Shown one piece after another: positions 1 through 64,000 of a DNA stretch of 64,000 bases. The stretch is from assembly GCA_030680575.1 (NCBI GenBank), contig JAUXVI010000054.1:62001-126000 (forward strand), given 5' to 3'. Position 1 is the first letter of the stretch. Each line of letters opens with the position of its first letter. The DNA comes from Hylemonella sp. GTDB lineage: Bacteria > Pseudomonadota > Gammaproteobacteria > Burkholderiales > Burkholderiaceae_C. Below the pieces are notes generated by a model, which saw only the letters and a program-made list of their open reading frames with translations, was not told where the DNA came from and made no database searches. A program made the translations under genes and the position numbers.

Positions 1-397
1 TCGGGCTTCAGCCCTTGATGGTCGTGCGCTGGCAGCTACTGATTTTGTAGCGCGCAACCTGTTCGAGATGACGCCTGAGTGGCTGGTGCAAGACGGCGTG
101 GCCGACAAGTGGCTGGTCGACCCACCGCGCGAAGGGGCCTTTGCCCTGGCCAAGGCGCTGGCCGATTTGCATCAGCAAAAGATCGATCCGTCAGCCAATC
201 CACCCACGGCGGGGGCCGCCGGCTGGACGCCGCCGCGACGTATTGTCTATGTGAGCTGCAACCCGGCGACGCTGGCGCGCGACGCGGGGCTGTTGGTGCA
301 TCAGGCGGGATATCGTTGCGTCGCGGCCGGTGTGGTCAACATGTTCCCGCACACGGCCCATGTGGAGAGCATGGCGGTGTTCGAACTGGACGCTTGA
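1..397 (+). CDS. rlmD: 23S rRNA (uracil-5-)-methyltransferase RlmD, 3' part
   Basis: The frame is open from base 2 to the stop at 395-397, so the gene enters from the left edge and only the C-terminal 131 codons are present. RlmD transfers a methyl group from S-adenosylmethionine to U1939 of 23S rRNA. The fragment carries the RlmD/TrmA-family motifs [19 protein letters not shown] (catalytic Cys) and the ending [10 protein letters not shown]. The first 50 bases are a copy of a dispersed two-hairpin repeat that is read through in frame (residues [16 protein letters not shown]) just before ARNLFEM. The N-terminal RNA-binding half is outside the window. Family assignment is secure. Confidence 0.93.
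3..51 (+). repeat. 49-bp two-hairpin dispersed element, copy 1 (inside rlmD)
   Basis: It begins with the small inverted repeat GGGCTTCAGCCC (3-14) and ends with GCTACTGATTTTGTAGC (35-51), separated by 20 bases. The same architecture and exact 49-base length recur at 18005, 31595, 43630 and 48733. This copy is translated as part of rlmD without a stop. Confidence 0.75.
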
Positions 398-449
398 GGG
401 GAGCCGCAAACGGGTCAGTTCCGGCGTGAGCCGGCTGGCTGCGGCGGGC

Positions 450-842
450 TCAGAGTTTTTCTGAACTGGCCGATGTCTTGCCGCCGTTGCGAGGTTTTGC
501 CTCAGCGGTCTTTTCCTTGCCTTCGTCGACCGGCTTCTTGTCTTCGATGATTTCTTCTTTTTCGGCCACGGCCACGCCGACATTGGGGGCCTGGCCCTCG
601 ATCTTGTTGTCGCGCATGTACTGGTCCATCTCCTTCCAGCCATCGAAGACGGCGGTCTTGGAGGCCTTCTCGTTCAGGCGATAGCAGTCCTCAATGCCGC
701 GCAGGGCATGACGGCAGGCGCCGCCAATGGCCCTGGCATCCGCCTCGCGCTGGGCAATGCGCGGGTCGGGGCCCATGCCCGGAATGTCGCAAGCGGCAAG
801 CAGCAGGGCAAGGGCAGGGATGAGCAGGAGGCGCGGCGTCAT
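450..842 (-). CDS. Small lipoprotein of unknown function
   Basis: This 130-residue protein has a lipoprotein signal peptide (hydrophobic residues 5-17, lipobox LLAAC with the acylated Cys at 18). A cysteine-containing segment (GGACRHALRGIEDCYRL) and a WKEMDQYM motif follow, and the tail is rich in Lys and Glu. The middle part resembles a conserved hypothetical family of Burkholderiales that I cannot name. The two cysteines in residues 40-55 could form a disulphide in the periplasm. It lies downstream of the terminator of the Bax-inhibitor gene and convergent with rlmD, so it is probably transcribed alone. Confidence 0.75.
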   Translation of the reverse strand: MTPRLLLIPALALLLAACDIPGMGPDPRIAQREADARAIGGACRHALRGIEDCYRLNEKASKTAVFDGWKEMDQYMRDNKIEGQAPNVGVAVAEKEEIIEDKKPVDEGKEKTAEAKPRNGGKTSASSEKL

Positions 843-920
843 GGGGTATGCGGGTAGGCGTTACTGACTTTATCGGCAATTGGCGGCCCGGGTTGAGGGG
901 CTGCGGGAGGTTACGGATGA

Positions 921-944
921 AAAAAGGCCCGAAAGGGCCTTTTT
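921..944 (-). terminator. Rho-independent terminator after the Bax-inhibitor-1 gene
   Basis: A perfect stem AAAAAGGCCC/GGGCCTTTTT closes a GAAA tetraloop. Read on the minus strand it follows the stop codon at 965 by about 20 bases and ends in a T run. The symmetry would also let it stop plus-strand transcripts. Confidence 0.85.
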
Positions 945-964
945 AGAGTGGAGGCGGACGACGG

Positions 965-1666
965 TTAATCGCGTTCGCCACCGAAGATGCCCAGCAGGGC
1001 CAGCAGGCTCTGGAACACATTGACGATGTCCAGGTACAGGGCCAGCGTGGCGCTGATGTAGTTGGTCTCACCGCCGTCGATGATCTGCTTGATGTCGTAC
1101 AACATGTAGGCACTGAAGATGCCGATGGCCGCGACCGAGATGGCCAGCATGCCGGCGCTTGAACCCACGAAGATGTTGATGATGGAGCCCACCATCAGCA
1201 CGACGGCGCCCACCATCAGCCACTTGCCCATGCCGGAGAGGTCGCGTTTGATGACGCTGGCCAGGCTGGCCATGACGAAAAACACGCCAGCCGTGCCGCC
1301 GAAGGCCGTCATCACCAGATCGGTGCCGTTCTTGAAGCCGAGCACCATGGCGATCAGGCGCGACAGCATCAGGCCCATGAAGAAGGTGAAGCCCAGCAGC
1401 ACCGGCACGCCGGCTGCCGAGTTCTTGGTTTTCTCGATGGCGAAGATGAAACCGAAAGCGCCGGCCAGGAACACGATCAGGCCCAAACCGCCACTGAGCG
1501 ACTGGGTGATACCGGTGGCCACGCCGAGCCAAGCGCCCAGTACCGTCGGGATCAGGCTCAGGGCCAGCAGCCAGTAGGTGTTGCGCAGCACCTTGTTGCG
1601 CTGCGCCTGCGACATCGCATAGCCGAATCGGCCGGATGGCTCCATGGTGTGAACTTGGTCGTTCAT
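965..1666 (-). CDS. Bax inhibitor-1 (BI-1/YccA) family integral membrane protein
   Basis: This is an inner-membrane protein with about seven hydrophobic helices. The last helix contains a conserved aspartate pair region (LYLDIVNVFQSLLALLGIFGG) typical of the BI-1/YccA/YbhL family. E. coli YccA modulates the FtsH protease and other family members are proton-sensitive Ca2+ leak channels; the role here is inferred only from family. I chose the ATG at 1666 (MNDQVHTMEP) because AAGGAG lies eight bases upstream, whereas further upstream ATGs overlap that Shine-Dalgarno. The resulting protein has 233 residues. Confidence 0.88.
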   Translation of the reverse strand: MNDQVHTMEPSGRFGYAMSQAQRNKVLRNTYWLLALSLIPTVLGAWLGVATGITQSLSGGLGLIVFLAGAFGFIFAIEKTKNSAAGVPVLLGFTFFMGLMLSRLIAMVLGFKNGTDLVMTAFGGTAGVFFVMASLASVIKRDLSGMGKWLMVGAVVLMVGSIINIFVGSSAGMLAISVAAIGIFSAYMLYDIKQIIDGGETNYISATLALYLDIVNVFQSLLALLGIFGGERD

Positions 1667-1855
1667 ATCTGTCATCTCCTTCATAAGCTGCAAACAGCAG
1701 ATGTGGCCATTCTAGGACGATTCAAGCCGCAGCCTGCATATCACCACGCTTCTTGTGCATTTGGTCATGGCAGTTTTGCACCCAACCAGTCATGGCGGGC
1801 CGTTAACTGCCGCTATGCTTGCGGATTCTGTCAAATTTCCATTTCGAGTCCCACC

Positions 1856-2263
1856 ATGCAAAGCAAACCCGTACTCCAACTGTCCGATGTCAAATTGATG
1901 GCCGCCGCGGCTGAAGCCGAAGCGCTGAAGAACAACTGGGCGGTCAGCATTGCCATCGTTGACGATGGCGGCCATCTGCTGTGGCAGCAGCGCCTGGACG
2001 GCGCGCCGGCGATCTCGGCCCATATTGCGCCGGCCAAGGCGAACACCGCGGCGCTGGGGCGCCGCGAGAGCAAGGTGTACGAGGATGTCATCAACGGCGG
2101 CCGCTACTCCTTCCTGAGTGCGCCGGCCATCGAGGGCATGCTCGAAGGCGGCGTGCCGATCATGAAAGACGGCCAATGCCTGGGTGCGGTCGGCGTCAGC
2201 GGTGTGAAGTCGTCTGAAGACGCCCAGATTGCCCGTGCCGGTATTGCCGCCATCGGCCTGTAA
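1856..2263 (+). CDS. GlcG/HbpS family (DUF336) heme-binding-like protein
   Basis: This 135-residue protein matches the HbpS/GlcG (DUF336) family over its whole length, with the pattern SIAIVDDGGHLL near residues 25-36, then KANTAA and GGVPI...GAVGVSG. Members are small octameric proteins; HbpS binds heme and iron, and GlcG sits in glycolate loci. It has no signal peptide, so it should be cytoplasmic. I use the ATG at 1856 because the longer frame upstream has no family similarity. Its 3' end faces the hemP terminator, and the location beside tonB-exbBD-hemP fits a link to heme or iron, which is inference. Confidence 0.85.
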   Translation: MQSKPVLQLSDVKLMAAAAEAEALKNNWAVSIAIVDDGGHLLWQQRLDGAPAISAHIAPAKANTAALGRRESKVYEDVINGGRYSFLSAPAIEGMLEGGVPIMKDGQCLGAVGVSGVKSSEDAQIARAGIAAIGL

Positions 2264-2297
2264 AAAAATGGCCAGCCGGGGTTGCCCCTGGCTGGCA
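2264..2297 (-). terminator. Terminator of the tonB-exbB-exbD-hemP unit
   Basis: The GCCAGCC.GGG stem (one mismatch) is followed on the minus strand by seven T residues. It lies about 55 bases beyond the hemP stop, convergent with the DUF336 gene. Confidence 0.8.
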
Positions 2298-2351
2298 AAA
2301 ACGACCCTGGGACAAGGTACTTGCTCCCGGTCGCCCACGATCAGAAAAATA

Positions 2352-2555
2352 CTATTTGGTCAGGATCAGCTTGCCTTGGCGAGTTGCCTGCAGGCGGTAG
2401 AACTCACCGTTGTGGTTGATCGTGACCGATTTGCCGCCTTGCAGCAGGGTGGCGCTGTTGATGGCGGCCACGGTCGGCTGAGCCGCTTCGAGGGCGTCTG
2501 AGCTCGGCCCGCAGGAACGCGCGGCTGTCGGCTGAGGCACAGGGGGCGTGTTCAT
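2352..2555 (-). CDS. hemP: Hemin uptake protein HemP (HmuP-like)
   Basis: This 67-residue protein has the characteristic C-terminal half SVTINHNGEFYRLQATRQGK ending in LILTK. HemP/HmuP is a small cytoplasmic protein of heme-uptake loci; in Bradyrhizobium and Burkholderia it works with Fur-type control as an activator of heme-receptor genes. The start has AAGGA 11 bases upstream. It is last in the tonB-exbB-exbD unit, 15 bases after exbD, and should be co-transcribed from the Fur-controlled promoter near 4,520. The N-terminal 35 residues are low in conservation and contain a Cys-Gly-Pro. Confidence 0.9.
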   Translation of the reverse strand: MNTPPVPQPTAARSCGPSSDALEAAQPTVAAINSATLLQGGKSVTINHNGEFYRLQATRQGKLILTK

Positions 2556-2570
2556 TCTGAGCCGCGTCCT

Positions 2571-2981
<411 letters not shown>

Positions 2982-2992
2982 GGTTTGATCCT

Positions 2993-3703
2993 TCAGGCCT
3001 TCTTCATCGGAACAACCTTGGCATCGCCACCGCCGACACGTGCGCCGGTGACGAAGTAGGCATGCAGGTCATGCGCAAAGCTGTTGAGTGTGCCCAGAAT
3101 CGCCTTGTTGCCACGCACCAGTGCGTTGTAGCCCAGCACGGCGGGAATGGCCACGGCCAGGCCGAGTGCTGTCATGATCAGCGCCTCACCGATCGGGCCG
3201 GCCACCTTGTCGATGGTGGCCTGACCCGCCATGCCAATGCTCATGAGTGCGTGGTAGATGCCCCAGACCGTACCGAACAGGCCGACGAAGGGGGCGGTGG
3301 AGCCGACCGAGGCCAGGATGGCCAGGCCAGCCTGCAGGCGGGCGGTGCTGTGGTCGATGCTGTTGCGCAGGCAGCGTGTGACCCAGTCGCTCACATCCAG
3401 GCTGTCGTGCAGGTGGGCTTTGGTGTTGCGGTGGTGGGCGGAGGCTTCGCGTCCTTCTTCCGCCAGATTGCGGAAGGGGTTGTCGCTTTGCGCCCCGAGC
3501 TTGGTCAGGCCTTCGGCAAAGTCGGCGCTGTGCCAGAAGGCTTCGGCCTGCCGGGCCAGTTTCTTATAGCGCACGATGTCCAGTGCCTTCAGCACGATCA
3601 CCATCCACGAGGCCAGGGACATGCCCAGCAGCAGCAGGGCCACGAAGCGGGTGACCCAGTCACCCTGGGCCCAGACATTCATCAAGCCGAATTGCGATTC
3701 CAT
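2993..3703 (-). CDS. exbB: Biopolymer transport protein ExbB (MotA/TolQ/ExbB channel)
   Basis: This 236-residue protein has the three-helix ExbB topology: a helix at about 17-37, a cytoplasmic loop, then a paired helix region with GLAILASVGSTAPFVGLFGT, the family signature around residues 127-146. It forms the pentameric proton channel around ExbD that powers TonB. CTGGAG lies six bases before the ATG at 3703. The gene follows tonB by 23 bases and precedes exbD by 11. Confidence 0.96.
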   Translation of the reverse strand: MESQFGLMNVWAQGDWVTRFVALLLLGMSLASWMVIVLKALDIVRYKKLARQAEAFWHSADFAEGLTKLGAQSDNPFRNLAEEGREASAHHRNTKAHLHDSLDVSDWVTRCLRNSIDHSTARLQAGLAILASVGSTAPFVGLFGTVWGIYHALMSIGMAGQATIDKVAGPIGEALIMTALGLAVAIPAVLGYNALVRGNKAILGTLNSFAHDLHAYFVTGARVGGGDAKVVPMKKA

Positions 3704-3726
3704 AAATACTCCAGAGACTTCAAAAA

Positions 3727-4401
3727 TTATTCAAGGACAAAATTGATAGGAACGTTGAACCACATGGCCTCGGGCACGCCGCCGCGTTTACCCGGCACGT
3801 AGCGCCACTTGAGCACGGTGCTCAGCGCCGCCTGGTCCAGCCGGTCGTAACCGCTGGAGGTGCGGATTTCGGCCTGCTGGGCCGTGCCGTCGGTGCCAAT
3901 CAGAACGCGCACCACCACCTTGCCCTGCTCACCCATGCGCTTGCTCAAGACCGGATAAGGCGGTTTCGGGTTATTCAGGTAGGCCGCATCACTGGACGGC
4001 AGTTCAAGGCGAGGTGGCGCGGGCGGTCCCGGTGGGGCGGTGCTCACGGCTGCCGCCATGGCGGGGGCCGGCGGCTGCGGTGTGCTCACGCCCGCTGGGG
4101 CGGCCGGCGCCGGGGCGGGTGCCGGTGTTGCCACTGGCAGGGGGGCTGGCAGTGACTGGCGTTTTTGAGGCTGTGGCACTGCCGGTTTGGGGGCCGGCGG
4201 CTGAAGTTGTTCGCTTTTGGGCGCTGGCGGACTGATGAACTCGCTCAGCACTTCGGCGGGCACGATCACTTCCACAGCGCGCTGCAACAGCCCGCTTTGC
4301 AAGGCCCAGAGTGCTGCGATGTGGAACAGCACCACACTGGCGGCGATCACTAGGCGTCGGTTCATGAAGGATGGCGGGGCGTGGCGTTCTGACAAGGTCA
4401 T
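3727..4401 (-). CDS. tonB: Energy transducer TonB
   Basis: This 224-residue protein has an N-terminal membrane anchor (VIAASVVLFHIAALWAL), a long Pro/Ala-rich periplasm-spanning segment (about 55-130) and a C-terminal TonB domain with YLNNPKPPYPVLSKRMGEQG and ALSTVLKWRYVPGKR. It transmits energy from ExbBD to outer-membrane receptors such as the one encoded at 6455-8695. Neither the ATG at 4401 nor the internal ATG at 4365 (MNRRLV) has a clear Shine-Dalgarno, so the start is uncertain by 12 residues. A 25-codon ORF and a Fur-box-like operator precede it. Confidence 0.94.
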   Translation of the reverse strand: MTLSERHAPPSFMNRRLVIAASVVLFHIAALWALQSGLLQRAVEVIVPAEVLSEFISPPAPKSEQLQPPAPKPAVPQPQKRQSLPAPLPVATPAPAPAPAAPAGVSTPQPPAPAMAAAVSTAPPGPPAPPRLELPSSDAAYLNNPKPPYPVLSKRMGEQGKVVVRVLIGTDGTAQQAEIRTSSGYDRLDQAALSTVLKWRYVPGKRGGVPEAMWFNVPINFVLE

Positions 4402-4434
4402 ATTTTGGAGCGGCGGCCGTGCTGTGGGCGAGAC

Positions 4435-4512
4435 TTATTTCCGAAAAATCCAACAGGCCGAGAGGGCGACCAGGATCAGGCTGGCGATCATGGTAAGAAT
4501 CATCATGGACAT
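4435..4512 (-). CDS. Candidate 25-residue membrane peptide in the tonB leader
   Basis: ATG at 4510-4512 opens a 25-codon frame that reads as a single hydrophobic helix (MSMMILTMIASLILVALSAC, then WIFRK) and ends with TAA at 4435-4437, 33 bases before tonB. There is no Shine-Dalgarno; a TATAAT hexamer directly abuts the first ATG, so transcription could begin close to the second ATG (4506) and give a near-leaderless message. The C-terminal Arg-Lys after a membrane-length helix is typical of real small membrane proteins. Expression is not shown, and chance is possible. Confidence 0.4.
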   Translation of the reverse strand: MSMMILTMIASLILVALSACWIFRK

Positions 4513-4541
4513 ATTATAAATGAGAATAATTCGTATTTAAT
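4513..4541 (-). promoter_or_regulatory. Promoter and Fur-box-like operator of the tonB unit
   Basis: The 19 bases 4519-4537, read on the minus strand as AATACGAATTATTCTCATT, form an imperfect Fur-type palindrome and differ at only two positions from the box before the siderophore receptor (8804-8822). A TATAAT hexamer lies at 4513-4518 on the minus strand, so a bound repressor would cover the promoter spacer. No strong -35 is seen. Confidence 0.7.
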
Positions 4542-4581
4542 AAATATGAGGCAAATATTTGAAAACTCGCACTGGCCCGCG

Positions 4582-5706
4582 TCAATGGGCCGGAGGATAG
4601 AACAGGCTTGGACCAGCCTGATCCAGTTGACTGCATCCGCACAAGGCCATGGCGATTTCCAGTTCGTCACGCAGCAGTCGCAGGACATGGGCGACGCCGA
4701 CGGCGCCGGCATTGGCCAGCCCATAGATGTAAGGGCGTCCCAGCAGGACCGCATTGGCACCCAGTGCCATGGCTTTGAGCACATCGGTGCCGCGACGGAT
4801 ACCGCCATCCACCAAGATGGGCATGGCGCCCGCCAAAGCTTCGACGATATGGGGCAAGACGTGTGCCGTGGCGGCGGCCGTATCCAGCGTGCGCCCACCA
4901 TGGTTGGAGACGATGACGCCGCCCAGGCCGAGCCGGGCTGCTTGGCGCGCGTCATCTTCATGCAGCACGCCCTTGAGCAGAATGGGCAGTCGGGTTTGGG
5001 TCTGCAGCCACGCGACATCCTCCCAGGTCGGTGCATGACGCAGCAGGCCGTCAAACAGGGCGCTCTGGCCGGGGCCCAGCGTCACCCCAGGCGGCGGTGG
5101 CAGGCCGTCCAGGTTGACGGCGCGTACACCTGTCGGCAAGCGGAATCCGGCACGGCGTTCGCGGTCGCGCGCGCCGCTGGTGGGGGCGTCAACGGTGAGC
5201 ACCAGCGCCTCGTAGCCGGCAGCCTCCGCACGTCGCACCAGTTCACGCGTGAAGCCGCGGTCGTGCTGGATGTAAAGCTGGAACCACAAGGGGCCACGCC
5301 CGGGCTCCGGCAGCATGGCCTGTGCAATCACTTCCAACGGGAGGCTGGCCTGGGTGCTGAGCACCAGACCGGCACCCAGTGCCGCAGCAGCATGCGCTGT
5401 GGCCAGCTCACCATCGGGGTGGGCCATGGCCTGGTAGGCCACCGGCGCCAACAAAATAGGATGGGCCAGTGTGCGACCGAGCAATTGGACCCGGGTGTGA
5501 CCGCCGGCCAGTGGCTGTAGTACACGTGGCATCAGCTGCAGAGCGCTCCAGGCTTGCCGGTTGGCCTGCAGTGTCAGTTCGTCCGCGGCGCCGCCGCTGA
5601 AATACGCCCAGGCGTTGTCGTCCAGGCGCGTGCGGGCGTGCGTTTCGTGGTCGGCCAGGTTGACCACCTGGTCGGGAACGCGGGGGAGGGCTGGCATGGT
5701 GCTCAT
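4582..5706 (-). CDS. FMN-dependent alpha-hydroxy-acid oxidizing protein
   Basis: This 374-residue protein belongs to the FMN-dependent alpha-hydroxy-acid dehydrogenase family (lactate, glycolate and mandelate oxidising enzymes). Visible hallmarks are AYFSGGAADE near the N-terminus, QLYIQHDR, LVLTVDAPTSGARDRERR, the FMN-binding lysine in PILLKGVL, the catalytic histidine and arginine in VSNHGGRTLD, and LVDGGIRRGTDVLKA. The exact substrate cannot be told from sequence. The ATG at 5706 (MSTMPALP) is preferred because it follows the piuC stop by five bases; longer starts run into piuC. It is the third gene of a receptor-piuC-oxidase unit, so it is probably iron-regulated. Confidence 0.9.
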   Translation of the reverse strand: MSTMPALPRVPDQVVNLADHETHARTRLDDNAWAYFSGGAADELTLQANRQAWSALQLMPRVLQPLAGGHTRVQLLGRTLAHPILLAPVAYQAMAHPDGELATAHAAAALGAGLVLSTQASLPLEVIAQAMLPEPGRGPLWFQLYIQHDRGFTRELVRRAEAAGYEALVLTVDAPTSGARDRERRAGFRLPTGVRAVNLDGLPPPPGVTLGPGQSALFDGLLRHAPTWEDVAWLQTQTRLPILLKGVLHEDDARQAARLGLGGVIVSNHGGRTLDTAAATAHVLPHIVEALAGAMPILVDGGIRRGTDVLKAMALGANAVLLGRPYIYGLANAGAVGVAHVLRLLRDELEIAMALCGCSQLDQAGPSLFYPPAH

Positions 5707-5711
5707 GGGCT

Positions 5712-6395
5712 TCAGGTGTCGGCCCACATGCGCAGCAGGTTGTGGTAGGTGCCGGTCAGTGCGGTGGTCTCGGCACATTCACCGTGCTGCTGGCGCAGGC
5801 GCAGCAGGTTCATGTCGAGGTCGTAGAGCAGGCGGCGCTGCTCATCACTGCGCACCATGCTTTCAACCCAGAAAAAGCTGGCGAGGCGGTGGCCGCGGGT
5901 GACGGGCAGAACTTCGTGCAGGCTGGTGCTCGGGTAGAGCACCATGTCGCCGGCGGGCAGCTTGATGCGCTGATTGCCGTAGGTGTCGGCGATAGACAGT
6001 TCACCGCCGTCGTATTCGTCGGGGTTGGCCAGAAAGAGGGTGCAACTCACATCGGAGCGTACGCGCTGCTTGTCGCTGCGCGAGTGCATGACCGCGCCGT
6101 CGATGTGTTGGCCGTAGTAGTTGGCGTCGCCGCCATAGCGGTTGAACAAGGGGTTGAAGATCTTCTTCGGCAGGGCGGCCGAAAAGAAGATGGCATGACG
6201 GTTGAGCGCCTGCCGCACCAGTGTCTGCAGCGAACGTGCGGCTTCGCTGGTTTGCGGCAACTGCTCGTTGTTTTTGGCTTGCACGGCCTGTGGCCCTGCC
6301 GTGGCTCGCCCATCCAGCCACGAAGCCGCATCGAGAAGGGTGCGTGCCTGGTGCAGTTCTTCGGGCGATAGGACGTTTTTCAGATGAATCAGCAT
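5712..6395 (-). CDS. piuC: Fe(II)/2-oxoglutarate-dependent dioxygenase, PiuC/YbiX (PKHD-type)
   Basis: This 227-residue protein matches PiuC/YbiX along its length. The facial-triad metal ligands are visible in [12 protein letters not shown] (His and Asp) and [14 protein letters not shown] (second His, then the 2-oxoglutarate-binding Arg). PiuC genes commonly sit beside catecholate-siderophore receptors and are Fur-controlled; the physiological substrate is not established. The gene follows the receptor by 59 bases and precedes the FMN oxidase by five bases on the same strand, which supports one transcript. Confidence 0.93.
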
Positions 6396-6454
6396 GGCGG
6401 CGGCTTTGCTGGAGGGCTGGCGCGGGCCAGCCCCCGGGCGCTTTCCAGGTTGGG

Positions 6455-8695
6455 TTAGAACTGCACTTTCAGGGTCATCTGCACGGACTGCGGAGCACCG
6501 GGGCTGTAGAAGCCGCGGTACAGCGAGTCAGCATACAACTCGTTGGTGACGTTGGTGACATTCAGCTTGAGCGAGGTCATGTCGGTGATCATGTACTCGG
6601 CCATCAGGTCCAGTGTGGTGAAACTTTTGGCGCTGACGTGGCGCGCCCCTTCCGGGTTCTGCTTGTCGCGGTAATTGAGGCCGCCGCCGACGCGCAGTTT
6701 CGGTGTCAGGCGGTAGGTCGTCCACAGGCTGGCACTGTGCAGCGGTGTCAGGCCGGGGCGGTCGCCTTTGCCCTGGGCGCCGGTGCCATTGGCGGGGATG
6801 ACCACATTGCTCTCGTCAATCTTGGCCTCGGGGATCCAGGTCCAGGAGACAAAAGCATCCCACTTGGGCGTGATGCGTCCGGCAATGTCGATGTCCAGAC
6901 CGGCCGCATGGCGCTTGCCGGACAACAGTTGCTGCGTCGCGGCGGTGTCGGGGTCGGTGTTGCGCTCGTTGTATTTCTCCGAGTAGAACAGCGAGGTTGC
7001 GAGCATGAGGCGGCGCTCAAAGAGGTCGAACTTGCCGCCGACTTCGAGGTTGCGGCTTTCTTCCGGCGGGGTGTTGGCATCTTTGGCGCTCGGTCCCTGG
7101 ACTGCGTACTGGTAGACGTCACCCGAGGTGTTGAACGACGTGCCGTAAGACACATGGTAGGACGCCGAATCGCTCGGCTGGTACAGGGCGCCCAAGCGCG
7201 GACTCCAAAGTGAATCGGAGCGCGAGTTGCTCGCGCCGGCAGCCGTGTTGTAAGTGGCGTTGAAATTGTCGTTGCGCAGGCCGGCGATCAGCTTGACGGT
7301 GGGCGTCAGCTCCATGGTGTCCTGCACATACACCCCCAAGGTGCGAGCGTTGAACTTGTTCATGGGCGCATCGCCGCGCAGGTCGGGCCGTGTGTCGCCA
7401 TCGTTGGGCGTGCCGACCGTCGTGAAGAGACCGCTGGTGACACCTGCGAAGTTGTTGTTGCGCAGGGCATCTTCGTTGGACCAGTCAACCCCGGTGATGA
7501 TCTTGTGCTTCTTGCCCAGCCAGTTGAAGTCGTTGCTGTAGTCGCTTTGCAGCAGGGTCGTCGTGCTGATGCCGATACGTCCCTTCGGGTTGCGTTGCAG
7601 GCCCGTGCTGTCCGTGATGGCGGCGACTGACGTCGGGGCGGGCGCCCGGAAAACGACTTGGCTCGACCACAAGTCGCGCTCATAACGCCCGTGGCGCAAG
7701 GTGGTCTTGAGTTCGCCGCCGTCCGAGAAGCGGTGGACATGGTTCAGGGTGCCGTAGGTGGCTTTGCCCTTGTTGTAGTCGCTGGTCAGACCGTAGAAGT
7801 TCTTGGCATCCAGCTTGGTCTGGATTTCTCCGTTGCTGAGTATCCAGGGATGGTTGTAGTTGGGGCGGTTGTTGTACTCGAGATAGTACAGGCCGACCGA
7901 GAACTCGTCCGTCGTGCCGATGCCCCAGCGGTAGGTCGGGGCGATGCCCTTCTTGCTGACCTTGGCACCCCAGTTGTCGGCGTCATGCGTCATCACGTTC
8001 ATGCGCAGTGCTGCGTCGTCGCCGGTCTTGAGGTTGAAGTCGCCCGTGACGCGCAGTTCGTTGCCGGTCCCGACCGTGGTCTTGACCTCATGCGAATTCA
8101 TCAGGAAAGGCTTTTTGTTGACCTGATTGACCACGCCGCCGGTGGAGCCGCGGCCGAACAGCATGGAGGCCGAACCTTTCAGCACTTCCACCCGGTCGTA
8201 GTTGAAGGTGTCTCGTTCGTAAATCGAAGAGTCCCGCATGCCATCCACATAGATGTCGCCGGCTTGGACCAGCGAGAAGCCACGCAGGCGGATGTCCTCT
8301 TCGCCGGTTTCGCCGGCCTGGAAGGTCACACCCGCCGTGCTACGCAGTACCTCCTTGAAGTCATCAAGATTGCGGTCGTCCATCAGGCGTTCCGTGATCA
8401 CGGTGATGGATTGGGGGATGTCACGCAGTTTTTGCTTGCCTTTGCCGATTTCCGTTTCGGTGGCCCGCAGCGATGTCTTGGAGGCGGGCGTCTCGGCCGT
8501 TTCCTTCACTTCCACGGTGGCCAGTGTCTTGCCGCTTTCCGGTATGGCCTGCTGGGCGAACGCGTTCATGGAACCGGCCAGCAGCATGGCACCCAAGGGC
8601 AGCAGCGTCGAGGGTGCTATTGGTTTGATAGCGTTGGGCGCCGTAAAGACGGGACGGAAAGCCGATTTCTTGCTGATTTTTTTTCGTTTTGACAT
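6455..8695 (-). CDS. TonB-dependent siderophore receptor (Fiu/catecholate type)
   Basis: This 746-residue outer-membrane receptor shows a long signal peptide (lysine-rich start, hydrophobic core ending SMNAFA), a plug domain ([16 protein letters not shown], then [20 protein letters not shown]) and a 22-strand barrel ending in the aromatic VQMTLKVQF. It imports a ferric siderophore using TonB-ExbBD; association with piuC favours a catecholate. A Fur-box-like operator lies about 110 bases upstream. The signal-peptide region contains part of the dispersed two-hairpin repeat (8616-8632), read as NAIKPIA. The ligand is inferred from context only. Confidence 0.93.
8616..8632 (-). repeat. Partial copy of the dispersed element inside a receptor signal peptide
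   Basis: The 17 bases GCTATTGGTTTGATAGC match the GCTA...TAGC hairpin half of the 49-bp element; the following bases (GTTGGGCGC) still resemble copies at 43630 and 48733, but the AGGGCT end is lost. It is translated as NAIKPIA between the charged start and the hydrophobic core of the signal peptide. Confidence 0.5.
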
Positions 8696-8803
8696 GGTTG
8701 TAGAGCCTTGGGTGGATGAAGGTGGCTGGCTACAACCGGGCGCAATTCAAAACTGCGTGGCATGGCTTGCTGCGTGAAAAGTAAAGTAAAGAAATTATAC
8801 ACA

Positions 8804-8822
8804 AATACAAATCATTCTCATT
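8804..8822 (-). promoter_or_regulatory. Fur-box-like operator before the siderophore receptor
   Basis: AATACAAATCATTCTCATT agrees at 17 of 19 positions with the operator of the tonB unit and fits the AT-rich GATAAT-type Fur palindrome. It lies 109 bases upstream of the receptor start, in an AT-rich stretch. Confidence 0.7.
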
Positions 8823-9043
8823 CGTTTTGTGAATGCTTCTGCGCCAAGGGACCTGCACGCGCGAGCTTGATGGGCAAAGGCGTTGCAACGGCTAAGGCGT
8901 GCCGTGCTTGATGCGCGCCGGTAGGACCCGGAGCGTCAGATGCGTATCAGAGGGGAGGGCGGCAGGCTTGGTGCGGGCGCAGCGCACCCGTTATGCCCAC
9001 CAGTTGCCGTCGCCGTTCATGCCGTACGGCGCGGAGTGCAATC
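8823..9043. other. Intergenic region between the receptor unit and ppsR
   Basis: No gene is supported in these 221 bases. A GC-rich hairpin, GGTGCG...CGCACC, lies near 8970-8988 and could help end ppsR transcription, but it lacks a T run. Confidence 0.4.
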
Positions 9044-9865
9044 TCAGTAAGTCAGCCGCTCAGGGCGGATTTCCTGCAGGATGGTGGTGGCAATCTCTTC
9101 GATGGACTTGGTGGTGGTCGACAGCCAGCGGATGCCGGCACGTCGCATCATGGCCTCCGCTTCGGCCACTTCGTTGCGGCAGTTTTGCAGCGAAGCGTAT
9201 TTGGAATTCGGCCGGCGCTCGTTGCGTATTTCGCTCAGTCGCTCCGGGTTGATGGTCAGGCCGAAGATCTTGCTGCGGTGCGGCACCAGGGCGGGCGGCA
9301 GCTGGTGGCGATCAAAGTCCTCGGGAATCAGCGGGTAGTTGGAGGCCTTGAGCCCGTACTGCATCGCCAGATAAAGCGACGTAGGGGTCTTGCCGCTGCG
9401 GCTCACCCCAACGAGGATCACGTCGGAGCTGGCCAGGTCGCGGTTGGACTGGCCGTCATCGTGCGCCAGCGAGAAGTTGATCGCCTCGATCCGGTCATGG
9501 TAGGCCTGGCTCTTGCTGACATCGCTGAAGCGGCCGATGCGGTGGTGCGACTTGATGCCCAGCTCGATTTCCAACGGGTTGACAAAGGTGCCGAACATGT
9601 CGAGCAGCATGCCTTTGCAGCCTTCGGTGATGACCTTGTGGACTTCCTCGTTGGCAAGGGTGGTGAACACAATCGGCTTTTTGCCCTCGACTTCACCCGT
9701 GTGATTGATCTGCCGCACCGCCTGGTGGGCTTTGTCCACCGTATCGATGAAGGGCAGGCGAATACGCCGCATCTCGGTCTCGAACTGGGCGAGGATGGCA
9801 TTGCCAAAGGTTTCAGCGGTGATGCCGGTGCCGTCGGAGATGAAGAAAACAGTGCGATTGGACAT
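9044..9865 (-). CDS. ppsR: PEP synthase regulatory protein PpsR (bifunctional kinase/pyrophosphorylase)
   Basis: This 273-residue protein is of the DUF299/PpsR family. It inactivates phosphoenolpyruvate synthase by ADP-dependent threonine phosphorylation and reactivates it by Pi-dependent dephosphorylation. The start [20 protein letters not shown] and the P-loop [14 protein letters not shown] (about residues 150-165) are diagnostic. I chose the ATG at 9865; the longer frame would run into the ppsA leader without similarity. It is divergent from ppsA, its expected target, with 227 bases between the two starts. Confidence 0.96.
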
Positions 9866-10092
9866 GGATGCAGGGCAAGCAGTTGTAGCCAGAGAGGACG
9901 GGTTGACAGGGCAAGCCGGCCATGGTTCTTGATCGTCGGAGCTTACAATACCGGCAATCCACCCGAATTTTCCATGCACAGCAACGCCCTACGAGAACAA
10001 GAGCAAAGGCTAGCCGTTGGCATGGGCGCCCCCAGTTCTCCGGAAGGACTGGCTTCAGGCGTGAACTGGTTTTTAACTTCTGGAGCTTTCCC

Positions 10093-12486
<2,394 letters not shown>

Positions 12487-12566
12487 GCAAGATCGCAGGC
12501 AAATGGCAACGCTGAAAGTGATTGCGCTGTCATGAGGCAACCGGGCCGACTCTGCCGGAGGGCACG

Positions 12567-14864
12567 ATGACGCCCGGTCGCTTCTCCCTGCGGGGCCTGC
12601 TCTTGCTGGTTTGGTTTGTCGTCATCTTTGGCGGCATTTACTTCGCGCGCGACCTGCAGACGGTGGTGATCGGATGGCCGCTCGGCTTCTGGTTCGCCGC
12701 CCAGGGCGGCGTTCTGCTCTTCATCGCCATCGTTGCCGTGTTTGCGTGGCTCAGCAACCGGCGTGAGCGCCACGGCGAACCTGCGTTTGATGATCGGGCT
12801 TATGCCGTCTACAAGCGCCGGCTGCACCGCAGCTTCACCAAATACGTTGTCTTTCTGCTGGGCTTTCTGCTGCTGCTGGCGCTGGCCGAGCAATTGGGCC
12901 TCTCCAAGCAATGGGTGGGGGCCATTTTCCTGTCTGCCACGGTCGTCCTGTATGCAGTGATCGGGATCTACAGCCGCACGGCGGATGCTGAGGAGTATTA
13001 CGTGGCCGGCCGGCGAGTCCCCGCCTTCTACAACGGCATGGCCACGGCAGCCGACTGGATGAGCGCAGCCTCCTTCATCAGCATGGCAGGTGGGCTCTAT
13101 CTGCAGGGTTATTCCGGCACGGGTTCGCAGCCTGGTGGCTTGGCCTATGTGCTGGGGTGGACGGGCGGTTTTTGCCTGGTGGCGCTGCTGGTGGCCCCCC
13201 ATCTGCGTCAACTCGGCATTTATACGATTCCAGATTATTTTGCCGTTCGCTTTGGGGGGCATTGGCCGCGGCGTATTGCGGCCCTGGCGGCCGTCATCTG
13301 CTCCTTCACCTATGTCGTGGCCCAAATCTACGGCGTGGGCTTGATCACATCCCGGCTGACGGGCGTTCATTTCGAGATCGGGATTCTGCTGGGGCTCGGC
13401 GGGGTGCTGGTTTGCTCGTTCCTGGGAGGCATGCGAGCGGTGACCTGGACGCAGGTGACGCAGTATGTGGTCCTCATTCTGGCCTTTCTGATCCCCGTGT
13501 CATGGCTGGCCTACAAGCAGCTTGGCAACCCGCTGGCGCCTTGGGTGTATGGCCAGCAACTGGAAAAAATCACCCAACTCGAGAAACAGTTGGAGGCCTC
13601 GCCTGCAGAGCAGCAAGTCATTCAGGAGTACGCACGGCGCGCGCGGGATTTCGAATTGAAACTGCGTAATGTGGAAGTGGCGCTGGACTCCGAGCGCAAA
13701 TTGCTCAAGGAGCGCTTGCGTCTCCTCAGTGAGGAACGTGCGGATGTCGAGGTGATTTTTGCGGCTCGGCGTGAACTGGCCCATTTGCCCAAAGATGCGG
13801 CTTCCGCACGTGAAACCTGGACCCGTGCCATGCAGGAAAACCTCAACCGGGCCAAGCCGCTGGGGGGTATGCCGCCCCATGCGCAGCCCTTTGCGGGTGA
13901 CCCGAATGGCACGCCGCAAGAACAGCAGGCGTTCGAGCTGTCGCGCCGGAACTTCCTGGCCCTGATGTTCTGCCTGATGGTGGGTACCGCCGGGCTGCCA
14001 CATTTGTTGACGCGTTTTCTCACCACACCGTCGGTGGCCGAAACCCGGACGTCGGCGGTCTGGTCACTGGTTTTCATTGCCTTGCTCTACCTCGCTGCGC
14101 CCGCGTTGGCGGTCCTGGTCAAATTCGAGGTCATGAGCAATCTGGTCGGGATGAACTTCGAGTCTTTGCCGGCCTGGATGGCGCAATGGGCCAAGGTGGA
14201 CAGCGCTCTGCTGTCCATCAGTGATGTCAATGGCGACCATCGCTTGCAATTTTCCGAATTGAAGCTGGGCGCTGATCTGGTGATGTTGGCGACCCCTGAG
14301 TTGGGTGGCTTGCCTTATGTGGTGTCGGGCCTGGTCGCCGCCGGGGGGCTGGCGGCAGCCTTGTCCACGGCCGACGGGCTCTTGCTCACCATCGGCAATG
14401 CGTTGGCCCATGACCTGTACTTCCAGGGCAAGAATGACCGGGCCAGCGTGATGCGGCGCGTGATGTTGTCCAAATTCGCCTTGCTGGTGGTGGCGCTGGC
14501 TGCGGCCTACGTCGCGGCGCAAAAGCCCGCCGACATTCTCAACCTGGTGTCGATGTCCTTTTCCCTGGCGGGTGCGGCGTTTGTGCCGGCCATGGTGTTG
14601 GGTATTTTCTGGCGCCGGACTTCCAGAGCTGCCGTTGTCGGCGGGATGTTGGCCGGTGTCGGCGTGACGGTCTACTACATGGCGATCCATGCGGCGCCGA
14701 TGCGCGCCTTGCTGGGCTTGCGGGGGGCAGACCTGTGGTTCGGCATCCAGCCTGTTTCTGCCGGGGTGTTTGGCGTCCTGGCGGGGTTTGTCGTCATCGT
14801 GCTGCTGAGCTTGGTGACGCGCGTCGGGTGCCAGGATGGACCCGAGCTCCAAAATCCCATATAA
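12567..14864 (+). CDS. Sodium:solute symporter with fused DUF4212 small subunit
   Basis: This 765-residue membrane protein joins an N-terminal DUF4212-like segment (residues about 1-60: FARDLQTVVIGWPLGFWFAA) to a VC_2705-type sodium:solute symporter (SSS). In most genomes, and at 21293-23683 here, these are two genes. SSS hallmarks are SRTADAEEYYVAGRRVPAF, YNGMATAADWMSAASFI and AALSTADGLLLTIGNALAHD. A hydrophilic, partly coiled-coil insert occupies about residues 330-440, and an EF-hand-like loop DVNGDHRLQFSE lies at 553-564. GGAGG six bases before the ATG at 12567 decides the start. The substrate is unknown; short organic acids are a family-based guess. Confidence 0.88.
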   Translation: MTPGRFSLRGLLLLVWFVVIFGGIYFARDLQTVVIGWPLGFWFAAQGGVLLFIAIVAVFAWLSNRRERHGEPAFDDRAYAVYKRRLHRSFTKYVVFLLGFLLLLALAEQLGLSKQWVGAIFLSATVVLYAVIGIYSRTADAEEYYVAGRRVPAFYNGMATAADWMSAASFISMAGGLYLQGYSGTGSQPGGLAYVLGWTGGFCLVALLVAPHLRQLGIYTIPDYFAVRFGGHWPRRIAALAAVICSFTYVVAQIYGVGLITSRLTGVHFEIGILLGLGGVLVCSFLGGMRAVTWTQVTQYVVLILAFLIPVSWLAYKQLGNPLAPWVYGQQLEKITQLEKQLEASPAEQQVIQEYARRARDFELKLRNVEVALDSERKLLKERLRLLSEERADVEVIFAARRELAHLPKDAASARETWTRAMQENLNRAKPLGGMPPHAQPFAGDPNGTPQEQQAFELSRRNFLALMFCLMVGTAGLPHLLTRFLTTPSVAETRTSAVWSLVFIALLYLAAPALAVLVKFEVMSNLVGMNFESLPAWMAQWAKVDSALLSISDVNGDHRLQFSELKLGADLVMLATPELGGLPYVVSGLVAAGGLAAALSTADGLLLTIGNALAHDLYFQGKNDRASVMRRVMLSKFALLVVALAAAYVAAQKPADILNLVSMSFSLAGAAFVPAMVLGIFWRRTSRAAVVGGMLAGVGVTVYYMAIHAAPMRALLGLRGADLWFGIQPVSAGVFGVLAGFVVIVLLSLVTRVGCQDGPELQNPI

Positions 14865-14865
14865 T
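14837..14865 (+). promoter_or_regulatory. Promoter of the rpsF operon overlapping the symporter stop codon
   Basis: A TGGACC -35 (14837-14842) and a perfect TATAAT -10 (14860-14865) are separated by 17 bases. The -10 contains the TAA stop of the preceding symporter gene, and the start of rpsF is 84 bases downstream. Confidence 0.6.
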
Positions 14866-14948
14866 GGAGAGCTTCGCCTTGCCGCACCCATCAGACGCTG
14901 GGGCGGCTTTTCTGCCCGTAGAGTGCGGGTCATCCACAAGGAGTATCA

Positions 14949-15314
14949 ATGCGTCATTACGAAATCGTTCTGATGATCCACCCGGATCAGAGCGAGCAGG
15001 TTCCTGCCATGCTCGAACGTTACAAGGGCATGATCACCGCCGGCGGCGGCAAGATCCACCGTGTTGAAGACTGGGGCCGTCGTCAGATGGTCTACATGAT
15101 CAACAAGCTGGCCAAGGCCCACTACCTGTGCATCAACATCGAAGCTGACAAGGCTGTGATGGCTGAACTGGAGCATGCATTCAAGTTCAACGATGCCGTG
15201 CTGCGTCACCTGACGGTTCTGAAGAAGAAGGCCGATACCGGTCCTTCCTCCATGATGAAGACCGTCGAGCGTGAAGACGCCCGCAAGGCCCAGCAGGCAG
15301 AATTCCAGGCCTGA
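14949..15314 (+). CDS. rpsF: 30S ribosomal protein S6
   Basis: This 121-residue protein is S6 of the 30S platform, with the typical start [21 protein letters not shown] and the [22 protein letters not shown] segment that contacts S18 and 16S rRNA. AAGGAG lies eight bases before the ATG. It begins the rpsF-priB-rpsR-rplI operon; the 18-base gap to priB indicates co-transcription. The lysine-rich tail past residue 95 is poorly conserved, as is usual. Confidence 0.97.
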
Positions 15315-15332
15315 TCTTCCGAATAGCGAGGA

Positions 15333-15632
15333 GTGAATCCCAGCGCCAACCAGCTCGTACTGACTGCCTGTATCGCCGAGGTAGCCCCTTTGCGCTACAC
15401 CCCGGCCGGATTGCCGGCACTGGACCTGAAGCTCGAACATGAGTCGATGGTGCCGGAAGCAGGACAGGACAGGCGGGTTTTGGCCGGTGTCAAGGCGGTT
15501 GCCTTTGGTGCCCTGGCCGAGCGGCTTGCAAAGCAGGCCATTGGCAGTGTCTGGTGCTTCAGCGGCTTTGTCGCCACCCCTCGCAACGGCAAGAGCCTGG
15601 TGTTTCATATCCGAGAGTTCAGTCAAGATTAA
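15333..15632 (+). CDS. priB: Primosomal replication protein N (PriB)
   Basis: This 99-residue single-strand DNA-binding OB-fold protein helps PriA reload DnaB at stalled forks. The frame starts at a GTG (15333) preceded by GCGAGGAG, and begins with NPSANQLVLTACIAEVAPLRYTPAG; it ends with SLVFHIREFSQD. Its place between rpsF and rpsR is the standard betaproteobacterial and enterobacterial arrangement. Dimer formation and DNA binding are inferred from the family. Confidence 0.94.
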   Translation: MNPSANQLVLTACIAEVAPLRYTPAGLPALDLKLEHESMVPEAGQDRRVLAGVKAVAFGALAERLAKQAIGSVWCFSGFVATPRNGKSLVFHIREFSQD

Positions 15633-15647
15633 TTTCAGGAGGCCCCC

Positions 15648-15929
15648 ATGGCCACGTTCAAAAAATTCAACAAAGACAAGCGCCCGAAGCGCAATACCCA
15701 GTCGCTGCTGTTCAAGCGCAAGCGTTTCTGCCGCTTCACCGTCACTGGCGTCGAAGAAATCGACTACAAGGACATCGACACGCTGCGTGATTTCATTGCT
15801 GAAAACGGCAAGATCATTCCGGCCCGTCTGACCGGTACCCGGGCCATCTACCAGCGCCAGCTCAACACCGCTATCAAGCGCGCGCGTTTCCTCGCGATGC
15901 TGCCGTACAGCGACCAGCACAAGATCTAA
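15648..15929 (+). CDS. rpsR: 30S ribosomal protein S18
   Basis: This 93-residue protein has the S18 core [20 protein letters not shown] and [19 protein letters not shown], with a basic C-terminus ([19 protein letters not shown]). AGGAGG lies seven bases before the ATG. S18 binds S6 in the 30S platform. It sits 15 bases after priB and 11 before rplI. Confidence 0.97.
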
Positions 15930-15940
15930 GGAGTAGACCC

Positions 15941-16393
15941 ATGCAAATCATTCTGCTCGAGAAGGTCGTGAACCTGGGTAACCTCGGCGAGATCGTCAAG
16001 GTCAAAGACGGTTATGCCCGCAACTTCCTGATCCCCTCCGGCCGCGCCCGTCGTGCCACCGAAGCAGCCAAGGCCGAGTTCGAAGTCAAGCGCGCCGAGC
16101 TCGAAAAAGCCGCTGCTGCCAAGCTGGCTGAAGCGCAAGGCCTGGGCGAGAAGCTGGCTGGTACCGCCATCAAGCTGACGCAAAAGGCTGGCGTGGATGG
16201 CCGTTTGTTCGGCTCCGTGACCAACTTTGACATTGCCGAAGAGCTGAACAAGAACGGCTACAAGGTTGTGAAGGCCCAGGTGCGTATGCCCAACGGCCCG
16301 ATCAAGACCATCGGCGACAGCACGGTCAGCGTGGCTCTGCACACCGACGTGGTGGTTGACATCACCGTCTCCGTGTACGGCGAATCCGCCTAA
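15941..16393 (+). CDS. rplI: 50S ribosomal protein L9
   Basis: This 150-residue protein has the two-domain L9 layout: the N-terminal rRNA-binding domain ([20 protein letters not shown], then [17 protein letters not shown]), a long connecting helix rich in Ala, Glu and Lys (about 45-75), and the C-terminal domain. AAGGAG precedes the ATG. It is the last gene of the rpsF operon and is followed by a strong terminator. Confidence 0.97.
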
Positions 16394-16411
16394 GCTGCAG
16401 TCGTCCCCATC

Positions 16412-16444
16412 AAAAGCCGCCAGGGCCTGCCTCTGGCGGCTTTT
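16412..16444 (+). terminator. Terminator of the rpsF-rplI operon
   Basis: AAAAGCCGCCAG pairs with CTGGCGGCTTTT around a short loop, starting 18 bases after the rplI stop. A second perfect hairpin, ATGGGCG-TTTT-CGCCCAT, follows at 16454-16471 without a T run. Confidence 0.9.
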
Positions 16445-16584
16445 GTATTTGTGATGGGCGTTTTCGCCCATACATGCATTTGCACAGATTACCCACAGCT
16501 TGTGGGGTCAGTTGTCCCCAGCATGTTCCTCGACGATCGTGTGTTGAGGGCTTAGCATCGGGGATTACAAGGAAACCATCATTC

Positions 16585-17994
16585 ATGTCAGCCGTATTGA
16601 CCCCCGTAGATGACGACTACGGACAAGACCGACAAGTAGCGCAACTGCGTGTGCCGCCGCATTCGATCGAGGCCGAATCCAGTGTGCTCGGTGGGTTGCT
16701 GCTGGACAACGGTGCCTGGGACCGGGTCGGTGACCTGCTGAACGAGGGGGATTTCTACCGTTATGAGCATCGGCTGATCTACACCGCCATCGCGGCGCTG
16801 ATCAATGCCACCAAGCCGGCCGACGTGATCACGGTCTTCGAGCAATTGCAAAGCCAGGGCAAGGCGGAGGAGGTCGGCGGTCTGGCTTACCTCAACTCCC
16901 TGGCCCAGTACGTGCCCAGCGCCGGCAATATCCGCCGTTATGCCGAGATCGTGCGTGAGCGCGGCATCCTGCGCAAGCTGGTGGCTGCCAGCGACGAGAT
17001 CGCCACCAACGCATTCAACCCGCAGGGGCGTCCCGTGGCCGCCATCCTGGACGAGTCCGAGCAGAAGATCTTCAACATCGGCGAGGAAGGCTCGCGCATG
17101 AAGCGCGGTTTCCAGTCCATGGACACCCTGGTGGTGGACCTGCTGGACCGCGTGCAGGAGATGGCCGACAACCCGAACGACATCACCGGCGTGCCCACCG
17201 GCTTCTACGACCTGGACCGCATGACCTCCGGCCTGCAGCCGGGCGACATGGTCGTGCTGGCAGCGCGTCCCTCCATGGGCAAGACGGCGTTCGCCATCAA
17301 CATCGCCGAGCACGTGGCGCTCAACGAAGGCCTGCCGGTGGCCGTGTTCTCGATGGAAATGGGCGCGGCCCAGCTGGCGGTGCGTATCGTTGGCTCCATC
17401 GGCCGCATCGACCAAGGCCATCTGCGTACCGGCAAGCTGACCGACGAGGAGTGGCCGCGCCTGACCGAGGCGATCGAGAAGCTGCGCACCATCTCGCTGC
17501 ACATCGACGAGACCGCCGGCCTGACCGCCAGCGAGTTGCGCGCCAATGCCCGCCGGCTGGCGCGCCAGTGCGGCAAGCTCGGCCTCATTGTGGTGGACTA
17601 CCTGCAACTCATGAGCGGCTCCAGTGGCGACAACGAGAACCGCGCCACCGAACTGGGCGAGATCTCGCGCGGCATGAAGATGTTGGCCAAGGAACTGGGC
17701 TGTCCCTTGATTGCGCTCTCGCAGCTCAACCGCAGTGTGGAAACGCGCCCCGACAAGCGCCCCATGATGAGCGACCTGCGCGAATCCGGCGCCATCGAGC
17801 AGGACGCGGACATCATCATGTTCATCTACCGCGACGAGTACTACACCAAGGACGCCTGCAAGGAACCGGGGGTGGCCGAGATCATCATCGCCAAGCAGCG
17901 TAACGGCCCGACCGGCACCGTCAAGCTGGCCTTCCTCAACCGCCTGACCCGCTTCGAAAACCTGGCCAGCGGTTACAGCAATGGCGATTTTTAA
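16585..17994 (+). CDS. dnaB: Replicative DNA helicase DnaB
   Basis: This 469-residue hexameric helicase unwinds the replication fork. The N-terminal primase-interacting domain begins with RVPPHSIEAESSVLGGLLLD, and the RecA-like domain carries Walker A ARPSMGKTAFAINIAEH, Walker B LIVVDYLQLM and the arginine-finger region. The chosen ATG (16585, MSAVLTPVDDD) follows AAGGAAA; a longer frame from 16474 runs into the rplI terminator region. Order after rplI is conserved in the group. A TTACCCACA close to a DnaA box lies upstream but is weak evidence for control. Confidence 0.97.
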   Translation: MSAVLTPVDDDYGQDRQVAQLRVPPHSIEAESSVLGGLLLDNGAWDRVGDLLNEGDFYRYEHRLIYTAIAALINATKPADVITVFEQLQSQGKAEEVGGLAYLNSLAQYVPSAGNIRRYAEIVRERGILRKLVAASDEIATNAFNPQGRPVAAILDESEQKIFNIGEEGSRMKRGFQSMDTLVVDLLDRVQEMADNPNDITGVPTGFYDLDRMTSGLQPGDMVVLAARPSMGKTAFAINIAEHVALNEGLPVAVFSMEMGAAQLAVRIVGSIGRIDQGHLRTGKLTDEEWPRLTEAIEKLRTISLHIDETAGLTASELRANARRLARQCGKLGLIVVDYLQLMSGSSGDNENRATELGEISRGMKMLAKELGCPLIALSQLNRSVETRPDKRPMMSDLRESGAIEQDADIIMFIYRDEYYTKDACKEPGVAEIIIAKQRNGPTGTVKLAFLNRLTRFENLASGYSNGDF

Positions 17995-17999
17995 ATAAA

Positions 18000-18024
18000 A
18001 AAAGGGGCTCCAGGCCCCTTTCTT
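18000..18024 (+). terminator. Terminator of dnaB, overlapping a dispersed element
   Basis: AAAGGGGC-TCCAG-GCCCCTTT followed by CTT lies directly behind the dnaB stop. Its right part is also the first hairpin of the 49-bp dispersed element (18005-18053), so the repeat appears to serve as the terminator. Confidence 0.7.
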
Positions 18025-18053
18025 ATTGCGCGATTAGCTATTCTTTTTATAGC
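18005..18053 (+). repeat. 49-bp two-hairpin dispersed element, copy at dnaB/phoH junction
   Basis: The element begins with GGGCTCCAGGCCCC and ends with GCTATTCTTTTTATAGC (18037-18053); spacing matches the other copies exactly. On the minus strand its last bases provide the final leucine codon and the TAA stop of the PhoH-type gene. Confidence 0.65.
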
Positions 18054-19753
18054 ACTTCGCTGGCAAAGTCCGCCAGGCGCGAGCGCTCGCCGCGCGCCAG
18101 CGTGATGTGGCCGCCGTGCGGCCAGCCCTTGAACTTGTCCACCGCGAAGGTCAGACCGGACGATCCTTCGGTCAGGTAGGGCGTGTCGATCTGCGCCAAG
18201 TTGCCCATGCAGATGATCTTGGTGCCCGGGCCGGCGCGCGTGATCAGGGTCTTCATCTGCTTGGGCGTCAGGTTCTGCGCCTCGTCGATGATGACGTACT
18301 TGTTCATGAAGGTGCGCCCCCGCATGAAGTTCATGCTCTTGATCTTGATGCGGCTGCGGATCAGCTCGCTGGTGGCCGCTCGCCCCCATTCGCCGGCGCC
18401 GGTGTCGGTCTTGGAAAGCACTTCCAGGTTGTCGTCAAGCGCGCCCATCCAGGGGCCCATCTTTTCTTCTTCGGTGCCGGGCAGGAAACCGATGTCCTCG
18501 CCCACGCTCACCGTGGCGCGGGTGACAATGATCTCGGTGTAGCGTCGGTCGTCCAGCACCTGGGTTAGGCCGGAGGCAAGCGCCATCAGCGTCTTGCCGG
18601 TGCCGGCGGTGCCGGTCAGCGTCACGAAGTCCACTTCCGGGTCCATCAGCAGGTTCATGGCGAAGTTCTGCTCGCGGTTGCGCGCGGCCACGCCCCAGAC
18701 GGAATTCTTGAGGTGGGTGTAGTCCTTCAGTGTCTTGAGCACCGCGGTCTTGCCGCGGATTTCGGACACGCGGGCGTACAGGCTGGGCTCGCCCGGTGCT
18801 TCGAAGTAGACGAACTGGTTGATCAGCAGGCTGGGCACGATCGGGCCATTGATGCGGTAGAAGGTGTGCGGGCCCTGCTGCCAGCTTTCCACGGTCTGGC
18901 CGTGTGTGGTCCAGAAGTCGGCCGGCAGCGCCAGCGAACCGGCGTAGAGCAGATCGCCGTCGTCCAGCGTCTTGTCGTTCTGGTAGTCGTCGGTGGCCAG
19001 GCCGAGGGCGCGGGCCTTGACGCGCATGTTGATGTCCTTGGACACCAGCACGACTTCACGCGGTGCGTACTGCAGGCGCAGCGCCTCCACCACGCCCAGG
19101 ATCTGGTTGTCCGCCTTGCCTTGCGGCAGGCTGGTGGGCAGGGTGTAGTTCAGCGGCTGGGTCTGGAAAAACAGCTTGCCGCCGGCCTCGCGGTGGCCGG
19201 TGCTGTCGAGCTTGAGGCCGGCCGCAATGTCGGCGCCCTGGTGGGCATCGGCCAGCCCGTCGAGCATGCGGCTGGTCTGGCGCGCGTTGCGGGCGACCTC
19301 GGTCATGCCTTTCTTGTGGCCGTCGAGTTCTTCCAGCACGATCATGGGCAGGAAGATGTCGTGTTCCTCGAAGCGGAACAGGCACATCGGGTCGTGCATC
19401 AGCACATTGGTGTCGAGCACAAACAGCTTGCTCGGCCCACTGGACTTGTTTTTCTTCGGTTGGGGCGGGCTTTGCGTGGCTGGTGCCGTGTTCACCGGCG
19501 TGGCCTTCGCCTTGTTGCGGGAGGTTCTGGGGCTGGTTTTGCCGCGAACCGGCTGCGCTGGGGTGGCTACTTCGGCCGTGGCCCCGCCACCATGCTCGAA
19601 CAGGTCACGGGCCTGCGGCTTGTGGTCGGCGGGGGGGGCTTCGAAGGCAGTAGCTGATTCTCTCGATGACCGGGGCTTGCTACGGGCCGGTGCATCAAAG
19701 GCGTCGGGAGACAGCAGGGCTGCGCGCTTGGTGGGGGCGGGAGGCAGGGGCAT
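18047..19753 (-). CDS. PIN domain-PhoH ATPase (PhoH2/YlaK type)
   Basis: This 568-residue protein fuses a PIN nuclease domain (VLDTNVLMHDP, Asp114; further acidic residues in VLEELDGHKKG) to a PhoH helicase-like ATPase (Walker A LTGTAGTGKTLMALA with Lys387, Walker B VIIDEAQNLTP). PhoH2 proteins couple RNA unwinding to cleavage. The first about 105 residues are a Pro/Ala/Lys-rich extension with no domain. The ATG at 19753 (MPLPPAPTKR) is a reasonable start but has no strong Shine-Dalgarno. Its 3' end is formed by a repeat element, and a strong minus-strand terminator lies 48 bases upstream of the start. Confidence 0.9.
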   Translation of the reverse strand: MPLPPAPTKRAALLSPDAFDAPARSKPRSSRESATAFEAPPADHKPQARDLFEHGGGATAEVATPAQPVRGKTSPRTSRNKAKATPVNTAPATQSPPQPKKNKSSGPSKLFVLDTNVLMHDPMCLFRFEEHDIFLPMIVLEELDGHKKGMTEVARNARQTSRMLDGLADAHQGADIAAGLKLDSTGHREAGGKLFFQTQPLNYTLPTSLPQGKADNQILGVVEALRLQYAPREVVLVSKDINMRVKARALGLATDDYQNDKTLDDGDLLYAGSLALPADFWTTHGQTVESWQQGPHTFYRINGPIVPSLLINQFVYFEAPGEPSLYARVSEIRGKTAVLKTLKDYTHLKNSVWGVAARNREQNFAMNLLMDPEVDFVTLTGTAGTGKTLMALASGLTQVLDDRRYTEIIVTRATVSVGEDIGFLPGTEEEKMGPWMGALDDNLEVLSKTDTGAGEWGRAATSELIRSRIKIKSMNFMRGRTFMNKYVIIDEAQNLTPKQMKTLITRAGPGTKIICMGNLAQIDTPYLTEGSSGLTFAVDKFKGWPHGGHITLARGERSRLADFASEVL

Positions 19754-19800
19754 GGGGCGTAGGGCTCGCAAAAAGGTTACCGGATGTCGCCGAAAAAACA

Positions 19801-19832
19801 AAAAAGCCGCCTGGTAAACCTAGGCGGCTTTT
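19801..19832 (-). terminator. Strong terminator 48 bases upstream of the PIN-PhoH start
   Basis: AAAAGCCGCCT (19802-19812) pairs perfectly with AGGCGGCTTTT (19822-19832). On the minus strand the stem is followed by TTTTTTGTTTTTT, an ideal U tract. No gene I can support ends just before it on that strand, so it is either an attenuator in the phoH leader or the end of an unannotated small RNA. Confidence 0.75.
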
Positions 19833-20278
19833 CTGGGGGAGCGCAGTTGCAGTTTTCAACGGCATGAGTTCATTATGCATGAGCCAGAACGGCTGCGCAT
19901 CCCTTGTTGCTGCATTGCATCAAAAGTCAGCCGACCAATCCGGTGACCGTTACAGGGGACCGCTTTTTTCATGTGCCGCATGACGACCAGGCGACTCCGT
20001 CGATACACGTCCCGGCAAATTCTGGCTGAGGCTTTTCGCCTGGAATGTCATGGGGGCGTCACCTTGCTCTTGCAAGCACCGACTAGGTCATAGGACAGAC
20101 ACACAGATGGATTGCGCCGAGTCGCTTGTCCTATCGGCCATCGATAGATACCCCGGTCGGCATGAGCGCGGGAAAACCCTCAGAGGGTTAGACCCGAAGT
20201 TGTCAGTTTTCCTGTTGGTTTGTAAGAAAACGGTAAGCGCGACGCCAACAATGCACTCAACTGCATGGACGGGTCCAT
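19833..20278. other. 446-bp region without a supported protein gene
   Basis: I see no convincing protein gene on either strand. Structural signals are an inverted repeat ATAGGACA (20090-20097)/TGTCCTAT (20127-20134), a perfect 15-bp palindrome AACCCTCAGAGGGTT (20175-20189), and a GTTTTC/GAAAAC pair near 20206-20234. A minus-strand transcript from this region would end at the terminator at 19801-19832. I could not match it to 6S, SRP or RNase P RNA or to a known riboswitch. Confidence 0.45.
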
Positions 20279-20575
20279 ATGCTTGCTGTCGCATCCGCTA
20301 TCAAACTGATTGCCGAAATTGCCCTCATGGCCTTGCTGGGCCAGTGGCTGCTGGGCTTGTTGGCCGGGGCCAAGAAGGAGAGCAATCTCTTCTATCAGGT
20401 CCTTCAGATCATTGGTCGGCCTTTTGTGTCGGTGGCTCGGCTGCTGACACCCAAACTGGTGCTGGACCGGCATGTACCGCTGGTGGCTTTTCTCCTCCTG
20501 CTGTTCATCTGGCTCGGTGCCACGATTTACAAGATCCAGACTTGCCTTCAGATGGGCGTGGAGCTGTGCAAATGA
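20279..20575 (+). CDS. Two-helix membrane protein of unknown function
   Basis: This 98-residue protein has an N-terminal helix (about 5-28, IKLIAEIALMALLGQWLLGLL), a loop with GRPFVSVARLLTPKLVLDRH, and a second helix (about 68-86). The layout recalls half of a YggT protein, but I do not recognise the family. It is translationally coupled to the TPR gene (ATGA overlap) and lies ahead of the DUF4212/symporter pair, so a role alongside that transporter is possible. The ATG at 20279 has no strong ribosome-binding site. Confidence 0.7.
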   Translation: MLAVASAIKLIAEIALMALLGQWLLGLLAGAKKESNLFYQVLQIIGRPFVSVARLLTPKLVLDRHVPLVAFLLLLFIWLGATIYKIQTCLQMGVELCK

Positions 20576-21141
20576 GCCAGATGGCGAACTACCTTTTCCT
20601 CAAGTTGCAGGCCATTGCGCTGCTGCTCTTCAACCGCAGGCAAGAGGCCCTGGTGCGCTTCGACGAGATGCTGCGGCTGAAGCCTCAAGACCGCTACGCC
20701 CTGGCCAGCCGGGCACATCTGCTGTCACAACTGGGGCGCAAGTCCGAGGCGATCGTGACCCAGGACTTGCTGGCCCGCCATTACCCTGATTTGTCGGCCA
20801 GCTGGTTCAACCTCGGCTACATGCTGGAGGAGAACGGTCAACACGAGCAGGCTGAAACCGCCTTTCGCCGCGCCCTTGAGATCGAACCCAAGATGGATCG
20901 CGCCTGGTACGGCCTGGCCCTGGTGCTGATCCAGGAGCGCCGCTTTGACGAAGCGGTCGTGGCCCTGAAGAAAAACACGGAACTGCAGCCCATGAGCCCG
21001 TTCGGCTGGTATCAGCTGGCGCGGGTTCATGTAGATCGGCAAGAGCCTGATGAGGCGGTGAAGATCATTCGCCATCTCAAGGGGTTCGAGCCCAAGGTGG
21101 CCGCCCAGCTGGAACGCGAAACCGGGTTGCGCACGGCGTGA
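20572..21141 (+). CDS. Tetratricopeptide repeat protein
   Basis: This 189-residue protein is made of about four TPR units, for example ASWFNLGYMLEENGQHEQAE, then AFRRALEIEPKMDRAWYGLA and VVALKKNTELQPMSPFGWYQ. The start ATG (20572) overlaps the stop of the membrane-protein gene by four bases, implying coupled translation; a far longer upstream frame lacks TPR similarity and crosses the coupled gene. It has no signal peptide. It probably acts as a protein-interaction partner for the neighbouring membrane proteins, which is inference from position. Confidence 0.82.
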   Translation: MSQMANYLFLKLQAIALLLFNRRQEALVRFDEMLRLKPQDRYALASRAHLLSQLGRKSEAIVTQDLLARHYPDLSASWFNLGYMLEENGQHEQAETAFRRALEIEPKMDRAWYGLALVLIQERRFDEAVVALKKNTELQPMSPFGWYQLARVHVDRQEPDEAVKIIRHLKGFEPKVAAQLERETGLRTA

Positions 21142-21171
21142 CCTTCGTGAACCAGTTGAGCGGGCACTGGA

Positions 21172-21195
21172 TGACCCCGGCGCAAGTCGGGGTCA
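21172..21195 (+). terminator. Hairpin between the TPR gene and the DUF4212 gene
   Basis: TGACCCCG and CGGGGTCA form a perfect 8-bp stem around an 8-base loop, 31 bases after the TPR stop. There is no T run, so it may act as a processing site or a weak terminator before the next unit. Confidence 0.4.
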
Positions 21196-21292
21196 GAGTT
21201 GATAAGCCGCGATCAGGCAGGCAGGCCACATAAGAGACAAGTGGTGATCGCGAAACGCCCGTAAGGGTTTTCTTGTTGGAGGTAGGTAAATC

Positions 21293-21562
21293 ATGGGAAA
21301 CATGGAACTGACCGAAAACCATCGACGATATTGGCAGAAGAACCTCAATATCACAGCTGTCCTGCTGGCGATCTGGTTCGTCGTGACCTTTGTCGTGGGT
21401 TACTTTGCACGCGATCTGAACTTCAATTTCTTTGGCTGGCCCTTCAGTTTCTGGATGGGGGCACAGGGTTCGCTGGTCGTGTACTGCCTGATCATCTGGT
21501 ACTACGCCCGGTACATGAACAATCTGGACATCGAGCACGGTGTCCAGGAAATAGAGGAGTAA
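21293..21562 (+). CDS. DUF4212 symporter small subunit
   Basis: This 89-residue protein has two hydrophobic helices (about 20-42 and 52-72) and the family motif YFARDLNFNFFGWPFSFWMG. DUF4212 proteins are the putative small subunit of VC_2705-type sodium:solute symporters and are encoded just before the large subunit, as here (three bases apart). GGAGGTAGG precedes the ATG. A second ATG at 21302 is possible. A fused version of the same domain forms the start of the paralogue at 12567. Confidence 0.92.
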   Translation: MGNMELTENHRRYWQKNLNITAVLLAIWFVVTFVVGYFARDLNFNFFGWPFSFWMGAQGSLVVYCLIIWYYARYMNNLDIEHGVQEIEE

Positions 21563-21565
21563 CCC

Positions 21566-23683
21566 ATGGCTGGAATGTTTGGCTCTGACGCTGGCACCCC
21601 CAGCGCCGCCTCTAACAAGGCGTTCAAGCAAAACCTGAACAAGGTGTACAAGTGGTACACGGGCGGGTTTCTGATCTTCGTGGTGGCCTTGGCCATTCTC
21701 GAACAGATGGGTCTGCCACGACAGTGGATCGGCTTCATCTTTCTGCTGGCCACCATTGGCCTGTATGCCGGCATCGGCATCATGAGCCGTACCACCGACG
21801 CGGCCGAGTACTACGTGGCCGGCCGCCGCGTGCCTGCCGTCTACAACGGCATGGCCACCGGTGCTGACTGGATGTCGGCCGCATCCTTCATCGGCATGGC
21901 CGGTACGCTCTACCTCACGGGCTACGGCGGTCTGGCCTTCATCATGGGCTGGACCGGCGGCTACTGTCTGGTGGCGTTGTTCCTGGCGCCCTACATGCGC
22001 AAGTTCGGCCAGTTCACCGTGCCGGACTTCCTGGGTGAACGCTACGGTGGCAACCTGCCGCGTTTCCTGGGCATTCTGGCTGCCATCCTGTGCTCCTTCA
22101 CCTACGTGGTGGCACAGATCTACGGCGTGGGCCTGATCACCGCCCGTCTGACCGGTGTGGCCTTCGAGGTCGGCATTTTCCTTGGTCTGGGCGGCATTCT
22201 GGTCTGCTCCTTCCTCGGTGGCATGCGCGCTGTGACCTGGACGCAGGTGGCCCAGTACATCATCCTGATCGTGGCCTACATGATCCCGGTGGTGTGGTTG
22301 TCGGTCAAACAGACCAATGTGCCGGTGCCGCAAATCATCTACGGCTACCAGCTTGAGAAAGTCACAGCCAAGGAAAAGCTCCTGACCACGGACGCCAAAG
22401 AGCTCGAAGTTCGCGAGATCTTCAAACAGCGCTCGGCCTCCCTGGCTGAAAAGCTGAAGGATCCTGTGGCTGCGCTCGCTGCCGATAAAGCTGCGGCCGA
22501 GAAGAAAGTGGCCGATCTCAAGGCGGCGAATGCCCCGGTGACCGAGATCGCCGCGGCCGAGAAGGCGTTGTCAGGACTGCCCAAGGATGCCGATGCAGCC
22601 AAAAAGGCCTGGACGGCGGCCAAGGCGGGGGCGGACGTCAAGTCCAAACCGCTCAACGGTATGCCGCCCCATGCAGCCCAGTTTGCAGGCGACCCGAACG
22701 GCGATGCAGCGGCTCAGAAGGCTTACGACGTCTCGCGTCGCAACTTCCTGGCGCTGATCTTCTGCCTGATGGTCGGTACCGCTGCGCTGCCGCACATCCT
22801 GATGCGCTACTACACCGTGCCAAGCGTGAAAGAAGCGCGTGAATCGGTGAGCTGGTCGCTGTTCTTCATCTTCCTGCTGTATTTCACGGCACCGGCCCTG
22901 GCCGTGCTGGTGAAGTACGAGGTGTTCCATGTGCTGATCGGCACGCCGTTTGACCAGTTGCCCGCCTGGGTGCAGTCATGGAACAGGGTGGATCCGACGC
23001 TGCTCTCGATCGTGGACATCAACAAGGACAACCTCCTGCAGTTGAATGAAATGTCCATCGGTGGCGACATCGTGGTGCTGGCCACGCCGGAAATCGGTGG
23101 CCTGCCCTACGTGATCTCCGGTCTGGTGGCGGCCGGTGGTCTGGCGGCTGCGCTGTCCACGGCTGACGGCCTGCTGCTGACGATTGCCAACGCGCTGAGC
23201 CACGATCTGTATTACAAGATGATCGACCCGAACGCCTCGACCGCACGCCGCGTGACCATTTCCAAGGTCCTGCTGCTGGTGGTGGCGCTGTGTGCAGCCT
23301 ACGTGGCGGCGCAGAAACCGGCGGACATCCTGTTCCTGGTGTCGGCGGCCTTCTCGTTTGCTGCGGCCGCGTTCTTCCCCTGTCTGGTGCTGGGCATCTT
23401 CTGGAAGCGCGCCACCGGCATCGCTGCCTCGTTGGGCATGATCGCCGGTCTGGGGACGACCTTCTACTACATGGTGACGACCCAGCCCTGGTTGCGTGGC
23501 ATCTTCGGTGTCACGTCGCCGATCCAGCTCTGGTGGGACATCCAGCCGATCTCGGCCGGTCTGTTCGGTGTGCCGGTGGGCTTTGCCGTGATCCTCCTGG
23601 TCAGCCTGGTGACGCCGGCACCGAGCAAGAAGATCCAGGATCTGGTGGACCATGTCCGTTACCCGAACCTGAAGGCAAGTTGA
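21566..23683 (+). CDS. Sodium:solute symporter large subunit, VC_2705 type
   Basis: This 705-residue member of the SSS family has hallmarks SRTTDAAEYYVAGRRVPAVY, NGMATGADWMSAASFIGMAG and AALSTADGLLLTIANALSHD. Two special regions interrupt the transporter fold: a charged Ala/Lys/Glu-rich insert (about residues 265-390, ending GMPPHAAQFAGDPNG) and an EF-hand-like loop DINKDNLLQLNE at 484-495 (bases 23015-23050). It is closely similar to the fused paralogue at 12567. The downstream DUF294 nucleotidyltransferase and exonuclease are frequent neighbours of this transporter type. Acetate or another carboxylate is a family-based guess for the substrate. Confidence 0.93.
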   Translation: MAGMFGSDAGTPSAASNKAFKQNLNKVYKWYTGGFLIFVVALAILEQMGLPRQWIGFIFLLATIGLYAGIGIMSRTTDAAEYYVAGRRVPAVYNGMATGADWMSAASFIGMAGTLYLTGYGGLAFIMGWTGGYCLVALFLAPYMRKFGQFTVPDFLGERYGGNLPRFLGILAAILCSFTYVVAQIYGVGLITARLTGVAFEVGIFLGLGGILVCSFLGGMRAVTWTQVAQYIILIVAYMIPVVWLSVKQTNVPVPQIIYGYQLEKVTAKEKLLTTDAKELEVREIFKQRSASLAEKLKDPVAALAADKAAAEKKVADLKAANAPVTEIAAAEKALSGLPKDADAAKKAWTAAKAGADVKSKPLNGMPPHAAQFAGDPNGDAAAQKAYDVSRRNFLALIFCLMVGTAALPHILMRYYTVPSVKEARESVSWSLFFIFLLYFTAPALAVLVKYEVFHVLIGTPFDQLPAWVQSWNRVDPTLLSIVDINKDNLLQLNEMSIGGDIVVLATPEIGGLPYVISGLVAAGGLAAALSTADGLLLTIANALSHDLYYKMIDPNASTARRVTISKVLLLVVALCAAYVAAQKPADILFLVSAAFSFAAAAFFPCLVLGIFWKRATGIAASLGMIAGLGTTFYYMVTTQPWLRGIFGVTSPIQLWWDIQPISAGLFGVPVGFAVILLVSLVTPAPSKKIQDLVDHVRYPNLKAS

Positions 23684-23691
23684 AGTCAGCG

Positions 23692-23768
23692 TTCAGGCCT
23701 TCGGGCCTGAACGGCATCTGATTCCGTTTGGATGATGAGCCCGGCAATGCAAATTGCCGGGCTTTTTT
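23692..23768 (+). terminator. Tandem hairpins after the symporter
   Basis: A UUCG-capped perfect stem TTCAGGCC/GGCCTGAA (23692-23711) is followed by the classical terminator GCCCGGCAAT-GCAA-ATTGCCGGGC plus TTTTTT (23739-23768). Confidence 0.9.
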
Positions 23769-23827
23769 CTGCGGGATTGGCATATCCTTCGCACAAGCAT
23801 TCCTTGTAGGCATGACAGGAGAAGTCC

Positions 23828-25726
23828 ATGCAAGCCAGCAAATCATCTCCGGCGCAAACGCCTTCCAGCAGTCTGCTGGCCAACTTGCGGCAGGAACTGG
23901 GGCGCTACACGCCGTTTTCCCAGATGGCGGCAGAGGATCTCGATTTTTTTCTCAGCCATTCTGAACAACAGTATTTCGCACCCGAAGAAACGCTGATCGA
24001 ACCGGCCAGTGGCGAGGTGACACACCTGTTCTTCATCCGCCAGGGCGCGGTGAGCGGTACGCGCGGCCTGGCCGACCTGTCGGGCGGGGCCTTCCAGTAC
24101 GAGGCAGGTGATCTGTTCCCGATCAGTGCCGCCATGGCCAAACGGGCCGTCACGGCCACCTATCAGGCTGTGGCGGATACCTTTGTTCTGGCGCTGCCGT
24201 GCAGTGCCATGCAGACGCTGGCCGAAAAGAGTGTGCCTTTTGCCGACTTTCTGAACCGGCGGGTACTGAAGTTTCTCGAGTTGTCGCGCCAGGCCTTGCA
24301 GGTGGCCTATTCCTCCCAGACCCTGGCCGAACAATCGCTGGAGACACGGCTGGGCGATCTGGTTCGACGCCCGCCGGTGACGTGCCGGCCTGCAACCGCC
24401 TTGCGCGAAGCGTTGACGGAGATGCAGCAGCGCCGCATCGGCTCGATGCTGGTGACGGGTGAACGTGGTGAACCGCTGGGCATTCTGACGCGCGAAGACA
24501 TCCTGGGGCGCGTGACCTTGCCGTCGGTGCCGCTGGAGACCCCGATTCACGCGGTGATGGTGCAGCCGGTGCAGAGCCTGACCCATGAACACACGGCTGA
24601 GGATGCGGCTTTGCTGATGAGCCGGCACGGCATCCGGCATGTGCCCATCACGCGCGATGGCCTGGTCGTCGGTATCGTGTCCGAACGCGACCTGTTTGCC
24701 ATGCAGCGCCTGAGTCTCAAGCACGTCAGTACCTCGATTCGGGGCGCTCCGGACATCGACACGCTCAAGCTGGTGGCGCAGGACATCCGCCGCTTTGCCC
24801 GCAGCCTGCTCAGCCAGGGGGTGCAGGCACGCCAGCTGACGACACTGATCAGCCACCTGAACGATGTGCTGACCGAGCGCCTGCTGGAGCTCAAGGCGGC
24901 CGAGCACAGCGTCGACATGAGCCGTCTGTGCTGGCTGGCGCTGGGCTCGGAGGGGCGCAGCGAACAGACCATTGCCACCGACCAGGACAATGCCCTGATC
25001 CTGTCCGACGACATCAGCGATGCGCAACGCGAAGCGGTGCTGGCGTTTGCCCGTGGTGTCAACGAGGCGCTTGATGCCTGCGGTTATCCCTTGTGCAAGG
25101 GCGGCATCATGGCCGGTAACCCGGCCTGCTGTCTGACATTGCAACAATGGCGCGAACGTTTTGCGCAGTGGATCGAGCAAGGTGCGCCGCAGGACCTGCT
25201 CAGCGCCAGCATCTATTTCGACTTTCGGCCACTGGCGGGCGACATGACACTGGCGCAGACCCTGCGTGCCGAGGTCAACCAGCGGGTCCAGAACGTGCCA
25301 CGCTTCTTCAAACAGCTGGCCCTCAATGCGTTGACGCGCAGCGTACCGCTGAACTGGGTGGGCGGCATTGCCACGGACGAGAGAGGGCTGATTGATCTCA
25401 AGCTGCAGGGCTCGGCCATTTTTGTCGATGCGGCACGCTTGTATGGCCTGGCGCACAGTGTGGCGGCGACGGGAACGCGTGAACGGCTGGAGGCGGTTGG
25501 CCCGGTACTGGGGGTTACCGCCGCCGAATATGAGGCGTGGGTCCGTGGCTTCGAGTTCCTGCAAATGCTGCGTTTGCAGATCCAGCTTCAGAGCGGCGTC
25601 ATGTCCGAGCAGCCCAATCACATCGAGGTTGCCAGCCTCAACGATATCGACCGACGCATTCTGAAGGAGTCGTTCCGTGTGGCGCGCTCCCTGCAGCAGC
25701 GGCTGCAACTCGATTACGAGAGGTAG
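23828..25726 (+). CDS. cNMP-binding/CBS/DUF294 putative nucleotidyltransferase
   Basis: This 632-residue cytoplasmic protein has a cyclic-nucleotide-binding-like N-domain (about 25-145), two CBS domains (about 165-300, including MLVTGERGEPLGILTREDIL and HVPITRDGLVVGIVSERDLF) and a DUF294 nucleotidyltransferase domain (LGSEGRSEQTIATDQDNALI, the GS...D-x-D pattern) with its C-terminal helical domain. Such proteins are encoded beside SSS transporters and are presumed to regulate them by nucleotidylation or ligand sensing; the reaction is unproven. AGGAG precedes the ATG. The exonuclease gene follows after three bases. Confidence 0.9.
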   Translation: MQASKSSPAQTPSSSLLANLRQELGRYTPFSQMAAEDLDFFLSHSEQQYFAPEETLIEPASGEVTHLFFIRQGAVSGTRGLADLSGGAFQYEAGDLFPISAAMAKRAVTATYQAVADTFVLALPCSAMQTLAEKSVPFADFLNRRVLKFLELSRQALQVAYSSQTLAEQSLETRLGDLVRRPPVTCRPATALREALTEMQQRRIGSMLVTGERGEPLGILTREDILGRVTLPSVPLETPIHAVMVQPVQSLTHEHTAEDAALLMSRHGIRHVPITRDGLVVGIVSERDLFAMQRLSLKHVSTSIRGAPDIDTLKLVAQDIRRFARSLLSQGVQARQLTTLISHLNDVLTERLLELKAAEHSVDMSRLCWLALGSEGRSEQTIATDQDNALILSDDISDAQREAVLAFARGVNEALDACGYPLCKGGIMAGNPACCLTLQQWRERFAQWIEQGAPQDLLSASIYFDFRPLAGDMTLAQTLRAEVNQRVQNVPRFFKQLALNALTRSVPLNWVGGIATDERGLIDLKLQGSAIFVDAARLYGLAHSVAATGTRERLEAVGPVLGVTAAEYEAWVRGFEFLQMLRLQIQLQSGVMSEQPNHIEVASLNDIDRRILKESFRVARSLQQRLQLDYER

Positions 25727-25729
25727 ACC

Positions 25730-26374
25730 ATGGGCTGGATGAAATGGCTGACTGGAGGCGGGCGTCCGCAGGTCGATGAGCAGCGCTGGGTCATGCTCGA
25801 TGTCGAAACCAGCGGTTTGAATCCACAGCAGGACCGTCTGCTCGCCATTGCTGCCATTGCGATGCGGGTGGACTGGCAACGCCGGCGCCTGACGGTCGAC
25901 CTGGGGGACAGTTTCGAAGTGGTGCTGCGCCAGGATGTGGCCTCCAGCAAGGACAACATCCTGCTGCACGGCATTGGCGTGCAGCGGCAACGCGAGGGCG
26001 AGGCCCCCGCGGCAGCCCTGCAGGCTTTTGCCGATTTTGTCGGGCGTTCGCCTTTGCTGGCTTTTCATGCGGCATTCGACCAGACCATGATTTCCCGTTT
26101 CGCGCGTGCCCATCGGGGGGCAGACCTGCCTAATCCGTGGGTGGATATCGAGCAGTTGTGCGCTGTGACCCATGAGCAGGTCCGGGCCCGATCGCTGGAT
26201 GAGTGGATGGACTATTTCGGCATCCGCTGCGCCGTCCGGCATCAAGCGGCGGCCGATACCCTGGCGGAATGCGAGGTGCTGCAGCGGATCTGGCCCCGTG
26301 TGGCAGTGCAGTGCGCCAGTTGGCATGAGGTGGAGCGGCTGGCGCGGCAGCAGCGGTGGATTGCCAGGGCATAG
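25730..26374 (+). CDS. DnaQ-like 3'-5' exonuclease (DEDDh)
   Basis: This 214-residue protein carries the DEDDh motifs: MLDVETSGLNPQQDR (Exo I Asp/Glu), LLAFHAAFDQTMI (Exo II Asp) and VRHQAAADTLAECEV (Exo III His and Asp). It resembles the polymerase III epsilon-like exonuclease found next to DUF294/CBS proteins. Its nucleic-acid substrate is not known and it is not the replicative epsilon subunit. GAGGTAG before the ATG and a three-base gap indicate translation coupled to the preceding gene. Confidence 0.88.
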   Translation: MGWMKWLTGGGRPQVDEQRWVMLDVETSGLNPQQDRLLAIAAIAMRVDWQRRRLTVDLGDSFEVVLRQDVASSKDNILLHGIGVQRQREGEAPAAALQAFADFVGRSPLLAFHAAFDQTMISRFARAHRGADLPNPWVDIEQLCAVTHEQVRARSLDEWMDYFGIRCAVRHQAAADTLAECEVLQRIWPRVAVQCASWHEVERLARQQRWIARA

Positions 26375-26450
26375 TCCCCAGGCTACCGACCGTGCCTGGC
26401 CCAGACGTCGTCCGGCAAGTTCCAAGTGCCTGCAGCAGAGGCACAAAAGC

Positions 26451-26480
26451 AAAAGCCACCCAGGTTGACCGGGTGGCTTT
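26451..26480. terminator. Bidirectional terminator between the exonuclease and bcp
   Basis: AAAAGCCACCC pairs with GGGTGGCTTT across a 9-base loop, between two convergent genes. T-rich runs follow on both strands. Confidence 0.85.
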
Positions 26481-26519
26481 CAGGTGCGGGGCGGTTTGCT
26501 TGCGCCCGGCCTCTCGGGA

Positions 26520-27002
26520 TCAGGCGGCAGCGGCTTTTTTCAGCACCTTGACGGCCTTGAGCACTTCGTCCACATGGCCTGGCACCTTCAGGCCGCGCCA
26601 TTCCTGCTTGAGCTGGCCATCGGTACCGATCAGGAAGGTGCTGCGCTCAATGCCCTTGACCTTCTTGCCGTACATGATCTTGTTCTTGACGACGCCGAAC
26701 ATGTGGCACATCTTCTCTTCGGTGTCGGCGATGAGTTCGAAGGGCAGCTCCAGCTTGGCCTTGAACTCATCGTGCGATTTCATGTTGTCACGCGAAACAC
26801 CGAACACGGTGGCGCCGGCCTTCACGAAATCCTTGTACTTGTCGCGGAACTGCATGGCTTCCGTGGTGCAGCCGGGCGTGTTGTCCTTGGGGTAGAAATA
26901 CAGCACAAGGGTCTGGCCGAGGTGGGAAGTGTTGGAAACCTTGATGCCGCTGGTGGCATTTGCTTCAAATTCCGGAATGGGTTTGTTTACAACGATCGCC
27001 AT
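26520..27002 (-). CDS. bcp: Peroxiredoxin (Bcp/PrxQ type)
   Basis: This 160-residue thiol peroxidase reduces hydrogen peroxide and organic peroxides in the cytoplasm. It shows the peroxidatic-cysteine motif YFYPKDNTPGCTTEAMQF (Cys45) and the FGVSRDNMKSHDEFKAKLEL segment. A resolving cysteine in the usual PrxQ helix position (CTTEA plus five) is absent; another cysteine occurs in MCHMFGVV near 99, so it may act as a 1-Cys or atypical enzyme. AAGG precedes the ATG. It is transcribed alone, with a terminator downstream. Confidence 0.93.
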   Translation of the reverse strand: MAIVVNKPIPEFEANATSGIKVSNTSHLGQTLVLYFYPKDNTPGCTTEAMQFRDKYKDFVKAGATVFGVSRDNMKSHDEFKAKLELPFELIADTEEKMCHMFGVVKNKIMYGKKVKGIERSTFLIGTDGQLKQEWRGLKVPGHVDEVLKAVKVLKKAAAA

Positions 27003-27132
27003 ATGCCTTAAATCTTGTGTGACAGGAGCTGTCGTCAGAGTGGTCGGGGTTTACGCTGTGACAGCTCGGTTGCGTCCCCGACTCAATTTATCAATTTTAC
27101 CTCGAAATCGATAACCTAGCGGTCGGGGGGTG

Positions 27133-27507
27133 CTAGGGGCTTTCCAGTAGCAGGGCGGCGACCACATGCCGGCCTTCGCCCGCCAGGATGTTGTAGGTGC
27201 GGCAGGCGGCCGCCGTGTCCATGGTTTCGATGCCGATGCGCCGCTCGGCCAGGGCCTGGAGCCAGGCTGGTTGGGGAAAGCGCAGGCGGTCGCCACTGCC
27301 GAACAGCACCAGTTCGGGGCCCAGTTCGGCCAGCCGGGCAAAGTGCGCGGCGCTCAGCTCGCTGAAGCGCGCGCACTCCCAGTCAAACCGCTGACCACGC
27401 GAACCGACCACCAAGCTGGTGGTGATTTTTTCGCCGTCCAGCCCGATCCAGCCCGGACCGTAGCCGCTGATGGTCTGAACGTCGAATTTGTCGGGCTGGA
27501 GTTTCAT
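27133..27507 (-). CDS. Mth938-like (DUF498/NDUFAF3) protein
   Basis: This 124-residue protein belongs to the Mth938-like family, with ISGYGPGWIGLDGEKITTSL and ELVLFGSGDRLRFPQP as clear matches and TMDTAAACRTYNILAGEGR near the end. The eukaryotic relative NDUFAF3 is a complex I assembly factor; the bacterial role is unknown. No strong ribosome-binding site precedes the ATG. It is divergent from alaA with a 63-base gap. Confidence 0.88.
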   Translation of the reverse strand: MKLQPDKFDVQTISGYGPGWIGLDGEKITTSLVVGSRGQRFDWECARFSELSAAHFARLAELGPELVLFGSGDRLRFPQPAWLQALAERRIGIETMDTAAACRTYNILAGEGRHVVAALLLESP

Positions 27508-27570
27508 AGGAAGAAAGGAACTGTGGTCAAATTATAGGTTTCGCCCCGCTTTCAGCATCCCGGAGGGACT

Positions 27571-28800
27571 TTGAAAACCATACGTAAATCTGCCAAGCTG
27601 TCCAACGTGCTCTATGACATTCGCGGCCCCATCATGGATGCGGCCAAGCAAATGGAGGAAGAGGGGCAGAAGATCATCAAGCTCAATATTGGGAACTTGG
27701 CGGCTTTCGGTTTTGACGCGCCGGAGGAAATCCAGCAGGACATGATCCGCAACCTGCCCAATTCGGCCGGTTACTCCGACAGCAAGGGCATCTTCGGCGC
27801 GCGCAAGGCGGTGATGCACTATACCCAGCAGCAGGGTATGAAGGGTGTGACGCTGGACGACATCTACCTGGGCAATGGCGCCAGCGATCTGATCGTCATG
27901 GCCACCAATGCGCTGCTCGATGAGGGCGACGAGCTGCTGCTGCCGGCCCCCGACTATCCGCTGTGGACGGCAGCCACCAGCCTCTCGGGGGGTACGCCGG
28001 TGCACTACCTGTGCAACGAAGAGAACGACTGGATGCCGGACCTGAACGACATCCGCAGCAAGATCACGCCGCGCACCAAGGGCATCGTGGTCATCAACCC
28101 GAACAATCCGACCGGCGCCCTGTATTCCGAAGAACTGCTCAAGGGCATTGTCGATATCGCGCGCGAACATGGCCTGGTGATCCTGGCTGATGAGGTGTAT
28201 GACAAGGTGCTCTACGACGGCGAGCACCACGTTGCGCTGGGCAGCCTGTCGGAAGACGTGCTGACGCTGACCTTCAATTCCCTCAGCAAGTCCTACCGTT
28301 CCTGCGGTTACCGGGCCGGCTGGATGGTGATCTCGGGCGACAAACGGGGCGCACAGGACTACATCGAAGGCCTGAACATGCTGGCCAATATGCGACTGTG
28401 TGCCAATGTCCCGGGGCAATGGGCGGTGCAGACGGCGCTGGGGGGCTACCAGAGCATCAACGACCTGGTGAAGGAGGGCGGACGGCTGCGCCGTCAGCGC
28501 GACCTGGCGTATGAGCTCATCACGGCCATTCCGGGGGTGACGTGTGTCAAGCCCAAGGCGTCGCTGTACATGTTTCCCCGGCTGGACCCCAAGGTCTACC
28601 CGATCGAGGACGACCGCCAGTTCTTCCTCGAACTGTTGCGCGAGACCCGCGTGATGCTGGTGCAGGGCAGCGGCTTCAACTGGCCCCAGCCGGATCATTT
28701 CCGCATCGTGTTCCTGCCGTATGAAGACGATTTGCGCGAGGCCATTGGCCGCGTGGCCAAATTCCTTGAAAACTACCGAAAGCGCCACGCGCGCACCTAA
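27571..28800 (+). CDS. alaA: Pyridoxal-phosphate aminotransferase, alanine transaminase AlaA type
   Basis: This 409-residue class I aminotransferase makes alanine from pyruvate and glutamate in its best-known relatives. The PLP lysine lies in FNSLSKSYRSCGYRAGW, with NPNNPTGALYSEE and LADEVYDKVLYDG upstream of it. The start is a TTG (27571) directly after CGGAGGG, which is the strongest Shine-Dalgarno nearby and reads MKTIRKSAKLSNVLYDIRGP. It is followed after 40 bases by hom, an arrangement common in Burkholderiales, so alaA-hom-thrC may be one operon. Confidence 0.93.
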   Translation: MKTIRKSAKLSNVLYDIRGPIMDAAKQMEEEGQKIIKLNIGNLAAFGFDAPEEIQQDMIRNLPNSAGYSDSKGIFGARKAVMHYTQQQGMKGVTLDDIYLGNGASDLIVMATNALLDEGDELLLPAPDYPLWTAATSLSGGTPVHYLCNEENDWMPDLNDIRSKITPRTKGIVVINPNNPTGALYSEELLKGIVDIAREHGLVILADEVYDKVLYDGEHHVALGSLSEDVLTLTFNSLSKSYRSCGYRAGWMVISGDKRGAQDYIEGLNMLANMRLCANVPGQWAVQTALGGYQSINDLVKEGGRLRRQRDLAYELITAIPGVTCVKPKASLYMFPRLDPKVYPIEDDRQFFLELLRETRVMLVQGSGFNWPQPDHFRIVFLPYEDDLREAIGRVAKFLENYRKRHART

Positions 28801-28840
28801 TTTTGAAGACAGCGCGACAGCGCCAAAAACTGAGTCAAAG

Positions 28841-30178
28841 ATGAAAGCAATACAAGTAGGCCTGTTGGGCATCGGCACCGTGGGTTCGGGTACCTTCAAC
28901 GTGCTCAAGCGCAACCAGGAAGAAATCAAGCGCCGCGCCGGTCGCGGCATCGAAATCACCATGGTCGCTGACCTCGATGTGGCTCGCGCCCAGAGCATCG
29001 TCGGCCCGGACGTGAAGGTGGTGAGCGACGCCCGCGCCATCATTGCCAACCCCGACATCGACATCGTGGTCGAGCTCATCGGCGGTTACGGCATTGCCAA
29101 GCAGCTGGTGATGGAAGCCATTGCCGCTGGCAAGCACGTGGTCACCGCCAACAAGGCGCTCTTGGCCGTGCACGGCACCGAGATCTTCGCCGCAGCCTCC
29201 GCCAAGGGCGTGATGGTCGCGTTCGAAGCAGCCGTGGCTGGTGGCATTCCAATCATCAAGGCGCTGCGCGAGGGCCTGACCGCCAACCGCATCCAGTGGA
29301 TCGCCGGCATCATCAACGGCACCACCAACTTCATCCTGTCCGAGATGCGCGACAAGGGCCTGGACTTCGACGTGGTGCTGAAAGAGGCGCAGCGCCTGGG
29401 TTATGCCGAGGCCGACCCGACCTTTGACATCGAGGGTGTGGACGCCGCGCACAAGGTCACCATCATGTCGGCCATTGCCTTCGGCATTCCGGTGCAGTTC
29501 GACAAGGCCTATGTGGAAGGCATCACCAAACTGGACGCGCAGGACATCCGTTACGCCGAGCAACTGGGCTACCGCATCAAGCTGCTGGGCGTCACCAAGC
29601 GTACGGCCAAGGGCATCGAGTTGCGCGTGCACCCGAGCCTGGTGCCGAGCAAGCGCCTGATTGCCAACGTCGAAGGCGCCATGAACGCGGTGGTGGTGAA
29701 TGGCGACGCTGTCGGCACCACGCTCTACTACGGCAAGGGCGCCGGCGCCGAGCCGACCGCCAGCGCTGTGATTGCCGACCTGGTCGACATCACGCGCCTG
29801 CACACCGCCGACCCGCAGAACCGCGTGCCGCACCTGGCCTTCCAGCCCAACACGCTCGACCAGGCCATGAGCAACCTGCCCGTGCTGCCCATGAGCGAGG
29901 TGGTGACGAGCTACTACCTGCGCCTGCGCGTGGCCGACGAGGCCGGTGTGCTGGCCAAGGTCACCGGCATCCTGGCCGAGGCCGGCATCAGCATCGACGC
30001 CGTACTGCAGCGCGAGGCCGACGAGGTGGGCGGCGAGGGCGCGACCTCGACCGATCTCATCATCCTGACGCACGATGCGCGCGAAGGCACCATGAATGAT
30101 GCGCTGGCCAAGCTGCAGGCGCTGCCGACGGTGCTGGCACCGATCGTGCGCATCCGCAAGGAAGAGTTGGCCGGATGA
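28841..30178 (+). CDS. hom: Homoserine dehydrogenase
   Basis: This 445-residue enzyme reduces aspartate semialdehyde to homoserine with NAD(P)H. It shows the N-terminal Rossmann motif VGLLGIGTVGSGTFNVL, the catalytic domain (GGIPIIKALREGLTANRI, GIINGTTNFILSEM) and a C-terminal ACT domain for threonine feedback (about residues 350-440, YYLRLRVADEAGVLAKVTGI). I use ATG 28841; longer frames start inside alaA. The stop overlaps the thrC start by four bases. Confidence 0.97.
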   Translation: MKAIQVGLLGIGTVGSGTFNVLKRNQEEIKRRAGRGIEITMVADLDVARAQSIVGPDVKVVSDARAIIANPDIDIVVELIGGYGIAKQLVMEAIAAGKHVVTANKALLAVHGTEIFAAASAKGVMVAFEAAVAGGIPIIKALREGLTANRIQWIAGIINGTTNFILSEMRDKGLDFDVVLKEAQRLGYAEADPTFDIEGVDAAHKVTIMSAIAFGIPVQFDKAYVEGITKLDAQDIRYAEQLGYRIKLLGVTKRTAKGIELRVHPSLVPSKRLIANVEGAMNAVVVNGDAVGTTLYYGKGAGAEPTASAVIADLVDITRLHTADPQNRVPHLAFQPNTLDQAMSNLPVLPMSEVVTSYYLRLRVADEAGVLAKVTGILAEAGISIDAVLQREADEVGGEGATSTDLIILTHDAREGTMNDALAKLQALPTVLAPIVRIRKEELAG

Positions 30179-31590
30179 AGTACCTCAGCACCCGCGGCCA
30201 TGCCGACCGCAAGCGTTTCTGCGAAATCCTGCTCGAAGGCCTGGCGCCCGATGGCGGCCTGTACCTGCCCGAGTCCTACCCGCAGGTGGACGATGCCACG
30301 CTGACCAAGTGGCGCAGCCTGCCGTATGCCGATCTGGCGTTCGAGATCCTGTCGCTTTATATCGACGACATCCCGGCCGACGACCTGCGCGCCATCTGCC
30401 GCAAGACCTACACCGAGGCAGTGTTCGGCACGAAAGAAATCGTGCCATTGCGCCAACTGGAAAACGGCCTGTACCTGGAAGCCCTGTCCAACGGCCCGAC
30501 GTTGGCTTTCAAGGACATGGCGATGCAGTTGCTGGGCAACTTGTTCGAGTACGAGTTGGCCCGCCGCGGCGAGCAGCTCAACATCCTGGGTGCCACCAGT
30601 GGCGACACCGGCAGCGCGGCCGAATACGCCATGCGCGGCAAGCAGGGCGTGCGCGTTTTCATGACCAGCCCGTTTGGCCGCATGAGCCCGTTCCAGCAGG
30701 CGCAGATGTTCAGCCTGCAGGACGCCAACATCCACAACCTGGCAGTCAAGGGCGTGTTCGACGACTGTCAGGACATCGTCAAGGCCGTCTCCAACGACCT
30801 GGACTTCAAGCGCAAGTACAAGATCGGCACCGTCAACTCCATCAACTGGGCGCGCCTGGTGGCGCAGGTGGTGTACTACTTCGCCGGTTACTTCCAGGCC
30901 ACCAAGAACAACAGCGAGCGCGTCAGCTTCACCGTGCCGTCCGGCAACTTCGGCAACGTCTGTGCCGGCCACGTGGCGCGCATGATGGGCCTGCCGATCG
31001 ACACGCTGGTGGTGGCCACCAACGAGAACGACGTGCTCGACGAGTTCTTCCGCACCGGCGTCTACCGCGTGCGTGGCAGTGCCGACACGCACGAGACTTC
31101 CAGCCCGTCCATGGACATCTCCAAGGCCTCGAACTTCGAGCGTTTTGTGTTCGACCTGCTGGGCCGCGACGGCGCCAAGACCAAGGCCTTGTTCGGCGAG
31201 CAACTGGGCAAAACCGGTCAGTTCGACCTGAGCCAGGACCCGGCCTTCGCCCAGGCGCGTCAGCGTTATGGTTTCTCCAGCGGCAAGAGCACCCATGCCA
31301 ACCGCTTGGCTACCATCAAGGACACGTTCGAGCGTTTCGGCGGCATGATCGATACCCATACCGCTGACGGCCTGAAGGTGGCGCGCGAGCACCTGAGCGC
31401 CGGCGTGCCGATGATCGTGCTGGAGACGGCGCTGCCGATCAAGTTTGCTTCAACCATCGTCGAGGCGCTGGGACGCGAGCCGGACCGGCCAGCCAAGTTC
31501 GAGGGCATTGAAAACCTGCCCAAGCGCGTGACGGTGCTCGAGGCGGACGTGCAGGCCGTCAAGGCCTACATTGTCGCCCATTGCAATTAA
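30175..31590 (+). CDS. thrC: Threonine synthase
   Basis: This 471-residue PLP enzyme converts O-phosphohomoserine to threonine. It has the typical start MKYLSTRGHADRKRFCEILL, the PLP-lysine segment GPTLAFKDMAMQLLG and the phosphate-binding glycine loop GATSGDTGSAAEYA. The ATG overlaps the hom stop (ATGA), so translation is coupled. It ends next to a consensus copy of the dispersed two-hairpin element. Confidence 0.97.
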   Translation: MKYLSTRGHADRKRFCEILLEGLAPDGGLYLPESYPQVDDATLTKWRSLPYADLAFEILSLYIDDIPADDLRAICRKTYTEAVFGTKEIVPLRQLENGLYLEALSNGPTLAFKDMAMQLLGNLFEYELARRGEQLNILGATSGDTGSAAEYAMRGKQGVRVFMTSPFGRMSPFQQAQMFSLQDANIHNLAVKGVFDDCQDIVKAVSNDLDFKRKYKIGTVNSINWARLVAQVVYYFAGYFQATKNNSERVSFTVPSGNFGNVCAGHVARMMGLPIDTLVVATNENDVLDEFFRTGVYRVRGSADTHETSSPSMDISKASNFERFVFDLLGRDGAKTKALFGEQLGKTGQFDLSQDPAFAQARQRYGFSSGKSTHANRLATIKDTFERFGGMIDTHTADGLKVAREHLSAGVPMIVLETALPIKFASTIVEALGREPDRPAKFEGIENLPKRVTVLEADVQAVKAYIVAHCN

Positions 31591-31594
31591 AATA

Positions 31595-31643
31595 GGGCTC
31601 TAGCCCTTGTGGAATAAGCGTGACCAGCTATCAAAAACATAGC
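31595..31643 (+). repeat. 49-bp two-hairpin dispersed element, best-preserved copy
   Basis: The element runs from GGGCTCTAGCCC (31595-31606) to GCTATCAAAAACATAGC (31627-31643). It lies five bases after the thrC stop and 17 bases before mobB, in the only gap between those genes. From memory this version is close to the sequence widespread in Comamonadaceae; I cannot verify that here. Confidence 0.8.
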
Positions 31644-31660
31644 TTTCTGAAGGTGGCCGC

Positions 31661-32197
31661 ATGAAGGTCATCGGCTTTGCCGGCTATTCCGGCTCGGGCA
31701 AGACCACGCTGGTCGAGCGCCTGATTCCCGAGCTCAAGCTGCGCGGACAGCGGGTTTCCGTGGTCAAGCACGCGCACCACAGCTTCGACATCGACCACCC
31801 GGGCAAGGACAGCTGGCGCCATCGCGAGGCCGGCGCCTTCGAGGTGGTGATCGCCTCCGACCGGCGCATGGCGCTGATGCGCGAATTCGAGCAATCGACC
31901 GAGCTCTCGGTGCACCAGTTGATTGCCGAGCTGGATGAGCGCGTGGACTGGGTGCTGGTCGAAGGTTACAAGAACAGTGACCTGCTCAAGATCGAAGTTT
32001 GGCGCGCATCCACCGGCAAGCCGGTGCGTTACCCGGACGACGATTTCATCGCCGCCATAACCACCGACTCGCCCGACCAGTTGCCGCAGCCCACCGGGCT
32101 CGACGTGCTCGACCTCAACGATGCCGAAGCCGTGACCGACTGGCTGCTTCAGCACGCCGAGCGTTTTGACTACAGTCCCGAGTTGTACGCCGTATGA
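31661..32197 (+). CDS. mobB: Molybdopterin-guanine dinucleotide biosynthesis adaptor MobB
   Basis: This 178-residue P-loop protein has Walker A GFAGYSGSGKTTLVERL at residues 5-21, then VVKHAHHSFDIDHPGKDSWR and VLVEGYKNSDLLKIEV, all typical of MobB. It binds GTP and assists MobA in attaching GMP to the molybdenum cofactor. Its stop overlaps moeA by four bases, opening the mobB-moeA-moaD-moaE operon. Confidence 0.95.
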   Translation: MKVIGFAGYSGSGKTTLVERLIPELKLRGQRVSVVKHAHHSFDIDHPGKDSWRHREAGAFEVVIASDRRMALMREFEQSTELSVHQLIAELDERVDWVLVEGYKNSDLLKIEVWRASTGKPVRYPDDDFIAAITTDSPDQLPQPTGLDVLDLNDAEAVTDWLLQHAERFDYSPELYAV

Positions 32198-33459
32198 ATG
32201 CCCCACGCCCTCCCTTGAAAGCGCTGGACGAGGCCCTGGCCGAGCTGCTGGCCCATGCCCAGCCGCTGCCTGGTATTGAAGACATCAGCACTTTTGACGG
32301 CGACGGCCGCGTGCTGGCGCGCGACATCGTCTCCGCTCTGCACGTGCCGCCGCAGGACAACAGCTCGATGGACGGCTACGCCGTGTGCTGCGCCGACGTG
32401 CGCGAGGCCGGTGTCGTGCTGCCGGTGTCGCAGCGCATCCCGGCCGGTGCCAGCGGTGCGCCGCTGCAGCCCGGCAGCGTGGCGCGCATCTTCACCGGCG
32501 CGCCGGTGCCGGCGGGGGCCGACGCCATCGTCATGCAGGAAGAGTGTGAGGCGGTGGGCGAGGGCAGTGTGCGCGTCAATGCCGTTCCCCAAAATGGCCA
32601 GTGGATCCGCCGCGCCGGCGAAGACGTCACTCGCGGTGCCGTGGTGCTATCAAAAGGGGAGCGCCTGGCGCCGTCTTCATTGGGTCTGGCGGCCAGTATT
32701 GGCATGAGCACGCTGCCGGTGGTGCGCCGCCCGCGTGTGGCGCTGTTCTCTACCGGCGACGAGCTGGTGATGCCGGGCGACATCGCGCCCGAGCACATGC
32801 CGCCCGGTGCCATCTACAACTCCAACCGCTTCTTCCTGCGTGCGCTGCTGCAACGCCTGGGCTGCGACGTCACCGACTACGGCATCGTGCCCGACCAGCG
32901 CGACGCCACCCTGGATGCCCTGCGCGACGCCGCGCAGCAGCACGACCTGATCCTCACCAGCGGCGGTGTCTCGGTGGGCGAGGAAGACCACATCAAGCCA
33001 GCCGTGCAGCAGCTGGGCGAGCTCGACCTCTGGCAGATCGCCATCAAGCCCGGCAAACCGTTTGCGTACGGCAAGATCTACCGCGATCAAGGTGCTGGGG
33101 CGCGCAGTGCGCAAGACGCCTGCCACTTCGCCGGCCTGCCGGGCAACCCGGTGTCCAGCTTCATCACCTTCCTGGTGCTGGTGCGTCCCTTCCTGCTCAA
33201 GCTGCAGGGCGTGGCGGACGTGGCGCCCGTGAGCGTGGCGCTGCCGGCGCATTTCGACTGGCCGCGTGCCGACAAGCGCCGCGAGTTCCTGCGCGTGCGC
33301 CGCAATGCGGCCGGCGGGCTGGAGCTGTTCCCCAACCAGAGCTCGGGCGTGCTGACCTCGGCCGTCTGGGGCGACGGTGTGGTGGACAACCCGGCTGGCC
33401 AGACCATTGCCAAAGGCGATACCGTGCAGTTCATTTCCTTTGCGGAGCTGATGGGATGA
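32194..33459 (+). CDS. moeA: Molybdopterin molybdenumtransferase MoeA
   Basis: This 421-residue enzyme inserts molybdate into adenylated molybdopterin. Domain order is MoeA N-terminal (QDNSSMDGYAVCCADV, IFTGAPVPAGADAIVMQEEC), the MoCF-binding domain (LFSTGDELVMPG, LILTSGGVSVGEEDHIKPA) and the C-terminal beta domain. It overlaps mobB and moaD by four bases each, so the four genes are translationally coupled. Confidence 0.96.
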   Translation: MNAPRPPLKALDEALAELLAHAQPLPGIEDISTFDGDGRVLARDIVSALHVPPQDNSSMDGYAVCCADVREAGVVLPVSQRIPAGASGAPLQPGSVARIFTGAPVPAGADAIVMQEECEAVGEGSVRVNAVPQNGQWIRRAGEDVTRGAVVLSKGERLAPSSLGLAASIGMSTLPVVRRPRVALFSTGDELVMPGDIAPEHMPPGAIYNSNRFFLRALLQRLGCDVTDYGIVPDQRDATLDALRDAAQQHDLILTSGGVSVGEEDHIKPAVQQLGELDLWQIAIKPGKPFAYGKIYRDQGAGARSAQDACHFAGLPGNPVSSFITFLVLVRPFLLKLQGVADVAPVSVALPAHFDWPRADKRREFLRVRRNAAGGLELFPNQSSGVLTSAVWGDGVVDNPAGQTIAKGDTVQFISFAELMG

Positions 33460-33707
33460 AAGTCAACGTCAAATACTTCGCCTCCATCCGCGAGAGCATC
33501 GGTACCGGCAGCGAACCGCTCGACACCACGGCTGCCACGCTGGGCGCGCTGCGCGACGAACTGATCGCCCGCGGTGGCGCCCATGCTGAGAGCCTGGCAC
33601 GCGGCCGCGCGGTACGCGTGGCGTTGAACCAGGTGATGAGTGATGAGGCCACGCCCTTGACCGAGGGTGCCGAAATCGCCTTCTTTCCGCCGGTGACAGG
33701 AGGCTGA
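33456..33707 (+). CDS. moaD: Molybdopterin synthase small subunit MoaD
   Basis: This 83-residue ubiquitin-like protein starts MKVNVKYFASIRESIGTG and ends in the essential double glycine (FPPVTGG) that carries the thiocarboxylate sulfur. The ATG overlaps the moeA stop by four bases, and moaE starts one base after its stop. It donates sulfur in the MoaD-MoaE complex, which converts cyclic pyranopterin monophosphate to molybdopterin. Confidence 0.95.
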   Translation: MKVNVKYFASIRESIGTGSEPLDTTAATLGALRDELIARGGAHAESLARGRAVRVALNQVMSDEATPLTEGAEIAFFPPVTGG

Positions 33708-33708
33708 C

Positions 33709-34188
33709 ATGGCCAACCGCGTCTCGATCCAGACCGAAGACTTCGACGTCGGCGCCGAGATCGCGGCCCTGCGTGCACAGGACAAGCGCGTCGGCGCCGT
33801 CTGCACGTTCATCGGCACCGTGCGCGACCGCAATGACGGTTCGTCCGTCAGCGCCATGGAGCTGGAACACTACCCCGGCATGACGGAGAAATCGATCGAG
33901 GACATGATCGATGCAGCTTTCAAGCGCTTCGACATCTACGCCGCCCGCGTCATCCACCGCATCGGCCCCCTGCAGCCGCTGGACCAGATCGTGCTGGTGG
34001 CCGTGACCTCGGCCCACCGCGGCGAGAGCTTCCAGGCCTGCGAGTTCCTGATGGACTACCTCAAGACCCAGGCGCCGTTCTGGAAGAAGGAACAGACGCC
34101 CGAGGGCGCACGCTGGGTCGATGCCCGCGTCAGCGACGACAAGGCGCTGGCTAAGTGGGGCATCTCTTCTGGCAACTCGGCGGTCTAG
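33709..34188 (+). CDS. moaE: Molybdopterin synthase catalytic subunit MoaE
   Basis: This 159-residue protein shows the MoaE core GAVCTFIGTVRDRNDG, MELEHYPGMTEKSIEDMID, RVIHRIGPLQPLDQIVLVAV and AHRGESFQACEFLMDYLKTQ followed by the catalytic lysines in PFWKKEQTPEG. It ends the molybdenum-cofactor operon; a large palindromic element begins 14 bases after its stop. Confidence 0.97.
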   Translation: MANRVSIQTEDFDVGAEIAALRAQDKRVGAVCTFIGTVRDRNDGSSVSAMELEHYPGMTEKSIEDMIDAAFKRFDIYAARVIHRIGPLQPLDQIVLVAVTSAHRGESFQACEFLMDYLKTQAPFWKKEQTPEGARWVDARVSDDKALAKWGISSGNSAV

Positions 34189-34201
34189 TTTCTGAAGTCA
34201 G

Positions 34202-34622
34202 GCTGGCGCCACTCGGGCTTGGTTGGCACGCCGGGTGAGCGGGATACCCAGACTCCGGCGCACGCTCGCGGTGGATGACCTTGGCGCTTTACCATCTCTG
34301 CGTCAACACCACATTTTGCACTTGAACGGGTGGGCGATCGCGAATGGCGCCTGCGTCTGGGTACGCCCACTCACCCAGCTTGAACCGCGTGGTGGGTGCG
34401 CCAGGGAAGTCCGAATTCATCGCTGCTCCAACCTGGCTGGCATGAGCCGGGTGCTTGGGGACGTCCGGGCGCAGGCGCCATTCGCGGTTGCCCATCTTTC
34501 TGCTTGCTGGCACCGTCTTGATGCGATGATGGGCGCGCGCCTGCACCTGGGCCCGCGAGCGTGCGCCGGAGAACGGATCTCCCCAAGCGCCCAGCGTGCC
34601 AAGCTACTGGCGAGGCGCCAGC
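34202..34622. repeat. 421-bp imperfect palindromic element between moaE and clpB
   Basis: The two halves are diverged inverted copies of one about 210-bp sequence, centred at 34412. The ends GCTGGCGCC (34202-34210) and GGCGCCAGC (34614-34622) are exact inverses. A 19-bp perfect pair lies at 34253-34271 and 34553-34571, and a 25-bp pair with two mismatches lies at 34331-34355 and 34470-34494. All pairs share the same centre, so this is one structure. No target-site duplication or transposase gene is visible. Confidence 0.7.
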
Positions 34623-34690
34623 TGAATCGGTCCCGAACCAGCCGATCAACGCTGATTTGATGTTCATCAAGAACGTTTTCGGCCCCATCC

Positions 34691-34718
34691 CTTGAAATTC
34701 AGGGCAGGCACCCAAAGC
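34691..34718 (+). promoter_or_regulatory. Possible heat-shock (sigma-32) promoter of clpB
   Basis: CTTGAAA (34691-34697) matches the sigma-32 -35 consensus, and after 13 bases CCCAAAGC is a partial match to the CCCCATNT -10. The clpB start is 22 bases further on. The -10 match is imperfect, so this is a candidate. Confidence 0.45.
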
Positions 34719-34740
34719 TGCAGTGCAATCGGAGGATTTC

Positions 34741-37338
<2,598 letters not shown>

Positions 37339-37376
37339 GTGCCAGCGGCCGGGTGACCGGTTGCAGGGGAAAGAAG

Positions 37377-37410
37377 AACCCCGCCTCTTGCGTGAGCAGA
37401 AGGTGGGGTT
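37377..37410 (+). terminator. clpB terminator
   Basis: AACCCCGCCT pairs with AGGTGGGGTT (one G-T pair), followed by TTCTTATTT. A related hairpin, with its loop in inverted orientation, lies at 40934-40964. Confidence 0.85.
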
Positions 37411-37448
37411 TTCTTATTTAGAGGATGGAATTCGCCAAATCGCAGCCT

Positions 37449-38333
37449 TCATTCCTGAAATAGATCCGCCATTTGCGACCGCAGCCAGCGGTTTGCCGGA
37501 TCGTGCTGGTAGCGCTCGTGCCAGTGCTGCTTGATCATGAAGCTCGGGAAAGCGATGGGCGGCGCCAGCAGCTTCACTTGCGCAATGCGCACCAGCGTCT
37601 GGGCCACGCGCACGGGCACGGTGGCCACCAGGTCCGTGTTGGCCAGCAGGTTGCCCAGGCCCGGCAGGGTGGGCAGGGAGAGGGCAATCTTCCGCTGGAT
37701 GCCCTTGCGCGTGAGCGTCTTCTCGATCAGGTCCTGCCCGGTGCCCGCGGCAGTGACGACGACATGGCTCTCGCGCTTGTAGAGGTTTTCCGTCATGCGC
37801 GTGCCGATGCGCGGATGCGTCTTGCGCACGACGCAGGCGAAGTTCTGCTGGAACAGGTTCTGCTGGAAGAAGCCGGCGTCCAGCTCCGGCATGAAGCCCA
37901 CCGCCAGGTCCGAGTCGCCGGATTCCAGCAGGCTCGCCGTGTCCGGCGTGATGCGCAAAATTTCAATCTGCACCGACGGCGCCCGTTCGCTGACGCGGTT
38001 GATCAGCGAGGGCAGGAACTCCAGGTGACTGAAGTCCGTCATGCTGATGCGGAACTGTCGCTCCGAAAGCGCCGGCTCGAACACCACCTGTTGCCGCGTG
38101 GCGGCCTGCAGGATCTGCAGCGCCTGGCGCAGCGGCTTGACCAGTTCCTTGGCATGCGGGGTGGGCTCCATGCCTTTGGAGGTGCGCACGAACAACGGGT
38201 CGTTGAACTGCTGGCGCAGGCGGCCCAGGGCCAGGCTGACGGAGGTCTGGGGCAGGTCCAGGTTCTGCCCTGCGCGGGTGACGCTCTTGGTCTTGTAGAT
38301 CTCGTCGAAGATGGTTAGCAGCCGCATATCCAT
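37449..38333 (-). CDS. LysR-family transcriptional regulator
   Basis: This 294-residue regulator has the N-terminal winged helix-turn-helix (LLTIFDEIYKTKSVTRAGQN, SVSLALGRLRQQFNDPLFVR) and a C-terminal effector-binding domain (from about residue 90). It is divergent from the Bug-type binding protein and FAD oxidoreductase genes with a 154-base gap, so it probably senses their substrate or product. The effector is unknown. It lies within the segment flanked by clpB-tail repeats. Confidence 0.92.
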   Translation of the reverse strand: MDMRLLTIFDEIYKTKSVTRAGQNLDLPQTSVSLALGRLRQQFNDPLFVRTSKGMEPTPHAKELVKPLRQALQILQAATRQQVVFEPALSERQFRISMTDFSHLEFLPSLINRVSERAPSVQIEILRITPDTASLLESGDSDLAVGFMPELDAGFFQQNLFQQNFACVVRKTHPRIGTRMTENLYKRESHVVVTAAGTGQDLIEKTLTRKGIQRKIALSLPTLPGLGNLLANTDLVATVPVRVAQTLVRIAQVKLLAPPIAFPSFMIKQHWHERYQHDPANRWLRSQMADLFQE

Positions 38334-38487
38334 TATTCAAATTCCTGCTGATGTCTATTCTGATTATGCGATGGACGCAATAGTGGTCTGCGATTAATCT
38401 TGCGTTCGCTGTGCCGTGCGCACAGTCGCTGCCCCGTGGCGGCTTCCAGATGCAAGAACCACCCGTTGGGTGAACAAGGAGATTTTC

Positions 38488-39468
38488 ATGCCTGTCCATC
38501 TGCAAAAACGTGCCTGGCTCAGTGCCCTGGCCTTGCTCGGTCTGCTTGCCAGTACGCCGCACGCATGGGCAGACACCTGGCCGAGCAAGCCGGTGCACTT
38601 GCTGGTCGGTTTCCCCGGTGGCTCTACGCCGGACGGCGCGGCGCGTGCCATTGCCGAGCCGCTGTCCAAGGCGCTGGGGCAGCCGGTGATCGTCGAGAAC
38701 AAGGTGGGTTCTTCGGGCAACATCGCCACCGCCCAGATCGCCAAGGCGACCGACGACCACACGCTGGGCATCGTCATCAACGGCAACCTGACCTCGGCCA
38801 AGATGTTGTTCCCCCAGTTGCCTTATGACCCGGCACGCGACTTCACCTTTCTGACTTTGGTCGGTACGGCGCCACTGGTGCTGGTGGTGCAACCTGATGC
38901 ACCCAGCGGCAAGGCCTTCTTCGATGCGGCGGCCGCGGCCGGTGACAAGTGGAACTACGGCTCGGTCGGCACCGGCTCGGTGGCGCACCTGGGCATGGAG
39001 TTGCTGAAGGCCCGTGTGCCTGGTCTCGCCGCGGTGCACGTGCCTTACCAGGGCAACCCCTTCGTCGTGACGGGCCTGCTGGGCAAGCAGATCGAGATGG
39101 CGCTCATGCCGCCCGGTATTGCGCAGCCGCAGATCAAGGCGGGCAAGCTCAAGGCCATTGGCGTCACCAGTAGCCGCAGCACGTTGGCACCCGACATTCC
39201 GCCGCTGAGCGACGCCGGCGTGAAGGACTTCCAGCTGGAGGTGTGGACGGCGCTGGTGGGACCGGCCAAGCTCAGCAAGGCGGCGCAGGACCGTCTGGCC
39301 ATCGTGCTGCCAGCTGTGCTGCAGGAAGCTGGCGTGCGCCAGAAGCTGTTCAGCCAGGGCTGGCAGGCGCCGGCCACGGCCTCATCCGTTGCACTGAAGT
39401 CGCGCGTCCAGGACGAGGCGAAGATCATGCAGAACATCATCACCAGCCGCAGGATCAAGATCGAATGA
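38488..39468 (+). CDS. Bug/TctC family periplasmic solute-binding protein
   Basis: This 326-residue protein has a signal peptide (hydrophobic core ALALLGLLAS, cleavage near AWA-D at 29-30) and the Bug-family start DTWPSKPVHLLVGFPGGSTP. Bug receptors bind small carboxylates with very high affinity; no TctA/TctB membrane partners are encoded nearby, so it is an orphan receptor as is common in Burkholderiales. AAGGAG precedes the chosen ATG at 38488. It overlaps the FAD oxidoreductase by four bases, implying a shared substrate. Confidence 0.93.
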   Translation: MPVHLQKRAWLSALALLGLLASTPHAWADTWPSKPVHLLVGFPGGSTPDGAARAIAEPLSKALGQPVIVENKVGSSGNIATAQIAKATDDHTLGIVINGNLTSAKMLFPQLPYDPARDFTFLTLVGTAPLVLVVQPDAPSGKAFFDAAAAAGDKWNYGSVGTGSVAHLGMELLKARVPGLAAVHVPYQGNPFVVTGLLGKQIEMALMPPGIAQPQIKAGKLKAIGVTSSRSTLAPDIPPLSDAGVKDFQLEVWTALVGPAKLSKAAQDRLAIVLPAVLQEAGVRQKLFSQGWQAPATASSVALKSRVQDEAKIMQNIITSRRIKIE

Positions 39469-40817
39469 GCGGCCAACCCACAATGCAGGAACCCAGCCGC
39501 ACGCTGCCCGTCTACGGCGAATACGACGTGGTGGTGGTGGGCGGCGGGCCGGCCGGCTTGGCCGCTGCGGTGAGCGCTGCGCGCCACGGCGCCCGCACGC
39601 TGCTGGTGGAACGCTACGGCTTTCTGGGCGGCATGGGCACAGCGGGCGGGGTGACCAACTTTGCCGGCCTTTACGGACGCCGCAACGGCGAAATGCAGCA
39701 ACTCGTGCATGGCGTGGTCAATGACCTGTTGGCACGCATAGATGCCTTGGGCGGCCTGAACAAGCCGCAGGATGGCATGCAAGGGCGCATCCGTGTTCGC
39801 TCTTATGACACCTCCATCTACAAGTGTGCCGCCGATCAGTTGCTGTTGGCCGCCGGCGTTGAGATTCTTTTTCATGCCTATGCGGCATCCGTCTTGAAGA
39901 GTGCAGACCGCATCGAAGCGCTGGTGGTGGAAACCAAATCCGGGCGCCAGGCGATACGCGGCCAAGTCTTCATTGATTGCTCGGGCGACGCCGATGTGGC
40001 CGCTTTCGCCGGGGTGCCCTATGAGGTGGGCGATGGCCATGGCAGCGGATTGTTCCCGAGCACCATGTTCCGCGTGGGCCATGTGGACGCCCCCGCTGCG
40101 CTGGCCGCCATTGGTGAATTCAGCGCCATCAACGACTACATGGCGCGCGCGCAAGCGGCGTTTCCTGGTCGTTACGCATTCCCCCGGATTGGGGCCATCA
40201 TCCGGCCGCAAATCAACCCAACCGAATGGCGCGCCAATGTGACGCAGGTGAAGAATGCGCAGGGGCACGCCATGAACGGCGTGGACGCGCGGGAGTTGAG
40301 CGCGGGAGAACTGGAAGGCCGGCGTCAAACCGTCAATTACTTTGAATTCCTGCGTGAGCAGATCCCTGGCTTTTCAAAAGCGCAAATCGTGGAAATCGCG
40401 CCGCAGGTGGGTATTCGGGAAACGCGGCGCATCGAAGGGCTGTACGCGCTGACCGGGGAAGACATTCTGGGCTCGGCACGGTTTGATGACAGCATCGGCA
40501 TCAACGCCTGGCCCATGGAGTTGCACCAGGACGGCCGCATTGACTGGGGTTTCCCGCGCGATGCCAATCGAAGTTACAACGATCTCCCGTGGCGCATGCT
40601 GGTGCCGCGAGCCGTCAGCAACCTGCTGGTGGCTGGCCGTTGTGCCTCGATGACGCACGAAGGCCAGTCGGCCGCGCGCGCCAGTGGCGGCTGTTTCGTC
40701 ATGGGGCAGGCGGCGGGTACGGCGGCTGCCATGGCAGGGGGGCAACCACTGCAGCAGCTGAATGTGGCCCGCTTGCAAACGCAATTGACGCACGATGGCG
40801 CCTTGATTGAGCGCTGA
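39465..40817 (+). CDS. FAD-dependent oxidoreductase (FAD_oxidored family)
   Basis: This 450-residue flavoprotein has the dinucleotide-binding motif YDVVVVGGGPAGLAAAVSAA at about residues 20-39, then LLVERYGFLGGMGTAG, and the second FAD segment NLLVAGRCASMTHEGQSAAR with a C-terminal MGQAAGTAAAMA. The family (Pfam FAD_oxidored) includes enzymes with unassigned substrates. The ATG (39465) overlaps the Bug-receptor stop, so the two proteins are probably made together and act on the same compound. No other catabolic gene lies in the cassette. Confidence 0.88.
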   Translation: MSGQPTMQEPSRTLPVYGEYDVVVVGGGPAGLAAAVSAARHGARTLLVERYGFLGGMGTAGGVTNFAGLYGRRNGEMQQLVHGVVNDLLARIDALGGLNKPQDGMQGRIRVRSYDTSIYKCAADQLLLAAGVEILFHAYAASVLKSADRIEALVVETKSGRQAIRGQVFIDCSGDADVAAFAGVPYEVGDGHGSGLFPSTMFRVGHVDAPAALAAIGEFSAINDYMARAQAAFPGRYAFPRIGAIIRPQINPTEWRANVTQVKNAQGHAMNGVDARELSAGELEGRRQTVNYFEFLREQIPGFSKAQIVEIAPQVGIRETRRIEGLYALTGEDILGSARFDDSIGINAWPMELHQDGRIDWGFPRDANRSYNDLPWRMLVPRAVSNLLVAGRCASMTHEGQSAARASGGCFVMGQAAGTAAAMAGGQPLQQLNVARLQTQLTHDGALIER

Positions 40818-41012
40818 CTTCCAGGCGCTAAGACGTTAGCCATCACAAATGACGCTATGGGCGCAGGGGCAGTTCAGCTTCGAGAAGGACTGAGAGGTTG
40901 GTTAGCTAACTAGCCGAAACGGAAAAGAGAGCCCCGCCTCCTGCTCACGCAAGAGGCGGATTTTCTGTTAGCGGCTATCTCTTCGTTGTCATGCAGTGAC
41001 CGTGGCCCAAAT
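40818..41012. other. Junction region with second clpB tail and terminator
   Basis: The stretch holds the duplicated 29-bp clpB 3' end at 40866-40894 (reading GQFSFEKD-stop) and a terminator-like hairpin CCGCCTC/GAGGCGG plus TTTT at 40934-40964. No gene is present. It marks the right border of the LysR-Bug-FAD segment. Confidence 0.7.
40866..40894 (+). repeat. Direct repeat, second copy of the clpB 3' end
   Basis: 28 of 29 bases match 37311-37339, including the stop codon. It has no upstream clpB frame, so it is a scar of recombination or insertion. Confidence 0.85.
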
Positions 41013-42455
41013 TCAGTCAGCATTTGGCTTCATCTGGGTGAATACATCTTGTATGTTGTCTGGTTGTAATGCCCAACGATATGCCGGATGCATTTCCCAG
41101 TCAAAGCCGAAATCTACAAACTGGTGAGAAAGGTAGCGGCTTTCCTCGAAGTATTTGCGCTCAATAAATTGCCCCACTTCCTTTCGTGCGGTAAGGAAGT
41201 TGATCTTGTACATGAATGCAGCCAAGCTCTTTTTGTCTGCGACTTTTCCATTGGCAAATTTGAAAACTCCCGACTGCATAACGTTTTCAATCTTTTTGAG
41301 CAACATTTCAGTCGTGTACGAATACCCTGAGCTCGCTTTCTTATCTTGACGTGAAGGCCGCATTCCAAAAAGCAGTCGTTCAATGTCAGGCAACTCAGAT
41401 CGGTATTCGTTGATCGTGTCCTGCATTCTTCCTTGCGAATACTCCTCAAAGATGGCATTGAAATGGGGCGTGCTGATTATCGGAGCCTTGCTTTCAGATG
41501 CCTTTCGTGCCGCGAGAGTACATAACTTGACTAAGTCGCGAGGTCGCTTTCGAATGAGCGACATCAGCATTCTGTATGTTGGAATGCTCGCCCAATTACC
41601 TTTTCCCTCAAAGGTAGGTGCCATTACTGAGGCTAGGTACTGTGCAAGCTGAGGTTGGGATTTCTCTATCAGCGAGGCCGCATCGTGTGCTCTACCGTGA
41701 AATTGCTCGACTCGTTTGACCAATATGGCCAATATCTCGTGATTGGTCCATGAGTACCAAATCACTGAGCCTTCGATTTTGTCAGTCGATTCATCTGAAG
41801 TTCTCACGAGGTAATAGACGTCTGATCGAAGACTTATCCTAAATGAAACGCCCTTGCTTTCTGAGGCGATATCTCTTACAGCATTTATCAGCGCAGAGAT
41901 CTTTCGTATGTCCTTCTTTTGGCCTTCCCAGCCTCTGTCCAAGTCATCCAGGTAAACATAAATGCGACCGTTTTTTAGAAATTGGTCAACGATGACTTTG
42001 TGCGCACTCTGAAGATTGACGTATTTGTCGGATTTAAAAGTTGACTGCAAGAAGTCAATGAACTTGCCTCCGTACTGATTTAGGCTAGCTCGCCAACCGT
42101 CAAACAAAATGCCAAAAGAGGCCAGCGCCTTTCGGGCAATAATTTCTGAAATTCCAACTTTCCACTCACGTATTAACTTCAGAAAGTCTTGCTCCTGATC
42201 GCCGATGCCTGCGATGTCGTCAGGCTTGATCATTATTGAGAGTTTTCCTTCAGCGGTCTCCTCCGCCATCGCGACCTTAAACAAGGCGGACTTGCCGATT
42301 CCTTTGTGGCCTACCAGAACTCTCAAGGGAAGATCGTTGCATACCTGTCCGAAAACGTTGCTCTTGAAATAGTACGCTTTGAGGCGATCAATGTCCTCAT
42401 CTTCGGCGGCTTCGTGGCCGAACAGCTGCGCGATATTGGTTTCCGAAAACTCCAT
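41013..42455 (-). CDS. Orphan P-loop ATPase (resembles the Sll1717-type family)
   Basis: This 480-residue protein has Walker A VLVGHKGIGKSALF (Lys55) and Walker B IYVYLDDLDRG (Asp170-Asp173), with a helical C-terminal half that contains RKRPRDLVKL and other charged segments. It resembles the P-loop ATPases called Sll1717-type and, more loosely, KAP/STAND-like NTPases; no effector domain is recognised. Base composition is clearly AT-richer than its neighbours and codon use differs (many AAA, TTT, ATT), a sign of transfer. GGGGAG six bases before the ATG at 42455 gives the start (a GTG three bases earlier is possible). A defence or stress role is speculation. Confidence 0.75.
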   Translation of the reverse strand: MEFSETNIAQLFGHEAAEDEDIDRLKAYYFKSNVFGQVCNDLPLRVLVGHKGIGKSALFKVAMAEETAEGKLSIMIKPDDIAGIGDQEQDFLKLIREWKVGISEIIARKALASFGILFDGWRASLNQYGGKFIDFLQSTFKSDKYVNLQSAHKVIVDQFLKNGRIYVYLDDLDRGWEGQKKDIRKISALINAVRDIASESKGVSFRISLRSDVYYLVRTSDESTDKIEGSVIWYSWTNHEILAILVKRVEQFHGRAHDAASLIEKSQPQLAQYLASVMAPTFEGKGNWASIPTYRMLMSLIRKRPRDLVKLCTLAARKASESKAPIISTPHFNAIFEEYSQGRMQDTINEYRSELPDIERLLFGMRPSRQDKKASSGYSYTTEMLLKKIENVMQSGVFKFANGKVADKKSLAAFMYKINFLTARKEVGQFIERKYFEESRYLSHQFVDFGFDWEMHPAYRWALQPDNIQDVFTQMKPNAD

Positions 42456-42665
42456 CACTATCTCCCCGGGTGCGTGTGCGGTGTCTTGCGCGATCCGATA
42501 TCGTAGTGCAGTTTGGCTGTTTGACTAACAGCTCATCAGTCCCTTACCGTACGATCCGATTGCGTTTTCTATCCGCTACAGTTCAAATTTTCAGGGTGAG
42601 GTAAACGCAGCAGGTGTCGCGCGGCATTCTTTGCCCCGAACATCTAACAGAAAAGAGTGAGAGAC

Positions 42666-43598
42666 ATGAGCACCCTGATCTACACCCACCAAGCCTGTTT
42701 CAACCACCGCCCCGGCCCGCACCACCCGGAGTCACCCGAGCGGCTGGAAGCCGTGTTGGCAGCCTTGAAAACGCCGGAGTTCGCCGACGCCGTCTGGCGC
42801 GATGCACCGCTGGGCACCTTCGAGCAGGTGCTGCACATCCACACGCCCGACTACGTGGAGACGGTGCAGGCCGTCTCGCCTATCAGCGGCTACCGCGCGT
42901 TGGACGCTGGCGACACCATCCTGTCGCCCGGCTCGCTGGAGGCGGTGATGCGCTGTGTGGGCGCGGCCTGCGCCGGGGTAGACGATGTGGTGGCGAAGCA
43001 GGCCAGGAATGTGTTTTGCGCCACGCGCCCCTGCGGCCACCACGCCGAGGCGGATAAGGCCATGGGTTTTTGCGTCTTCAACCAGGCGGCCATTGCCGCC
43101 ATTCATGCGCGCCAGCAGCACGGCCTGCAGCGCGTGGCGGTGGTGGACTTTGACGTGCACCACGGCAACGGCACGCAGAACTCGTTTTACGACGACCCGG
43201 ATCTGTTCTACGGCTCCTGCCACCAGGGCCAGTTCTACCCGGGCACCGGTGCGAGGCACGAGACCGGCGTGGCGGGCAACATCGTCAACGTGCCGTTCCC
43301 CCGGGGCACCGGCTCGGCCGCCTTCCGCGCCGCCATGGCAGACGTGCTGCTGCCCGCGCTGCGCGAGTTTGCGCCCGAGCTGCTCATCATTTCGGCCGGT
43401 TTCGACGCCCACCACCTGGACCCGCTGGGCGGGCTGAAGTTCACTGACGAGGATTACCACTGGATCACGCGCGAGCTGCTGCAGGTGGCCGACGAGACGG
43501 CCGGCGGCCGCGTGGTGTCCGTCCTTGAAGGCGGCTACAGCCTGGAAGGCCTGGCCAGCGGTACCGCCGCACACGTGCGGGCTTTGATGGGGCGCTAA
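42666..43598 (+). CDS. Histone deacetylase-family amidohydrolase
   Basis: This 310-residue zinc-dependent deacetylase shows the family motifs HPESPERLEAVLAAL, RPCGHHAEADKAMGFCVFNQ (paired catalytic His), VVDFDVHHGNGTQNSFYDDP (Zn-binding Asp and His) and LLIISAGFDAHHLDPLGGL. Bacterial relatives hydrolyse acetylated polyamines or act in acetoin-type utilisation; the substrate here is not fixed. The ATG at 42666 (MSTLIYTHQACFNH) is preferred over a GTG nine bases earlier. It is likely a single-gene unit. Confidence 0.92.
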   Translation: MSTLIYTHQACFNHRPGPHHPESPERLEAVLAALKTPEFADAVWRDAPLGTFEQVLHIHTPDYVETVQAVSPISGYRALDAGDTILSPGSLEAVMRCVGAACAGVDDVVAKQARNVFCATRPCGHHAEADKAMGFCVFNQAAIAAIHARQQHGLQRVAVVDFDVHHGNGTQNSFYDDPDLFYGSCHQGQFYPGTGARHETGVAGNIVNVPFPRGTGSAAFRAAMADVLLPALREFAPELLIISAGFDAHHLDPLGGLKFTDEDYHWITRELLQVADETAGGRVVSVLEGGYSLEGLASGTAAHVRALMGR

Positions 43599-43629
43599 CA
43601 CCAGGTGTCGCTCTGTGACGACGGATTAT

Positions 43630-43678
43630 GCTATTGATTCAGTAGCGTCTTGCGCATATTCCGTGAGGGCTGCAGGCC
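43630..43678 (-). repeat. 49-bp two-hairpin dispersed element, copy after the deacetylase gene
   Basis: Minus orientation: on the plus strand it starts GCTATTGATTCAGTAGC (43630-43646) and ends AGGGCTGCAGGCC (43666-43678). Spacing equals the other copies. It lies 31 bases after the deacetylase stop, in a convergent gap. Confidence 0.75.
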
Positions 43679-43738
43679 TTTTTGGTCTGGATATGGAGGT
43701 CGATGGGTTCGTTGGTTTCCACGTCATCGAGGCTGAAA

Positions 43739-44230
43739 CTAGCGTCCCCACTTGCGACGCAGTTGTTCCTTTTGCTCGTTGGTCAGAATGGCGTCGATCC
43801 GTTTGCGCGCCTTGAGGGATGACTCAAACATTTCCTTCTGCGCATCCACCATGGTGCTGAACGCCTTGCGAGCCTCCGTCTCGTCCAGCCCGCCGGGGCC
43901 GAACATGTTGTTCATGTGGAAGCCTTGCTGCTGCATGTTGCCCATGAGCTGCCAGTGCGCCTTGGCGGTTTCCTCCTGGATCTGATCGATCTTCTTGCGC
44001 TGATCCGCGCTGAGGTCGAGCCCCCAGTAGTCGCCGCGCCCGGCATAGCCGCCCATCATGCCGGGACCCATGCCGTAGCCGCCTTGGCCGTAACCACCCA
44101 TCATGCCCGGGCCCATACCCATGCTGCCGCCATAGCCCCCCATCATCCCGCTGCCCATGCCGTAGGGTTGGGACCAGGCCGAACCGACGAATAAAAGACA
44201 GGCCGCCATCGTTGTCAGTGCTTTTTTCAC
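43739..44230 (-). CDS. Periplasmic Spy/CpxP-like protein with Met/Gly-rich repeats
   Basis: This 163-residue protein has a signal peptide (MKKALTTMAACLLFVGSAWS), then about 40 residues of GMGPGMMGGYG-type repeats, then a helical Spy/CpxP-like region with LSADQRKKIDQIQEETAKAH and TNEQKEQLRRKWG. Spy-family proteins are ATP-independent periplasmic chaperones or metal sensors. The Met-rich repeats could bind copper(I) or silver, which is inference. I use the GTG at 44230 because AGGAG lies six bases upstream; the ATG six bases earlier would touch the Shine-Dalgarno. It lies beside a cytochrome locus. Confidence 0.82.
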   Translation of the reverse strand: MKKALTTMAACLLFVGSAWSQPYGMGSGMMGGYGGSMGMGPGMMGGYGQGGYGMGPGMMGGYAGRGDYWGLDLSADQRKKIDQIQEETAKAHWQLMGNMQQQGFHMNNMFGPGGLDETEARKAFSTMVDAQKEMFESSLKARKRIDAILTNEQKEQLRRKWGR

Positions 44231-44391
44231 ATCCATCTCCTGTGCAGTTGATGGGCGCTGAATCAAGACGCCGAGGGGCCGCGCCCTGAACTCTCCCCGG
44301 TATCTGCATTCTCTTCCTGCTTGCGGTGCCGTGCGCATGCCCACACTCTGCGTGCAGGCATCTTGAACGGAGGGGCTTGTTCAGCACATCG

Positions 44392-45147
44392 TTAGCAGTC
44401 GTCCGCGTGCCGGGTGCTGGATGCAGCGCGGCTGCAACTCGCCTCAGCTTGTTGCACGCTGGGGGCTTGCTGCCATTCCCAGCTCCAGTACGACAGCACC
44501 GTCGCCAGCAGCAGGATGGCGAGCCAGGCGTGGTTGCGTTTGGCCAGGTCGGGCCCCGTGCCTTCCATGCGGCCGGTGAGCATGGGGGTGGCCTGGTTGC
44601 GGCGTCGCATCACGCTCAAGGCCAGCAGCATGGCCAGGTGCGCCAGGACCAGCCAGAGGAACAACTCGCCCACGGCCTCGTGAATTTCCTCAAGCCATTC
44701 ACCGCCCCAGTCGTGGAAGACGGCGTAGCCGCTCAGGGTCAGCGGTAGCACGGCAAGCAGCATGGCGATGACGGCCATGGCCATGGCCAGGTACTGCCCC
44801 TGGCGCCAGCTCACCTGGCCCGGGCCGGACCAGGCGGCTTTCACGCTGCGCAGCCAGAACGGGGCGTTGGCAACCTTGCCCCACAGCAGCGACAGCCGCG
44901 CCTGCCGCGGGCCGAACAGGCCATACAGGACGCGAAAGCCGAGCAGGCCGGCCATGCTGTAACCGAGCACGACGTGCACCAGGCGCAGGCGCTCGCCGTC
45001 GGCCGTGAGGTAGGCCCCGACAAAGCACAGGGCAAACAGCCAATGGAACATGCGGGTCGGGGCGTCAATCACGCGACGTGTTGTGCCGGCCTTGCGTGGC
45101 ACCGGGCTGGCCGACAAGGCCGGGGAAGAGGCGGGGGCGGTGTTCAT
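44392..45147 (-). CDS. Cytochrome b (b561/hydrogenase-type) membrane subunit
   Basis: This 251-residue protein is a four-helix diheme cytochrome b. Heme-ligand histidines are likely in TRMFHWLFALCF, LRLVHVVLGYSM and LFLWLVLAHLAM. It should pass electrons between the quinone pool and the diheme cytochrome c encoded just upstream (20 bases). GGAG eight bases before the ATG at 45147 decides the start over an ATG 24 bases earlier. The C-terminal part after the last helix is cysteine-containing and poorly conserved. Confidence 0.9.
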   Translation of the reverse strand: MNTAPASSPALSASPVPRKAGTTRRVIDAPTRMFHWLFALCFVGAYLTADGERLRLVHVVLGYSMAGLLGFRVLYGLFGPRQARLSLLWGKVANAPFWLRSVKAAWSGPGQVSWRQGQYLAMAMAVIAMLLAVLPLTLSGYAVFHDWGGEWLEEIHEAVGELFLWLVLAHLAMLLALSVMRRRNQATPMLTGRMEGTGPDLAKRNHAWLAILLLATVLSYWSWEWQQAPSVQQAEASCSRAASSTRHADDC

Positions 45148-45167
45148 GGGGTCACTCCGGTTCATCG

Positions 45168-45695
45168 TCATTGGAAAGCGCGGCGGTAGCGGGCATCGAG
45201 GCCGCTGGGAAAACGCAACGCGTCATCGTCAAAACTGCCTTGCTCGGCGCGGGTGTGGCAGGCGGCGCAGTTGGCGGCGCTTTTCACGCTGGCGTGCTGC
45301 CAGACGGCGGCATCCAGCTTGCGGTGCTTGCGTTCAAACCAGGCTGAGCGGGTGATGCGGTCTTGCGGCGGTTCTTCGCGGACGCGTTTGTCGCTGCCCG
45401 CGTTGGCCTGCAGCCAGTGGCTGATCTGCTGCACGGTGGCCGCATCCAGCGCGGCGTCGGTGCCGTAGTGCTGCTCCAGACCCTGCATGACGCGATGCCA
45501 TGAGCGGGCCGGCAGCAGGCCCGGCGGGTAGGCCAGATGGCAGGCGGTGCATTCCTGCTGGTAGCTGGGCAGCATCTGGCGCGGCTGCAGGGTCTTGCTG
45601 TCGGCAAAGGCTTCGCTTGCCATCAGGCTGGCGAAAAAAACCAGCACCAGTGCGCTCCACTTGAGCGCGAGTCCTGTTTGCGGTGTTGTTGTCAT
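45168..45695 (-). CDS. Diheme cytochrome c (DHC)
   Basis: This 175-residue periplasmic protein has an N-terminal signal peptide (about 12-31) and two c-type heme sites, CTACH (49-53) and CAACH (143-147). Length and spacing fit the DHC family known from Rhodobacter and Shewanella, where DHC donates electrons to the oxygen-binding heme protein SHP. Here it sits 16 bases after the SHP-like gene and 20 before cytochrome b, the order expected for an SHP-DHC-cytochrome b electron chain. Confidence 0.9.
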   Translation of the reverse strand: MTTTPQTGLALKWSALVLVFFASLMASEAFADSKTLQPRQMLPSYQQECTACHLAYPPGLLPARSWHRVMQGLEQHYGTDAALDAATVQQISHWLQANAGSDKRVREEPPQDRITRSAWFERKHRKLDAAVWQHASVKSAANCAACHTRAEQGSFDDDALRFPSGLDARYRRAFQ

Positions 45696-45711
45696 GGGGG
45701 CTCCAATCGGT

Positions 45712-46119
45712 TCAGGGTTTCAGGCTGTTCAGGTAGGCCAGCACGTCGGCTTTCTCGTTGGCACTGCATTCACGGCTCAGCACGTCCTTGCAGTTGCGGC
45801 GCAGCCACTTGTCGACCTTGGCCGTCTCGGTGAAAGCCTGGGGGTTGAAGGCGGGTGCCAGCGCGGCAATGGCCTTGCCCGTGCTGGCGTGCTTGCCCTG
45901 GCTGGTGGGGGGCGTGCCATGGCAGGAGGCGCAGGACCAGTCAGCGCCATGCTTGCTGCTGAAAAAGACCTTGCCCCGGTCGGCATTGCCGGGGGCGCTG
46001 GCTTGCGCATTCCAGCGGATCAGCTGCTCGGTGATGCTGGTGTCGGCAGCCTGCGCCGGTGGCAGCACCAGCATGGCGGCCAGCAGGCTGGCCAGGGGAA
46101 TGAAGGTCTTGTTATTCAT
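45712..46119 (-). CDS. SHP-like monoheme cytochrome c (DUF1924)
   Basis: This 135-residue periplasmic protein has a signal peptide (cleavage near residue 25) and one heme site, CASCH (63-67). Its C-terminal region KVDKWLRRNCKDVLSREC matches sphaeroides heme protein (SHP), including Asn109, which corresponds to the unusual asparagine axial ligand that opens on O2 or NO binding, and the flanking Cys110 and Cys118 that may form the disulphide. GGAG seven bases before the ATG fixes the start. It heads the cytochrome operon and is divergent from the PepSY gene. Confidence 0.88.
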   Translation of the reverse strand: MNNKTFIPLASLLAAMLVLPPAQAADTSITEQLIRWNAQASAPGNADRGKVFFSSKHGADWSCASCHGTPPTSQGKHASTGKAIAALAPAFNPQAFTETAKVDKWLRRNCKDVLSRECSANEKADVLAYLNSLKP

Positions 46120-46308
46120 GGTTTGCTCCGTCGTGGTTTCGGTATGGCATGCATGGTGCGCGCCGCCACCTGTACCCGGACTGAAGGTGCTGTTCATCGG
46201 CGGTTCACTTTTTCCTGCGCAGAATGAAGCCTGCCCCGACGTACCGGTGCGCGCCAGGTGCGTGACCGTGCCGCTGGGGGAATAAGATGTCCCCAACGGA
46301 GTCCATCC
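46120..46308. promoter_or_regulatory. Divergent control region of the SHP operon and the PepSY-two-component operon
   Basis: The 189-base gap separates the starts of the SHP-like and PepSY genes. A TAAGAT hexamer at 46283-46288 lies within a GGGGA...TCCCC inverted repeat (46277-46294) and could be a -10 for the plus-strand operon. The response regulator at 46620 is the obvious candidate to bind here. Confidence 0.4.
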
Positions 46309-46620
46309 ATGCGTAACACCCTTGCCATTGCTTTGCTGCTGGCCGCCGGCTTGATGCCGCTGGCCAGCCAGGCCGAAAGTGGCCACGACCACGACCGCGC
46401 CCGTGCTGCCTTGCAGGCCGGAGAAATCCTGCCCTTGCCCGTCGTGCTGGAGCGGGTTGCCAAAGAGCACCCCGGCAATGTGCTGGAAGTCGACCTGGAG
46501 CGCGAGAAGAACCGGTGGGTGTACGAGCTCAAGATCCTGCAAAGTGGCGGCGGCCTGCTCAAGCTGGAGGTTGACGCCAAGGACGCCAGCGTCATCAAGC
46601 GCCGTGAGGAAAAACGCTGA
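46309..46620 (+). CDS. Periplasmic PepSY-domain protein
   Basis: This 103-residue protein has a signal peptide (MRNTLAIALLLAAGLMPLAS) and a single PepSY domain (LPVVLERVAKEHPGNVLEVD through LEVDAKDASVIKRREEKR). PepSY proteins modulate peptidases or signal sensors and are often encoded with two-component systems. Its stop codon shares one base with the start of the response-regulator gene, so it is translated with it and may report a periplasmic signal to the kinase. Confidence 0.87.
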   Translation: MRNTLAIALLLAAGLMPLASQAESGHDHDRARAALQAGEILPLPVVLERVAKEHPGNVLEVDLEREKNRWVYELKILQSGGGLLKLEVDAKDASVIKRREEKR

Positions 46621-47291
46621 TGCGGGTACTGCTGGTTGAAGACGAGCCGACGCTGGCAGCGCAGTTGCGCCAGGTTCTGCAGGACGCCGGCTACACCGTG
46701 GACCATGCCGACAACGGGCGCGACGCCTGGTACATGGGCGGCGTGCAGGCTTACGACGCCGTGGTGCTGGACCTGGGCCTGCCGGTGATGGATGGCCTGA
46801 GCGTGCTCAAGCGCTGGCGCAGCGAAGGCATGGCAGTTCCGGTCCTCATCCTGACCGCGCGCGACCAGTGGCACGAGAAGGTGGCCGGCATCGATGCCGG
46901 TGCCGATGACTACCTCACCAAACCGTTTCACACCGAGGAACTGCTGGCCCGGGTGCGTGCCCTGATCCGCCGGGCCAGCGGCTTGGCGTCGCCGCTGCTG
47001 GCGTGCGGCCCCTTGTCGCTGGACACACGCAGCGGCCGCGTGATGCTGGACGGCCAGCCGGTCCACGTGACCGCGCACGAATTCAAGGTGCTGTCCTACC
47101 TCATGCATCACCCCAACGAACTGGTGCCGCGCACGGTGCTCACCGAGCATCTGTACGCACAAGACTTCGAGCGCGACTCCAACACCATCGAGGTCTTTGT
47201 GGCCCGCCTGCGCAAGAAGTTGCCGGCCACGATGATTGAAACCGTGCGCGGCCTGGGCTACCGGCTCAACCTGCCGGCCAATCCGGTCTGA
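46620..47291 (+). CDS. OmpR/PhoP-family response regulator
   Basis: This 223-residue regulator has a receiver domain (acidic Glu7-Asp8, phospho-acceptor Asp51 in VVLDLGLPVMDG, Lys in YLTKPFHTEEL) and a winged-helix DNA-binding domain (LTEHLYAQDFERDSNTIEVF, then VARLRKKL). It is closest in layout to PhoP/QseB regulators. It sits between the PepSY gene and its cognate sensor kinase, opposite the SHP cytochrome operon, which is its likely target. Confidence 0.94.
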   Translation: MRVLLVEDEPTLAAQLRQVLQDAGYTVDHADNGRDAWYMGGVQAYDAVVLDLGLPVMDGLSVLKRWRSEGMAVPVLILTARDQWHEKVAGIDAGADDYLTKPFHTEELLARVRALIRRASGLASPLLACGPLSLDTRSGRVMLDGQPVHVTAHEFKVLSYLMHHPNELVPRTVLTEHLYAQDFERDSNTIEVFVARLRKKLPATMIETVRGLGYRLNLPANPV

Positions 47292-47293
47292 GC

Positions 47294-48745
47294 ATGAAGG
47301 CAGCCTGGTCGCGCTTCTTGCGCTGGCGCCTGCTGGGGGCCACGCTGGTGGCCGTCTCCGTGGCGCTGCTGGGTGCCGGCTTTCTGCTCTCCAGCCTGTT
47401 CCGCACGCATGTCACGGCGCAGTTCGAAGCGCAACTCCTGCGCCAGCTCGACCAGCTCACCGCCGCGCTGGAGCCCGACGCGCAGCAGCGCCCGCAACTC
47501 ACCTCGTCCTTGAGCGACCCGCGCTGGCAGACACCGTACTCGGGCTTGTACTGGCAGATCGAGGCCCAGGGCGCGGCTGATGCAGCGGCCACCCCAGAGC
47601 GGCCTGTGCTGCGCTCGCGCTCGCTGTGGGACACCGAACTGCCGCTGCCCCGCGATACCCTCGGCCAGGCTGACGTGCATCGCCACCTGATCCCGGGGCC
47701 GAACGGGCAGGTGTTGCTGGCGCTCGAACGCAGCGTGCAATTCATCGCGTCGGCGCCAAGCGCCTCCAGTGCCGCCGCCCAGGCAACGCCAGGCTGGCGT
47801 CTGGTCGTGGCGGGCGACGTGGCAGAACTCGAAAGCGCGGTGGCCAGCTTTTCCAGGCAGCTCGGTCTTTCGCTGGCGGTGCTGGGGGCGGCCCTGCTGG
47901 CCGCAGCCTGGGCCCAAGTGACGCTGGGCCTGCTGCCGCTGCGCAAGTTGCAGGCGGCCGTGCAGTCCATCCGTCAGGGCCGCGAACAGCGCCTGGAAGG
48001 GGCGTTCCCGGCCGAGGTTGACCCCCTGGTGCAGGACTTCAACCAGGTGCTCGACCAGAACGAGCAGGTGGTCAAGCGCGCACGCCAGATGGCGGGCAAT
48101 CTGGCGCACGCCATCAAGACCCCGCTGGCGGTCATCAGCAACCTGGCCGAAGACCCGGGCTCGGCGCCGCGTGCCTGGGCCAGCCAGTTGCAGGAACAGG
48201 TGGCCACCATCCGTCATCAGGTCGACTGGCATCTGGGCCGGGCGCGCGCCTCCAGTGCCGGCGTTGCCGGCCTGCGCACCGAAGTCGAGCCGGTGCTGCA
48301 GGGGCTGGTGCGTGTCATGCGCAAGGTGCATGCGCAGCGCGAAGGCCGGCCCGGGTTGACCATAAACGTGTTGCCGATGGCGGCTGGTTTGCAGTTCGCC
48401 GGCGAGTCGCAAGACCTGCAGGAAATGGCCGGCAACCTGCTGGACAACGCCTGCAAGTGGGCGCACAGCCGGGTGCAGCTGGTCGCAAGCCAGGCCCAGG
48501 GCCAGCTCCACATCACGATTGAAGACGATGGCCCTGGCTTGAGCGAGACCGAGCGCGGCCGCGTTTTTGAACGGGGCGTCAGAGCCGACGAGCGCACCCC
48601 CGGGACGGGCCTGGGTTTGGACATTGCCCGGGAACTGGCGGGTCTGTACCAGGGCGAGGTCAGACTGGATGCCTCCCGCCTGGGCGGCCTGAAAGCCGAG
48701 CTGATGCTGCCTGGTTTCAGCAAGCGCGATGCGCTATTGAATTAA
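47294..48745 (+). CDS. PhoQ-like sensor histidine kinase
   Basis: This 483-residue membrane kinase has a first helix (about 10-35), a periplasmic sensor region (about 36-185), a second helix, a HAMP-like linker, the phospho-acceptor NLAHAIKTPLAVISNLAED (His272) and an ATP-binding domain with DNACKWA, DDGPGL and GTGLGLDIARELAGLY. It follows the response regulator by two bases. The last residues (ALLN) and the stop lie inside a copy of the dispersed two-hairpin element, so the C-terminus has been altered by that repeat. Confidence 0.93.
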   Translation: MKAAWSRFLRWRLLGATLVAVSVALLGAGFLLSSLFRTHVTAQFEAQLLRQLDQLTAALEPDAQQRPQLTSSLSDPRWQTPYSGLYWQIEAQGAADAAATPERPVLRSRSLWDTELPLPRDTLGQADVHRHLIPGPNGQVLLALERSVQFIASAPSASSAAAQATPGWRLVVAGDVAELESAVASFSRQLGLSLAVLGAALLAAAWAQVTLGLLPLRKLQAAVQSIRQGREQRLEGAFPAEVDPLVQDFNQVLDQNEQVVKRARQMAGNLAHAIKTPLAVISNLAEDPGSAPRAWASQLQEQVATIRHQVDWHLGRARASSAGVAGLRTEVEPVLQGLVRVMRKVHAQREGRPGLTINVLPMAAGLQFAGESQDLQEMAGNLLDNACKWAHSRVQLVASQAQGQLHITIEDDGPGLSETERGRVFERGVRADERTPGTGLGLDIARELAGLYQGEVRLDASRLGGLKAELMLPGFSKRDALLN

Positions 48746-48781
48746 TAGCGTCGCGCACATATTTGACGAGGGCTGGAGGTA
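48733..48781 (-). repeat. 49-bp two-hairpin dispersed element at the end of the sensor kinase gene
   Basis: On the plus strand it starts GCTATTGAATTAATAGC (48733-48749) and ends AGGGCTGGAGGTA (48769-48781). The kinase stop TAA at 48743-48745 lies in the first hairpin. The first half is well preserved and the GGGCT...AGCCC hairpin is degenerate. Confidence 0.75.
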
Positions 48782-48792
48782 TTTTTGATGCA

Positions 48793-48826
48793 TAAAAAAC
48801 CCGCTCTGCTTGCGCAGGAGCGGGTT
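48793..48826 (-). terminator. Terminator after the DUF3297 gene
   Basis: CCCGCTC and GAGCGGG pair around an 11-base loop; on the minus strand a run of T follows. It lies 42 bases beyond the DUF3297 stop. Confidence 0.8.
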
Positions 48827-48867
48827 GGGCGGTGGCTGGCTCAGAGCCGTTGTTGCCAGGCTGTTAC

Positions 48868-49116
48868 TCAGCGATAAAACGCTTCGACCTTGCCTTTGAG
48901 CTTGATCATCAGCGGGTTGCCCTTGCGGTCCACCGTCTTGCCGGCGGGCACTTTGACCCAGCCTTCGCTGATGCAGTATTCCTCGACGTCCATGCGCTCC
49001 TTGTCGTTGAAGCGGATGCCGACGTCATGCTCGAACACGGCCGCCACGTAATGCGGGCTGCGCGGGTCGATGGAGAGGTGGTCGGGCAGGGTGGGGCGTT
49101 GGGTGGCTTCGGTCAT
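48868..49116 (-). CDS. DUF3297 family protein
   Basis: This 82-residue protein matches the DUF3297 family, beginning LPDHLSIDPRSPHYVAAVFE and ending GNPLMIKLKGKVEAFY. The family is common in proteobacteria, small and cytoplasmic, and of unknown function; some members are mislabelled as glutathione peroxidase. It is followed by a good terminator. The next gene on the strand, yebC, is 60 bases upstream, so a shared transcript is possible. Confidence 0.85.
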   Translation of the reverse strand: MTEATQRPTLPDHLSIDPRSPHYVAAVFEHDVGIRFNDKERMDVEEYCISEGWVKVPAGKTVDRKGNPLMIKLKGKVEAFYR

Positions 49117-49176
49117 GCTTGTTTTTGAGTTGGCACAAATCAGGCCTGATTTTCCATGAATTGACGTGGCCCGATG

Positions 49177-49887
49177 TCAATCGCCCAGGCCGACGAACAC
49201 GTTTTGCACATCGTCGTTGGCGTCGATGGCCGCGAGGAACGCCTCCACTTCTTCCAGGGCCTCGGCACTCAGGCTGGCGGGGTCCACCGGATTCTTGGCC
49301 TTGTAGCCCAGCTTGGCCGACAGGACGGTGAAACCCTGCGCCGGCAAGGCGCGGCTCACCAGGTCGAGGTCGGTGGCATCGGTCAGGAACAGCGTGGTGC
49401 CGTCCTCACCCGGTTCGAAGTCCTGCGCACCGGCTTCGATGGCGGCCAACTCGGGGTCAGCACCGGCGGCGGCAGGTTCGGCTTCGATCATGCCGACGTG
49501 GTCAAAGTCCCAGGACACTGAGCCGGAAGTGCCGAGTTGGCCCTTGCGGAACAGCACGCGCATTTCGGGGGCGGTGCGGTTCACGTTGTCGGTCAGGCAT
49601 TCCACCATCACCGGCACGCGGTGCGGCGCAAAGCCTTCGTAGATCACGTGGTCAAAGTTGACCGCCTCACCGGTCAGGCCGGCGCCTTTCTTGATGGCAC
49701 GCTCCAGCGTGTCCTTGGGCATGGAGACCTTGCGGGCCTGTTCCACCACCAGCCGTAGGCGCGAGTTCAGGGATGGGTCGGCGCCGCCGCGCGCCGCGAC
49801 CATGATTTCCTTGGCCAGCTTGCCAAACAGTTTGCCTCTGGCATCGGCGGCTTGAGCCTTGCCTTTTGCTTTCCACTGCGCGCCCAT
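49177..49887 (-). CDS. yebC: YebC/PmpR family protein
   Basis: This 236-residue protein has the family start [19 protein letters not shown] and the core [20 protein letters not shown] followed by [18 protein letters not shown]. Family members are DNA-binding regulators, and some relieve ribosome stalling at proline stretches. The N-terminus differs slightly from the usual MAGHSKW start and corresponds to a paralogous subgroup. It stands alone or with DUF3297 on the minus strand. Confidence 0.93.
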
Positions 49888-50120
49888 GTTGGATCTTTCT
49901 TGCGTTTGTGGCGCTTGAATGCGCCAGATTTGTTTTGTCGGGGCATGCGCACAGGTTCAAAGACGTGGCGCAGGACCGGGGGACCTGTTTATACACCCTG
50001 ATGAAGGGCCTGACCTTGATGCGCCGCAGGTGGTGCTGACCTGTCCAAGCCAGGTTCCTGCTTGATAAGATGAGCATCCGGGTCATGTTGGAGCGTGACC
50101 TCAAGGGCCGTGAAGTCTTC
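49888..50120. other. Divergent intergenic region before the peptidase-MA-like gene
   Basis: This region separates the starts of yebC and the next plus-strand gene. A plus-strand ATG at 50070 would extend the peptidase-MA-like protein by 17 residues. I see no other gene or clear promoter. Confidence 0.3.
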
Positions 50121-51062
50121 ATGAAATACGCAAAACCTGCGATGTCAAACCGACGGGCGCGAGTCGGACGGACCCTCTTTGGGCTGGTGGTCGTCTGGGC
50201 CGTCTCTTTGCTGCTGTCCCATGGGGCCCATGCCTCATCATTGAGCCTGGAGACCCAGGATCTGGTCGTCTCAGACCCGTCGGGCCAGATGACAGATGAG
50301 CGGCTCAAGGTACTTGCCAGCCAGGCGCAGGAAACCCTCGATCAGGTGTTGGCACTCTGGGAGGTCGATTCTGGTTCGTCCCGGTTCGGAAAAATCAGGG
50401 TGAAATTTGATGTGCCTCGGGGGCATGACTACTACACGAGTGTCTTTGTTGTCGCTTCGGATGGCGCAGGTGGGCGTCGTGCTCGTGTTGTCATGGTCTA
50501 TGGCTTTGAGAAAGACCCCATGACCATGGCGCACAAACTGACCAGCGCGGTATTTCCGCACCCGGACAAACTGGTTCGCAACATGATGGGCGTTCCTGTT
50601 GAGGAGCGGATCGGCAACCGCATGTCGTTTCCTGGCTGCGGCCTCAGCAGCGACGACTGGGCTTTGGCCTTCTTGCGCGCCAATGAACTGTTGCCCATCA
50701 GTGACCTGGGGAGTGATCATGCCTCATGGGGCCATCAGATCAGCCCGGATGGCATTCCGCGTGTGGTGGACCGGATCAAGCAGACAAAGGGTTATGTGGA
50801 AGCAGGTTCTTTCGGTCGCTACCTTCTTCAGCAATACGGGGTTGCCAAACTCAAGCAGTTCTACCGACTGTCACTCCAAGGCGGCAGACCCTGGAAGGCG
50901 GTGTTCGGCAAGGAGGTGGCCGCGTTGGACCGCGAATGGCGGGATGCACTGACAGCGCAAGAGGCAAGCCGTGGCAAGAACGCAGACATCGTATGGGGGA
51001 TGTTCAAGCAGAACCCCAACCAGGCGTGCACCCTGGTGCAAGATCATGTCGCCGGGCCGTGA
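50121..51062 (+). CDS. Exported peptidase-MA-like protein lacking the HExxH motif
   Basis: This protein has an N-terminal signal peptide or anchor (hydrophobic LFGLVVVWAVSLLLSHGAHA) and a fold-level resemblance to the peptidase MA (gluzincin) family: a late GSFGRYLLQQYGVAKLKQFY segment and FGKEVAALDREWRDAL are typical. The zinc-binding HExxH helix is replaced by MTMAHKLTSAVFPHP, so it is probably inactive as a protease or uses another site. The start is uncertain (50070 or 50121; 330 or 313 residues). Family assignment is tentative, and no informative neighbours are present. Confidence 0.6.
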   Translation: MKYAKPAMSNRRARVGRTLFGLVVVWAVSLLLSHGAHASSLSLETQDLVVSDPSGQMTDERLKVLASQAQETLDQVLALWEVDSGSSRFGKIRVKFDVPRGHDYYTSVFVVASDGAGGRRARVVMVYGFEKDPMTMAHKLTSAVFPHPDKLVRNMMGVPVEERIGNRMSFPGCGLSSDDWALAFLRANELLPISDLGSDHASWGHQISPDGIPRVVDRIKQTKGYVEAGSFGRYLLQQYGVAKLKQFYRLSLQGGRPWKAVFGKEVAALDREWRDALTAQEASRGKNADIVWGMFKQNPNQACTLVQDHVAGP

Positions 51063-51095
51063 CGGTATGCAGGCCGCGCTGGCCGATGTCCGCGC

Positions 51096-51749
51096 CTAAA
51101 GACGCTTCAGCCAGGCGAGGCGCTGGTTGATCTTGTCGCGCCAGCCATGTGCCATCCCGGGGAGTTGTGCCAACGCTTCAAGCGCCGCGAGCGACGGCCG
51201 GTGTTCCGCCCACAGCCGCATGAATTCGTGCAGGGCGGGGGCGCCGGATGCGGGTTGAATCAGCGCCAACTCGTCCCCGGGGCTGACGGTGCCGGGCTGT
51301 TTGACGCGCAGGTACCAACCGGTCAGGTGACTTCTCGCAATCAAGGCCGCAACACCTTCACAAGCCAACCGCTCGTCGATCTTCCAGCAAGGGGTGCGCG
51401 GCTGGCTGACCTGGAGCAGGGCGGTGCCCAACTGCCAGAGGTCGCCGATGCGGACATCGTGTTCGTCAATGTCGGCGGCCGAGAGGTTTTCGCCCAAGGC
51501 ACCGGGCACCAGGGCTGCGGCAATCTCCGGGAAGCTGCTGGCCAGACGCGCGTAATGCCTGCCCGGATAAAGGTGAACGGCCTTGTCCGGTCCGCCATGC
51601 ACCCGTCGGTCTGCCTGCTGGTCGCCGACGAAGCCCTCTTCGGTCAAATCAACCGGACCCATAACGGGGGACTTGAACATGCCCGTGAGACGCCCTGACG
51701 TTGGCAAGGGCTGGATGCCGCCAGTGAAGATCTCTACTTGAGTTATCAA
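51096..51749 (-). CDS. MOSC-domain protein (YiiM type)
   Basis: This 217-residue protein contains the MOSC core GFVGDQQADRRVHGGPDKAV, then YPGALGENLS-type and VSQPRTPCWKIDER with the conserved cysteine that binds the molybdenum cofactor or sulfur. YiiM-type proteins reduce N-hydroxylated base analogues. The start is a TTG at 51749 with only a weak ribosome-binding site, so a few more upstream residues are possible. It may link to the molybdenum-cofactor operon at 31661-34188 functionally. Confidence 0.87.
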   Translation of the reverse strand: MITQVEIFTGGIQPLPTSGRLTGMFKSPVMGPVDLTEEGFVGDQQADRRVHGGPDKAVHLYPGRHYARLASSFPEIAAALVPGALGENLSAADIDEHDVRIGDLWQLGTALLQVSQPRTPCWKIDERLACEGVAALIARSHLTGWYLRVKQPGTVSPGDELALIQPASGAPALHEFMRLWAEHRPSLAALEALAQLPGMAHGWRDKINQRLAWLKRL

Positions 51750-51769
51750 TTTCAGTGGCTACCTATGGT

Positions 51770-52189
51770 TCAGACGCGCCAGAAATCTGCCGCACCATCC
51801 GGCAGACTTGCCAGCATATGGTCCAAGTCTTCTTCGTTGATGTTGCGACGCAGTGCCATGGCCACGTCGTGGATCGCGGTGTCCGGCGCAAAGTTGTGTG
51901 CCACCCGCAGGGACTGCACTTCCCGGGTCATGGCCGCCCGGTCGTCAAAGGCCAGGGGCGGCTCGTCCGTGTTCCAGTCAGCGACGAAGATGGCGCGCAG
52001 CACGGGCGGCAGCACATGGGCAAAACGGACGGCATCCTTGACGGTCAGCCGGTGGCGGAAGGTGTGCAGCACGCCCACCACCATGTTCCAGGCCATGTTG
52101 GTGGTAGCCAGCCCCGCAATGTCGCGCGCATCGACCATGAACTTGTCAAAGTCCAGCGAGGCGCGTTGGTACTCCGAGGGGATGGGCAT
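51770..52189 (-). CDS. DUF2267 family protein
   Basis: This 139-residue helical protein matches DUF2267 (two repeated helical units, DFDKFMVDARDIAGLATTNM ... VLHTFRHRLTVKDAVRFAHVLPPVLRAIF and HDVAMALRRNINEEDLDHML). The function of the family is unknown. It sits 20 bases before the MOSC gene and 27 after the GST gene on the same strand, so the three may form an operon. Confidence 0.8.
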   Translation of the reverse strand: MPIPSEYQRASLDFDKFMVDARDIAGLATTNMAWNMVVGVLHTFRHRLTVKDAVRFAHVLPPVLRAIFVADWNTDEPPLAFDDRAAMTREVQSLRVAHNFAPDTAIHDVAMALRRNINEEDLDHMLASLPDGAADFWRV

Positions 52190-52216
52190 ACGCTTCCCGG
52201 CAGGCTTGCGAAGCGG

Positions 52217-52921
52217 TCAAGCCCGTTTGGGAATGTTCAGCCCCTTGGCCACCGCCGGCCGCGCCACAAATGCTGCCAGCACGCGCGTGACATTCGGGAA
52301 GTCCTGGATGCCGACCAGATCACCGGCTTCGTAAAAGCCGATCAGGTTGCGTACCCAGCCGAAGGTGGCGATGTCGGCAATTGTGTAGTCCCGGCCCATG
52401 ATCCAGTCGCGGCCTTCGAGCCGCTGGTTGAGCACCTTCAGCAGGCGTTTGGTTTCGGCCAGGTAGCGGTCGCGCGGGCGCTTGTCCTCGTAGTCCTTGC
52501 CGGCAAATTTGTGGAAGAAGCCGAGCTGGCCAAACATGGGGCCGATGCCGCCCATCTGGAACATCAGCCACTGCAGGGTCTCGTAGCGCGCGGCGGGGTC
52601 GGCGGGCAGGAATTGGCCGGTTTTCTCGGCTAGGTAGATCAGGATGGCGCCGGACTCGAACAGCGCCAGCGGCTGGCCGCCCGGACCGTTGGGGTCGATG
52701 ATGGCCGGGATCTTGTTGTTGGGGTTGAGCGAGAGGAATTCGGGCGACAGCTGGTCGTTGGTCTCGAAGCTCACCAAGTGCGGCTCGTAGGGCAGGCCGG
52801 TCTCTTCCAGCATGATCGAAACCTTGACGCCGTTGGGCGTGGGCAGCGAATAGAGTTGCAGCCAGTCAGGATGCTGGGCGGGCCATTTTCGGGTGATGGG
52901 GAAGTCGGCAAGGGTGGTCAT
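52217..52921 (-). CDS. Glutathione S-transferase, YfcG/YghU type
   Basis: This 234-residue protein has a thioredoxin-like N-domain (LYSLPTPNGVKVSIMLEETG, NPNNKIPAIIDP, FESGAILIYLAEKTG) and the all-helical C-domain (DYTIADIATFGWV). The TPNGxKV start of the active site is typical of the YfcG/YghU (nu) class, which reduces disulphides and peroxides with glutathione rather than conjugating. The ATG at 52921 opens the minus-strand GST-DUF2267-MOSC group. Confidence 0.92.
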   Translation of the reverse strand: MTTLADFPITRKWPAQHPDWLQLYSLPTPNGVKVSIMLEETGLPYEPHLVSFETNDQLSPEFLSLNPNNKIPAIIDPNGPGGQPLALFESGAILIYLAEKTGQFLPADPAARYETLQWLMFQMGGIGPMFGQLGFFHKFAGKDYEDKRPRDRYLAETKRLLKVLNQRLEGRDWIMGRDYTIADIATFGWVRNLIGFYEAGDLVGIQDFPNVTRVLAAFVARPAVAKGLNIPKRA

Positions 52922-53118
52922 GACAACGTGATGAGTGAGAGTGGAATGTCTGGCTCACTGTAGCCCAAGCAGGCTAAGCTTGCAGCGTTCTGCATTGGCG
53001 TACTGGTGTCAGGACTTGCACGCAGTGCTTCCGATTCAGACGACCTGGGTGCGACGAACGGAGAGGCCGCGTGCTGCGACGACGCACTTGCATGACGAAC
53101 ATGCAGTGTTGGTACGCC
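52922..53118. other. Intergenic stretch between GST and PP2C genes
   Basis: No gene is present. GGCGTAC (52997-53003) and GTACGCC (53112-53118) bound a 122-base stretch as inverted ends, with partial internal symmetry (ACTTGCA-type words). The right end touches the PP2C stop codon. Confidence 0.3.
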
Positions 53119-53877
53119 CTAGTCCAGCTGTTCGAGCTTGACAATGACCAACGACAGATTGTCGCCACTGCCACGAGCACGGGAGCGTGCCTTTTCGATC
53201 AGAAACTCGCTGGCTTCACGGGCTGACAGCTTGGACAAGGCTGCCCCAAGCTCTGTGCTGTTGAAGTAGTGCCAGACGCCATCGCTGCAGGCCATCAGGG
53301 TATCGCCAGGTGCCAGCTGCGGGATGAAGTGCATGTCCATGGGTGGGTCGTTTTCCGTCCCCAGGCAGCCCATCAGGATGTTGGATTGAGGATGGACGTT
53401 GGCTTCCTCTTCCGTGATGCTGCCGTTTTCGACCAAGGTCTGGACATACGAATGATCCAGTGTGCGCTTGATCAGGCGATCCCCATGGTAGTGGTAGACA
53501 CGCGAGTCGCCGGCATGGATCCAGTGGCAATCGCCACCCGGGTTGATCAGAAAGGCCGCCAGCGTGCTGTGAGGTTCCTGTTCGGAAGAAATGGCGCTGA
53601 GTTTGATCACCAGATTGGCTTCCTGCACCAGTTGCTTGAGCAGCGTGGGTGCATCGTCGGTTTCCGGCGCGTAGCGATCAAACAGCTGTTTCGCGGTCAT
53701 CATGACCTGGTCGGAGGCGGTGCGGCCCCCGCTGCGTCCGCCCATGCCGTCGGCAACGACTGCCAACACGCAGCCGTTGACGCGCGGGTGGTTCAAGAGC
53801 GCCACCTGATCCTGCTGGTATTCACGGTCTCCCTTGTGAATGCCGGTTGATGCGGTAAGTCGGTAACCTTTGCTCAT
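53119..53877 (-). CDS. PP2C-type serine/threonine phosphatase
   Basis: This 252-residue protein has the metal-binding PP2C motifs: GDREYQQDQVALL, VVADGMGGRSGGRTASD, HAGDSRVYHYHGDRLIKRT, MACSDGVWHY and RGSGDNLSLVIVKL. It dephosphorylates Ser/Thr residues; bacterial relatives work with Hanks-type kinases or in type VI secretion control, but no kinase gene is nearby. The ATG at 53877 (MSKGYRLTASTG) is preferred to one seven codons upstream. Confidence 0.93.
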   Translation of the reverse strand: MSKGYRLTASTGIHKGDREYQQDQVALLNHPRVNGCVLAVVADGMGGRSGGRTASDQVMMTAKQLFDRYAPETDDAPTLLKQLVQEANLVIKLSAISSEQEPHSTLAAFLINPGGDCHWIHAGDSRVYHYHGDRLIKRTLDHSYVQTLVENGSITEEEANVHPQSNILMGCLGTENDPPMDMHFIPQLAPGDTLMACSDGVWHYFNSTELGAALSKLSAREASEFLIEKARSRARGSGDNLSLVIVKLEQLD

Positions 53878-53958
53878 GTTCAGCAGCCTAAAGGACAAAG
53901 TCCTCGATAAGTCGGTATGAAAGACGTATTATCGAAGCAAGCGGGGAGATGAGAATGG

Positions 53959-54195
53959 TTGCTTCCCCGGTTTGTCTTTTTGCTGCGACTTTTGGACTCC
54001 AATCTTCACTCCCCTGAACGTCATCTGATCGAATTGCGTATCGAGCACGCTGATCTTGACGCCATGATCGACCGCCTCTGTCAGGTCGTGCCACTCGACG
54101 AGCTGATGATCCGACGCCTCAAGAAAAGACGCTTGGTCCTGCGCGACGAAATCAGCCGGCTGGAACGTAGCCTCACGCCCAACGAGCCAGCCTGA
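53959..54195 (+). CDS. YdcH-family (DUF465) small protein
   Basis: This small coiled-coil protein of 67-78 residues has the DUF465 pattern SPERHLIELRIEHADLDAMI and ELMIRRLKKRRLVLRDEISR. It has no ATG; TTG codons at 53959 or 53992 are the possible starts and neither has a clear Shine-Dalgarno. The function is unknown. It ends three bases before the helicase start, so the two are co-transcribed. Confidence 0.78.
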   Translation: MLPRFVFLLRLLDSNLHSPERHLIELRIEHADLDAMIDRLCQVVPLDELMIRRLKKRRLVLRDEISRLERSLTPNEPA

Positions 54196-54198
54196 CGC

Positions 54199-56211
54199 AT
54201 GAGTTTGCAGAACTTGGTACTGGAGGCATTTGCGCCTGGCAGCGTGCTGGCACGTGCTGTTGATGAGTTTCGGCTGCGATCAGGGCAAACCGACATGGCG
54301 CTGGCCGTCGCCCGGACGATAGAGCAGGGCGGGGCGTTGGTGGTCGAGGCCGGAACCGGCGTCGGCAAGACCTTTTCCTATCTGGTGCCGGCATTGCTCA
54401 GCGGTGAGCGGATTTTGCTGTCAACGGCCACCAAAACGCTTCAGGACCAGCTGTATGCGCGCGATTTGCCGCGCTTGATCACCGTTTTGGGGCTTCCGGT
54501 ACGGACCGCCTTGCTCAAGGGCCGCAGCAGTTATCTGTGTCTGCATCGCATGGAGCTGGCTCGTCATGGTGTTTCCGCACCAGAGCCCATGATCCTCCGG
54601 GCTTTGGCTCGGATCGAGATCTGGGCGCAGCAGACCCGGACCGGTGATCTGGCCGAGCTGCCCGGGTTGGATGAGCGGTCGCCTGTCATCCCGCTGGTGA
54701 CGTCCACGCGTGAGAACTGTCTGGGGAGCCAATGCCCGAAATTCCGTGAATGCCACGTCAATCTGGCGCGCCGTGAAGCACTGGCTGCGGATGTGGTGGT
54801 CATCAATCACCATCTGTTTTTTGCCGACCTGGCGGTACGAGAGTCCGGCATGGCCGAATTGCTACCGACGGTCAGGACGGTCATTTTCGACGAGGCGCAT
54901 CAGCTCAATGAAACTGGCGTCCAGTTTCTCGGCCGGCAACTCTCCACCGGGCAACTGCTGGACTTTGCCCGAGACATGCTGGCCTGCGGTCTGCAGCAGG
55001 CCAGAGGATTGGTTGACTGGTCACAGCGCGTGTCAGTGCTGGAGCGTGCTGCGCGGGATTTGCGCTTGTGCGTCGGACGTGCCTATCCGGGGACCAAGCT
55101 GGGGTGGACAGGGGCGGCACCAGGAGAGATCGAGCCGCAGTCATGGCGTGATGCCTTGTCGACCCTGCATCAGGCCTGCCTTGAGGCGACGGCCGCCCTG
55201 TCGACGGTCAGCGAAATCTCGCCGGATTTTGTGCGTTTGCAGGAGCGGGCCGAAGCGTTGACTGCTTTGACCGATTTTTTCACTCGCGATTGCGAAGTCG
55301 GCTCGGTACGTTGGCTGGATGTCGGCGGCCAGTTGCGTTTGGTGGAGTCGCCGTTGGATATCGCTGCGGCGGTGCAGAACCGGCTGCTGTCGCCGCCAGA
55401 GACGGCGGAAACCGGGAAGTCCTGGATTTTCACGTCCGCCACCCTGGGCGACGATGCTGCCTTGAGCTGGTTCACCGAGCCCTGTGGCCTGACGCAGGCC
55501 GAAATTCTGCAAGTGGACAGCCCGTTCGACTATCCGCAGCAGGCGGCTTTGTATGTCCCGGCGAATCTGCCCAAGCCGGCGGATCCGGCCCACAGCCAGC
55601 AGGTGGCAGCCTTGGTCGCCCGCATGGCGCCCCTGCTGGGCGGACGCACCCTGGTTCTGACTACCACCTTGCGCGCTTTGCGCGCCATCAGCGAAGCCCT
55701 GCAGGCGCATTTGCCGCCAGAGGCTGGCCTGCAGGTTCTGGCCCAAGGGCAATTGCCCAAGCGTGAGTTGATGACACGTTTTCGGCAAGGCGCCGAAGCC
55801 GGGCAATCGGGCTGCATTCTGGTGGCCTCAGCCTCGTTCTGGGAGGGGGTCGATATTCCAGGTGAAGCACTGCAACTGGTGGTGATCGACAAGCTGCCGT
55901 TTCCGCCGCCCAATGATCCGCTGGTGCAGGCGCGTGCCAAACGCCTGGAGGAGGCCCGGCGTAGCCCGTTCAATGACTATTTTGTGCCGGAAGCAGCCGT
56001 GGCACTCAAACAGGGGGCGGGACGTCTCATCCGGCGTGAGACGGACCGGGGTCTGCTGGTTCTGTGCGACACCCGTTTGCAGAGCATGGGTTACGGGCGC
56101 CGCCTGTTGGCGGCCTTGCCGCCCATGCGCAGGCTCAAGACCGAGGAAGAGGCGCAGGAGTTCCTGGCGTCTCTTACCAGAGCTTCCACCACGGATCTGA
56201 GTTCGACTTGA
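54199..56211 (+). CDS. ATP-dependent DNA helicase, DinG/YoaA type
   Basis: This 670-residue XPD-like helicase has Walker A VVEAGTGVGKTFSYLVPAL, the iron-sulfur cysteines Cys114, Cys174, Cys179 and Cys185 (ENCLGSQCPKFRECH), the DEAH box VIFDEAHQLNE and the motif VI region GAGRLIRRETDRG. It unwinds forks, R-loops or G-quadruplexes. Length and cysteine pattern favour YoaA/DinG. Its last 38 bases overlap the 3' end of bamD on the opposite strand. Confidence 0.93.
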   Translation: MSLQNLVLEAFAPGSVLARAVDEFRLRSGQTDMALAVARTIEQGGALVVEAGTGVGKTFSYLVPALLSGERILLSTATKTLQDQLYARDLPRLITVLGLPVRTALLKGRSSYLCLHRMELARHGVSAPEPMILRALARIEIWAQQTRTGDLAELPGLDERSPVIPLVTSTRENCLGSQCPKFRECHVNLARREALAADVVVINHHLFFADLAVRESGMAELLPTVRTVIFDEAHQLNETGVQFLGRQLSTGQLLDFARDMLACGLQQARGLVDWSQRVSVLERAARDLRLCVGRAYPGTKLGWTGAAPGEIEPQSWRDALSTLHQACLEATAALSTVSEISPDFVRLQERAEALTALTDFFTRDCEVGSVRWLDVGGQLRLVESPLDIAAAVQNRLLSPPETAETGKSWIFTSATLGDDAALSWFTEPCGLTQAEILQVDSPFDYPQQAALYVPANLPKPADPAHSQQVAALVARMAPLLGGRTLVLTTTLRALRAISEALQAHLPPEAGLQVLAQGQLPKRELMTRFRQGAEAGQSGCILVASASFWEGVDIPGEALQLVVIDKLPFPPPNDPLVQARAKRLEEARRSPFNDYFVPEAAVALKQGAGRLIRRETDRGLLVLCDTRLQSMGYGRRLLAALPPMRRLKTEEEAQEFLASLTRASTTDLSST

Positions 56212-56980
56212 AGCCTTGGCTCAGGTATTCGCTCTGAGGATAGTTTTTCTCAAGCACCCGTTTGCTGTCGTCACGCAGCTGCGGCATGTCGAGTGCCTCG
56301 TAGGACTTCACAAGAATGAACAGGGCCTCTTCAAGAGCCGGGGCACCTTGATAGTCGGTGAGGGCAAGCTGGGCGCGGTTGATGGCGGCCAGATAGGCGC
56401 CGCGCGAGTAGTAATAACGTGCCACATGCACTTCATACAAGGCCAGCGAGTTAACGATGTAACTCATGCGCAGTCGAGCATCGGTGGCGTAGCGTGATTC
56501 GGGAAACCGTGTGACCAGTTCCTTGAAGGATTCAAAAGACTCCTTGGCGGCCTTCTGGTCGCGCTCAGACAAATCCTGGCGCGTGATCGAGGAGAACATG
56601 CCCAGGTCATCGTTGAAATTGATGATGCCTTTGAGGTAGAGCGCATAGTCCAGGGCCGGGCTGGCAGGGTGCAGCTTGATGAAACGATCCAAGGTGGCAA
56701 GCGCCTGGGCCGGTTCCTGGTATTTGTAGTGGGCATAGGCCTTGTCGAGCTGCGCCTGCTGCGCCAGCGGTGTGCCTGCTGCACGGCCTTCCAGTTTTTC
56801 GAACAGGGGGATGGCCTTGTCGTAAGCTCCCGCACTGAGTTCGTCCTTGGCTTCGGCGTAGATCTTGTTCGGGCTCATGCTGGCCGTCTTGTCAACAGGC
56901 TTGGATGAGCATCCGGCGACCAGTACGGCTCCGGCTGCCAAGAGCAGGGTACTGACAACCGATAATTTGGTACGAAGCAT
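56174..56980 (-). CDS. bamD: Outer membrane protein assembly factor BamD
   Basis: This 268-residue lipoprotein has a signal peptide with lipobox LVAGC (Cys24) and five TPR-like units (SPNKIYAEAKDELSAGAYDK, HPASPALDYALYLKGIINFN, RYYYSRGAYLAAINRAQLAL). BamD is an essential partner of BamA in inserting beta-barrel proteins. The ATG at 56980 is the natural start; a longer frame upstream is antisense to rluD. The gene is divergent from rluD with a gap of only 15 bases, and its tail overlaps the helicase gene. Confidence 0.95.
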   Translation of the reverse strand: MLRTKLSVVSTLLLAAGAVLVAGCSSKPVDKTASMSPNKIYAEAKDELSAGAYDKAIPLFEKLEGRAAGTPLAQQAQLDKAYAHYKYQEPAQALATLDRFIKLHPASPALDYALYLKGIINFNDDLGMFSSITRQDLSERDQKAAKESFESFKELVTRFPESRYATDARLRMSYIVNSLALYEVHVARYYYSRGAYLAAINRAQLALTDYQGAPALEEALFILVKSYEALDMPQLRDDSKRVLEKNYPQSEYLSQGFKSNSDPWWKLW

Positions 56981-56995
56981 TAAGGCCACACTCTC

Positions 56996-58018
56996 TTGAA
57001 AGAATCTAGTTTGATTATATCGAGCCCCCCTGTTGACGAAGAGCTTGACGACAGCGCCGACAGCCCGGTTGACGCCGAGTTGCGCGAGTGGGTCGTGGAC
57101 GAGGCTCAGCACGGCATGCGCCTGGATCGTACCCTGGCTGAGTTGATCCCGGAGTTTTCCAGAAGCTACCTGCAGCAGTTGATCGAGGCCGGTGCGGTCA
57201 CTCAAAACGGAGCCCCCTTGTGCAAGCCGGCACTCAAGGTCCGGGCGGGGGAGCGTGGCGTCATCGAATTGCGGCCCACGCCCCAGAGCCAGGCTTTCAA
57301 GCCGGAGGCCATGCCGCTGCAGATCGTGTTCGAGGATCCGCACCTGTTGGTGCTCAACAAGCCGGCCGGACTGGTGGTTCATCCGGCGCCGGGCAACTGG
57401 TCCGGCACCTTGCTCAATGGCCTGCTCGCTCATGATGTGCAAGCGGCGCAATTGCCGCGGGCAGGCATCGTCCACCGCCTGGACAAGGATACCAGTGGGC
57501 TGATGGTCGTGGCTCGCAGCCGGGCGACGATGGACGCGCTGGTGCGACTGATTGCCCAGCGTGAGGTGAGTCGCCAGTATGTGGCCTTGGCGCATCAGGC
57601 CTGGCGTGGCCCGGTTCGTCGAGACGTGGATGCGCCGATTGGGCGCGACCCCCGCAATCGCTTGCGCATGTCGGTGGTTGACTTGGCGCGCCATGCTGGC
57701 AAGTTGGCGAAAACCAGCATCGAACTGCTTGCCAATTGTGACCAGGGCTGCTTGGTGCGGTGTACTTTGCATACCGGGCGGACGCACCAGATCCGGGTTC
57801 ACATGGCATCGATCGGTCACCCGTTGGTGGCTGACGAACTTTATGGTGGCGCTGCGGCAGCAGGGATGGAGCGGCAGGCTTTGCATGCCTTGCGCCTGTC
57901 GTTCGTCCATCCGGTGACGGGGCAAAACATGGTGTTTCGGGCACCGTTGCCGGATGATCTGCAGCAGGCCCTGCAGGCGTGGGGGCTGGGCTACAATGCC
58001 AATCAGGAAGACCCTTGA
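56996..58018 (+). CDS. rluD: 23S rRNA pseudouridine synthase RluD
   Basis: This 340-residue enzyme modifies U1911, U1915 and U1917 of 23S rRNA helix 69. It has an S4 domain (GMRLDRTLAELIPEFSRSYL) and the catalytic-Asp motif GIVHRLDKDTSGLMVVARSR, with HTGRTHQIRVHMASIGHP downstream. The frame begins at a TTG (56996, or 57011); no ATG fits. The pair with bamD in divergent orientation is conserved in betaproteobacteria. Confidence 0.95.
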   Translation: MKESSLIISSPPVDEELDDSADSPVDAELREWVVDEAQHGMRLDRTLAELIPEFSRSYLQQLIEAGAVTQNGAPLCKPALKVRAGERGVIELRPTPQSQAFKPEAMPLQIVFEDPHLLVLNKPAGLVVHPAPGNWSGTLLNGLLAHDVQAAQLPRAGIVHRLDKDTSGLMVVARSRATMDALVRLIAQREVSRQYVALAHQAWRGPVRRDVDAPIGRDPRNRLRMSVVDLARHAGKLAKTSIELLANCDQGCLVRCTLHTGRTHQIRVHMASIGHPLVADELYGGAAAAGMERQALHALRLSFVHPVTGQNMVFRAPLPDDLQQALQAWGLGYNANQEDP

Positions 58019-58111
58019 AGGCTTACCTCCGGCCCCGGCCCTTGCCGGGACGCCTTCGACCACAGGACGCACCAGTCCGTGGGTCGCACCTCGCTAACCA
58101 CCCTGATAGTC

Positions 58112-58132
58112 GCATCCTCAAGATGCTTTTTT
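58112..58132 (+). terminator. Terminator between rluD and scpB
   Basis: GCATC-CTCAA-GATGC followed by TTTTTT lies about 95 bases after the rluD stop and 17 bases before the scpB start. Confidence 0.7.
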
Positions 58133-58148
58133 CTGGACTCGCAAGACC

Positions 58149-58805
58149 ATGAATACGGCGGATGCCAAGCGTGTGCTGGAAACAGCCCTGATCTGCTCGC
58201 AGCAACCTCTGCAGGTACGGGATATGCGTACCTTGTTCAACGACGAGTTGGGGGTGGACACGATCAAACAATTGTTGCTTGAGATCCAGCAGGAATGGAC
58301 CTTGCGTGGCGTCGAACTGGTGTGCGTGGCCACCGGCTGGCGTTTCCAAAGTCGCCCTGACATGCGTGAATACCTGGATCGCCTGCATCCGGAAAAACCA
58401 CCGCGCTATTCGCGAGCGACGCTCGAAACACTGGCCATCATTGCCTACCGGCAACCCGTGACGCGCGGCGATATGGAAGATATTCGCGGCGTGACCATCA
58501 ATTCGCTGCTCCTCAAGCAGCTGGAAGACCGAGGCTGGATTGAGGTGATTGGTCACCGCGAGGCGGCTGGCCGGCCGGCGCTGTACGCAACGACCAAGCA
58601 CTTCCTCGACGACCTGGGGCTTGAGTCACTCGACCAGTTGCCGCTGATGGAAACGCCGGCGCAGCAAGCCGGCATGCTCGACATGCTGGGTGCGGCTCAG
58701 GAGTCTTTGCCGATGGATGCGTCGGATGTCGTGACTGAGCTTGAGCAGCCAGAGCCTGCTGGAGCCTCGGATGAACTCTTTGTATTGAGCGGAAATCAAC
58801 CATGA
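58149..58805 (+). CDS. scpB: Segregation and condensation protein ScpB
   Basis: This 218-residue winged-helix protein binds the ScpA kleisin and SMC or MksB to organise chromosomes. The family core is [40 protein letters not shown] and [20 protein letters not shown] followed by [15 protein letters not shown]. The C-terminal 50 residues are acidic and poorly conserved. It overlaps rluB by four bases; scpA is not next to it in this window. Confidence 0.94.
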
Positions 58806-60169
58806 GCGATCAAAACCCTTCAGCGCCCTTGCCGGCACCGGTCGGCGAGTCTGACGAAACTGAAGTCCCAAGAGCCGATAAGCCGTCTGAGGCGGGGGGC
58901 GCTAGGGTGAGCGATGCTGTCGAGGATTCTGCAGGTGCTTCGCTGTCTGGTGGGGCCAAAAAGGTCGCCCAAAGTGACCGCATTGGTGAGGCCGTCTACC
59001 GTTTTGAAGATGTGGTGTCCGGTCAGCTTGATGCTGATGAGGAATCGTCTGAGGTGACATTGGCACCCAAGCGGGTGCTGGCCCCCCAGGTGGAAACGCC
59101 CAAGCTTCATAAAGTGCTGGCACAGGCCGGCATGGGGTCGCGGCTGGAGATGGAGCAGCTCATCATGGAGGGGCGCATCTCGGTCAACAACGAGCCGGCC
59201 CATATCGGCCAGCGTATCCAGTTTGGCGACCACATCAAGGTCAATGGCAAGCCGGTGCGTTTTCGCATCGAACCGCCGCCGGCGCGTGTCATTGCTTATC
59301 ACAAGCCAGTGGGTGAGGTGGTCACGCATGACGACCCGCAAAATCGTCCCACTGTCTTTCGACGTTTGCCCAAGCTGGCTCAAGGCAAGTGGCAGTCAGT
59401 CGGCCGTCTGGATCTCAACACCGAGGGCTTGTTGTTGTTTACCAGTTCCGGTGAGTTGGCGAACAAGCTGATGCATCCGCGTTTTGGCCTGGAGCGTGAG
59501 TACGCTGTGCGCGTTCTCGGTGCGCTGAGCAAGGAGGAAAAACAGCGCCTGCTTGACGGGGTTCAGCTTGACGATGGCACGGCCCAGTTCGGGTCGATCG
59601 AGGACGGTGGTGGTGAGGGTTCGAATTGCTGGTACCGCGTCACCATTTCCGAAGGGCGCAACCGTGAGGTGCGCCGCATGCTGGAAGCCGTGGGGCATGC
59701 GGTCAGTCGCCTGATCCGCATCCGCTACGGTGCCATGATGCTGCCGCGTGGCCTCAAACGTGGTGCCTGGATGGAGCTCGATGAGGGCGACATCAAGGCA
59801 CTGATGCGCGCTGCGGATCGACGTGGCGAGTCAGGCGGCAATGCGGCTGGTGCTGCCGAAGGCGAGCGCGCCGATCGTCCTCAGCCGGCCGGCAAGCCGG
59901 GCGGTGGCGGTCGCAACAAGCGACGCGGTAACAACGGCAACGGGCCACGTGGTCAAGGCTCAGGTGCGAGCAATCCGGCGGCGCGCAAATCCCAGGGGCG
60001 TAAGGACCGTGGCGACCGCCCAAGTGGAGATGCCCAGCCAGACCCGATGAAGACGTCATTTGGCTACATCGGTGCCGACAGTTTTACGCGCCAGCGTCAA
60101 GGGCCGCGCCGCGATGGTGGCGGCGGAGGGGGTGGTGGCCAGCGCCGTGGTGGTGGGCGCGGCCGCTGA
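58802..60169 (+). CDS. rluB: 23S rRNA pseudouridine synthase RluB
   Basis: This 455-residue protein has an acidic N-terminal extension (about 1-95), an S4 domain ([20 protein letters not shown]) and the RsuA/RluB catalytic region with [20 protein letters not shown] (catalytic Asp), modifying U2605. The last about 120 residues are rich in Arg, Gly, Asn and Gln and end in repeated glycine and arginine ([10 protein letters not shown]), a likely disordered RNA-binding tail. The ATG overlaps the scpB stop (ATGA). Confidence 0.93.
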
Positions 60170-60310
60170 TTGCCAGCGCCTGTGACGGCCGATAGGCTGT
60201 TTACAGAGGGGAATATTGGCCCGGGTCACGGGCTTGACTTCCTTACAGGTTAAAATCTAGGGCTTTGCCCAATGGGTAGAAACTGAACACCAATAACTCA
60301 GGAAAATCAC

Positions 60311-60736
60311 ATGTCTATCGAACGTACTCTTTCCATCATCAAGCCCGATGCCGTTGCCAAGAACGTGATTGGCCAGATCTATGCGCGCTTTGAAGCTGCC
60401 GGCCTGAAGGTTGTTGCCGCCAAGATGGCTCATCTGTCCCGCCGTGAAGCAGAAGCGTTCTACGCTGTGCACAAAGAGCGTCCCTTCTTCAAGGATCTGG
60501 TTGATTTCATGATTTCCGGCCCGGTGATGATCCAGGCGCTGGAAGGCGAAGGCGCCATTCTGAAGAACCGTGACCTGATGGGCGCGACCGATCCCAAGAA
60601 GGCTGCTCCCGGTACGATTCGCGCCGATTTCGCTGACAGCATCGACGCCAACGCAGTGCATGGCTCCGACGCTGCCGAAACGGCTGCTGTGGAAGTGGCG
60701 TTCTTCTTCCCCGGCATGAACGTTTATTCGCGTTAA
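60311..60736 (+). CDS. ndk: Nucleoside diphosphate kinase
   Basis: This 141-residue enzyme equalises nucleoside triphosphate pools through a phosphohistidine. It starts [20 protein letters not shown] and has the active-site motif [16 protein letters not shown] (His117). AGGAAAATCAC precedes the ATG. It lies at the head of the ndk-rlmN-pilW-rodZ-ispG group. A TTGACT at 60234-60239 upstream may belong to its promoter, but the spacing to the TAAAAT at 60251 is too short for a clean assignment. Confidence 0.97.
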
Positions 60737-60743
60737 ACATGAA

Positions 60744-61892
60744 ATGACGGCCAATCTGCTCGATTTTGACCTCGAGGGTTTGGCCCTTTTCTGCGAGCGG
60801 CTGGGGGAAAAGCGCTTTCGCGCCACCCAGCTGTTTCGCTGGATTCATCAAAAAGGGGCTTCCAGTTTCGGCGAAATGACCGATCTGGCGAAATCCCTGC
60901 GGGAGAAGCTTGCGACGACGGCCCATATCAAGGGGCTGGATGTCATCTCCCGGCAAATTTCCGCTGACGGCACCATCAAGTGGTTGTTTGATGTGGGCGA
61001 CGGCAACGCTGTCGAAGCAGTTTTTATCCCCGAGGAAGATCGCGGCACGTTGTGCGTGTCGTCCCAGGCTGGCTGTGCTGTGGGGTGTCGCTTCTGTTCC
61101 ACCGGCCACCAGGGCTTCAGCCGCAACCTGACAACCGGCGAGATCGTTGCGCAGCTCTGGTTCGCCGAGCATTTCCTGCGCGAGTATCTCGGGCGGCAAG
61201 ACCGCATCATCACCAATGTGGTGATGATGGGCATGGGCGAGCCACTGCAGAACTACAACGAATTGATTCCGGCCTTGCGCATCATGTTGGACGACCATGG
61301 CTATGGTCTATCGCGCCGTCGCGTGACGGTATCGACCTCGGGCGTGGTGTCGATGATGGATCGTCTGGCGCAGGATTGCCCGGTGGCGCTGGCCGTGTCC
61401 TTGCATGCTCCTAACGACGCTTTGCGTGACAACCTGGTTCCGTTGAACCGAAAGTACCCGATTGCCGAACTGATGGCGGCATGCAACCGCTATTTGGCCC
61501 ATGCGCCGCGCGATTTCATTACCTTTGAATACTGCATGCTCGACGGGGTGAATGACCAGCCCGAGCATGCTCAGCAATTGATTGCGTTGGTACGCCAGTA
61601 CGCGACCGGAGGCGTCTGGTGCAAATTCAATTTGATTCCCTTCAATCCATTCCCTCAGTCGGGACTGGTGCGCTCGCCGCAAAACCAGGTGCTCGCCTTC
61701 GCCAAAATCCTCTCAGATGCTGGTATCGTGACGACCGTGCGTAAAACACGTGGTGATGACATCGATGCGGCCTGCGGGCAATTGGCGGGTGATGTCAAGG
61801 ACCGAACACGGGTGGGTGAGCGAATCAGCCAACAGCGTACGGTGATGCTCAAGCCCGTGATGTCGCGAGACCGGAAATCGGAGGAGATGTAA
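60744..61892 (+). CDS. rlmN: Dual-specificity RNA methyltransferase RlmN
   Basis: This 382-residue radical-SAM enzyme methylates A2503 of 23S rRNA and A37 of some tRNAs. The iron-sulfur motif is [20 protein letters not shown], and [14 protein letters not shown] binds SAM. The second conserved cysteine near the C-terminus is in [12 protein letters not shown]. It starts seven bases after ndk and is followed after three bases by pilW. Confidence 0.96.
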
Positions 61893-61895
61893 GGC

Positions 61896-62729
61896 ATGAA
61901 AATGAGCGAGACAGGATCGCGGCGGATGGCCATGCGCTTTTGGGGCGCCTGTCTGGCACTGGTGGCCATCATGGGCCTGTCCGGCTGTGCCACCACGGGG
62001 GGCGGGCCGGCGAATGGGAACCATGCGGATATCGTGACGGATTCGGATGAGCCCGAGGTTCGCAAGCGGGCTCGCATTCGACTGGAATTGGCCATTGGCT
62101 ATTTCGAGCAGGGGCAGACCACCGTCGCCTTGGACGAAATCAAGCAGGCGTTGGTGGTGGATCCGGCATATGCCGAAGCCTACAACCTGCGCGGCCTGAT
62201 CTACATGCGCTTGAATGACCTGCGGCTTGCCGAGGAGAGCTTCCGCCGGGCCATGGCGCTCAACCCTCGCGATGCCAATGTGACGCACAACTATGGTTGG
62301 TTGCTGTGCCAGCAGGCGCGCTACACCGAGTCTTTCCAGGCCTTTACGCAAGCGATTGCCAATCCGACCTATGGCGGGCGTGCCAAGACCTGGATGGCTC
62401 AGGGCCTGTGCCAGGTCAGAGCCGGTCAACGGGCCGAGGCCGAGTACAGCCTGACCAAGTCCTATGAACTCGATGCTGCCAACCCCGTCACGGGCTACAA
62501 CCTGGCGACGCTGCTGTTCCAGCGAGGTGAGTTGGCGCGTGCCCAGTTCTACATTCGACGCCTCAACAACAGCGAGATGGCGAATGCAGAGTCCTTATGG
62601 CTCGGAATCAAGATCGAGCAGCGTTTGAATAACCGTGAGGCCAGAGAGCAACTGGCAGCACAACTCAAGAAGCGCTACCCACAGTCGCGCGAAGTCGAGG
62701 CCTATGAGCGAGGGGCATTCAATGAGTGA
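61896..62729 (+). CDS. pilW: Type IV pilus biogenesis/stability lipoprotein PilW (PilF)
   Basis: This 277-residue lipoprotein has a signal peptide with lipobox GLSGC (Cys31) and about six TPR units, for example ELAIGYFEQGQTTVALDEIK, EAYNLRGLIYMRLNDLRLAE and NVTHNYGWLLCQQARYTESF. PilW/PilF pilots the secretin PilQ to the outer membrane. Its end overlaps rodZ by eight bases. The rlmN-pilW-rodZ-ispG order is usual in the group. Confidence 0.94.
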   Translation: MKMSETGSRRMAMRFWGACLALVAIMGLSGCATTGGGPANGNHADIVTDSDEPEVRKRARIRLELAIGYFEQGQTTVALDEIKQALVVDPAYAEAYNLRGLIYMRLNDLRLAEESFRRAMALNPRDANVTHNYGWLLCQQARYTESFQAFTQAIANPTYGGRAKTWMAQGLCQVRAGQRAEAEYSLTKSYELDAANPVTGYNLATLLFQRGELARAQFYIRRLNNSEMANAESLWLGIKIEQRLNNREAREQLAAQLKKRYPQSREVEAYERGAFNE

Positions 62730-63675
62730 GGAGCCAGAACTGGTGCAGGAAACCGAAGCATCCACCGTGGGTGACGTTGTGGCTCCGCAGGCCACAGCGG
62801 GTGAACTGCTGCGTCAGGCGCGTGAGGCAGCCGGTCTGCATGTGGCGGCCCTGGCGGTGTCCATGAAGGTGCCGGTCGAGAAGCTGGAGGCCTTGGAGGC
62901 CGACCGGCTCGACCAGCTGCCGGATGCGGTGTTTGTACGGGCCCTGGCTTCCAGCGTCTGCCGGACGCTGAAAATTGATCCAACCCCTGTGTTGGCGTTG
63001 TTGCCGCAGACGACGGCACCCCAACTCCGGCCCGATGAGTGGGGCATCAATGCACCGTTTCGTGCGCCGGGTGATGCGACGGCAATGTCGCTGCGAGATC
63101 AAATCTCTCGCCCGGGTGTGCTGGCGGCCCTGGCGATCCTGGCGGCGGCACTGGTACTGATCTTCTTCCCTTCCATGGAGCGAAAGGAAGTCACCTCGTC
63201 CGAGGTGGTGCTTGCCACATCGACGCCGGCCAATGAGGCGACGCCAGCGCCAGGGCCGACCGAGAAGCCTGCTGATCAGCCTCTTCCTGCGCCGACGGCT
63301 CCAGCACTGGCTCCGGTTGAGCCGCCGGTCGCGTCTCCGGTACCGCCTGCAATCGTTGTGCCGCCTGTGGTGGCAACGCCAGCGCCGCCGGCGCCCGTCA
63401 GTGCTGCCGTGGCAGCACCTCAGGGTGGGGCGCCTGGCAATGGTGTGCTGGGCCTCAAGGCACGCGGGCCGTCCTGGGTCGAGGTCACGGATGCGCAAGG
63501 CGTGATCCAGCTGCGCCGTACGTTGGCGACTGGCGAAACGGTGAATGTTTCGGGTGCGTTACCTCTGTCGGTGGTGATCGGGCGTGCCGATGTCACAGAA
63601 GTCCAGGTACGAGGGAAACCGTTCAATCTGGACACCATTGTTCGCGAGAATGTGGCCCGTTTCGAGGTGAAGTAA
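62722..63675 (+). CDS. rodZ: RodZ-like helix-turn-helix membrane protein
   Basis: This 317-residue protein has an N-terminal HTH_25 domain ([20 protein letters not shown], then [20 protein letters not shown]), one transmembrane helix (about 130-150, [18 protein letters not shown]), a long Pro/Ala-rich periplasmic linker (about 160-240) and a DUF4115 domain at the end ([20 protein letters not shown]). RodZ links MreB to the cell-wall elongation machinery. The start ATG overlaps pilW; the longer frame upstream is not supported. Confidence 0.9.
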
Positions 63676-63676
63676 G

Positions 63677-64000
63677 GTGCAGCCCTGTTTTCCGATTGAT
63701 CAGGCTGCGCCGAAAGCGCGCCGCACACGTCAGGTTCCCGTGAGTTGGGGCGCGCGTGTTGTCACCGTGGGGGGTGATGCGCCGGTGCGCGTTCAATCCA
63801 TGACCAACACCGACACGGTGGATGTCATCGGGACGGCGATCCAGGTCAAGGAACTGGCCCTGGCCGGCTCCGAGATGGTGCGTCTCACGGTCAACACACC
63901 GGAAGCCGCACAGGCCGTGCCGCATATTCGCGAGCAGCTCGACCGCATGGGCATCGATGTGCCCCTGATTGGCGACTTCCATTACAACGGCCATACCTTG
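63677..64000 (+). CDS. ispG: 4-hydroxy-3-methylbut-2-enyl diphosphate synthase IspG, 5' part
   Basis: The gene starts with GTG at 63677, one base after the rodZ stop, and runs off the right edge after 108 codons. The enzyme makes HMBPP from MEcPP in the isoprenoid (MEP) pathway using a 4Fe-4S cluster. Family motifs visible are [43 protein letters not shown] and [13 protein letters not shown]. The iron-sulfur cysteines lie beyond the window. Confidence 0.93.

What the first reader, a model, noticed from the sequence alone, without database searches (positions are those of the whole stretch)
3..48781. A 49-bp two-hairpin repeat family in five copies plus a partial one
Five sites (3, 18005, 31595, 43630, 48733) share one design: a GGGCT-nn-AGCCC hairpin, about 20 bases of linker, and a GCTA-(9)-TAGC hairpin. 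Each is exactly 49 bases with the same spacing, three on the plus and two on the minus strand. A sixth site at 8616 keeps one half. The constant length with variable loops suggests selection for RNA structure or mobilisation by a RAYT-like transposase rather than chance. I remember a near-identical sequence in Comamonadaceae genomes but cannot confirm its documentation.
Basis: partly seen in the sequence, partly recalled or inferred. Interest (0 to 1): 0.7.

Follow-up and report, generated by a model that had tools for sequence, protein, structure and literature searches.

The report
Conserved 57-bp DNA element, Comamonadaceae
The repeat is real and occurs hundreds of times in genomes of one bacterial family, where its key bases stay nearly unchanged even inside conserved genes, which points to an as yet unknown DNA signal rather than a jumping element.

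Summary
The 49-bp spacing is exact at the five sites. The full element is about 57 bp, and the sixth site is a full copy with one base deleted. It occurs in part of its family (35 of 120 genomes); a class-wide draw found it only in that family (2 of 369, capped scoring).

Hairpin 1 is not a family feature, and arm covariation is weak at best. A RAYT link is not supported. Between two species of the genus, conserved columns differ at 3.7%, variable columns at 28.9%, four-fold sites at 21.0%. Copies lie in frame inside conserved enzymes (MutL, PurK), often without length change, and keep a very rare codon (ATA in 52 of 64 Ile codons, against 16 of 428 nearby).

Best reading: a DNA-level site kept in place by selection, probably bound by a dimeric protein. 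Function is inferred. Two fragments were listed in 2017 as unexplained motifs (PMC5217627).

The parts
1..51 (+). element copy, cut by the window start (whole copy is G000:C33:61995-62051)
8616..8671 (-). element copy with one base deleted; inside the N-terminal (signal-peptide-like) coding region of a TonB-dependent receptor gene 6455-8695 (-)
17997..18053 (+). element copy between convergent dnaB (16474-17994 +) and a phoH-family gene (18047-19801 -); hairpin 1 is a strong stem here and the phoH stop codon lies in the palindrome
31587..31643 (+). element copy between thrC (30175-31590 +) and mobB (31661-32197 +); found at this place in other genera
43630..43686 (-). element copy between convergent genes (histone deacetylase-like 42657-43598 +, LTXXQ-family 43739-44344 -)
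48733..48789 (-). element copy at the end of a sensor kinase gene (47294-48745 +, whose stop codon is in the palindrome), facing genes on the other strand (a small called ORF 48868-49116 -, then YebC-family 49177-49887 -)
32646..32702 (-). weak element copy inside moeA (32194-33459 +), 18.5 bits

Best explanation
A dispersed DNA-level signal of part of the Comamonadaceae. Each copy is about 57 bp: an AAAT/TTTT block, GGCC-nnnn-GCCC, a variable spacer, GCGC, and the palindrome GCTAY-N7-RTAGC with an A/T-rich centre. A/T-rich blocks at about columns 4-7, 26-31 and 47-50 lie roughly two helical turns apart; this phasing was not tested against chance. Copies sit in either orientation, mostly squeezed between a gene end and its neighbour, and also in frame inside conserved enzymes. 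Shown: the motif bases are held at orthologous places while the rest drifts, and in coding copies the constraint acts on codons, not only on the protein. Inferred: a sequence-specific, probably dimeric DNA-binding protein reads the duplex at these sites, as a chromosome-wide (nucleoid or DNA-transaction) platform that is avoided in promoter regions. The protein and its function are not identified.
For:: 50 own/G014 pairs, 44 gapless ones used; columns of at least 1.2 bits differ at 28/748 (3.7%), columns under 0.5 bits at 191/660 (28.9%), four-fold sites in flanking genes at 3646/17378 (21.0%). In the 14 gapless pairs found by gene homology rather than by the motif: 12/238 against 53/210 (p = 8.8e-10); at the palindrome's ATA, 52 of 64 Ile codons of orthologues are ATA, against 16 of 428 Ile codons outside the element in the same aligned stretches, and 57 of 3,325 in own genes; 16 of 86 copies lie inside called genes, 8 in each orientation; of 65 intergenic copies with both neighbours called, 4 lie between divergent and 18 between convergent genes; columns 5-6 are AA 158, TT 41, AT 1, TA 0 of 204; such AA/TT step equivalence suits duplex reading; the thrC site is occupied in 13 of 80 named-genome loci.
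Against: No binding protein is known or was found. 31 of the 50 pairs involve G014 loci picked by the motif, which favours conserved motifs; the independent subset (19 pairs, 14 gapless, 13 of these coding) is small and protein constraint also acts there. The motif is far longer (about 46 bits) than usual binding sites. G072 spacing looks random (CV 1.02 over 86 hits copied from a capped list), with no pattern that would name a function. At 18005 one arm looks like a good terminator. Some coding copies go with extra residues.
Confidence: 0.5

Rival explanations
1. REP/BIME-like mobile palindrome spread in the past (by RAYT or another enzyme) and now fixed, with some copies exapted.
For: Position near gene ends and between convergent genes, either orientation, many copies. 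Copies on plasmids and in viral contigs. Some coding copies go with extra residues against orthologues lacking the element: +10 in L001 (two orthologues), +12 in ThiL and +16 in L162 (one each).
Against: No +19-residue gain in 25 comparisons at 11 genes; 8 of 25 show no change, in five genes. Copies are old and shared across genera. RAYT presence does not follow the element and elements are not concentrated around it. Variable columns have drifted fully while the core is kept.
Confidence: 0.2
2. DNA uptake sequence-like signal: competent cells prefer fragments with the motif, so it accumulates and is kept in place, in coding sequence too, with clade dialects.
For: Occurs without length change in several genes, is clade-restricted, and has a dialect in G072. 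50 hits at E <= 0.01 in 200 kb of G072.
Against: The motif is much longer and rarer than the roughly 10-bp, thousand-copy uptake sequences of Neisseria and Haemophilus (recalled; papers seen only as listing and start of abstract). Present on plasmids and viral contigs. Competence of these bacteria was not tested.
Confidence: 0.13
3. RNA-level element of mRNA 3' ends (terminator or stabilising hairpins).
For: Gene-end position. At 18005 hairpin 1 is a strong stem beside a T-tract in own and sister species, with different but pairing bases. The own-genome rows show slightly more pairing and more pair types than shuffles.
Against: Copies lie mid-gene in MutL and PurK, where termination would be harmful. 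Both orientations are used in co-directional gaps, 24 and 19. None of the 30 strongest couplings in 204 copies is an arm pair. Of the four element sites inside the two stretches scanned, only 31595 gave a terminator-like match, on the opposite strand; 18005 was not flagged.
Confidence: 0.1

Closest known systems
Motif pairs ATAGCT(N)22CAAAAG (Polaromonas naphthalenivorans CJ2, 125 copies) and GCTTAT(N)5AAGCG (Acidovorax ebreus TPSY, 114 copies), Tong, Schliekelman and Mrazek 2017, PMC5217627 (abstract, passages and section 13 read)
   Same: Both patterns occur inside copies collected here (2 and 13 of 219 rows). Same habits in that paper: mostly intergenic, close to genes, 34 copies (101 intergenic) and 44 of 107 between convergent genes, 4 of 107 divergent in A. 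ebreus, 18 of 125 inside genes in P. naphthalenivorans.
   Different: In the section read they are separate, unexplained motif pairs. It does not join them, give the full 57-bp unit, or show orthologous conservation or codon-level constraint. That they are the same family is my inference from the match of pattern and habit; those two genomes were not searched here.
REP/BIME elements and RAYT
   Same: Short palindromic repeats near gene ends, both orientations.
   Different: Kept at orthologous places across genera, in frame inside conserved enzymes, no RAYT link found.
DNA uptake sequences (DUS/USS) of Neisseriaceae and Pasteurellaceae
   Same: Clade-restricted, present in coding sequence, dialects (the known side is recalled).
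   Different: About 57 bp in several blocks, hundreds rather than thousands of copies; uptake bias untested.
Rickettsia palindromic elements (RPE) inside protein genes
   Same: Palindromic repeat read in frame inside genes.
   Different: RPEs add residues by insertion (recalled); here several genes show no length change.

Membership tests
REP elements mobilised by RAYT | short palindrome, many copies, near gene ends | tested here: met
REP elements mobilised by RAYT | cognate RAYT gene flanked by the repeats | tested here: not met
   one RAYT locus per genome, 21 loci, 127,693 bases: 11 hits at E <= 0.001, none in the own locus L045; three lie within 500 bp of the Y1 match (L176, L179, L183). 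Only L179 has hits close on both sides (375 and 680 bp)
REP elements mobilised by RAYT | RAYT presence follows the repeat | tested here: not met
   21 of 22 rich, 10 of 13 intermediate and 28 of 40 element-free genomes have Y1_Tnp (75 of the 120 surveyed genomes examined; relatedness not corrected for)
REP elements mobilised by RAYT | GTAG or CGTC tag next to the hairpin | not tested
   no dedicated test; RTAGC in the palindrome gives GTAG in a minority of copies
DNA uptake sequence | over-represented motif in one clade, in coding sequence too | tested here: met
DNA uptake sequence | preferential uptake of DNA bearing it | not testable with these tools
   needs an uptake assay
Intrinsic transcription terminator | GC stem followed by a T-tract in the family as a whole | tested here: not met
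   hairpin 1 67% paired; terminator-like match at one of the four element sites inside the stretches scanned
Structured RNA family | covariation of paired arms | tested here: inconclusive
   small excess over shuffles in the own set, helix z-scores from -1.2 to 2.5, none of the 30 strongest couplings pairs stem arms; hairpin 2 is nearly invariant and so says little
Rfam families | match at gathering score | tested here: not met
   0 matches in the window, 4227 families
Protein-binding DNA site | a protein that binds it | not testable with these tools
   needs pull-down or gel shift

The most novel reading that the evidence does not exclude
A long (about 57 bp, several blocks) chromosome-wide DNA signal that has been written into coding sequences in place, without net insertion, and is then kept by selection on the DNA across genera: a kind of dispersed DNA signal longer and more complex than uptake sequences or nucleoid-protein sites that I know of, read by an unknown protein.
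Probability: 0.3. Interest if true: 0.82.

Novelty: new variant of a known kind. Interest (0 to 1): 0.62.

Why it matters
Repeats near gene ends are usually taken for mobile or neutral. Here the motif bases resist change about as strongly as first and second codon positions (3.7% each) at many places at once, and even go with rare codons inside MutL and PurK. Something in these cells probably reads it. The motif is also a possible marker of origin: a copy of 34.3 bits sits between dfrA12 and aadA2 in an integron plasmid, and many enterobacterial plasmid records match the same part of the consensus, which suggests that this cassette came from Comamonadaceae.

Tried and rejected
RNA structure: tested by pair counts, mutual information and folding; only a weak signal, so not adopted. 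A middle hairpin (AGCGCTTG-n5-CAAGCGCT) can be read in many G072 copies but is broken in the own-genome consensus and covaries little (z 2.3 in G072, 2.5 in other genera, -0.4 in the own genome).

Promoter: TTGTCA and TATYAA stand 16 bases apart in the consensus, but no promoter-like match was reported at the four window elements in the two stretches scanned and orientation is not tied to gene starts. Dropped.

Replication polarity or even spacing: in G072, 86 hits copied from the capped list are, by quarter, 9+/9-, 7+/18-, 6+/13-, 12+/12-; spacing CV 1.02; GC skew of 20 sampled stretches did not mark origin and terminus clearly. The two middle quarters are uneven; no claim made.

Viral scan counts cannot be compared: motif and control patterns both hit the 120-stretch limit. 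Only the model scan of the 80 loci given for each is used: 26 hits in 18 of 80 loci against 0 in 80. The motif loci already hold part of the element by choice, so this favours them; 62 of the 80 still gave no hit.

ThrC tree: carriers of the thrC site are scattered. Against the 3 rows that carry elements elsewhere only, 2 changes are needed, and 69 of 500 shuffles are as low; the 64 non-carrier rows were not counted. One gain with losses and repeated gains are both open.

G072 gene calls at 70% GC were judged unreliable and are not used. The gene caller for the own genome is a home-made codon-usage script; in the window it calls no gene between 40817 and 42666 although an ORF of 481 aa lies there, and gene starts are uncertain.

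Rows dropped: one search used 86 copies after dropping 7 of 93 rows (duplicates or weak hits); one search dropped 6 of 50 pairs that have gaps or are 56 bases long. Own copies L017 and L019 paired with the same G014 copy, so one of them is not an orthologue. Copy 8616 is counted as intergenic although orthologues show it to be coding. One search counted genome G019 twice for PurK; one search repeats the counts without that. Among the orthologues of L168, genome G010 is present twice, probably with a paralogue. The hit list used holds 49 of the 50 hits.

Literature: searches. No paper naming the full element was seen in those listings. PMC5217627: abstract, passages and section 13 read. PMC12306157 and PMC3733652 were only searched by term (no hits for the six names asked). 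Other papers were seen as listings.
Full report
What was checked. The five sites and the sixth were read directly. GCTA-N9-TAGC stands at each named place, and the 49-base span is exact at the five. The GGGCT-nn-AGCCC arm is perfect at two of them only. Aligning 17 own-genome copies, without gaps apart from one base at 8616, gave a 57-column unit; 82 near-full rows gave the consensus RTCAAATTGGCCTCTAGCCCTTGTCAAATATGCGCAAGCAGCTATYAAATTAATAGC (variable columns are shown by a common base). A covariance model R1 of the 17 copies finds six copies in the window at E <= 1.3e-7, five of them among the 17, and a weak one in moeA.

How many and where. The own genome (3,422,836 bases, 58 contigs) has 101 places with GCTATN7ATAGC and 0 with the reversed pattern. 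R1 gives 150 hits, all 150 candidates that were scored of 1,247 in the first look, the weakest at E = 0.012, so 150 is a floor. In 200 kb taken evenly from the complete genome G072, without regard to the motif, there are 50 hits at E <= 0.01, 29 of them with at least 30 bits. Of 120 genomes of the family 35 have hits at E <= 1e-6, 22 of them with at least 20 of the 46 candidates scored. Of 369 genomes drawn from the class, 2 have hits at E <= 1e-7, both of the own family (only 15 candidates were scored per genome, with strict filters, so weak or rare copies elsewhere can be missed). Among 80 thrC loci of named genomes, 17 have at least one hit at E <= 0.01, one of them a weak Comamonas hit; carriers include Rhodoferax, Polaromonas and Acidovorax. 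The loci labelled Variovorax, Ramlibacter or Limnohabitans had none (flanks of at most 10 kb, many shorter).

Gene context. For 86 own copies a simple codon-usage gene caller gave: 24 between a gene end on the GGCC side and a gene start on the palindrome side, 19 the other way round, 18 between convergent genes, 4 between divergent genes, 16 inside a called gene, 5 at a contig or locus edge. Median distance to a facing stop codon is 9 and 7 bases on the two sides, and several stop codons lie inside the element. In the window the same caller leaves 2,456 divergent and 742 convergent of 10,259 intergenic bases, so divergent places look avoided and convergent ones favoured; the caller misses some genes, so this background is rough.

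Copies inside genes. The 16 coding copies run through open frames, 8 in each orientation. MutL, PurK and ThiL were identified by their solved relatives; names for the other genes were not checked. In MutL 25 of 26 and in PurK 24 of 26 orthologues align without length difference, including four genomes (G001, G013, G016, G021) with no element at E <= 1e-6. By the bases of the palindrome arms, 25 orthologues at 11 genes lack it; own minus lacking is between -2 and +16 residues, 0 in 8 of 25, and never the +19 of a plain insertion. Identity to the lacking, equal-length orthologues inside the element is 2 to 9 of 19 residues, against 63 to 83% around it: the stretch was rewritten, not simply added. 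Against a pure in-place origin stand L162 (+16), ThiL (+12) and L001 (+10). The TonB-receptor copy at 8616 is another coding case, and G002 carries a clear core (GCGCAAGCAGCT...ATAGC) there.

Selection on DNA. Fifty own copies could be paired with G014, of the same genus. In 44 gapless pairs the 17 columns of at least 1.2 bits differ at 28/748 = 3.7%, columns below 0.5 bits at 191/660 = 28.9%; four-fold degenerate sites in flanking genes differ at 3646/17378 = 21.0% and first and second codon positions at 2410/65040 = 3.7%. In 31 of the 50 pairs the G014 locus was found by the motif, which favours this. Nineteen pairs are independent of the motif; in the 14 gapless ones it is 12/238 against 53/210 (p = 8.8e-10), but 13 of these are coding, where protein constraint also plays. 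The codon test is nearly free of both problems: at the ATA of the palindrome, of 64 orthologue codons for Ile 52 are ATA, 6 ATC, 6 ATT, while in the same aligned stretches outside the element ATA is 16 of 428 Ile codons, and in own genes 57 of 3,325.

Occupancy across species. In the two stretches of the window compared with G014 (5,500-21,000 and 30,100-49,900), three of five copies are shared (8616, 18005, 31595), 8616 only as a weak hit of 25.9 bits. At 43630 G014 lacks the whole gap of about 140 bases between the two convergent genes. At 48733 the flank on the kinase side does not align in the fetched stretch. G014 also has a copy in the fetched block (L191 14779-14835) that is not at the place of a window copy by these alignments. 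The 16 coding sites all align with a G014 counterpart. The site after thrC is occupied in 13 of 80 named loci, several of them weakly; in the 18 sequences aligned GCTA is invariant while the second arm decays in some. The ThrC tree shows these carriers scattered, which fits losses, repeated gain, or both.

RNA or DNA. Over 204 copies from several genera the strongest couplings are between neighbouring columns (5-6, 21-22, 30-31, 4-5), and none of the 30 strongest is a stem-arm pair. Columns 5-6 are AA in 158, TT in 41, AT in 1 and TA in 0. AA and TT are the same step of duplex DNA, so this suits a reader of DNA shape; shared descent of subfamilies is a possible alternative, though distant columns couple only weakly (19-31 is the highest at 0.092). 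The own-genome alignment shows slightly more pairing than shuffles (82.9% against 81.3%, 0 of 500 as high), so a minor RNA role is not excluded. The copy at 18005 has a strong stem with a T-tract in the own genome and, with other bases, in G014; the terminator scan did not flag it. It looks like a local re-use.

RAYT. The own genome has one Y1_Tnp gene. Among 75 genomes it occurs in 21 of 22 element-rich, 10 of 13 intermediate and 28 of 40 element-free ones. Around 21 such genes, one per genome (127,693 bases), there are 11 elements at E <= 0.001, about one per 11.6 kb; unselected G072 sequence has about one per 4 kb. Three of the 11 lie within 500 bp of the gene.

Other replicons. 80 viral-contig loci that hold the pattern GCGCN5GCTATN7ATAGC give 26 hits at E <= 1e-4, in 18 loci; 80 loci with the reversed pattern give 0. 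Whether these are phages or host-derived borders was not examined. Plasmid records of Polaromonas, Rhodoferax, Comamonas, Delftia and Diaphorobacter match the typed consensus; of these only the Rhodoferax place was scored with the model (45.1 bits). No phage record of the phage collection matched over 80% of the consensus.

What it most likely is. A DNA signal kept in place, in both orientations, wherever it does little harm, and read as duplex, most likely by a dimeric protein that takes the palindrome as its core. Shown: abundance, clade restriction within the samples searched, conservation at orthologous places, codon-level constraint. Inferred: protein, platform role. The uptake-sequence rival explains in-place origin and dialects well and is kept at 0.13; the mobile-repeat rival at 0.2.

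Known before. Tong and others (2017, PMC5217627; abstract, passages and section 13 read) list two motif pairs in Polaromonas naphthalenivorans and Acidovorax ebreus that occur inside this element (2 and 13 of 219 rows), with the same gene-end habit, unexplained and not joined. They also state that Rhodoferax ferrireducens had the most significant pairs of the genomes analysed (140). So the family was probably glimpsed; its extent, anatomy and constraint were not found in print in the searches listed.

Noticed in passing
window 34187-34655: About 470 bases absent from the sister species G014 (about 61 bases there), with two nested inverted repeats (34241-34271/34553-34583 and 34331-34380/34445-34494); probably another insertion.
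   Followed up: partly
L674 795-848 (plasmid record MF554641.1, between dfrA12 and aadA2): A copy of 34.3 bits lies between two resistance cassettes; in many of the listed plasmid records the matching place is annotated as a DUF1010 protein, and 1,796 plasmid records match the typed consensus, mostly enterobacterial. Suggests that the cassette came from Comamonadaceae.
   Followed up: partly
window 32646-32702: Weak element inside moeA, present and somewhat stronger in G014 (23.4 bits).
   Followed up: partly
window 43598-43739: The gap of about 140 bases between two convergent genes, element included, is missing in G014 almost exactly from one gene end to the other.
   Followed up: partly
window 12522-14864 and 21566-23683: Two sodium:solute symporter genes with matching blocks at 72-76% DNA identity, 8,792 bases apart.
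   Followed up: partly
window 37381-37415 and 40925-40959: Inverted 35-base repeat, 89% complementary, 3.5 kb apart.
   Followed up: no
G072 (L374-L393): A dialect of the element in which many copies can form AGCGCTTG-n5-CAAGCGCT in the middle.
   Followed up: partly
G015: Twenty Y1_Tnp matches, several with equal scores, in one element-rich genome: perhaps an active IS200-like family.
   Followed up: no
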